From Bacteroidaceae bacterium (lineage in GTDB: Bacteria; Bacteroidota; Bacteroidia; Bacteroidales; Bacteroidaceae): a DNA stretch of 32,623 bases. How positions within the stretch are numbered: position 1 is the first letter of the stretch; each line of letters starts with the position of its first letter. The notes beneath the pieces are model-generated. The model searched no databases. It was not told the DNA's origin and worked only from the letters and a program-made list of their open reading frames with translations. Position numbers and translations under genes: made by a program. The DNA is taken from positions 1 to 32,623 of the forward strand of contig JAFXTO010000022.1 of the NCBI GenBank assembly GCA_017535725.1, written 5' to 3'. Positions 1-32,623 of the stretch are shown piece by piece.

Positions 1-663
1 GCCAGACACCAACGAAGGGAGGGGACTGGTTGAAGAAGAGGGGGAGGGAGAAGAGGGGGAAGAAAGAGGGGGGCAGGAAGAGGGAGAAGAGGGGGAAAGG
101 GAAGAACAGGAGGAGGGAGAAGAGGGGGAAGAAAGAGGGGGGCAGGAAGAGGAAGAAGAGGGGGAAGGACAGGGGGAGGCGTCCTTTTCCAGTTGAAGCA
201 TGATGCGGAGGAGCACTTCGCAGGTGGAAGAGAGCTCCGGATAGGAGATGATGAGATCTGCTATGCCCTGTTCGGGATTGAGGTGGTGGTCAACCATGAT
301 ACGGGGCGTGGGGTGCTCGCGGACGACATCACCGAGGGTCCACATACGGCTGAGTTCTCCGTGGTCACACATAATGACGAGGTCTGCCTGCTCCACAATG
401 GGACGCACCTCGTCCTCGTTTTTCTCATAGACGAGGATTTCAGCGGCCCCAGGTATCCATTTGAGAAAGTCGGGGAAAATGGTGGGGACGACGACACGGA
501 CATCAGCCTCTGGATAGCGACGACGCAGCCACGAGGCAAGAGCCGTCGTAGAGCCTATGGCATCACCGTCTGGACCGCGGTGGCAGGTGAGGACGATACG
601 ATGGGCTGCAGCGAGGAGCTGGTGCCAGAGGGCAAGCTGTTGTTCAGAGAGCAAAGGACACAT
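1..663 (-). CDS. DHH-family phosphoesterase, NrnA-like (oligoribonuclease / pAp phosphatase), N-terminal part, cut by window edge
   Basis: The frame is open from an ATG at 663 to the left edge (221 codons, no stop). Residues 27-38 read CHRGPDGDAIGS, the motif I Asp-rich metal site. VIMCD (Asp100) fits motif II, and Asp125-His126-His127 in IMVDHHLNP is the DHH motif. The segment ISYPELSSTCEVLLRIM (about 139-155) also matches bacterial NrnA proteins, which degrade nanoRNA and dephosphorylate pAp in the cytoplasm. Odd feature: from about residue 160 to 215 the protein becomes almost pure Ser/Pro with four Cys, where the family normally continues into the helices leading to its DTG motif. The tract keeps frame. 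The C-terminal DHHA1 part lies outside the window, so I cannot tell whether the gene is intact. It follows the S9 peptidase gene by 106 nt. Family assignment is firm; nrnA orthology is likely but not proven. Confidence 0.85.
   Translation of the reverse strand, partial: MCPLLSEQQLALWHQLLAAAHRIVLTCHRGPDGDAIGSTTALASWLRRRYPEADVRVVVPTIFPDFLKWIPGAAEILVYEKNEDEVRPIVEQADLVIMCDHGELSRMWTLGDVVREHPTPRIMVDHHLNPEQGIADLIISYPELSSTCEVLLRIMLQLEKDASPCPSPSSSSSCPPLSSPSSPSSCSSLSPSSPSSCPPLSSPSSPSPSSSTSPLPSLVSG
31..180. repeat. Purine-rich low-complexity tract with a 69-bp tandem duplication inside the NrnA-like gene
   Basis: The plus strand here is almost only G and A, with a few isolated C. Positions 46-83 and 115-152 are identical over 38 bp, an offset of 69 bp (23 codons), and similarity continues with substitutions on both sides. 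Read on the minus strand in the gene frame it encodes Ser-, Pro- and Cys-rich sequence without stops. A length that is a multiple of three is consistent with slippage or duplication tolerated by selection on the reading frame. Confidence 0.85.
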
Positions 664-769
664 GGGAATTATGGGGGGTAATGGGGCTTATAGGGGGTTG
701 ATGGGGTTGATAGGGTGAATGGGGGTGATGGGGGTAATAGGGATTATAGGGGGGATGGGGTTAATGGGA
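664..769. repeat. G-tract microsatellite between the S9 peptidase and NrnA-like genes
   Basis: This whole intergenic gap is a degenerate short repeat in which runs of 3-6 G on the plus strand are separated by 2-6 nt of A/T-rich spacer such as TTGAT, TTAAT or TAATA. I count eleven runs of three or more G between 673 and 768. It contains no recognisable promoter box. Such spacing fits a G-quadruplex-capable sequence on the plus strand, which is the template strand for the flanking genes. Confidence 0.75.
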
Positions 770-3046
770 TTACTTTGTTTTCACCTCGCTCCATGCGGGA
801 GGGTCAATTCCGAGGAGGTTCTTGACGAAGAAGTCGAAGCGCTTGTGCTCGCCGTAGGTCTCGCCAACGGTGTGGTGGGCACCGGGGATAACGACGAGTT
901 CAAAAGGCTTGTTGGCCTTGATGAGGGCGTTGGCGACTTGCATGGTGCTGGCAGGATCGACGTTGTCATCCAGTTCACCTACAACGAGCATTAGCGGACG
1001 CTCGAGGCGATAGGCGTTCTCGACGTTGGAACATTCGACATAGGAGGAGTCGATGGGATAGGACATCCATTGCTCGTTCCACCAAATCTTATCCATACGG
1101 TTGTCGTGACAGCCGCAGGCACTATAGGCAGCCTTGTAGAAGTCACCGTGGAAAAGAACGGCGGCGGTACTCTCCTGTCCGCCTGCAGAGCAGCCGTAAA
1201 TACCCACGCGGTCAACATCCATATAAGGATACTTTTGGGCGGCGGCTTTTATCCAAGCGATGCGGTCGGGGAAGCCGGCGTCCTTCAGGTTCTTGTAGCA
1301 GACCTCCTCGAACTTCTTACCACGATTGCTGGTGCCCATGGCATCGAGTTGCACGACGATGAAACCGAGTTCGGCAAGGGCGGTGGTGTAGTAGTTGGAG
1401 GGTTGGAAGGACTTGGGGACGTAGCTATCGCCGGGGCCTGCGTAGATATATTCAATGATGGGGTACTTCTTGGAGGGGTCGAAGTTCGTGGGACGCTGGA
1501 TGATACCCCACATCGGAGTAACGCCGTCGCGACCGGGAGCAACAAAAATCTCAGGAGCCACCCAGCCTGCAGCAATGAGGTCTGTGAGGTCAGCGGTGGC
1601 GAGGGCTTGAGCACGGGAGGGGTTCTCGGCGGAAGAGCCACCGAACGCACGGACGACCGTGGTGGGAGGAGTATCCTGAGTGGAGTAGGTATCAATCAAG
1701 GCTGAGAAGTCCTCGTTGAAGCGGGCGTTGTGATTCGCAGGCTCGGGAGTGAGGTCTGTGAGGCCTGTTCCGTCGAGATTCATGCAGTAGTAGTGAATGT
1801 GGTAGGGGTCTTCGTTGGCGTTTCGGCCATTGGCGGTGAAGATGATGAAACCTTTCTCCTCGTCAATGTGGATAACGCGGCGCACGCACCAAGGACCGGA
1901 GGTAATCTGGTGGGAGGGGCATTCGTTTCTCTCGGCAAATAAGCCGCCACGCGTACTGCCCTTGGAAGTTTTCTTGGATTTGGCGGAGGAGGCGGTGGTG
2001 TCGAAGAGGTAGAGATGCGGATAGCCATCTCTTTCCGAAAGCCAGAGGATGAGGCTGTCGCCGCTAAGGTTACGGCGGAAATTGTTGGAGTAGCGGACGT
2101 ACTTCTCCTCCCGTTCCTCGATGAGTGTGCGGACGGAGCCCTCGACGTTCATTTCATAGACGCGGTAGAGGTGATGACCGCGCTGGTTGTACTCGAAACG
2201 GATGGCGTGGGAGTCCTTGCACCATTCGAGACGGGACAGGTCATACTGGTTGGCGATGAGGTCCGACGTGGGAGTGACGGCGCGTCCTGTGGCGACCTCA
2301 AATATATAAGGTGTCTTCTGGGCGAGTTCATCGCCGGGCTTGGAGTACTCCTGCTTGTGGAGGACGGGCTGCAGCTGGTCGGCGGGGGAGGACTCGACGT
2401 AGTAAACGTAGCGTTTCTCGATGGGGCGTATGCGGTTGACAGCCACGTAGCGGCCATCGGGACTCCATTGGATATAGCTGCTGAAGTAGTGGCTGAGGGT
2501 GCCTTCGGTGCTGAGGGCGCGGGCTTCGGTGCCATCGGGTTTGGCGACATAAACGTTGTCGTTGCGGATGAAGGCCACAAGGGAGGAGTCGGGAGAGGAA
2601 ACAGGGTCTCCGCCGCGCTCGTCGTCGGTCTCCATCCAGTGGCGTTCCTGGCGGCGCTTGCTGGGGTTGGCAATGAAGCGGGTGCGCTGGTTGTTATCAC
2701 GACGGGCAAACCGTCGTGCACCAACGCCATCGAAAGGGAATCTGCGGGCAGATTCGGGTTCAATGGGTCGTTCGGCAGTGCTGTCGGCGAGGGTGATGGT
2801 GCCGTCGGCGTTCACTTGGCCAAAATGCCAGCGGCCTTTGTCGCCGTCTGTAAGGTGGTACTGAAAGCAGCCATCAGGCAGCCAGCGAGCGTCGTCAACG
2901 TGGTTCTTGACTTTCTGCCAACTGAAGGTGCGCTGGAGGGAGTAGGCGCGATTGTAGTTCTCCAGAGTGCTCTGGGCGAGGAGGGGGAGGAGGGAGAGGA
3001 GTTGCGACAAAGTCGCAACAGACAGGACGAGGAGGGGTCTTTTCAT
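770..3046 (-). CDS. Secreted S9 family prolyl oligopeptidase (dipeptidyl-peptidase IV-like)
   Basis: 758 aa with an N-terminal signal peptide, probably cut after LLPLLA (near residue 24), so periplasmic. Residues about 40-500 form the beta-propeller typical of DPP-IV relatives, with repeats such as DPVSSPDSSLVAF and YIQWSPDGRYVAV. The C-terminal 250 residues are an alpha/beta-hydrolase domain: nucleophile Ser620 in GIYGCSAGG, Asp693 in GELDDNVDP and His724 or His725 in IPGAHHTVG. Family members remove X-Pro or similar dipeptides from peptide N-termini. Length matches DPP-IV homologues. It is the last gene of the group that begins with the beta-galactosidase, separated from the upstream propeller lipoprotein by the 22-bp repeat array. 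Its first 40 nt closely resemble those of the beta-galactosidase gene. Substrate is inferred from family only. Confidence 0.93.
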   Translation of the reverse strand: MKRPLLVLSVATLSQLLSLLPLLAQSTLENYNRAYSLQRTFSWQKVKNHVDDARWLPDGCFQYHLTDGDKGRWHFGQVNADGTITLADSTAERPIEPESARRFPFDGVGARRFARRDNNQRTRFIANPSKRRQERHWMETDDERGGDPVSSPDSSLVAFIRNDNVYVAKPDGTEARALSTEGTLSHYFSSYIQWSPDGRYVAVNRIRPIEKRYVYYVESSPADQLQPVLHKQEYSKPGDELAQKTPYIFEVATGRAVTPTSDLIANQYDLSRLEWCKDSHAIRFEYNQRGHHLYRVYEMNVEGSVRTLIEEREEKYVRYSNNFRRNLSGDSLILWLSERDGYPHLYLFDTTASSAKSKKTSKGSTRGGLFAERNECPSHQITSGPWCVRRVIHIDEEKGFIIFTANGRNANEDPYHIHYYCMNLDGTGLTDLTPEPANHNARFNEDFSALIDTYSTQDTPPTTVVRAFGGSSAENPSRAQALATADLTDLIAAGWVAPEIFVAPGRDGVTPMWGIIQRPTNFDPSKKYPIIEYIYAGPGDSYVPKSFQPSNYYTTALAELGFIVVQLDAMGTSNRGKKFEEVCYKNLKDAGFPDRIAWIKAAAQKYPYMDVDRVGIYGCSAGGQESTAAVLFHGDFYKAAYSACGCHDNRMDKIWWNEQWMSYPIDSSYVECSNVENAYRLERPLMLVVGELDDNVDPASTMQVANALIKANKPFELVVIPGAHHTVGETYGEHKRFDFFVKNLLGIDPPAWSEVKTK

Positions 3047-3050
3047 TATA

Positions 3051-3243
3051 TTAATCGTTATTGGGCATCGTTTTAGCCGTGATTGGCATCGTTTTAAACG
3101 CGATTGGGCTGTGGATTAACCGTGATTGGCATCGTATGAACCGAAATTGGGCAGTGGTTTAACCATAATTGGACGGGGTTAACCGCAATTGGGCATTGGT
3201 TTAACCGTGATTGGGCACTATTTTAACCGTAATTGGGCGGGGG
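3051..3243. repeat. Nine-copy tandem array of a ~22-bp unit
   Basis: Nine head-to-tail units of 20-22 bp start at 3051, 3073, 3094, 3116, 3137, 3159, 3179, 3201 and 3223. On the plus strand each starts near TTAACCGTGATTGGGC and ends with a variable 5-6 nt such as ATCGTT, AGTGGT or ATTGGT. There are no unique spacers, so it is not a CRISPR array. It fills the gap upstream of the S9 peptidase gene, and its last two units run into the 3' end of the propeller lipoprotein gene, supplying that gene's stop codon (3218-3220) and last few codons. Confidence 0.9.
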
Positions 3244-4891
3244 TTGCATCTTGCTTGATAATCCTGGCAAATTCCTGCGGAGTGATGGTGACGGGTCCCG
3301 AGAGGAATTCAGGGATGTTGTAGCTGCGGAGGAACTGGCGGTGGTACTGCGGGTTGTCCTGCGGCAGCTCGAAGGGCTTGCTGAAATGCCCTTTTCCATC
3401 GAAGTGGGCTATATAAGGACGGGTGAAGTTACCATCGACACGGCGACTGGAGAAGACCACCCAGCACTGATTGCTGGACCAGCAATGCCAGCTCTCCACC
3501 TCGGAAGAATTGATTTCACAGATGGGATAAATACTTTCGGGTAATGGAACGAGTCTTCCTTCTGACTCACGAATGCTGTCGGCGCGGTTGGCGAGTTCCA
3601 CGTCAGAAAGATTCGCTTCCTTGGCAGCTGCATGAGAGTGCTGAATAACACGGCTTACAGCTGGTTCTGCCTCGGGTACTGCTTTCGTGAGGTCCATCAT
3701 GTAGAGGTCTGCATCGTTGTGCCAGATATGAAAGATACCGAAACGGCCTTGGGTGAACATCAGCCAGCGGCCATCGGGAGAAATGCGCGGCAAGGTGACG
3801 CTGCGGTTGCGGCGGGCGGCATCGTACATGAGTTCGCGGGGGCCAAAGGTGCGCGTCTGCTCGTCGAACGGCATGCGATAGAGATTGTACTGCATCTGCG
3901 TGTAGTACTTGATGAGCTCGAAGTCGGGATTGGCTTCGCCGAGGGCATCCCAGTGACCACTGACATAATAGATATATCGACCGTCGGGACTCCAGAAGGG
4001 GAAACAGTCGAAGTCGGTGGTATCGCGGGTGATGGGCAATACTTCGTTGCGCTCCATGTCGTAGAAGATGAGGTTGGACTTGGTGTCCTGTACTTCAATC
4101 TTCTGGATATCACGTGTGTGGAAGCTCTGGCCTGTTGCATTGGTGGAATAGACAATCCAGGGCTTGGTAGGGTGCCAAGCGGGATAGACACCAGCGGACA
4201 GCGTGGAGTCGGTCTTGAGGTTCACCTTCCTGATGGTGCCGTCGTAAGCAATGACGGTGCCGCCGAGGTACTGCCGGACGTGGAACTGGATGCGTCGGGG
4301 GTCGTAGCCCTGGGCGTGATGACAATTGATGCACTGTCCATCCTTCTCGTCGCTGTTGATCATGTTGCCGTAGATGAGGCTCTCGTCGAACGTCTCGAGG
4401 CAACGCTGGTTGAGCGTGAGGTCCTCGTAGGTGACGTAGGACGGCGAGATGAGGCGGTAGCTGATATAGGGATCGATGCTGTCCTTGGAGACGGTGATGT
4501 CAAAAGGAAGCTTGCGCAGCCAACGAACATCTTGCTTTTCAAAGACTTCTACGGTGAGTTTACCATCAGCGGCGAGGGCTGCGGCAATCATATCGTGCCA
4601 CTTCTTCAATCCCGGGCGCACGTCTTCACCCCCAACTGTCCACGTCTCTGAGCCAGCGACGAAGCGGGTGACGAAGTCGGTGGCGGTGCTGTCGTGGTCA
4701 ATGTGAAAGTGCAGCGGGGCGATGTTCTGCGGCACGGTGACACCTACGTAGTCCGGATAGATGGAGGGAAGTTCATCGCTTTCCGTGAAAGAAGCGGGGA
4801 CGGAAGGGGACGAACAGGCAACGAACAACAAGAGCCCCCCTGTCAGGGAGGGGATGATAAACTTGTGGAGATAATAACTAATGTGATTCAT
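3218..4891 (-). CDS. Lipoprotein with TolB-like (PD40) beta-propeller and a CXXCH haem-c motif
   Basis: 557 aa. The signal sequence ends in a lipobox with Cys26 (LFVAC-SS). The next residues are Ser/Pro rather than acidic, suggesting the periplasmic side rather than the cell surface. Residues 187-191 are CINCH followed by another His, a single covalent haem-c attachment motif. From about 230 onward there are propeller blades: GVYPAWHPTKPWIVY, DCFPFWSPDGRYIYYV and LPRISPDGRWLMF, as in TolB/PD40 repeats. It resembles Bacteroidetes proteins annotated as TolB-like or cytochrome-related, function unknown to me. It lies 67 nt downstream of the polytopic membrane protein gene, so the two are probably co-transcribed and may work together. 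The haem may carry electrons or be structural; the sequence does not say. The C-terminal residues QLRLK are encoded by the 22-bp repeat array. Confidence 0.8.
   Translation of the reverse strand: MNHISYYLHKFIIPSLTGGLLLFVACSSPSVPASFTESDELPSIYPDYVGVTVPQNIAPLHFHIDHDSTATDFVTRFVAGSETWTVGGEDVRPGLKKWHDMIAAALAADGKLTVEVFEKQDVRWLRKLPFDITVSKDSIDPYISYRLISPSYVTYEDLTLNQRCLETFDESLIYGNMINSDEKDGQCINCHHAQGYDPRRIQFHVRQYLGGTVIAYDGTIRKVNLKTDSTLSAGVYPAWHPTKPWIVYSTNATGQSFHTRDIQKIEVQDTKSNLIFYDMERNEVLPITRDTTDFDCFPFWSPDGRYIYYVSGHWDALGEANPDFELIKYYTQMQYNLYRMPFDEQTRTFGPRELMYDAARRNRSVTLPRISPDGRWLMFTQGRFGIFHIWHNDADLYMMDLTKAVPEAEPAVSRVIQHSHAAAKEANLSDVELANRADSIRESEGRLVPLPESIYPICEINSSEVESWHCWSSNQCWVVFSSRRVDGNFTRPYIAHFDGKGHFSKPFELPQDNPQYHRQFLRSYNIPEFLSGPVTITPQEFARIIKQDATPAQLRLK
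4835..4853. repeat. REP-like GC palindrome inside the signal-peptide coding region
   Basis: CCCCCCTGTCAGGGAGGGG forms a CCCCNCCT/AGGGAGGGG-type hairpin with a short loop. It is translated on the minus strand as part of the signal sequence PSLTGGLL of the propeller lipoprotein. It resembles the palindrome at 4916-4951, only about 60 bp away. Confidence 0.5.
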
Positions 4892-4915
4892 CCGCTTATC
4901 TTATTGGGGTACTTT

Positions 4916-4951
4916 CCCCCTCCCCTAACAGGGGGAGGGTTGGGGAGGGGG
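4916..4951. repeat. REP-like palindrome in the gap between the membrane protein and propeller lipoprotein genes
   Basis: Positions 4918-4925 (CCCTCCCC) pair with 4932-4939 (GGGGAGGG) around a TAACA loop, followed by a further GGGGAGGGGG run. This short gap (4892-4958) holds little else. There is no clear T-run after the hairpin on the minus strand, so I call it a REP-type repeat rather than a terminator; it could still stabilise or attenuate the message. Confidence 0.65.
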
Positions 4952-4958
4952 CTTTCTT

Positions 4959-6925
4959 TTAGTTTGTCTTTTGGTTCCTCATCAGGAAATAGAAATAATA
5001 GAAGGTGCTGCCGAACTGCGGATAGAAGGCGACAGCTTTCTGTTCCTCGGTCATTGGGCCACATTGCTCGTTGAATTTCATGAAGCGGTCGTAGGAATCA
5101 CGGACCTCAGGATCAAAGGGCATTCGGGAGATGTCCACCTTATTTTCAAGATGCCCATAGAGGTAGGCAGCTTCCTGATAGTGGCGAGGCATGTGAATTT
5201 TAGGATGCATAGTAGCGAACTTCATGAAGCGTGGCCAGAAAAGGTCTATATCCTTCATCTGCATGGCGCTGATAAGGGTCATCTCCTGAAAGAGGGGGTC
5301 GTCGCCGTTGCCGTGGGCAAAGGTCTGAAGGAGATACATCTCTACGAGAGTGTTGTCTCCATCGAGGCGATTGGGATAGGTCATCAGGTGCATGATGGGA
5401 GCAAACTCCTTGAGGTCACGTTCGCCCATCAGCGGCTTCCCCGCCTTGACAGAAGCTTCGAGCTTGTCGAGGTCGAAAGCCTCGGGCGTGTTCAAGAGAG
5501 CCTCGTAGTGTTCGGCCCATTGGCGGTGGAAGCGGGTCTTCTTCAATAAGTCGAGGTACTTACGGGCAACCGTCCATTCATGATTGAGGAGACAGTTGCG
5601 CACCATGAGCTTGAAGGTTTCTGCCTTCCATCCAAATTCCACACCATCTTCCATACACCATCGGTAGCAGAAGTTCTCCTTGCCGTAGTGGTAGTAGACG
5701 AGTTTGCCGCCAATCTGCGCCATGTGTACTCGCCAGGGTGCATTCTGCTGGGTGGAGCCTTCGGGGTAGAAGAACATCTCGTTGCCAGCACGACCAAGGC
5801 GGAAGAGGGCCAAGTTCTTAAACATCACCATCTGACGGGTAGGCTTGACTTCGCTGCTACCGTCGCGGGCGATGGTCAGCACACGTTCCCAGTCGAGGTC
5901 TTCGATGGCGTGGGACATCGCCAGTTCCTTCTGGAAGTTGGCGTCGTGATACCAGCAACGTTGGACACCAGCAATGCCAAGGAATACGAGGATGAGAGCA
6001 AAGACGGCACGGAGGCTGGCTCTGAGTTTCCGGGCAACAGAGAAACTGTCGAACGCGCTCACAACCGCGATAAGGGCGAAGGCGACAATGATGGCATAGT
6101 AGGAATACCTATATTGCTCAAAGCTGTCCTTACTGTAGCGCATCGAGGGGAGGCCTGCGACATAGACATACACACGCTGCGTCATCTCGAAGAAACGCTG
6201 ATAGTAAATCTGGGGAACAGCGGCAATCAGGAGGAGAGCGAAAAGAAAAAGAAGCCCCTTTCCGACCGTCCCCAAGGAGGAAGTGCGCGCTTGTGCCAAC
6301 TTGGTAGAAGAGGAATCCTCCTCCCCACAGGGGGTTGGCAGGAGAACATTAGTCCCCAGCAACGCCGTAGCTCCCAACGCCCAGGCACCAAACAGGGGAT
6401 AGCCCACGATGCAGACGAGAGACATCCACAGAAGGCGGGACCAGAGCATGAACTTGGAGGGCAAGGAGTTGTCGAGCAGACGCTGGACAGCAAGGCTAAG
6501 CAGGGCAAAGAGCACACCAACCGTGGGTACAAACAGATGACCCTGAAGCTTCTGGTAGTAAATCCAATAGCCCGTCTGCACGAAACAAGCCATCAGTGCA
6601 AGTGGGATGAGCAAGGTGAGCCAGACCCACGGACCACGAAGACGATAGAGCCACGCTATTAACAGACAGATGATGAACCACAAGGCACACAGGATGACGG
6701 TACCCAGCCAAGGATAGTAAAAAAACTGCGTCAGATAGGTGCCGAACCAAGAAGCTGCGCCGCCGGGGTACTGCATCAGAGTCTTCCAATACAGTCCCGT
6801 AGGCAGCCAAAGGTTCAGCTCCTGAGCTCGCCAGAGCAGTTCATATTCCTCTGATACCAGCTTGACACCAGCGATGACGAGTAAGCCAACAACGGCAAGC
6901 CAATAGAGAAGATTCTTGTTCTTCA

Positions 6926-6926
<1 letters not shown>
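4959..6926 (-). CDS. Polytopic inner-membrane protein with soluble helical C-terminal half, function unknown
   Basis: 655 aa. About eight hydrophobic segments lie in the N-terminal half: near residues 5-24, 74-94, 99-118, 131-150, 165-191, 224-240, 277-293 and 305-325. Residues about 335-655 are soluble, helix-rich and contain repeated pairs such as DWERVLTIARDG and WTVARKYLDLLKKTRFHRQW that suggest TPR-like helices. From memory it resembles a Bacteroidetes membrane family labelled DUF6057; I have not verified this. Its ATG overlaps the beta-galactosidase stop by one base (TAATG), implying translational coupling, and the CXXCH propeller lipoprotein gene follows by 67 nt. Odd feature: residues about 195-225, between predicted membrane segments 5 and 6, are encoded by REP-like DNA and read as a polar Ser-, Thr- and Gly-rich loop. 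Confidence 0.8.
6254..6344. repeat. Degenerate inverted pair of REP-like elements in frame within a coding region
   Basis: 6254-6280 (beginning GCCCCTTTCCGACCGTCCCC) and 6317-6344 (beginning CCTCCTCCCCACAGGGGG) resemble, in opposite orientation, the intergenic palindrome at 4916-4951. Together they encode a loop of about 30 polar residues between two membrane segments of the 655-aa protein. The likeness was judged by eye and is imperfect. Confidence 0.45.
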
Positions 6927-10141
<3,215 letters not shown>

Positions 10142-10143
10142 TT

Positions 10144-10168
10144 AGTATCTTTTTGGCGCAAAGATACT
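10144..10168. promoter_or_regulatory. Perfect 9-bp inverted repeat across the beta-galactosidase -7 box, possible operator
   Basis: Arms AGTATCTTT (10144-10152) and AAAGATACT (10160-10168) are separated by 7 nt. The right arm contains most of the -7 element and the left arm covers the expected transcription start and early leader. It could be a repressor site or a 5'-end hairpin in the mRNA. Confidence 0.5.
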
Positions 10169-10191
10169 GAAAAAAAAGACACGCACCCAAC
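10159..10191 (-). promoter_or_regulatory. Bacteroidetes-type promoter of the beta-galactosidase unit
   Basis: On the minus strand, TATCTTTG (10166-10159) matches the Bacteroidetes -7 consensus TAnnTTTG exactly. GTTG at 10191-10188 lies 21 nt upstream in place of the -33 TTTG box, with a T-run in between. Transcription would start near 10152, giving a leader of about 28 nt before the ATG at 10123. Confidence 0.8.
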
Positions 10192-10283
10192 TTTTTCCAA
10201 GAAAAACGTGAATTGAGTATAAGAAATGGCTTGAGTACGTTTCTATTCTTCTCTTTTTTCATAAAAAAGAGCTCGTCCGTCAC

Positions 10284-10322
10284 AAAAATGTCCGCCAAAG
10301 TTGCGGAAACCTTGGCGGACAT
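10284..10322 (-). terminator. Rho-independent terminator of the SusCD/FAS1 operon
   Basis: On the minus strand ATGTCCGCCAA (10322-10312) pairs with TTGGCGGACAT (10298-10288), an 11-bp GC-rich stem with a 13-nt loop, followed at once by a T run. It starts 27 nt after the stop of the last susD-like gene and lies before the beta-galactosidase promoter, so it separates the two transcription units. Confidence 0.88.
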
Positions 10323-10349
10323 ATTTAAATGGAAGGATAGAATCAGAGA

Positions 10350-12638
10350 TTACTGCGGCAATTTGAAGTACCAATTGCTCTCGTTCTGCAGACGGCCGTA
10401 GAGACCAGCATCAAGAGAGCCTGAACGGGCTGCCACACGCTTGGCGAATTCATCGGCAGAACCGCAGAGGCGGCTGTAGCAGACGAGGTCGAAGAAGCGG
10501 TTGCCCTCGAAGGCGGTCTCCAAAGCCAGTTCATCGAGGATGAGGTGGCCAATAGCCTTCTGCACCTTATCGAGGTTGGCATCCTGATAGATTTCCTTCT
10601 TCGTCAACGTAGGCTGACCATCAGCGGCTAACATCTTGTTGATCTGGTCGACGTAATTGAAGACCGTGTTGCGCTCATTGGGCATGATACGTCCGCAACC
10701 ACGAGTGTGAATACCCGTAGTCATGTTGTCACCATTGAAATTATAAGTGGCAAACGAGCTTCCAATCTCGCGTTCTGTGCCACCCACCGCATACGTGTAG
10801 GCTGTTCCGGTTCCACGGAGATAGCCTTTGTCTGTCTGGAAGGTGAAGAACGGATAGCTCTGGGCTTCGCGTGTCTCGCGACGGCCAATGTGGTCGCATA
10901 CGAGGTCTTCAGGAACGATGGACTCTGCAGGCCACTCGTTGTAGGACAGGGTGTCCTTTCCGACAGTAATACCGTTGGTGGTGAGGTATGCCTCGTACTC
11001 AGTTGCCTTGGTAGCCTCATCCTCGCTGAAGACAACACCCTCATTGATTGCCCGCTGAACGTAGGCGTCCTTGAGTGCGTCTGCTGAAGAGAAGAAGGAA
11101 GAGTCACCATTCTCGACTGCGAAGTAACGGAGTTCATCGGGCTGATACAAGGTGTTGAGGGTGGGAACCCACGCACTGTTACCACAGAGACCACTCTTGA
11201 GCACAGCAAAAGCGTAGCCGGGGAAACCTGCACCGTTAAGGGCTTCGGCAAAGCGCAGCCAGATGCTACCCTTACGATAGATGATAGGATAGGCAGTGGG
11301 GAAGGTAATGGTGGTAACGCGACCTACGTAAGCTCTGCCACCGCTTGATCCCACGGCATAACCCGAACCGTGGTTCTGCTTCATGACGAAGTTCACGGTC
11401 TCGGAATCGTCTGAGTCGGGGTCAGGACGATTGTTGGTCGTCATCTGGTAGCGAGCGTCGCCAGCACCGTTGATGACCTTGCAAACCTTGGTTGTAGAAG
11501 TACCGATGTAAGCCTCATAGTCCTGCGTGAGATTCAGGTTTTCGTATAACTTGGAGGCTCCAAGCTCGTGCTTGAAGTTTGCAGTCAGGCTTACAGCTAC
11601 GGTCGTAATGGTGTCCTCTGCATTCGTACGGACAGAAATCTCACTATCGAAGCCGAATAGCTGCTGGATGCCACGCTGTACACTACCGAAGAGTTTACTC
11701 ATGGAGCTGGGGATGACCGTGACAACTTCCTGCGATGCGGTCACTTCGGTCGTGGTATTGAACATTCCTGGCCAACCGGCTGTGCTGCCCAGCTCAAAAA
11801 TGTCCGTAATCCTGTCGCGTTCCAAGACGCCAAACATATTATTGGTCTGAATGACGCCACCCCACTCCGAGTTGAGATAGTCATAGTAATGCTGTGCTGC
11901 CTTACGGTAGGAGTCTTTGTCGCCTCCCTTGGCACGGAGCAGATAGATGTCACCAAGAACCAAGTTCTGGGGGAACAGACAGAGAGTGGAGTGTACCAGG
12001 TTCTGGTAGTTACCATAGTTAGGATAATCCACACCGCGAACCTCCTCCAGCTTCTGGACGATGGGTGAATCTGCGAAGTCGTCGATGGTTACGAAACGGT
12101 TCGCATTATGCACGGCTTCGATTTCCTCGGTGGAGAGGACGGGAGTGTCCACGTAAGGAACACGTTGATAGGTGAGCAGCAGCTGCAGGTAGACCCACGC
12201 CCGAATGCTTACCACCTGTGAATACTCCTTAATCATCACGCTACGGTCTGTACCCGTCTTGCGGAGTGTGTCACACTGAGCAATGTAGGCATTGCAGGAG
12301 TTGATGATGTGGTAGAAGTCGCTGGCCTTGAGATAGCGGCAAGCGCCATCTGCTGTGGCGACATCGTCGGTCTGGAAATCGAGGATTGCGTGGATGGAGT
12401 CACTGATGTATTCCGTTCCGCTGACGAGGTCGCCACGACATTCGCCGAGAATGACGTAGCGTTCTGCTACGGACTGAAGACTCTTCAGGATACCCCAGTA
12501 GGAGTAGAGGGTATCTGCGGCTACTTGGTCTATTTCATCATTGCGATCCATATCTGGTGTCAGCATATCCTCACAAGACGAGAGGCTGAAGCTGGTGACC
12601 AACGCAAGAAGTACGATATAAATGATGTTCTTTTTCAT
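10350..12638 (-). CDS. SusD/RagB-family outer-membrane lipoprotein (second pair)
   Basis: 762 aa, long for SusD (usually 500-650). The signal sequence ends at lipobox Cys22 (LSS-CED). The N-terminal half has the TPR-like helices of the family (AWVYLQLLLTYQRVPYVDTPV, then FPQNLVLGDIYLLRAKGGD). The C-terminal hallmark LILDELALETAFEGNRFFDLVCYSRL and the ending NWYFKLPQ are present. SusD proteins sit on the cell surface as a hinged lid over their SusC barrel and help capture the ligand. It follows its SusC partner by 12 nt and is the last gene of the operon. Extra length lies in the middle (about residues 280-470), where it carries long insertions of unknown role. The ligand is unknown. Confidence 0.93.
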   Translation of the reverse strand: MKKNIIYIVLLALVTSFSLSSCEDMLTPDMDRNDEIDQVAADTLYSYWGILKSLQSVAERYVILGECRGDLVSGTEYISDSIHAILDFQTDDVATADGACRYLKASDFYHIINSCNAYIAQCDTLRKTGTDRSVMIKEYSQVVSIRAWVYLQLLLTYQRVPYVDTPVLSTEEIEAVHNANRFVTIDDFADSPIVQKLEEVRGVDYPNYGNYQNLVHSTLCLFPQNLVLGDIYLLRAKGGDKDSYRKAAQHYYDYLNSEWGGVIQTNNMFGVLERDRITDIFELGSTAGWPGMFNTTTEVTASQEVVTVIPSSMSKLFGSVQRGIQQLFGFDSEISVRTNAEDTITTVAVSLTANFKHELGASKLYENLNLTQDYEAYIGTSTTKVCKVINGAGDARYQMTTNNRPDPDSDDSETVNFVMKQNHGSGYAVGSSGGRAYVGRVTTITFPTAYPIIYRKGSIWLRFAEALNGAGFPGYAFAVLKSGLCGNSAWVPTLNTLYQPDELRYFAVENGDSSFFSSADALKDAYVQRAINEGVVFSEDEATKATEYEAYLTTNGITVGKDTLSYNEWPAESIVPEDLVCDHIGRRETREAQSYPFFTFQTDKGYLRGTGTAYTYAVGGTEREIGSSFATYNFNGDNMTTGIHTRGCGRIMPNERNTVFNYVDQINKMLAADGQPTLTKKEIYQDANLDKVQKAIGHLILDELALETAFEGNRFFDLVCYSRLCGSADEFAKRVAARSGSLDAGLYGRLQNESNWYFKLPQ

Positions 12639-12650
12639 ATTGCTACGCGA

Positions 12651-15600
12651 TTAGAGGTTGATGGTTACACCCAAGTTGAAGCTGCGTCCCAGAGTGAGCA
12701 GACCAGTATCGATGCCCTGATAGAGGGTGCTGTTGCGACTGGAGATTTCAGGATCCAGGCCATGGTATTTGGTGACGATAAAGACGTTGTTGGCCTCACC
12801 CCACACGCGGAGTCCCATGAGCCAGTCACTCTTGACGGGGAAGGTATAGGTCAGACGAACATTCTTCAACTTCAAGAAGCTGCCGTCTTCAATCCAACGG
12901 TCGGACATTCTTTCGTTGTTGCGCCAGTCATCGCTGTCCCAATAGCAAGCCTTGGGAATATCGGTGCGCTGACCCTCGTAGGTCCAACGGTTCTGCATGG
13001 CAGTGGTTTGGTTGTAGGTGGTGTTTCCTGCCTCGAGGATACTGCGCTGGTAGTTATAAACGTCGTTGCCGAGGCTGTACTTGAAGTTGGCATCTAAGCG
13101 CAGGTTCTTCCAGCTCAAGCCGGTGAAGAAGTTTCCATAGAGGTCTGGATTGGGATTTCCGATGACCACACGGTCTGCATCGTCAATGACACCATCGTTG
13201 TTCTGGTCTTTGAAACGTACATCACCTGCCTGGAAGTTGCGATAGGGATCATCCTTGATGTTGGTGGGGTACTTCATATAGGTGTTGCCATTGCGACTGA
13301 CGTTGGTTGCGGTGCTGGCTTCTGCATCGTTGGCATAGACACCGTCTGTTTCCCATCCGAAGAAGGAACCTGCGGCATAACCTACGGCGGTGAGGACATT
13401 CTCTTCGCCATAGACACTGCTGGTGTAGCCATAAATGGTGTTGGTGACATTCCCGTCAACATCCTTCATAGTGATGACATTGGTGCTGGGGAGCTTGGTG
13501 ATTTCGTTGTTGTAGTGACCAAGGCTTGCACCCACTTCCCATTTCCAGTCCTTACTGTTGATGAGGGCTGCGTTGGCGTGGACTTCAAAGCCACGGTTCT
13601 TCAGCTGACCATCGTTGGTCCAGTACTTCTGAACACCAGCGACGTAGTCCAGGTCTTTCAGCGTGAGGAGGTTGTCGGTCTTGGCGAAGAAGAGGTCGAT
13701 ACCTGCGTTGAGGCGGTTGTTGAAGAACGAGCCTTCAAGAGCGATGTTCCAACGTGTGGTGGTTTCCCACTGGATTCCCGTGTTCTCAATGTTTTCAAGA
13801 ACGAGGCCCACGGTGTTGCGGCTATATTGCTGGCTTGCCCAATAAGTACGGGCTGCGTAGTAGTCGATACCGTCGTTACCGCTCTGATCAACACCTGCTG
13901 TCAGTTTCAGGTACTGAACGCCACGGCCAGTCTTAAACCAAGGCTCGCTGCTGATGAGCCAACCGAGTTGCAAACTGGGGAAGAGACCCCAACTGACACC
14001 TGCCAGCTTCATGCCGTCATTCGTGTCTTTGCCGAAACGGCTGCTGGCCTGTGCAGAAGCCGTGAACTGGGCGAAGTAGCGGTTCATGAAGTTGTAATCG
14101 GCATTGACATAGTAGGCCATATCAATCCAGTTGTCCTTGGTACCTCCGTAGTTCACATATTGCATGTTCTTGGAAATATTGGGCAACTTGTCGTTCTCAT
14201 TGTTATAACCTCGCATGTAGGTATAGCTGTAACTATAGTTGTTGTAGCGCCAGCCTCCGAAGACATCAATGGTATGTGCACCATAGGTGTTCGCCCATTC
14301 GATACGGAAGTCGTTGTTGATGGTGGTTTCCTTGGTGAACTGGGTCTTCAGCACAGAAGTGATGGTGCCGAGGTCTGTCAGCTGGTAGGGAGTCGTACCT
14401 GCGATGGGGAGGAAGTACTTCTCGTTGTTACGATTCATGGTGTAGTTGAATCGGTCGCTGATGGACAGTTGCTTCGTAATCTGATACTTCGGAGAGAAGT
14501 TGATGTTAATCTGCGTCAACTCGGCATAGTTCTTGTTTTTGCCCTCACCATTTTCGATAATCCAATAAGGATTGCGCAGGCTCTCGTTGATACCTAAAGA
14601 GCGGGGGAACACGAAGGGGTTCTGTACCCAGCGACCAGAGAGGTTGGTGCTGGCGTACTTACCGGCGTAGTCCTGAGAGAGTTCCAGCCGGCGGGTGTTC
14701 TCATCATAATAATAGGAATAGGGAGAGATGAAGGGAGCCTGGACGAGACCGAGGACATTGGTGGAACCGATGTTCTGCATCTCGTAGTTCTCGCTCCAGC
14801 CATTGTCCAGGACGTTGTAGCTGGTCTGGTTGTAAGCGATGTCCAGTCCTGCGGTGACCTTTTCGAACATCTTAATGTCGGTGTTGAAGCGGAGGTTCAG
14901 ACGGCTGAAGTCGTTCCCCTTGAGGGTAGACTTGCCGTTGGTGTAGCCGAGTGAGAGGGCGTACATACCGATGTCGTCACCACCTTCCACGCTGACCTTG
15001 TAGTTCTGGGTGAAAGCTGTGCGGTACATATCCTTCTGCCAGTCGGTGTTGTTGCCACTGTAAACACGCGAGTAGAAGTTCTGGGGGTTATCGCTGAGGA
15101 ATGCCATCTGGTCGAGACCGCTGGAGCCGTTCTCACGCAAGTCCTGAATGGAACTCGTGAGGTCGCCGAGGTAACGGCGATAGGCTTGTTCACCCATCAT
15201 GCTGAGCTTGTTGGGAGCCAGCTCTACGCCGCCGTAGACGCGGACATTAATCTTTGTAGCCTGACTGTGACCACGCTTGGTAGTGATGATGACCACACCA
15301 TTGGCGCCCTTGGCACCATAGAGTGCGGTGGCATTCTTCAGAACCTGTACACTCTCGATGTTTTCAGGGTCGAGACCAGAGAGCAGGTTGTTGTAGAAGC
15401 CCTCGTGCAGGCTGGTACGTTCCAGTTCCAGGTCAACCATGTTGCCATCGATGATGAACAGCGGTTGTGCGTTGGCATTGATGGAGTTCACACCGCGAAT
15501 GGTGAAATAGGAACCCTGAGCGGGCAGGGCACTGCGGTTGATGGAACGGATGTCACCTTCGAGCAGTCGCTGCATATCGGTCTCCACACTCTGTGAGCTG

Positions 15601-16079
15601 GTCTCATCAAGGTGCGCGGTGCGCTGGGAGGTAATGCTGGTTCCTTCGGTATAGTAGCTCTGGAATTTGCTGGACAGCAGTTTGGCATCCTGACCCGTGC
15701 TGCCTTTAATAGCCAATTGCAGGAGGTTGTAGTCCGGAGCGTCTATTAACAGAGCATGACAGAAGGTGGGGACATCGAGTTTGTAGCTTCCGTCCTCTTC
15801 CGTAAGGGTGGAATACTCGGGCAATTGCAGAGCCTGTACGCGCACACCACCCATCGGTGTTCCTGTGGCAGCATCTGTGATGACACCGGCTACGGACTGC
15901 ATGGGATATTGCTTTGCAGGCTTTTTCTTGACGATGCGGCGAGGCGCCTCCTCAACGTCGGCTTCTTCGACATCGTCCTGTGCCATAACAGGGGTCATGC
16001 TCCATCCTGCCAACAGGCAGAGGCAGAGACCAGTGCGGATGGCTTTCTCTAAGCTTGGATTGCAGAATATTATTCTCAT
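12651..16079 (-). CDS. SusC/RagA-family TonB-dependent outer-membrane transporter (second pair)
   Basis: 1142 aa. The signal peptide is probably cut after VMA (residue 33). An acidic then basic linker (DDVEEADVEEAPRR, then KKKPAK, about 35-57) precedes a carboxypeptidase-regulatory-like domain (about 60-140), followed by a plug (about 145-275) with YFTIRGVNSINANAQPLFIIDG and ENIESVQVLKNATALYGAKG. The remainder is the beta-barrel, ending GRSFNLGVTINL. No STN domain is seen, so it is probably not wired to an anti-sigma relay. Its plug departs from the usual LQGRVAGV-type motif: RLLEGDIRSINRSAL stands there instead. It transports a ligand across the outer membrane using TonB energy, together with the SusD encoded 12 nt downstream. 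It follows the third of three consecutive FAS1 genes by 33 nt. Confidence 0.95.
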   Translation of the reverse strand: MRIIFCNPSLEKAIRTGLCLCLLAGWSMTPVMAQDDVEEADVEEAPRRIVKKKPAKQYPMQSVAGVITDAATGTPMGGVRVQALQLPEYSTLTEEDGSYKLDVPTFCHALLIDAPDYNLLQLAIKGSTGQDAKLLSSKFQSYYTEGTSITSQRTAHLDETSSQSVETDMQRLLEGDIRSINRSALPAQGSYFTIRGVNSINANAQPLFIIDGNMVDLELERTSLHEGFYNNLLSGLDPENIESVQVLKNATALYGAKGANGVVIITTKRGHSQATKINVRVYGGVELAPNKLSMMGEQAYRRYLGDLTSSIQDLRENGSSGLDQMAFLSDNPQNFYSRVYSGNNTDWQKDMYRTAFTQNYKVSVEGGDDIGMYALSLGYTNGKSTLKGNDFSRLNLRFNTDIKMFEKVTAGLDIAYNQTSYNVLDNGWSENYEMQNIGSTNVLGLVQAPFISPYSYYYDENTRRLELSQDYAGKYASTNLSGRWVQNPFVFPRSLGINESLRNPYWIIENGEGKNKNYAELTQININFSPKYQITKQLSISDRFNYTMNRNNEKYFLPIAGTTPYQLTDLGTITSVLKTQFTKETTINNDFRIEWANTYGAHTIDVFGGWRYNNYSYSYTYMRGYNNENDKLPNISKNMQYVNYGGTKDNWIDMAYYVNADYNFMNRYFAQFTASAQASSRFGKDTNDGMKLAGVSWGLFPSLQLGWLISSEPWFKTGRGVQYLKLTAGVDQSGNDGIDYYAARTYWASQQYSRNTVGLVLENIENTGIQWETTTRWNIALEGSFFNNRLNAGIDLFFAKTDNLLTLKDLDYVAGVQKYWTNDGQLKNRGFEVHANAALINSKDWKWEVGASLGHYNNEITKLPSTNVITMKDVDGNVTNTIYGYTSSVYGEENVLTAVGYAAGSFFGWETDGVYANDAEASTATNVSRNGNTYMKYPTNIKDDPYRNFQAGDVRFKDQNNDGVIDDADRVVIGNPNPDLYGNFFTGLSWKNLRLDANFKYSLGNDVYNYQRSILEAGNTTYNQTTAMQNRWTYEGQRTDIPKACYWDSDDWRNNERMSDRWIEDGSFLKLKNVRLTYTFPVKSDWLMGLRVWGEANNVFIVTKYHGLDPEISSRNSTLYQGIDTGLLTLGRSFNLGVTINL

Positions 16080-16112
16080 ATCTTCAATTTTTTTAGAGGT
16101 CAGTGTGATACA

Positions 16113-18095
16113 TTATTCATCTACAGCCCTGAAAATAATCCTGTCAATGCAGAAACTGCTGCTGTAACCCTTCTTCTGGTCATTGGCGTTAGCGCTGCAT
16201 TGCAGTGTCAAGGTGGGATAGGAACGTGTCAGATTCTTGTAGGAGTACTCTGACTTATAGGTAATCAGGTCTCCGGTCTTTGTGTCCTTGAGCCAGATGG
16301 TGTCAACACGCTCTCCGTTGTATTCGAAGGGCTTGTTCCTGAAATCTGTCGAGCTCTCCGTAATCTTTCCGTTCTTGTCGCCTTTCAGTTGATTGATAGT
16401 GACTGTGAATTTGTGGATTTTCTTGGTACCGGCAACGATAACATCGTTGTTGTAATAGTAGAAGTCCGGCACCATAACGAATCCAATCTTGTACTTCACT
16501 CCACTCATGATCTCGTGATTCATGTCGTTGTCACGAATCTTGAACTGAGCTTTACAGTCGTCACCAGTCGTGGAGAACATGTAGAAGAAGTCCTCACTGA
16601 CACTTCCGAGCAGGCTGTCGGTGACCAGTGCGCAATTGGCACTGGGGAACGAGTGGTATTCAGCCTCTGTCAGTCCCAGTTCCTTCTGCTGGAAAATGGC
16701 GTAACCATTTATCTTCACCTCCACATCCATGGATTTGAAGGGCTTGAAGAAGTTCCAGTTGTTGACGGGATAGACCAGACCGTTGGATACTGCTATGGGA
16801 GAAGCATTGTCCGTGAGAAGAGCCTTCACGTTCGCTACAGAGTCCACGACCCACTGGGTAGTGGGGATGGTGTCGTGCATGACAGTGACCTCCTTGGCTA
16901 TAGTAAAGGTGTCTAAGCGTGTGTTGAACATCTTGAACATCGAGGCGTCATTGAAGTCCTGTGCGTTCCAGTATCCAGGATGCTGCGGAGTACGCGGTTG
17001 CTGACGGATATTGAAGAGCAACATGGAGGCAAGATCCATACTCATGGCCAAGCGGGAGATAGAGTCCGGATTGACGGTAAAGGTTTCCTTGTTGTCAGCG
17101 TTACTGTCCTGCTCGTATTTATTAGGATAGGTGGAGGCGTAGTTGTAATACTTCTTATAGGCATCGATAGCATTCCTCCAAGCTTCATTCGTCGGAAGTA
17201 TCATTCCCCAGACACTGTCCTCCTGTTCGATGTTTCCGCTGAATCCCTTCAGGTCCATGAGCCATTCCACGCCAGTTGTAGACCCAGTGAAATAATTGTA
17301 CAGGGTGTTGCTGCGGAGGTACGTACTATCGACGTAAATGGGGTTACCATTCTCATCAGAACCATTCTCCACACTGAGACTGGGCAAGAAATAGATGGTG
17401 TCATGGGAAATCAGCCACGTGCGCAGGGAATCGAACTGTTCGGGATGCTGCTTGATGTACTGATAGATGTTGTAGCGGAAAGGCAACTGTTTGGGGATGA
17501 TGTGCAATGTTCCGTTCACAGCAGGAATATTGTATTTCTCCATGGAGATGAAGAGGCTGGCATTCTCGCTGGTCAGGGGGCTGCCTGAGATGATTTTCTG
17601 GTCGCGGCTGAAATATGCCTTCTTACCATTGACCATCACCAGTTTCTCATTACCTGTTCCCGTGGCGGTGTAGCGGTTCTTGGTGATGTGGTTTCCCACG
17701 ATGCGCAGATAGACATCGTATGGATCCGTGTCACACTTCCCAAGGAGTTCCTGGTATTCCTCGTCGGAGATGGCGTCGTTCGTGGGAGCGAAGACGGTCA
17801 GGATCTGCGTGCCGTTGAGTACGTCTTTGAAGGTGTAGGGCGTACCGTCGTCCTTGCGGACCAGGTGTGTCTCGTCCTTGAAGTAGGGCGTTTTCTCCAC
17901 GAGCGTTGCGAACTTGCTCAGCTGTTGAGGATTGGCTTGTATCTGCTCCCAGATGGTCTGGGTGGCATTGGCACCTTCCTCACCGGCGTTGTCGCGAACG
18001 TCAAAGTGGTCATCCGTGCAGGCTGGTATGGCTGCCACGACGGTGGCCACCATGAAAGCTGCCTGAATGAATCTGATTACTTTCTTTTTTGCCAT
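16113..18095 (-). CDS. Fasciclin (FAS1) domain lipoprotein, two modules
   Basis: 660 aa. The lipobox gives Cys26 (IPA-CTDD), and the acidic residues after it resemble the Bacteroidetes surface-export signal. FAS1 module 1 spans about 45-200 (LTVFAPTNDAISDEEY near 100, closing with AVNGTLHIIPKQL). Module 2 spans about 208-455 (WGMILPTNEAWRNAI near 297, closing with SNGLVYPVNNW). The last 200 residues look like a beta-rich domain ending FCIDRIIFRAVDE. FAS1 modules are known extracellular adhesion or binding folds. The gene lies between another FAS1 gene (20 nt gap) and the second susC (33 nt), so it may serve that second transporter. It is clearly different from its two neighbours. The bound ligand is unknown. 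Confidence 0.83.
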   Translation of the reverse strand: MAKKKVIRFIQAAFMVATVVAAIPACTDDHFDVRDNAGEEGANATQTIWEQIQANPQQLSKFATLVEKTPYFKDETHLVRKDDGTPYTFKDVLNGTQILTVFAPTNDAISDEEYQELLGKCDTDPYDVYLRIVGNHITKNRYTATGTGNEKLVMVNGKKAYFSRDQKIISGSPLTSENASLFISMEKYNIPAVNGTLHIIPKQLPFRYNIYQYIKQHPEQFDSLRTWLISHDTIYFLPSLSVENGSDENGNPIYVDSTYLRSNTLYNYFTGSTTGVEWLMDLKGFSGNIEQEDSVWGMILPTNEAWRNAIDAYKKYYNYASTYPNKYEQDSNADNKETFTVNPDSISRLAMSMDLASMLLFNIRQQPRTPQHPGYWNAQDFNDASMFKMFNTRLDTFTIAKEVTVMHDTIPTTQWVVDSVANVKALLTDNASPIAVSNGLVYPVNNWNFFKPFKSMDVEVKINGYAIFQQKELGLTEAEYHSFPSANCALVTDSLLGSVSEDFFYMFSTTGDDCKAQFKIRDNDMNHEIMSGVKYKIGFVMVPDFYYYNNDVIVAGTKKIHKFTVTINQLKGDKNGKITESSTDFRNKPFEYNGERVDTIWLKDTKTGDLITYKSEYSYKNLTRSYPTLTLQCSANANDQKKGYSSSFCIDRIIFRAVDE

Positions 18096-18115
18096 ATTGT
18101 TGTAATTTTAAGATT

Positions 18116-20338
18116 TTACCAAATGTCTTCGCCCTCAACGGGATTGTCATACACTTCTTTGGCGCACCATTCGAGGAAGTCCATGTAGAACTGTTTGTCG
18201 GGTGATTCCTGCACAGACTTGAACTTGATGTAGTACTGCTTGTCGGGATCCATATCCTGGCTGACGATGATGCGTCGAATCTCACGGGACTGAGCACGGG
18301 AAGAATTGCTGATACCCGTACTGCCAAGGTAGCTGAAGTTGGCCGGGCCCTTCATGAATCCATTGTTACGCATGTGCTTGTCGATATCATCGTTGGCACC
18401 GGGATCACTGGTGTCTGGTTCCCATCCCACAGGTGAGTTGGGGTTGTCATCACTACCGCTGGTTCCATTGTACCAAATCGTACCGCCCATACGAATATCC
18501 AAAGGAATACCCATAGCAGGCAGGGCGTTGGGGTTGTCACCGAAGTAGACCTGAGCCATACCACGGGCGCTGACCACCTGGATGCCGTAGCGGATTTCGT
18601 AGTGTCCGGCCTTTGGTACGGGAGGCAGCTTCATCGTGAACTCGTACTGACCGACGATGTTCAGCTCCGTTCCCTGATAGTTCAGCCAGTTGTGATGCCA
18701 ACCAGAGAGGTAGTAGAACTTGGAGCCTTCCATGATGTCGATGTTATCGAAGTACTTGTGGTCCGTGGGGAAGAGGTAGTTGCGGTCGTAGGTGTAGTCG
18801 CGCAAGTCACGGATATCATTGTTCATGAACTCAGGGAACATGGCAGTGAAATCGATACGGATGCGCTCGCCCATGAGCTGGTTGCGGACGTTGTCCGTAC
18901 AGACAAGCACCTTCTTGATAGGATGGATGTATCCATTGATGACGGATACGGAAGCGGTGTCTCCACCTACATTGTTTTCCACCCGGATACCCTCGTTCTC
19001 ATTAGCTGTCATGGCGTTTCCTCTGATATCCTTGAACATACCACTCTCATGGTTGTTGTTCTCATAGCCGTTGTCGGTGGAGAACTCTCCACGTCCGTTC
19101 AGCAGTTTCGGGAAACGGTTGATGTACACGCCCTTGCTCTCCTTACTCTCGTAGAGTTTCATGAGGCGACGCTTGCCCAATGTGCAGAAGTATTCCATGA
19201 CGGGGATGGTCAATTGCGGATTCTTCTGTGTGGCATCGTAGCCGAGTTCATTCCAGTGAACGACCAACCTGTCGTGGCTGAGTTTCTCCGGCAGGATGTG
19301 ATAGGTAGTGAACTGGTTGATGATGTTGTTCTCGTCTGTGTAGTTGTCGTCCGTCGTTGCATCAGGGTATGCTTGTCTGTCGACAAGGTACTTCTTGACG
19401 TCCTCTATCGTGATTTCATCAGCAGGCTTTCCTATTTCAGATTCCCATACGTCATCCGTTTCGGCAAAGATGGTGAATCCGTAGTAGCGATGCTCTGGAA
19501 GCTCGATTTTCGTGCTCTTCTCAGTACCGAACCTGTCTGCGGGATCAATGACTTCCACTTGTTTCGTGAGCCATAGTTCTCTCCATACGGGGTCTTCCTT
19601 CTTGCTGAGGGTGTCGTCAAGTCCACAGGCGAGAATCAGCTTGGCCATCACCACATACTTCATTTCGCCTTCCTTGGCCCACTGTAGGAGCATATCCGAC
19701 AGGGTTTCGTTGCTGGGTGCGATGACTTCCAGCATCTCATGGATATATCCGTTGATGGCCTCGATGTCACGATGCTGCATGTGAATGGGAGACGTGCCAT
19801 TGATGTAGATACTGTCTTTGTTGACAGAACCACGAATGACGCTGAGCTTACGCTCGTTCATGTTCGACACCTCGAAGTTGCCATTATCTTCCGAGGGGAA
19901 GTTACCAGTGTCGTATGCGGTGACGCCCTTGGCTTCTCCACTGTTGATAATACTGTTGTAGACAATGACCTTACGGATGGAGTCGAGGTCCTTCTCGTTA
20001 CGGAATCCGTTCCAGTCTGGGGTATCGATAATCCCCTTGCGATAGAGGGTATCGAGGTAGAGGTGGATGGCAGAGTCGTTCGGTGCAAAACAGGTGTATG
20101 CTCCACGTGCCGAGAGCAACTGCTTCACCGTAGAGGAAGACACCTCACTGATGGGTACTTCACCCAGCAACTTCACGTACTCCGAGAATTGCTCATTTTC
20201 CTCGAGGTAACTGAGCACCGTATATTCCGTAAAGGTATAGCGATTGCTCATGTCGATTTCTTCCGTGCAGGCTACCAGTCCACAGGCGATGACCAGCAAG
20301 GCCAACACGTGATGTTTGAAATACAATAGTTGTTTCAT
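18116..20338 (-). CDS. Fasciclin (FAS1) domain lipoprotein, paralogue 2 of a tandem pair
   Basis: 740 aa. Lipobox Cys24 is followed by TEE. Module 1 spans about 40-207 (YTCFAPNDSAIHLYLDTL near 81, closing with INGYIHEMLEVIAP). Module 2 spans about 215-480 (GFTIFAETDDVWESEIG near 287, the FAS1 H-box-like TTYHILPEKLS near 345, closing with INGYIHPIKKVL). A C-terminal beta-sandwich-like domain spans about 500-740, with KAGHYEIRYGIQVVSA, YYIKFKSVQ and the ending EDIW. It shares long identical blocks with the upstream gene, e.g. CTEEIDMSNRYTFTE and GQYEFTMKLPPVPKAGHYE, so the two arose by tandem duplication. Position after susD and lipoprotein nature suggest a surface ligand-binding role analogous to SusE/SusF; this is inference. 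Confidence 0.85.
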   Translation of the reverse strand: MKQLLYFKHHVLALLVIACGLVACTEEIDMSNRYTFTEYTVLSYLEENEQFSEYVKLLGEVPISEVSSSTVKQLLSARGAYTCFAPNDSAIHLYLDTLYRKGIIDTPDWNGFRNEKDLDSIRKVIVYNSIINSGEAKGVTAYDTGNFPSEDNGNFEVSNMNERKLSVIRGSVNKDSIYINGTSPIHMQHRDIEAINGYIHEMLEVIAPSNETLSDMLLQWAKEGEMKYVVMAKLILACGLDDTLSKKEDPVWRELWLTKQVEVIDPADRFGTEKSTKIELPEHRYYGFTIFAETDDVWESEIGKPADEITIEDVKKYLVDRQAYPDATTDDNYTDENNIINQFTTYHILPEKLSHDRLVVHWNELGYDATQKNPQLTIPVMEYFCTLGKRRLMKLYESKESKGVYINRFPKLLNGRGEFSTDNGYENNNHESGMFKDIRGNAMTANENEGIRVENNVGGDTASVSVINGYIHPIKKVLVCTDNVRNQLMGERIRIDFTAMFPEFMNNDIRDLRDYTYDRNYLFPTDHKYFDNIDIMEGSKFYYLSGWHHNWLNYQGTELNIVGQYEFTMKLPPVPKAGHYEIRYGIQVVSARGMAQVYFGDNPNALPAMGIPLDIRMGGTIWYNGTSGSDDNPNSPVGWEPDTSDPGANDDIDKHMRNNGFMKGPANFSYLGSTGISNSSRAQSREIRRIIVSQDMDPDKQYYIKFKSVQESPDKQFYMDFLEWCAKEVYDNPVEGEDIW

Positions 20339-20369
20339 ATTATTCTTTTTTATTTTCTCAAATAGTATG

Positions 20370-22580
20370 TTACCAAATATCTTCTGCCTCTTCTGGATTA
20401 TCGAAGACCTCCTTGGCTACGTATTCGATGTAGTCCATGAAGAATTCCTTCTTGTCGCTTTCGAGCACAGACTTGAATTTGATATAATAGTCTTGGTCGG
20501 GTTCCATATCCTCGCTGACCATGATACGACGGGATATTGTCTCGTAGTCGCGCACAGCTCCACCTCCGCCCCACGTCCATGACTTAGGAGCTTTCATGAA
20601 TCCTTTGTTGCGCAGTTTCTTGTCAACTTCGTCGTTGGTAGCCTGGTCGCTGACATCTTCTTCCCATCCGATGTCCGAATCTTCCTGGATATTGCTTCCA
20701 TTATAGAGTCGGCGGTAGAGTCCGCTCTGTCGAAGGTCCATGGGAATACCGTGTGCGGGCATGTTGTTCTTGTCCTTGCCCCAGTAGACCTGAGCCATAC
20801 TGCGGACGTAGGAACCTGTAGCAACACCAAAGCGCAGTTCGTAGTGTCCAGCTTTAGGCACAGGAGGCAGCTTCATGGTGAACTCGTACTGACCGATGAT
20901 ATTGAACTCATCACCCTCGTTGTTCGCCCAGCCGCACTGGTATCCAGGCAGATAGTAGAACATCGTTCCTTCCTGCATCTCGACGTCAGCGAGGTATTGA
21001 TATTCCACTGGGAACGCGCGGCAGTTGGTAGCGCCCTCCGTATAGTATTGCTTGATACCGTGGAGGTCATTGCTGAGCATCTCCGGGAACATGGTTGCGA
21101 CATCAATGCGAATGCGCTCGTTCAACATTTGGTTACGGATGTTGTCCGTGCATCCCAGCAACTTACGGATAGGATAGATGATACCGTTGAGTGCCACCTC
21201 ATTGCTGACGTTGACATCCGAGGCGCTGAGGACTTCCACTCCTACGTTCTCATCAGGGGACAGGGCGGCGCCTCGCAGCTGCTTGAACTTGCCACTCTCA
21301 TGGTAGTCGTTCTGGTAGTTACCGTTCATCTGTGAGAATTCTCCGCGTCCGTTGCGCATGATGGGGAATCGGTTGAGGTAGATGCCTTTGCTCTCCTTGC
21401 TCTCGAAGACCTTCAGCAGACGGGGTTTACCCATCGTGGTGAAGTAGTCTGTAATGGCAATGGAGGGAGAAGCGGTCTTGTCGCGGTAGTCATATCCCAG
21501 TTCCAGGAAGTGGACGACCAACCTGTCACGACTGATGCGCATGGGCAGGATGTGGTAGGTCACGAACTGGTTGATGATGTTGTTCTGATCAGCGTAGTTA
21601 TCGTCCGTGGTCGTGCCAGGGTCGGTGAAGGCACCTGTGGATATCAAGTAGTTCTTGACATCCTCAACGGTGATGTCCTTGGCGCTCTTGCCGAGCAGCC
21701 CTTCCCAGACCTGGTCGATTTCAGCGAAGACAGTGAACCCGAACCTGCGGTGCTGAGGCAGGGAACCCACTTGTCCGAAGCTGGAGTGCTTGGGCAGGTC
21801 CTTCACCTGATTGGTGAGGTACAGACGTTCCCACGTCTCATCGCGGTAGGCTCTGAGCGTGTCGTCCAGTCCGCAAGCGAGGATGAGCTTGGATGTCACG
21901 GTGAATCCGTTGCCCTCGGTCTTTGACCATCGGTCGAAGAGATTGAACATGCGTTCGTCGCTGGGTGCGATGACGTCTTCCATCTCATGGATGTGTCCGT
22001 TGATGACCTTGATGTCCCGGTTCTTGAGGGATATGGGCCATTCTCCGTTGACGTAAATGCTATCACTGTTGATTTTTCCTCGAAGCACACTGATCTTTCG
22101 GTCGTTCATGTTCGAGATTCCAAAGTCCACATTGTCCCTGGGGAACAGACCTATATCATAGGACATCTGGTCGCCACCGTCGATGATGCTGTTGTACACA
22201 ATCACCTGTTTGATGGAGTCGAGTGTCTTCTGCGAGGTGAACGCATCCCACGAGGCCGTGGCAATAATGCCCTTTCGTTGCAGGGAGTCTAAGTACAGCT
22301 GGATGGCATCGTCCGTTGGTGCGAACACGGTGAAGTGTCCACGTGCCGAGAGCAACTGTGCCACGGTAGATTCGGACAGCGTGCTGATGGGCAACTCTTT
22401 TAACAGGCGCACATACTCACTGTACTGCTCGTGGCCTTCGAGGTATGAGAGTGCCGTCTCCTCCGTGAAGGTATAGCGGTTGCTCATATCGATTTCCTCC
22501 GTGCAGGCGGCAATCCAACTCCCGGCTACCCCTAAGAGGAGCAGACGGCAGATGTTCTTGAGTGTGTTCTTGTTAAACAT
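20370..22580 (-). CDS. Fasciclin (FAS1) domain lipoprotein, paralogue 1 of a tandem pair
   Basis: 736 aa. Lipobox Cys26 (IAA-CTEE). Module 1 has HFTVFAPTDDAIQLYLDSL near residue 82 and closes with INGHIHEMEDVIAP. Module 2 has FGFTVFAEIDQVWEGLLG near 276 and VTYHILPMRIS. The C-terminal domain has KAGHYELRFGVATGS, YYIKFKSVLESDKKEFFMDYIEY and the ending EDIW, the same tetrapeptide as the next gene. It immediately follows the first susD (27 nt), the classical place for a surface glycan-binding protein of a Sus-like system. The likeness to its downstream paralogue is spread over the full length, with divergence in loops, which argues for an old duplication kept for distinct or cooperative binding. 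Specific ligand cannot be inferred. Confidence 0.85.
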   Translation of the reverse strand: MFNKNTLKNICRLLLLGVAGSWIAACTEEIDMSNRYTFTEETALSYLEGHEQYSEYVRLLKELPISTLSESTVAQLLSARGHFTVFAPTDDAIQLYLDSLQRKGIIATASWDAFTSQKTLDSIKQVIVYNSIIDGGDQMSYDIGLFPRDNVDFGISNMNDRKISVLRGKINSDSIYVNGEWPISLKNRDIKVINGHIHEMEDVIAPSDERMFNLFDRWSKTEGNGFTVTSKLILACGLDDTLRAYRDETWERLYLTNQVKDLPKHSSFGQVGSLPQHRRFGFTVFAEIDQVWEGLLGKSAKDITVEDVKNYLISTGAFTDPGTTTDDNYADQNNIINQFVTYHILPMRISRDRLVVHFLELGYDYRDKTASPSIAITDYFTTMGKPRLLKVFESKESKGIYLNRFPIMRNGRGEFSQMNGNYQNDYHESGKFKQLRGAALSPDENVGVEVLSASDVNVSNEVALNGIIYPIRKLLGCTDNIRNQMLNERIRIDVATMFPEMLSNDLHGIKQYYTEGATNCRAFPVEYQYLADVEMQEGTMFYYLPGYQCGWANNEGDEFNIIGQYEFTMKLPPVPKAGHYELRFGVATGSYVRSMAQVYWGKDKNNMPAHGIPMDLRQSGLYRRLYNGSNIQEDSDIGWEEDVSDQATNDEVDKKLRNKGFMKAPKSWTWGGGGAVRDYETISRRIMVSEDMEPDQDYYIKFKSVLESDKKEFFMDYIEYVAKEVFDNPEEAEDIW

Positions 22581-22607
22581 ATTTTGTCAAATGTGGAACT
22601 GTTGTAT

Positions 22608-24545
22608 TTATTTCTCGCGATTCCAGACTGGGTTCTGCTGGAGTTGGCCATGGTTGGCGCTAAGCTCGCGATAGTAGATGGGGCAGTAGAGTCCGTAGCG
22701 GTTCTTGATACGTGTCTTGTACACAGGAATCATGTTGGATTCTGCATTTCCGAGGAAGTCGTCAATCATCTTGCGGACGCCCATGGTTCCGTCGAGGTAC
22801 TGAGGCTCGCGTGGGTCGTAGAGGATGACGATTTCGTTGTCCTTCGCGTTGGTCTTTTCATAAACGGGATTTCCATTTTCGTCATAGACGACGGCACCGC
22901 TCTCATCCGTGCTATACTTAATCTTATTCATGGAATAGCGTTCTGCATAGCGTGCGAGGTCGAACCAGCGGCGACCTTCTCCGAGGAATTCAATCTGGCG
23001 CTCATACATGAGTGTCTTCATATAAGACTCCCTGCTTCCTGCGCCCTCGAATACGGCTTCGGCGTTGGTACCAGTTTCCACGTTGCTGCGCTTGTGGATG
23101 GCGTTGATGATGTTCTTGGCGGCCACCAGGTTTTCATCCGTCTTATTGGCGCTGGTGGGAGCTTTGGCAATCATGGCCTCAGCCATCATCAGCATGACAT
23201 CGGGCTGACGGTAGATAATCCAGTTGCGGTAGCTTCCGGTCTGTGGATAAATCCACACTTCCTTGTCGGACTTGCGATATACGAATTCGCAGTTATTCCA
23301 TTTCAGACAAGCTCTCTGCTCCTTGTCAGAGGGAGCGGCAGCCTCTGTGTTTCCGGAAGTGCTATACCAAGGATTGCAGCTGTACCACGTGCGGCAGTCC
23401 TTCTTGGCTTTGTCGGAGGCGCTGGAGGTTCCATAGACATTGAGGATGCCTTCGCTGACCATGAAGTGGGTGTTGTTGCTCTGTCCGTAGAAGTCATAAA
23501 TCCAGTCGCTCTTGAGGTCATCCTGGTGGAACTGGAGAGCGAACATGGTTTCCATACCCTGTGATTCCATACCACGATAGAAAGCGTAGTCATAGCTGTC
23601 CACGGTTGGTAAACTGTTCTCCTGGCTGTAGTCCTGACGCATTTCCTCGTTGGACACCAGCAGGGCGTTGCTAAGACCGCTTCCGAAGTCCGAGCGACGG
23701 ATGCGGGTGCTGCCGAACGTGCTGGAATTCATATTGTTGACTTCAGCAAGGTAGTCCAGAGACTTCTGTCCTGCCCAGATGACGCTGTCGCAGTCCTGAT
23801 CGATGATCGTCTTGTCGAAGTCACGTCCCTCACGCAGGGCACTGCGCCAGAGGTACATATCCGCCAGCAGGGCATAGATGGCGGTGTTGGTCATCAAGCC
23901 ACGGGTGTCAGTGGGGTCGTCGAAGCGGTTACGCGCCTGACCTGCCAAGGGGCGGACGTCGTGGATAAGGGTGTCGAGGACATCCAGCTGATTGACGAAG
24001 GGGAAGTCCATGACCTCCTCATCGGAGTTGATGACCTGTGTGCTGTAGGGAATATCCTTGAATGCACGAATGAGGTAGAAGTAGTTCAAGGCTCGCAGAG
24101 CGGTGATTTCCGCCTTCATCTCCTTCCATTCCGTGGAGGTGAACTGAGGATCCTTGGCGAGCACTTCCTCTCCGTGCTGGAGCACCTTATTACAATAGTT
24201 AATGGTGGTGTAGACAGCTCCCCAGTCATACTGGGACATGGTGCTGTCGAGCTGGGCAGCGCGGATGTTCTGGAAGACCTCACGACTTCCCTGCTGGGAC
24301 GTCTGGTTCGCAATGACGTAGTTATCGGAACGGATATCGCCCCAGATGACCAGCTTGCTGAGGTTGGCAGCCATCTGCTTGTAGGCAGCGTAGCGCACGC
24401 CTTCGAGGTCGTTCTTGTCCTCCCAGAAGTCTTCTTCGACGATACGGTCCTGGGGGTAGAGTGTCAACCAGTCTGTGCAGGAGGTGGCCCCGAGTGCCAT
24501 GAGGCACACGAGTGCTATGTGGTTAAAAAACTTAATTCTTTTCAT
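22608..24545 (-). CDS. SusD/RagB-family outer-membrane lipoprotein (first pair)
   Basis: 645 aa. Signal sequence with lipobox Cys23 (ATS-CTDW). Canonical SusD features are present: the N-terminal LTLYPQDRIVEEDFWEDKNDLEGV, the helix pair AEITALRALNYFYLIRAFKDIPY, the C-terminal YERQIEFLGEGRRWFDLARY and the terminal LQQNPVWNREK. Acts as surface lid and ligand-capture partner of the SusC encoded 12 nt upstream. It is followed after 27 nt by the FAS1 tandem pair. This is a more typical SusD than the one at the operon's end, and the two are not close copies, so the operon was not made by simple duplication of one SusCD pair. Confidence 0.96.
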   Translation of the reverse strand: MKRIKFFNHIALVCLMALGATSCTDWLTLYPQDRIVEEDFWEDKNDLEGVRYAAYKQMAANLSKLVIWGDIRSDNYVIANQTSQQGSREVFQNIRAAQLDSTMSQYDWGAVYTTINYCNKVLQHGEEVLAKDPQFTSTEWKEMKAEITALRALNYFYLIRAFKDIPYSTQVINSDEEVMDFPFVNQLDVLDTLIHDVRPLAGQARNRFDDPTDTRGLMTNTAIYALLADMYLWRSALREGRDFDKTIIDQDCDSVIWAGQKSLDYLAEVNNMNSSTFGSTRIRRSDFGSGLSNALLVSNEEMRQDYSQENSLPTVDSYDYAFYRGMESQGMETMFALQFHQDDLKSDWIYDFYGQSNNTHFMVSEGILNVYGTSSASDKAKKDCRTWYSCNPWYSTSGNTEAAAPSDKEQRACLKWNNCEFVYRKSDKEVWIYPQTGSYRNWIIYRQPDVMLMMAEAMIAKAPTSANKTDENLVAAKNIINAIHKRSNVETGTNAEAVFEGAGSRESYMKTLMYERQIEFLGEGRRWFDLARYAERYSMNKIKYSTDESGAVVYDENGNPVYEKTNAKDNEIVILYDPREPQYLDGTMGVRKMIDDFLGNAESNMIPVYKTRIKNRYGLYCPIYYRELSANHGQLQQNPVWNREK

Positions 24546-24557
24546 ATCGGCCTTGTT

Positions 24558-27500
24558 TTAGAATCCAAGATTAATACTTGCTGTGAACGAACGCGTACGT
24601 GGTGTGCGGTTGTTGTCCTGGCTGACGGCATATCCCTGCGGGCTGACGTCAGGATCCACGCCGGTGTACTTGCTCCAGCACCAGAGGTTGTTGACGGATG
24701 CATAGAGCTTGAGGTTGCGGATACCGAACTTCTTCAACTTCTTGGGGTCGAAGTCGTAGCTGAGCTGTATGTACTGCAAGCGGAGGTAGTCACCCTTCTC
24801 TACGTAGCGGTCGCTGGGGAGGGAGTTGTAGGTGGAATATCCTCCGTCGTTGTTCATGGCACGCGGCACCACGGTCTCGTCGCCGTTCTTACGCCAGCGC
24901 CATGTGGTAGCGAAGCTCTGGTTGGTATTGCCGGTCATACTCTCGAGGTTACGACGTGCGATGTTGACGATGTCGTTTCCGATACGGAAGTTGAAACCGG
25001 TGACGAGTTGCAGGCGCTCGTACTTCAGGGTGAAGCCGAAACCACCATTGCACTTCGGGTTGGAGTTGCCGAGGTACACCATGTCGTAGCGGTCAATCTG
25101 TCCGTCGTTGTTGATATCCTCGTAGATGGCATCACCACCCTGGAACTGGTAGCGGTAACTCTCGTTGTAGCAGTAGTACATGGGCATGGGGTTGCCTTGC
25201 TTGTCGGTGAGCATGTTGCCTGCGGCATCAAAGGCGATTGGGCAGGAAGCCACGTCACCACGACGGAGAGCTGCAGCAGCTGTGTTGATGGGATTGCCAT
25301 GAGCGTCATAACCTGTTCCGACGCCCCATTCGATACCGCGATCCTGAGCCTGACGCCAGCTGACGCCATTCTGGTCCACTTCGGCATAACCGTAGGAGTT
25401 GATAGAAGAAATGGTGAAGCCGTTGTGGTCGTAGTCGTACTTGTAAACGCCCTTGAACTTCAGGCCGTAGATGGAGCCGAGTGCGTTGCCAATCTGCACG
25501 CGCTGGTGGTAGCTGAGGTTGTACTTGCCGTCGATGTAACCGGGCTGGTTGTTCTCATTACCGTTGAGTCCTTCGAGGATAAGTGCATCCATCTCCTCGA
25601 CCTCGTTGAAGTTCTGAGCGACGTTGGCACGCACCTTCATCTGGAACTTGCCGACCTTGGCGAACCATCCGCTGTGGAAGTTCAAGTCCCAACCCTTGTT
25701 GCGCATGATACCTGCATTCACCTTGTCGAGTGCACTGAAGCCGTTGGCAGAGGCGATACGCATGTTGTTCATGATGAGGTCGGTGGTCTTGTGGTCGTAG
25801 ATATCGAGCTCAAACTGGAGGAGGTCGTCGAACAATCCGAGGTTGAAGCCCCAGTTGATCTTACGTGTCTTCTCCCACTGGATGAGTCGGAGCGAGAGGT
25901 TCTCGGGACGTACGACGGTGTGGCCGTTGTAGTAACCGTTCTGGCTATACTTATTATATTGGTTATAGCCACCGCCACCGGTATTACCCGTGACACCCCA
26001 CGTGGGACGGAAGGCCAACATGCTCAGCCAGCTGCGGGACCAGTCCATGAACTTCTCGTCGATGATGTTCCAACGGGCACCCACGAACGGGAAGTAGCCG
26101 AACTTGCTGCCGGCACCGAATGCGGTGCTACCATCGGCACGGAGACTGGCGTCGATGTTGTACTTACTCTTATAAGAAAGGTGGACTTGTCCGAAGAAGC
26201 TGGTGTTACGCCATTCGTTGTTGGAAGCTCCGGCAGCATCCAGCAGAGCCACGACGGTGGGATCCGTGATGCCATTGGGCACGTTCCAGAGGCCGGTGTT
26301 CTGGCGGCTGGAGGTTCCGCTGTAGAGTTCCCATCGTGCGAGCACGCTGGCGCTGAAGTCCTCGTTCCTAAACTTGGGATAGAACTGCAGGTCGTGGCGC
26401 GTGGTGAACTCCAAGCTCTTGTACTCGCTGTTGCTCACGGCATTACGCTGGTTGCCGTGGTCGGCGTTGTCCCATCTCAGAGGATAGTCTCCTCCGAACT
26501 GCCACTCCATCGTGTGGAGTTCTGAGGGAATGTATTCGTCGTTGGAGGTGTTGTAGATATTGAGTTGTACGTCGCCCTTATAGTTCAGCTGGGTGTGTTC
26601 GTCGTCCTTGCCGAGGAACTTGTACTCGATGTTGAACTGCGGGGTGAGGTTGTACTGGCGCTCCTTGTTCCAGGCATTCATGGCACGTGCGACGGGGTTT
26701 CCGTTCATAAACAGGCTTCGCAGTTGCCAGCTGGTATGCTGTCCGTCGTTCTCGATACCTGATGCGCTGTTACCAGAAATATCGGCTGCCATCGGAAGCA
26801 TGTTGAAGTAGCGTCCTGTCGGGTTGTTCTGAGCGTCAACCTCATAGATAGCCATATTCGGCATGGCGTTGTAGGCGCGGGAGAGGATGTCGTTACCGTA
26901 GTTCTTGTGGTTGGTGGTGAACGTCAGGTTGATATTGGACTGGAACTTGATGCGGTCGCTGACCCAGTAGTCGAGGGCGGTGGCGGTGGTGAATCGGTCG
27001 AGCTTCTGTCCGATGATGGTACCCGCGGACTTGTCGTAACCGGCGCTGACACGGAAGGTAGCCTTCTCGCCACCACCGGAGAGGGTGACGTACCATTTGT
27101 GTTCCTTACCGAACTGCGTCACGGCATCCACCCAGTCGGTGTTGCGGTTGAAGTGGTTGTAGATGTAGGGCTTCTCCATGTTGTAGTCCAGCTCAAGGAT
27201 GCTGGTAGCTTTCTGCTGGGGGTTGTAGTAGGACTCCTTCAGCATCATGGTGTATCCGTCGCCATCGAGCATCTTGTAGCCATCGGGCTGCCAGGTGCCG
27301 TTGAAGCGGTAGGAGAAGGTGACATTGGTAGGACCACGGTGACCGCGGCGGAGCTTGATTTCGATGACACCGTTGGCGCCACGGCTACCCCACTTGGCGG
27401 TGCTGGCGTCCTTGAGGACCTCGATGCTCTCGATGTCTTCAGGGTTGACGTTCAGCAGGGTGGAGAACTGTTCTTCGTTATCCATCTCCTCGAAGTTGAT

Positions 27501-28118
27501 GGTCTGTGCGTCCTCGGGGAGCTCGAAGATGTGGTCGTTGACAACAATGAGGGGCTGTGCATTACCGTTAATGGTGGAGGTACCACGCAGACGCATGGTA
27601 GTACCGGCACCCAGGTTACCGGAGTTCTGCACGATATCCAGACCTGCGATTTGACCTTGCAGTGCCTGGTCCACGGATTCGAAGGCCATACCCTCCATCT
27701 CGTCCATGCTGAAGGTCTGCGTAGCTCCCGCCAACTCGCGGACAGGGATGCTGAGTCCTCCGGACTGTTGTTTCTTCTTGGCGGTCTTGACAACTTCCTT
27801 CATCTGCTTGGTGTTGTCGGAGAGGGTGACCTTGAATACGGTGCGGCTTCCGATGACCTGTGACCAGGGCTTCAGACCCATGCAGGTGATATAGAGGGTG
27901 TTGTTGGGATCCTTGATGTTCAGGGTGAAGTTACCGTTCATATCGGTGACCGTGTGGCTGACGATACGGTTGTTCTTGTCGCGCTCTGCGACGTTGGCAC
28001 CTGGAACCACGTCAATATCATCCGATACGGTACCTGAGATGCGGCGCTGTGCGCTGACGCTGGTTGCCGTGAAGCAGAGAACCCACAGCAGTATCAGTTT
28101 GAAAATCTTATCTTTCAT
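24558..28118 (-). CDS. SusC/RagA-family TonB-dependent outer-membrane transporter (first pair)
   Basis: 1186 aa. Signal peptide cut near VSA (residue 23), then a carboxypeptidase-regulatory-like domain (about 27-105; RRISGTVSDDIDVVPGANV, TDMNGNFTLNI). The plug (about 125-265) carries the standard signatures DQALQGQIAGLDIVQNSGN, RLRGTSTINGNAQPLIVVND and IESIEVLKDASTAKWGSRG. The barrel follows and ends RSFTASINLGF with a C-terminal Phe, the usual outer-membrane assembly signal. It imports a ligand with TonB/ExbBD energy in complex with the SusD encoded downstream. Its ATG lies inside the end of the preceding FAS1 gene (11-nt overlap), which points to translational coupling. No STN domain is seen. 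Confidence 0.97.
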   Translation of the reverse strand: MKDKIFKLILLWVLCFTATSVSAQRRISGTVSDDIDVVPGANVAERDKNNRIVSHTVTDMNGNFTLNIKDPNNTLYITCMGLKPWSQVIGSRTVFKVTLSDNTKQMKEVVKTAKKKQQSGGLSIPVRELAGATQTFSMDEMEGMAFESVDQALQGQIAGLDIVQNSGNLGAGTTMRLRGTSTINGNAQPLIVVNDHIFELPEDAQTINFEEMDNEEQFSTLLNVNPEDIESIEVLKDASTAKWGSRGANGVIEIKLRRGHRGPTNVTFSYRFNGTWQPDGYKMLDGDGYTMMLKESYYNPQQKATSILELDYNMEKPYIYNHFNRNTDWVDAVTQFGKEHKWYVTLSGGGEKATFRVSAGYDKSAGTIIGQKLDRFTTATALDYWVSDRIKFQSNINLTFTTNHKNYGNDILSRAYNAMPNMAIYEVDAQNNPTGRYFNMLPMAADISGNSASGIENDGQHTSWQLRSLFMNGNPVARAMNAWNKERQYNLTPQFNIEYKFLGKDDEHTQLNYKGDVQLNIYNTSNDEYIPSELHTMEWQFGGDYPLRWDNADHGNQRNAVSNSEYKSLEFTTRHDLQFYPKFRNEDFSASVLARWELYSGTSSRQNTGLWNVPNGITDPTVVALLDAAGASNNEWRNTSFFGQVHLSYKSKYNIDASLRADGSTAFGAGSKFGYFPFVGARWNIIDEKFMDWSRSWLSMLAFRPTWGVTGNTGGGGYNQYNKYSQNGYYNGHTVVRPENLSLRLIQWEKTRKINWGFNLGLFDDLLQFELDIYDHKTTDLIMNNMRIASANGFSALDKVNAGIMRNKGWDLNFHSGWFAKVGKFQMKVRANVAQNFNEVEEMDALILEGLNGNENNQPGYIDGKYNLSYHQRVQIGNALGSIYGLKFKGVYKYDYDHNGFTISSINSYGYAEVDQNGVSWRQAQDRGIEWGVGTGYDAHGNPINTAAAALRRGDVASCPIAFDAAGNMLTDKQGNPMPMYYCYNESYRYQFQGGDAIYEDINNDGQIDRYDMVYLGNSNPKCNGGFGFTLKYERLQLVTGFNFRIGNDIVNIARRNLESMTGNTNQSFATTWRWRKNGDETVVPRAMNNDGGYSTYNSLPSDRYVEKGDYLRLQYIQLSYDFDPKKLKKFGIRNLKLYASVNNLWCWSKYTGVDPDVSPQGYAVSQDNNRTPRTRSFTASINLGF

Positions 28119-31100
28119 AGTGCTTCATGTTTTGGATATCGTTGGGGGTTGCAAACTGCTCCAGATAGGCTTTGCAAGCGCTCTCGCTGGTGAAGTCCGG
28201 ATAGACGTACTCTCCGTCGGTGCCCTTAGAGAGGCTGGTGTGGTTGAGTACTCCGGGAATCTGATGGATGACGGCGAAGCTGGAACCACTGATGGTGATG
28301 TTGTTCATCGTGTTCTGGTTCGTGGGCGTCTGGGGTTTGTTGTTTCGATAGCAGATGATGTCACGTGCCATGATGTTGTTGACATCAGTGACGGTGAGTT
28401 CCGGTCCGCCGTAGTTGTCTCGGACTACGAGCTTGGTATCTCCTCCTTGCTTCACGCGCTTGCAGAGCACCTTGACGAAGACTCCGAGGTCGCGGTCATA
28501 GCTGGAGGTGACATACTCGGCTTCCGAACGCTCGCTCTTGTCGACGAAGATACTGTTGTCGAGGAAGTGGCCGCGGATGAAGTTATTGAGGAAGGTAATC
28601 TTAGCCTGCAAGCGGAGGACGTCCTTCTTCTGGACGAAGTAGTCTTCCAGCTTGGAAGCCGAGACGATGATAGTGTCGTTGTAGGTGGAGTCGTTGCCGT
28701 GGATGTCCTTGGCGGTGGCCACGTTGACATAGAAGTATTCCTTTTCACCTTCGAGGTCAATGATGGAATCACAGATATCCTTGTACTTGGGCAGCGAATA
28801 GTAGTCGGCCTTGATGCTCTCCCAGGTGGGAAGTCCGTGGTCGATGGCCTTCTGAATGGCTTCGTTGGTGGGAACGAGGATGGTGTAACGGTAGTTGTTG
28901 AAGAACTGCACGTTGTAGTCCACGCCACCGCCGTTGCCCATCTTGGATGTTGCGTTGACGAAGGTGTAGTATTTCAGCAGGGCGCGTGTCTTGTTGTCGC
29001 CCTTGAGGGATGCGTTGACGAGCTGCGAAGCCTCCAGCATAGAGTCGCTGGGCTGTGTGAGTTCAAAGAACTTGGAGAACTGGCTGGTCTCCTCGCCCTC
29101 GTTCTTCTCGGTGAGGATGCCATAGACGCTCCTGGATGCGGGGATGATGGGACCGTCGTTGAGCAGGAGAGTCAGACCGTTCTTCTTGTCGTACTTCTCT
29201 GCCACGGTGAGTTCCAGGGTGCCAGGGTCGCCGTCGGTGATGCCGTAGCGCTCGTTCTCCAGCTGGTAGCCGCCCTGCACCTTAATAATATTATTACGGT
29301 CAGACGGGTCGCGGATGACCTTGATGGCAGAACCGTTCTTGGCGATGTAGTACTGGTCATCGGTATCATAGATGGGGTTGGTGCCATCGTGCACGATGGT
29401 GTGGCTCTCCAGGATATCCTTCAGACGGTTGACGACTTCCTCATCACCGATGGTCTCTGTACGTCCGTAGGTGTCGTCGCCGGCGTTGCTGCCCAGTGAC
29501 GGGTCACGCTTGGCGGTGGCGGGATTGAACTTCCAGAGGGTCTTGGTGAAGGGCAGGCCGTTCTTGCCGCCGGTGTAGTCCAGCACGAGCACACGAGGCT
29601 TCTGGCTGGTGAAGCTGACCGGGTCATAGTAGTTCAGCATGGCCTTGTCGCTGGGGAGGAAGAACGTGAAGGTGGACTTCATAGCCTTGAGGTATGCGAA
29701 GTAGTTGATGTGCATACGGTCCTGGCTCTCGACGAAGCCGTTGTAGATAGCCCACTTCATGATAAGGTTCTTCTTGCTGATGTATGCAGGGGCTGCAACA
29801 GAGGCGAAGTCGGCAGGTGAGTACACCTTATTCATAATATATAAGGCGCCGTTGTTGGCGAGCAGACAGGTGTCGATATGTCCACCGTCGCGGCTGAGCT
29901 TGTTGTCGTAGATGCCATTGATGTCGTCATCGTAGAAGATATCGTCGCGGGCATCGTCACGCAGCTTGGTCATCTTGCTGGGCACGGAACCAGTGAAGGT
30001 GGGGAACATGATGACGTTCACCAGAGCCTGAATGGTGGAGAGGGGGATGTCGTCAATCTTCTGGAACAGCTTCTCGTAGTCAGCGTCGGATTCAGGAGTC
30101 TTGGGCAGCATCGTGGTCTGGTCGGTGGCGTAGGTCTCGATGAGATCCCATCCTTCCTGTCCGGGCTGGAAGTAGTTCCAGAAGGCCTGGTCGCTGGGAA
30201 CGAACATGGCAGCCATGTCCGGACGCTCGTCGGTGGCGTCCTCAGCGTAGAATCCATTCCATCCCGGATCGAACTTCAGGGCCACTTCACCATAGCTGTC
30301 CTCGAACTTGTTACCCTTGCTGTCCCAGATCTGTACGGTCTTGCCGGGGCCAAGCTTGGAGTAGTAGTGCTTGGTATAGATGGCCTCGATGGGGTTGTCC
30401 TTGTGGATGTCGTTGTATGCCTGCGTGACGGCTTTGTTCAGGTAGGGGAATGAAAAGCGCTCGAGCACGTGGCTGAAGATGCGGGTGTTACCGTTGGTGC
30501 GAATCATCTCTGCCAGGTTGGGACGCGGGACAAGCACCTTTTCCGTGATGTTCACGTATCCGTTCTCTGCCACCTTGTCCTTGGCCAGCACCTTGGCGTC
30601 GTAGATGTGAACATCGTCGGTGGCACGCTCACGTCCCATGAAGATGGCGAAGTCCTCATCGCGCACGGCATTGTTGGACATGTGCTCTGCGGTGAAGTGC
30701 AGCATCATGTTGGCGGTGGAGTCCATGACGAGGTAGATGCCCTTGTTGTTACCCTTGGGTCCGAACTCGGTCCAGTAGTTCTTCTCCGGCACGAATGCCT
30801 TCTTGCCGATGAAGTTACCGTTCTCGTCGTAGACATTCTCCTCGGGGTACTCCTTGTCAATATTGTATGCGAAGGGGAGGTCTTCGGGAGCTATGTAGGT
30901 GATGGTGTCCGTGAGTTCCACGTCGGTGAAGCGTCGCATGTACTCACCACGTGTGGGAGCATCAGTGCCTCGTCCGTCGCTGCTGGCGAGGTTCTCCATG
31001 ACGATGGCATTGTTGAGCATGCTGGTGTGGATGAGCAACTTCTTCTGAGCAGGGGTGAGGTTGCTGTAGCTGGTGGCATTGTGCCAGGGGTTGTTGGCGG

Positions 31101-31461
31101 GGAGCTTGGCATTGTCCTTGAAGAACTGCTCCCAAGCATCGTCACCGGCTACGAATACGGTCTTGGAACCCGTTCGGCTCAACACCTCGGTCAGGGGGCG
31201 TACCTTGTACTCACCCGTGGAATCCGTGAGGTTCACGTCCTTGTCAGCCAGCAGCTGCAAGTAGGTGTTGAACGTGTGGTGGGTTCCATTGTCATCTGTC
31301 AGGCCTTGCTGCAAACTTTCGTAGATGCTGGCGTTCAGCCACGACGGCTTTTCGTCGTCGAGCTTGAAATCATCCGTACATGCCCACGCAAGCCCACAAA
31401 CGGCCATCACACTGAACGCGCGCGTAAAGTGCTTACCAAATGTGCTTAATTGGCTTTTCAT
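28108..31461 (-). CDS. Large FAS1 (fasciclin) domain lipoprotein with about four modules, first gene of operon
   Basis: 1117 aa from the ATG at 31461. Upstream in-frame ATGs at 31467 and 31530 exist, but 31461 gives a compact signal sequence (KSQLSTFGKHFTRAFS, then a hydrophobic stretch) and lipobox Cys28 (AWA-CTDD). After PSWLNASIYESLQQ, a typical FAS1 lipoprotein start, there are four FAS1 core strands: TVFVAGDDAWEQFF (about 101), MFVPSDQAFWNYF (about 419), FFLPSDKAMLNYY (about 598) and ILVPTNEAIQKAI (about 859). The spacing of 180-320 residues exceeds a minimal FAS1 domain (about 140), so the modules carry large insertions. Acidic residues after the Cys suggest surface display. Its stop codon lies beyond the susC start, so the two are probably coupled in translation. 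Role in binding or adhesion is inferred. Confidence 0.83.
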   Translation of the reverse strand: MKSQLSTFGKHFTRAFSVMAVCGLAWACTDDFKLDDEKPSWLNASIYESLQQGLTDDNGTHHTFNTYLQLLADKDVNLTDSTGEYKVRPLTEVLSRTGSKTVFVAGDDAWEQFFKDNAKLPANNPWHNATSYSNLTPAQKKLLIHTSMLNNAIVMENLASSDGRGTDAPTRGEYMRRFTDVELTDTITYIAPEDLPFAYNIDKEYPEENVYDENGNFIGKKAFVPEKNYWTEFGPKGNNKGIYLVMDSTANMMLHFTAEHMSNNAVRDEDFAIFMGRERATDDVHIYDAKVLAKDKVAENGYVNITEKVLVPRPNLAEMIRTNGNTRIFSHVLERFSFPYLNKAVTQAYNDIHKDNPIEAIYTKHYYSKLGPGKTVQIWDSKGNKFEDSYGEVALKFDPGWNGFYAEDATDERPDMAAMFVPSDQAFWNYFQPGQEGWDLIETYATDQTTMLPKTPESDADYEKLFQKIDDIPLSTIQALVNVIMFPTFTGSVPSKMTKLRDDARDDIFYDDDINGIYDNKLSRDGGHIDTCLLANNGALYIMNKVYSPADFASVAAPAYISKKNLIMKWAIYNGFVESQDRMHINYFAYLKAMKSTFTFFLPSDKAMLNYYDPVSFTSQKPRVLVLDYTGGKNGLPFTKTLWKFNPATAKRDPSLGSNAGDDTYGRTETIGDEEVVNRLKDILESHTIVHDGTNPIYDTDDQYYIAKNGSAIKVIRDPSDRNNIIKVQGGYQLENERYGITDGDPGTLELTVAEKYDKKNGLTLLLNDGPIIPASRSVYGILTEKNEGEETSQFSKFFELTQPSDSMLEASQLVNASLKGDNKTRALLKYYTFVNATSKMGNGGGVDYNVQFFNNYRYTILVPTNEAIQKAIDHGLPTWESIKADYYSLPKYKDICDSIIDLEGEKEYFYVNVATAKDIHGNDSTYNDTIIVSASKLEDYFVQKKDVLRLQAKITFLNNFIRGHFLDNSIFVDKSERSEAEYVTSSYDRDLGVFVKVLCKRVKQGGDTKLVVRDNYGGPELTVTDVNNIMARDIICYRNNKPQTPTNQNTMNNITISGSSFAVIHQIPGVLNHTSLSKGTDGEYVYPDFTSESACKAYLEQFATPNDIQNMKHYER

Positions 31462-31557
31462 ACACATTGAATTTGAGATTATTAAATATTTTTTTCGTTG
31501 TTTCGTAATAGGGTAAATAATGCCTTGCATAAGCCTTTAAAGGCCTTAATTTTCCGT

Positions 31558-31583
31558 AAAAGCCGTACAAATTTAAGGCTTTT
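31558..31583. other. Stem-loop in the leader region of the FAS1/SusCD operon
   Basis: AAAAGCC (31558-31564) can pair with GGCTTTT (31577-31583) around a 12-nt loop. On the plus strand the T-run (to 31586) makes it look like a terminator, but no plus-strand gene precedes it. On the minus strand it overlaps the candidate -7 box, so it may be fortuitous. A second near-palindrome, AAGCCTTTAAAGGCCTT, lies at 31531-31547. Confidence 0.35.
31568..31575 (-). promoter_or_regulatory. Candidate -7 box for the FAS1/SusCD operon
   Basis: TAAATTTG on the minus strand fits TAnnTTTG. No convincing -33 TTTG lies 19-21 nt upstream, so this is a weak call. It would give a leader of roughly 100 nt before the ATG at 31461. 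Confidence 0.3.
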
Positions 31584-31653
31584 TTTAATTCGATGTACTC
31601 TCCTCCCCCCATTATTTCGCCTCCGTTAAGAATTATTAACAAAACGAGTGTTT

Positions 31654-31688
31654 CAAACGTTAAACAAAAACCTCCCCGCCGCGACCTC
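31654..31688. repeat. 35-bp direct repeat, copy 1
   Basis: Matches 31796-31830 at 33 of 35 positions, with an offset of 142 bp. The shared core is AAAAACCTCCCCGCCGCG followed by ACCTC. Confidence 0.85.
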
Positions 31689-31720
31689 CTTTTCCCTTCC
31701 TTCGTTTGCCGAAAAAAACG

Positions 31721-31743
31721 TTTGCACTTTGCACATTTGCACA
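31721..31743. repeat. Short tandem repeat TTTGCAC
   Basis: Three successive TTTGCAC units, separated by 0 and 1 nt, lie between the two 35-bp repeats. Function unknown. Confidence 0.6.
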
Positions 31744-31795
31744 TTATTCCACAACCTTGAAGGCAGGTTGCACGGAGCTGGCTGCGAACTTGTAG

Positions 31796-31830
31796 CAAAC
31801 GTCAAGCAAAAACCTCCCCGCCGCGACCTC
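31796..31830. repeat. 35-bp direct repeat, copy 2
   Basis: Second copy of the element at 31654-31688. The two differ only at the positions corresponding to 31803 and 31806 (C for T, G for A). Confidence 0.85.
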
Positions 31831-31880
31831 ATCCGTGTCACAGCGGGGATTCCCATTTTCTTACCTCCCCCTTTCTCCCT

Positions 31881-31946
31881 CCCCCAATCTATCACCCCTC
31901 ATAGGGTTTCCATTGTCCCCCAATCTATCACCCCTCATAGGGTTTC
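31881..31946. repeat. 30-bp direct repeat pair with 6-nt spacer
   Basis: 31881-31910 and 31917-31946 are identical, starting CCCCCAATCTATCACCCC and ending ATAGGGTTTC. The period is 36 bp. Two copies only, so not a CRISPR array on this evidence. Confidence 0.85.
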
Positions 31947-31950
31947 GTTC

Positions 31951-32045
31951 TCTTCCCCTTTAGGGGGAGCAGGAGGGGGCTCGCTTCTTCATCCGTCATT
32001 GGTGACCACCCTCCCCCTTTGAGGGGGAGTGAGGAGGGGGTCTGG
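31951..32045. repeat. Pair of REP-like GC palindromes downstream of the HU-HIG gene
   Basis: Copy A (31951-31983) and copy B (32009-32045) share CCCCTTTAGGGGGAG / CCCCTTTGAGGGGGAG followed by a GAGGAGGGGG-like tail. In copy B, CTCCCCC (32011-32017) pairs perfectly with GGGGGAG (32023-32029) around TTTGA. It lies 27 nt past the HU-HIG stop codon and could act as its 3' end, but on the minus strand no T-run follows, so I do not call it a terminator. Confidence 0.65.
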
Positions 32046-32055
32046 GGTCTGCCCT

Positions 32056-32559
32056 TTACGGCTCCTCTTCCTCTTCCTCCTCTTCCTCGGTCCAGTCAGC
32101 CTGAGTCTGCCCCTTGTCCTCAGCCTCCACGATGGCGGCCTGAGCCTTGCGGGTGGCTACGCGCTCGAACTGCACGTCAGCAAGCATGTTCTCGAAGACG
32201 TCGGACATCGAGTAGATGGCGCGGTAGTCCGTGAAGTTGTTGGCGGTGAAGTGCTCGAAGTCCACGGCTCCGCGCTGGCGGAAGCTGGGCTTGTAGCGGC
32301 CGAGGTCGCCCAGGTCAACCTCGAAGCCCTGCACAAGGAACTCGCGGGTGCAGTCCACTACGGCGGTGAGCACGCCGAGGATGACGTCGCGGCCGTAGGG
32401 AGAGCCATGCTCCCTGATGTGGCGGGCGAGCTGGTTGAGGCTTACGACCCCGTTGCGCTGCAAGTTCGCATACACCTTCTTGGGGTCACTCTCGTGGAGA
32501 GGGTTGGGACGGAGCCCAAGACTGTACTTGACAGTCTGAAAAGAATCTTGGTTTGCCAT
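32056..32559 (-). CDS. HU-HIG family DNA-binding protein with poly-Glu tail
   Basis: 167 aa, cytoplasmic. The N-terminal 130 residues match the Bacteroidetes HU-HIG type: KYSLGLRPNPLHESDPKKVYANLQ, a Ser-Leu-Asn-Gln helix start, SPYGRDVILGVLTAVVDCTREFL, and the basic-strand region FEVDLGDLGRYKPSF. These are HU/IHF-like dimeric proteins that bend or coat DNA. The C-terminus ends in a run of nine Glu then Pro, which could tune DNA affinity or be phase-variable low-complexity sequence. The gene is transcribed toward the FAS1/SusCD operon but is separated from it by about 0.6 kb of repeats. No clear -7 or -33 box is visible in the 64 nt available upstream, where the sequence is A/T-rich. Confidence 0.85.
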   Translation of the reverse strand: MANQDSFQTVKYSLGLRPNPLHESDPKKVYANLQRNGVVSLNQLARHIREHGSPYGRDVILGVLTAVVDCTREFLVQGFEVDLGDLGRYKPSFRQRGAVDFEHFTANNFTDYRAIYSMSDVFENMLADVQFERVATRKAQAAIVEAEDKGQTQADWTEEEEEEEEEP

Positions 32560-32623
32560 GATCTTTTTTTGTTTTAGATTGATAATTTTGTTAACTGAGT
32601 GTGATGGTTAGGAGTGTCGCGAC

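What the first reader, a model, noticed from the sequence alone, without database searches (positions are those of the whole stretch)
10284..31461. One operon with two SusCD pairs and four fasciclin-domain lipoproteins
Eight co-directional genes with junctions of -11 to +33 nt encode FAS1, SusC, SusD, FAS1, FAS1, FAS1, SusC, SusD. Standard Sus-like loci have one or two SusCD pairs plus SGBPs and carbohydrate-active enzymes; here the binding-protein slots are all FAS1 adhesion modules and there is no enzyme. I infer a dedicated surface capture and import machine, possibly two transporters sharing a set of FAS1 binders.
Basis: partly seen in the sequence, partly recalled or inferred. Interest (0 to 1): 0.75.

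Follow-up and report, generated by a model that had tools for sequence, protein, structure and literature searches.

The report
Twin nutrient importers with FAS1 lipoproteins
A rumen-type bacterium carries one gene block for two outer-membrane nutrient importers plus adhesion-type (FAS1) surface proteins, and the same block in the same order recurs in many related bacteria, so it looks like an old, conserved nutrient-capture machine whose cargo is still unknown.

Summary
Eight minus-strand genes (FAS1, SusC, SusD, FAS1, FAS1, FAS1, SusC, SusD; junctions -11 to +33 nt) look like one transcription unit, with a promoter box before the first gene and a strong terminator after the last. The order is not private to this genome: 80 of 80 named relatives have FAS1-SusC in order; 73 hold both SusC genes, 7 loci end too early to tell, and none examined has only one. 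Seven-gene versions occur in other Bacteroidales families and in two families of the class outside the order; here the middle FAS1 gene (F23) is duplicated. "No enzyme" holds for the transcript only: a GH2 beta-galactosidase unit starts 226 nt downstream, and many relatives have GH128- or GH43-type genes upstream. New: one clade of the genus carries 6-19 scattered F23 genes, some beside glycosidases and none beside SusCD in 48 loci read, in genomes with only 4-8 SusC genes; several of these operons lack F23. Best reading: a conserved, probably glycan, import hub with FAS1 lipoproteins as surface binders, F23 being exchangeable. No model of structure, binding, transport or RNA data could be obtained, and the F23 expansion is a single evolutionary event.

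The parts
31568..31575 (-). TAnnTTTG box (Bacteroidales -7 element, motif recalled) upstream of F1: likely operon promoter
   Evidence: the box lies within -150..+60 of the F1 ORF start in 67 of 78 loci against 26 of 440 for the six other genes. The stricter two-box pattern has no match in the window
28108..31461 (-). F1: FAS1 lipoprotein, 1117 aa, lipobox plus acidic residues (CTDD)
24558..28118 (-). SusC_A: TonB-linked outer-membrane transporter
22608..24545 (-). SusD_A lipoprotein
20370..22580 (-). F2: FAS1 lipoprotein of the F23 family, ends EDIW
18116..20338 (-). F3: FAS1 lipoprotein of the F23 family, tandem duplicate of F2 (55% identity), ends EDIW
16113..18095 (-). F4: FAS1 lipoprotein, 660 aa
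12651..16079 (-). SusC_B: TonB-linked outer-membrane transporter
10350..12638 (-). SusD_B: divergent SusD-type lipoprotein
   Evidence: (just under the Pfam cut-off)
10288..10322 (-). Terminator-like stem-loop closing the operon
   Evidence: 3 terminator-like sites in 501 bases against 0.6 in shuffles; this is the longest stem
10159..10166 (-). TAnnTTTG box upstream of GH2: likely promoter of a separate downstream unit
6926..10123 (-). GH2 beta-galactosidase (LacZ type), 226 nt downstream; possible enzymatic partner, not part of the transcript
   Evidence: also next to the locus in L158 and L284

Best explanation
The eight genes are one transcription unit for a conserved outer-membrane capture-and-import system. 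Two SusCD transporters (SusC_A/D_A and SusC_B/D_B) are made together with FAS1-module surface lipoproteins that take the place of the usual surface glycan-binding proteins. F1 and F4 stand before the two SusCD pairs as constant partners. The F23 slot (F2 and F3 here) is the changeable part: lipid-anchored at its N-terminus, FAS1 module(s), and a C-terminal region ending in Glu-Asp-x-Trp. I infer that F23 proteins catch ligand, most likely oligo- or polysaccharide, and hand it to the SusCD pair(s), perhaps docking through the tail, and that enzymes encoded elsewhere do the cutting. Shown here: gene content, order and its conservation, promoter and terminator-like signals, lipoprotein signals, correlated divergence, scattered F23 copies in one clade. 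Inferred: surface location, glycan as cargo, docking, sharing of transporters.
For: Order recurs: 11 of 20 family loci, 80 of 80 named loci for F1-SusC_A and 73 with both SusC, 18 of 20 further loci, 15 of 15 loci around weak F1 hits, with SusC_B-SusD_B in 13 of 13 that could be extended. Promoter boxes before F1 only, terminator. Genes of the locus diverge in step (rho 0.76-0.92). All 49 distinct lone F23 proteins carry the lipid Cys plus acidic residues and the E-D/N-x-W end. At least 10 of 51 same-strand neighbours of lone F23 are glycosidases against at least 3 of 51 other ORFs of the same loci (capped tables). SusC_A's nearest solved relatives are SusC homologues (8aa4, 5t3r; glycan cargo recalled).
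Against: No binding, transport, RNA or structure evidence. GH genes beside the locus differ between lineages and many loci have none, so no common substrate appears. Most neighbours of lone F23 are not glycosidases, and the comparison 10 vs 3 of 51 is small and from tables capped at 25 families. Lone F23 expansion is one clade, so its link to low SusC number is one event. The EDxW end is variable in other families and absent in 15 distant F23, so it cannot be the docking signal everywhere. FAS1 could be purely adhesive.
Confidence: 0.55

Rival explanations
1. An ordinary single-substrate polysaccharide utilization locus: both SusCD pairs import fragments of one glycan (galactose-containing in this genome, given the GH2 next door), the FAS1 proteins are its binding proteins, and scattered F23 genes are paralogues with other jobs.
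For: GH2 unit 226 nt downstream; GH128-type and GH43-like families upstream of F1 in part of the loci; two SusCD pairs for one glycan are known from the F. johnsoniae chitin locus (PMC5127042, passages); a FAS1 gene is drawn in a flavobacterial cellulose/hemicellulose PUL (PMC4891872, one section).
Against: Neighbouring enzymes vary while the operon stays constant; no sugar-sensing regulator or enzyme in the transcript; operon F23 is missing where scattered F23 are many.
Confidence: 0.25
2. The FAS1 proteins are adhesins (attachment to plant fibre, host or other cells) made together with, but not serving, the SusCD transporters.
For: FAS1 relatives in the PDB are mostly adhesion proteins such as periostin and TGFBI; F proteins change faster than SusC.
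Against: Strict gene order with both SusCD pairs over many families and in-step divergence argue for a working link.
Confidence: 0.1
3. A peptide or protein importer of the RagAB kind.
For: S9 dipeptidyl-peptidase in the downstream set; an M6-peptidase-type family in 10 fetched loci (one member tested by Pfam); RagA among the PDB relatives of SusC_A.
Against: RagA is a more distant match (E 1e-64) than two other SusC homologues (E 3e-132, 4e-98); lone F23 genes show glycosidase rather than peptidase neighbours in the tables seen.
Confidence: 0.08

Closest known systems
Chitin utilization locus (ChiUL) of Flavobacterium johnsoniae (PMC5127042; passages read)
   Same: Two SusC/D-like pairs in one locus; the SusD-like proteins differ in sequence and binding.
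   Different: ChiUL has four enzymes and a two-component regulator and, in the passages seen, no FAS1 proteins; here there are FAS1 lipoproteins and no enzyme or regulator in the transcript.
Cellulose/hemicellulose-like PUL of Gramella portivictoriae and other Flavobacteriaceae (PMC4891872; section 19 read)
   Same: A FAS1-domain gene is drawn in a SusD-containing locus.
   Different: From the legend the locus has GH5, GH9, GH26, a regulator and a symporter; the gene order of this finding is not described there.
Sus and the levan/dextran SusCD complexes of Bacteroides thetaiotaomicron (recalled; PDB chains 5t3r and 8aa4)
   Same: SusCD transporter with surface lipoproteins that bind cargo.
   Different: One SusCD pair each and non-FAS1 binding proteins plus surface enzymes (recalled).
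RagAB of Porphyromonas gingivalis (recalled; PDB 6sli)
   Same: SusCD-type transporter.
   Different: One pair, peptide cargo, no FAS1 partners (recalled).

Membership tests
SusC/RagA family TonB-linked outer-membrane protein (TIGR04056) | Score over NCBI's cut-off over the full length | tested here: met
   SusC_A 615 and SusC_B 571 bits, cut-off 368
SusD/RagB family (PF07980) | Score over Pfam's cut-off | tested here: inconclusive
   SusD_A 82.1 (met), SusD_B 21.6 against 23.1 (just missed); the SusD_B family profile finds PDB SusD homologues at E 1.2e-8
FAS1 / fasciclin domain (PF02469) | Score over Pfam's cut-off | tested here: met
   F1 36.8, F2 37.4, F3 34.3, F4 33.7, cut-off 22; NCBIfam has no family for them
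FAS1 / fasciclin domain (PF02469) | FAS1 fold | not testable with these tools
Polysaccharide utilization locus | SusCD pair(s) | tested here: met
   Two pairs
Polysaccharide utilization locus | Carbohydrate-active enzyme in the locus | tested here: inconclusive
   None in the predicted transcript; GH2 226 nt downstream in a likely separate unit
Polysaccharide utilization locus | Sugar-sensing regulator | tested here: not met
   None among the 14 window ORFs scanned; the contig ends near the operon, so one further away is not excluded
Surface glycan-binding protein (SGBP) | Lipoprotein with surface-export type acidic residues after Cys | tested here: met
   Alignments; 49 of 49 lone F23. The export signal rule is recalled
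Surface glycan-binding protein (SGBP) | Binds glycan and works with SusCD | not testable with these tools
   Needs binding and pull-down experiments

The most novel reading that the evidence does not exclude
A hub-and-adaptor import system: one conserved dual-SusCD operon serves many glycans because interchangeable FAS1 lipoproteins (F23), scattered through the genome, deliver their cargo in trans to the shared transporters and are recognised by a common C-terminal Glu-Asp-x-Trp end. In this rumen lineage that would replace the rule of one SusCD pair per glycan.
Probability: 0.3. Interest if true: 0.88.

Novelty: new variant of a known kind. Interest (0 to 1): 0.7.

Why it matters
SusCD systems are usually read as one pair per glycan with their own binding proteins and enzymes beside them. 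A widely conserved, slowly changing operon with two SusCD pairs and FAS1 partners points to a core import function that could be missed because FAS1 is annotated as adhesion. If scattered F23 proteins really share one transporter, glycan preferences of such rumen bacteria could not be predicted by counting SusCD pairs, and the EDxW end would mark the adaptors, which makes the idea directly testable.

Tried and rejected
Rejected: a gene order private to this genome. A recently acquired mobile PUL: many loci lie beside genes that look like miaA, lpxC, lpxA, lpxD, and distances of locus genes correlate with theirs. Separate transcription of each half: boxes cluster before F1. Haem or metal uptake: only a CxxCH motif seen by eye in the downstream PD40 protein. 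DUF6057/PD40 as fixed partners: they recur beside some loci, but DUF6057 occurs in 273 of 301 family genomes with 1-7 matches each, so the linkage is only suggestive.

Weak or against: the correlation of SusC number with lone F23 number (Spearman -0.81, permutation p 0.0006, 12 genomes) is not independent evidence, because the lone-F23 genomes are one clade. A strict TTTG-spacer-TAnnTTTG pattern gave no match, and TAnnTTTG as such is not enriched in the window (6 found, 9.4 expected). The lipobox pattern took a wrong Cys in part of the F1 rows, so its percentages are not used. mislabels two loci in its F23-absence list (it filters genes by position); the number 20 is taken from the adjacent pairs and the rows. 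No Rfam match in the window. Rows left out or treated by hand: partial F23 hits in G000, G010 and G060; a G078 copy between two SusC hits; G526, whose operon is broken over contigs, counted with one lone F23. In G060, two of the 19 lone F23 are on mirror-image contigs (C59/C67) and may be one gene, and one is interrupted by a stop. L242 was left out of the neighbour count as a near copy of L243.

Literature: ten searches of the open-access library gave no description of this operon; subscription papers are mostly not held. Seen as passages: PMC7661554, PMC2668756, PMC10199937, PMC5127042, PMC7768429, PMC4891872 (107, and section 19 whole in 112).
Full report
WHAT IS THERE. The window is contig C29 of a 2.9-Mb, 76%-complete genome in 72 contigs. 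The nearest named loci by SusC_A (84-94% identity) come from rumen Bacteroidales, Prevotellaceae or Bacteroidaceae genomes assembled from metagenomes (L058-L061). Eight minus-strand genes from 31461 down to 10350 encode F1 (FAS1), SusC_A, SusD_A, F2, F3, F4 (all FAS1), SusC_B, SusD_B with junctions -11, 12, 27, 31, 20, 33, 12 nt. F2 and F3 are tandem duplicates, 55% identical; their family is called F23 below.

TRANSCRIPTION UNIT. The box TAnnTTTG (Bacteroidales -7 element, recalled) occurs four times on the minus strand of the window: upstream of F1 (31568-31575), upstream of GH2 (10159-10166), and twice inside genes. Its number is no excess over shuffles, and a stricter two-box pattern has no match. 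Across the window plus the 80 named loci the box lies within -150..+60 of the F1 ORF start in 67 of 78 cases, against 4/82, 5/80, 1/64, 7/76, 0/74 and 9/64 for SusC_A, SusD_A, F23, F4, SusC_B and SusD_B, 26 of 440 in all. A 15-pair stem with a T-rich tail closes the operon at 10288-10322. The GH2-DUF6057-PD40-S9 genes downstream are therefore probably a separate unit.

CONSERVATION. Of 20 family loci fetched around F3 relatives, 11 show F1-SusC_A-SusD_A-F23-F4-SusC_B-SusD_B and 9 are lone F23 genes; a second, more divergent copy of the seven-gene locus lies in this genome (L006, contig C10). Of 80 named loci, 80 have F1 directly before SusC_A, 73 also have SusC_B, 7 end before it, and none of the assessable ones has one half only. 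In 20 of the 80 SusD_A is followed directly by F4 (no F23), and in 4 F23 is doubled as here. In L130 and L135 one role gene was lost to my crude ORF caller. Of 20 further loci, 18 carry the order as far as the sequence goes, including loci of seven other families of the order; three of the 18 lack F23; the exceptions are L152 and L153. Of 15 loci fetched around weak F1 hits, 15 show F1-SusC_A-SusD_A-F23 in order and 14 are long enough to show F4 next, weakly in L208. They come from further families of the order and from two families, f122 and f124, of the class outside the order. SusC_B and SusD_B follow in 13 of 13 that I extended; in one of these (L301, continuing L208) the gene in the F4 place is not recognised. 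F1 matches at E 1e-10 occur in 205 of 301 genomes of the family (a few of them weak), 21 of 295 of an order sample, 10 of these weak, and 7 of 296 of a phylum sample including this genome. So the locus is common in its family and patchy elsewhere.

HOW IT CHANGES. In the 80 named loci the median pairwise identity is 56% for SusC_A, 54% SusC_B, 40% F1, 37% F23, 35% SusD_A, 29% F4, and 53% for SusD_B with only 19 sequences; neighbouring genes that look like MiaA, LpxC, LpxA and LpxD give 61, 67, 71 and 63%. Distances of locus genes correlate with each other at rho 0.76-0.92 and with those neighbours at 0.55-0.86; the neighbours among themselves give 0.40-0.73 (pairs are not independent). The four neighbour families occur in 34, 30, 29 and 26 of 162 loci read, some of them from one genome (names recalled from the sequences, not tested by Pfam). 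This fits a unit inherited together, with steady transporters and faster-changing surface parts.

ENZYMES NEARBY. A LacZ-type GH2 follows after 226 nt; a GH2 also follows SusD_B in two same-genus genomes (L158; L284). A family with a Glyco_hydro_cc domain (GH128 type by recall; three members tested) occurs in 23 of the 162 loci, two of them of other families of the order, and a GH43-like family (one member tested) in 20, mostly just upstream of F1. Other loci have an M6-peptidase type gene, large CBM-like proteins or nothing recognisable. No common substrate follows.

THE F23 FAMILY. In 12 genomes of the genus, F23 matches number 2 to 20 per genome. Seven genomes have one SusCD-FAS1 locus and 6-19 lone F23 genes (G010 has a further F1 without SusCD); five have two loci and at most one lone F23. 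The operons of G010, G060, G485, G562 and also G443 lack F23. A SusC_A tree puts the lone-F23 genomes in one clade, inside which F23 left the operon more than once, or left and came back. SusC genes over the TIGR04056 cut-off number 4-8 in the seven and 6-14 in the five; in G060 and G485 two of only four belong to this locus. These are draft genomes, so counts are lower bounds. In 48 lone-F23 loci of 3-20 kb no SusC, SusD, F1 or F4 was recognised. Same-strand neighbours within 300 nt include at least 10 glycosidases among 51 (GH97 three times, GH92, GH123, GH127, GH43, GH27 type, fucosidase, GH2), against at least 3 among 51 drawn from 181 other ORFs of the same loci; the tables show 25 of 53 and 25 of 59 families. 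In 11 of 52 F23 rows the gene directly upstream codes for a 1400-1955-aa protein, mostly with a signal-like start (seen by eye) and, in three tested, no more than a weak LamG match in Pfam. All 49 distinct intact lone F23 have the lipid Cys followed by at least two acidic residues in five and end in E-D/N-x-W, 46 of them in EDIW; 79 of 92 F23 from the other loci end in E-D/N-x-aromatic; 0 of 119 F1, 109 F4, 116 SusD_A and 106 SusD_B do, nor does any other ORF over 200 aa of those loci. The end varies in other families and is missing from 15 distant F23, one of which is cut off.

MODULES. By profile-profile comparison F23 and F4 have a clear N-terminal FAS1 module and only a weak hint of a second; F1 has a clear C-terminal match (858-1072), part of an N-terminal one and weak hints between. 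By sequence, solved relatives of F1, F23 and F4 are FAS1 proteins, of SusC_A SusC homologues, of SusD_B SusD homologues. No structure model could be made.

VERDICT. A capture-and-import machine is the best reading, and glycan the likeliest cargo; the shared-transporter idea gains some support from the F23 pattern but stays inference. I file it as a new variant of the SusCD kind: dual SusCD loci (PMC5127042) and a FAS1 gene in a PUL (PMC4891872) are on record, but ten searches of the open-access library found no description of this operon.

Noticed in passing
window 770-10123 (-): Same-strand set GH2, DUF6057, PD40 lipoprotein with a CxxCH motif (by eye) and S9 peptidase. DUF6057 and PD40 also lie directly upstream of F1 in L148 and L149, and PD40 near a lone F23 in L039.
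   Followed up: partly
window 31649-31688 / 31791-31830 and 31880-31910 / 31916-31946: Two pairs of direct repeats (40 nt at 90%, 31 nt at 100%) between the HU-like gene and the operon promoter.
   Followed up: no
window 23961-26525 (+) and 6959-9235 (+): Long open frames (854 and 758 aa) antisense to SusC_A and GH2; taken as by-products of codon usage, not tested.
   Followed up: no
window 32056-32559 (-): HU-HIG domain protein with a run of Glu at its end, upstream of the operon.
   Followed up: no
L152 1040-8294: F4, F1 and F23 type genes in a row without SusC or SusD in the 20-kb stretch: a FAS1-only cluster.
   Followed up: no
L148 2736-9100: Three F23 genes in tandem in one operon, with ends unlike EDxW.
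   Followed up: no
L249 249-6116, L251 9020-14350, L272 8209-12480 and others: Family of 1400-1955-aa proteins, many directly upstream of lone F23 genes, most with a C-terminal end that resembles type IX secretion tails (by eye); almost no Pfam match.
   Followed up: partly
L079: F1 and F4 each appear as two neighbouring ORFs, possibly frameshifts or assembly errors.
   Followed up: no
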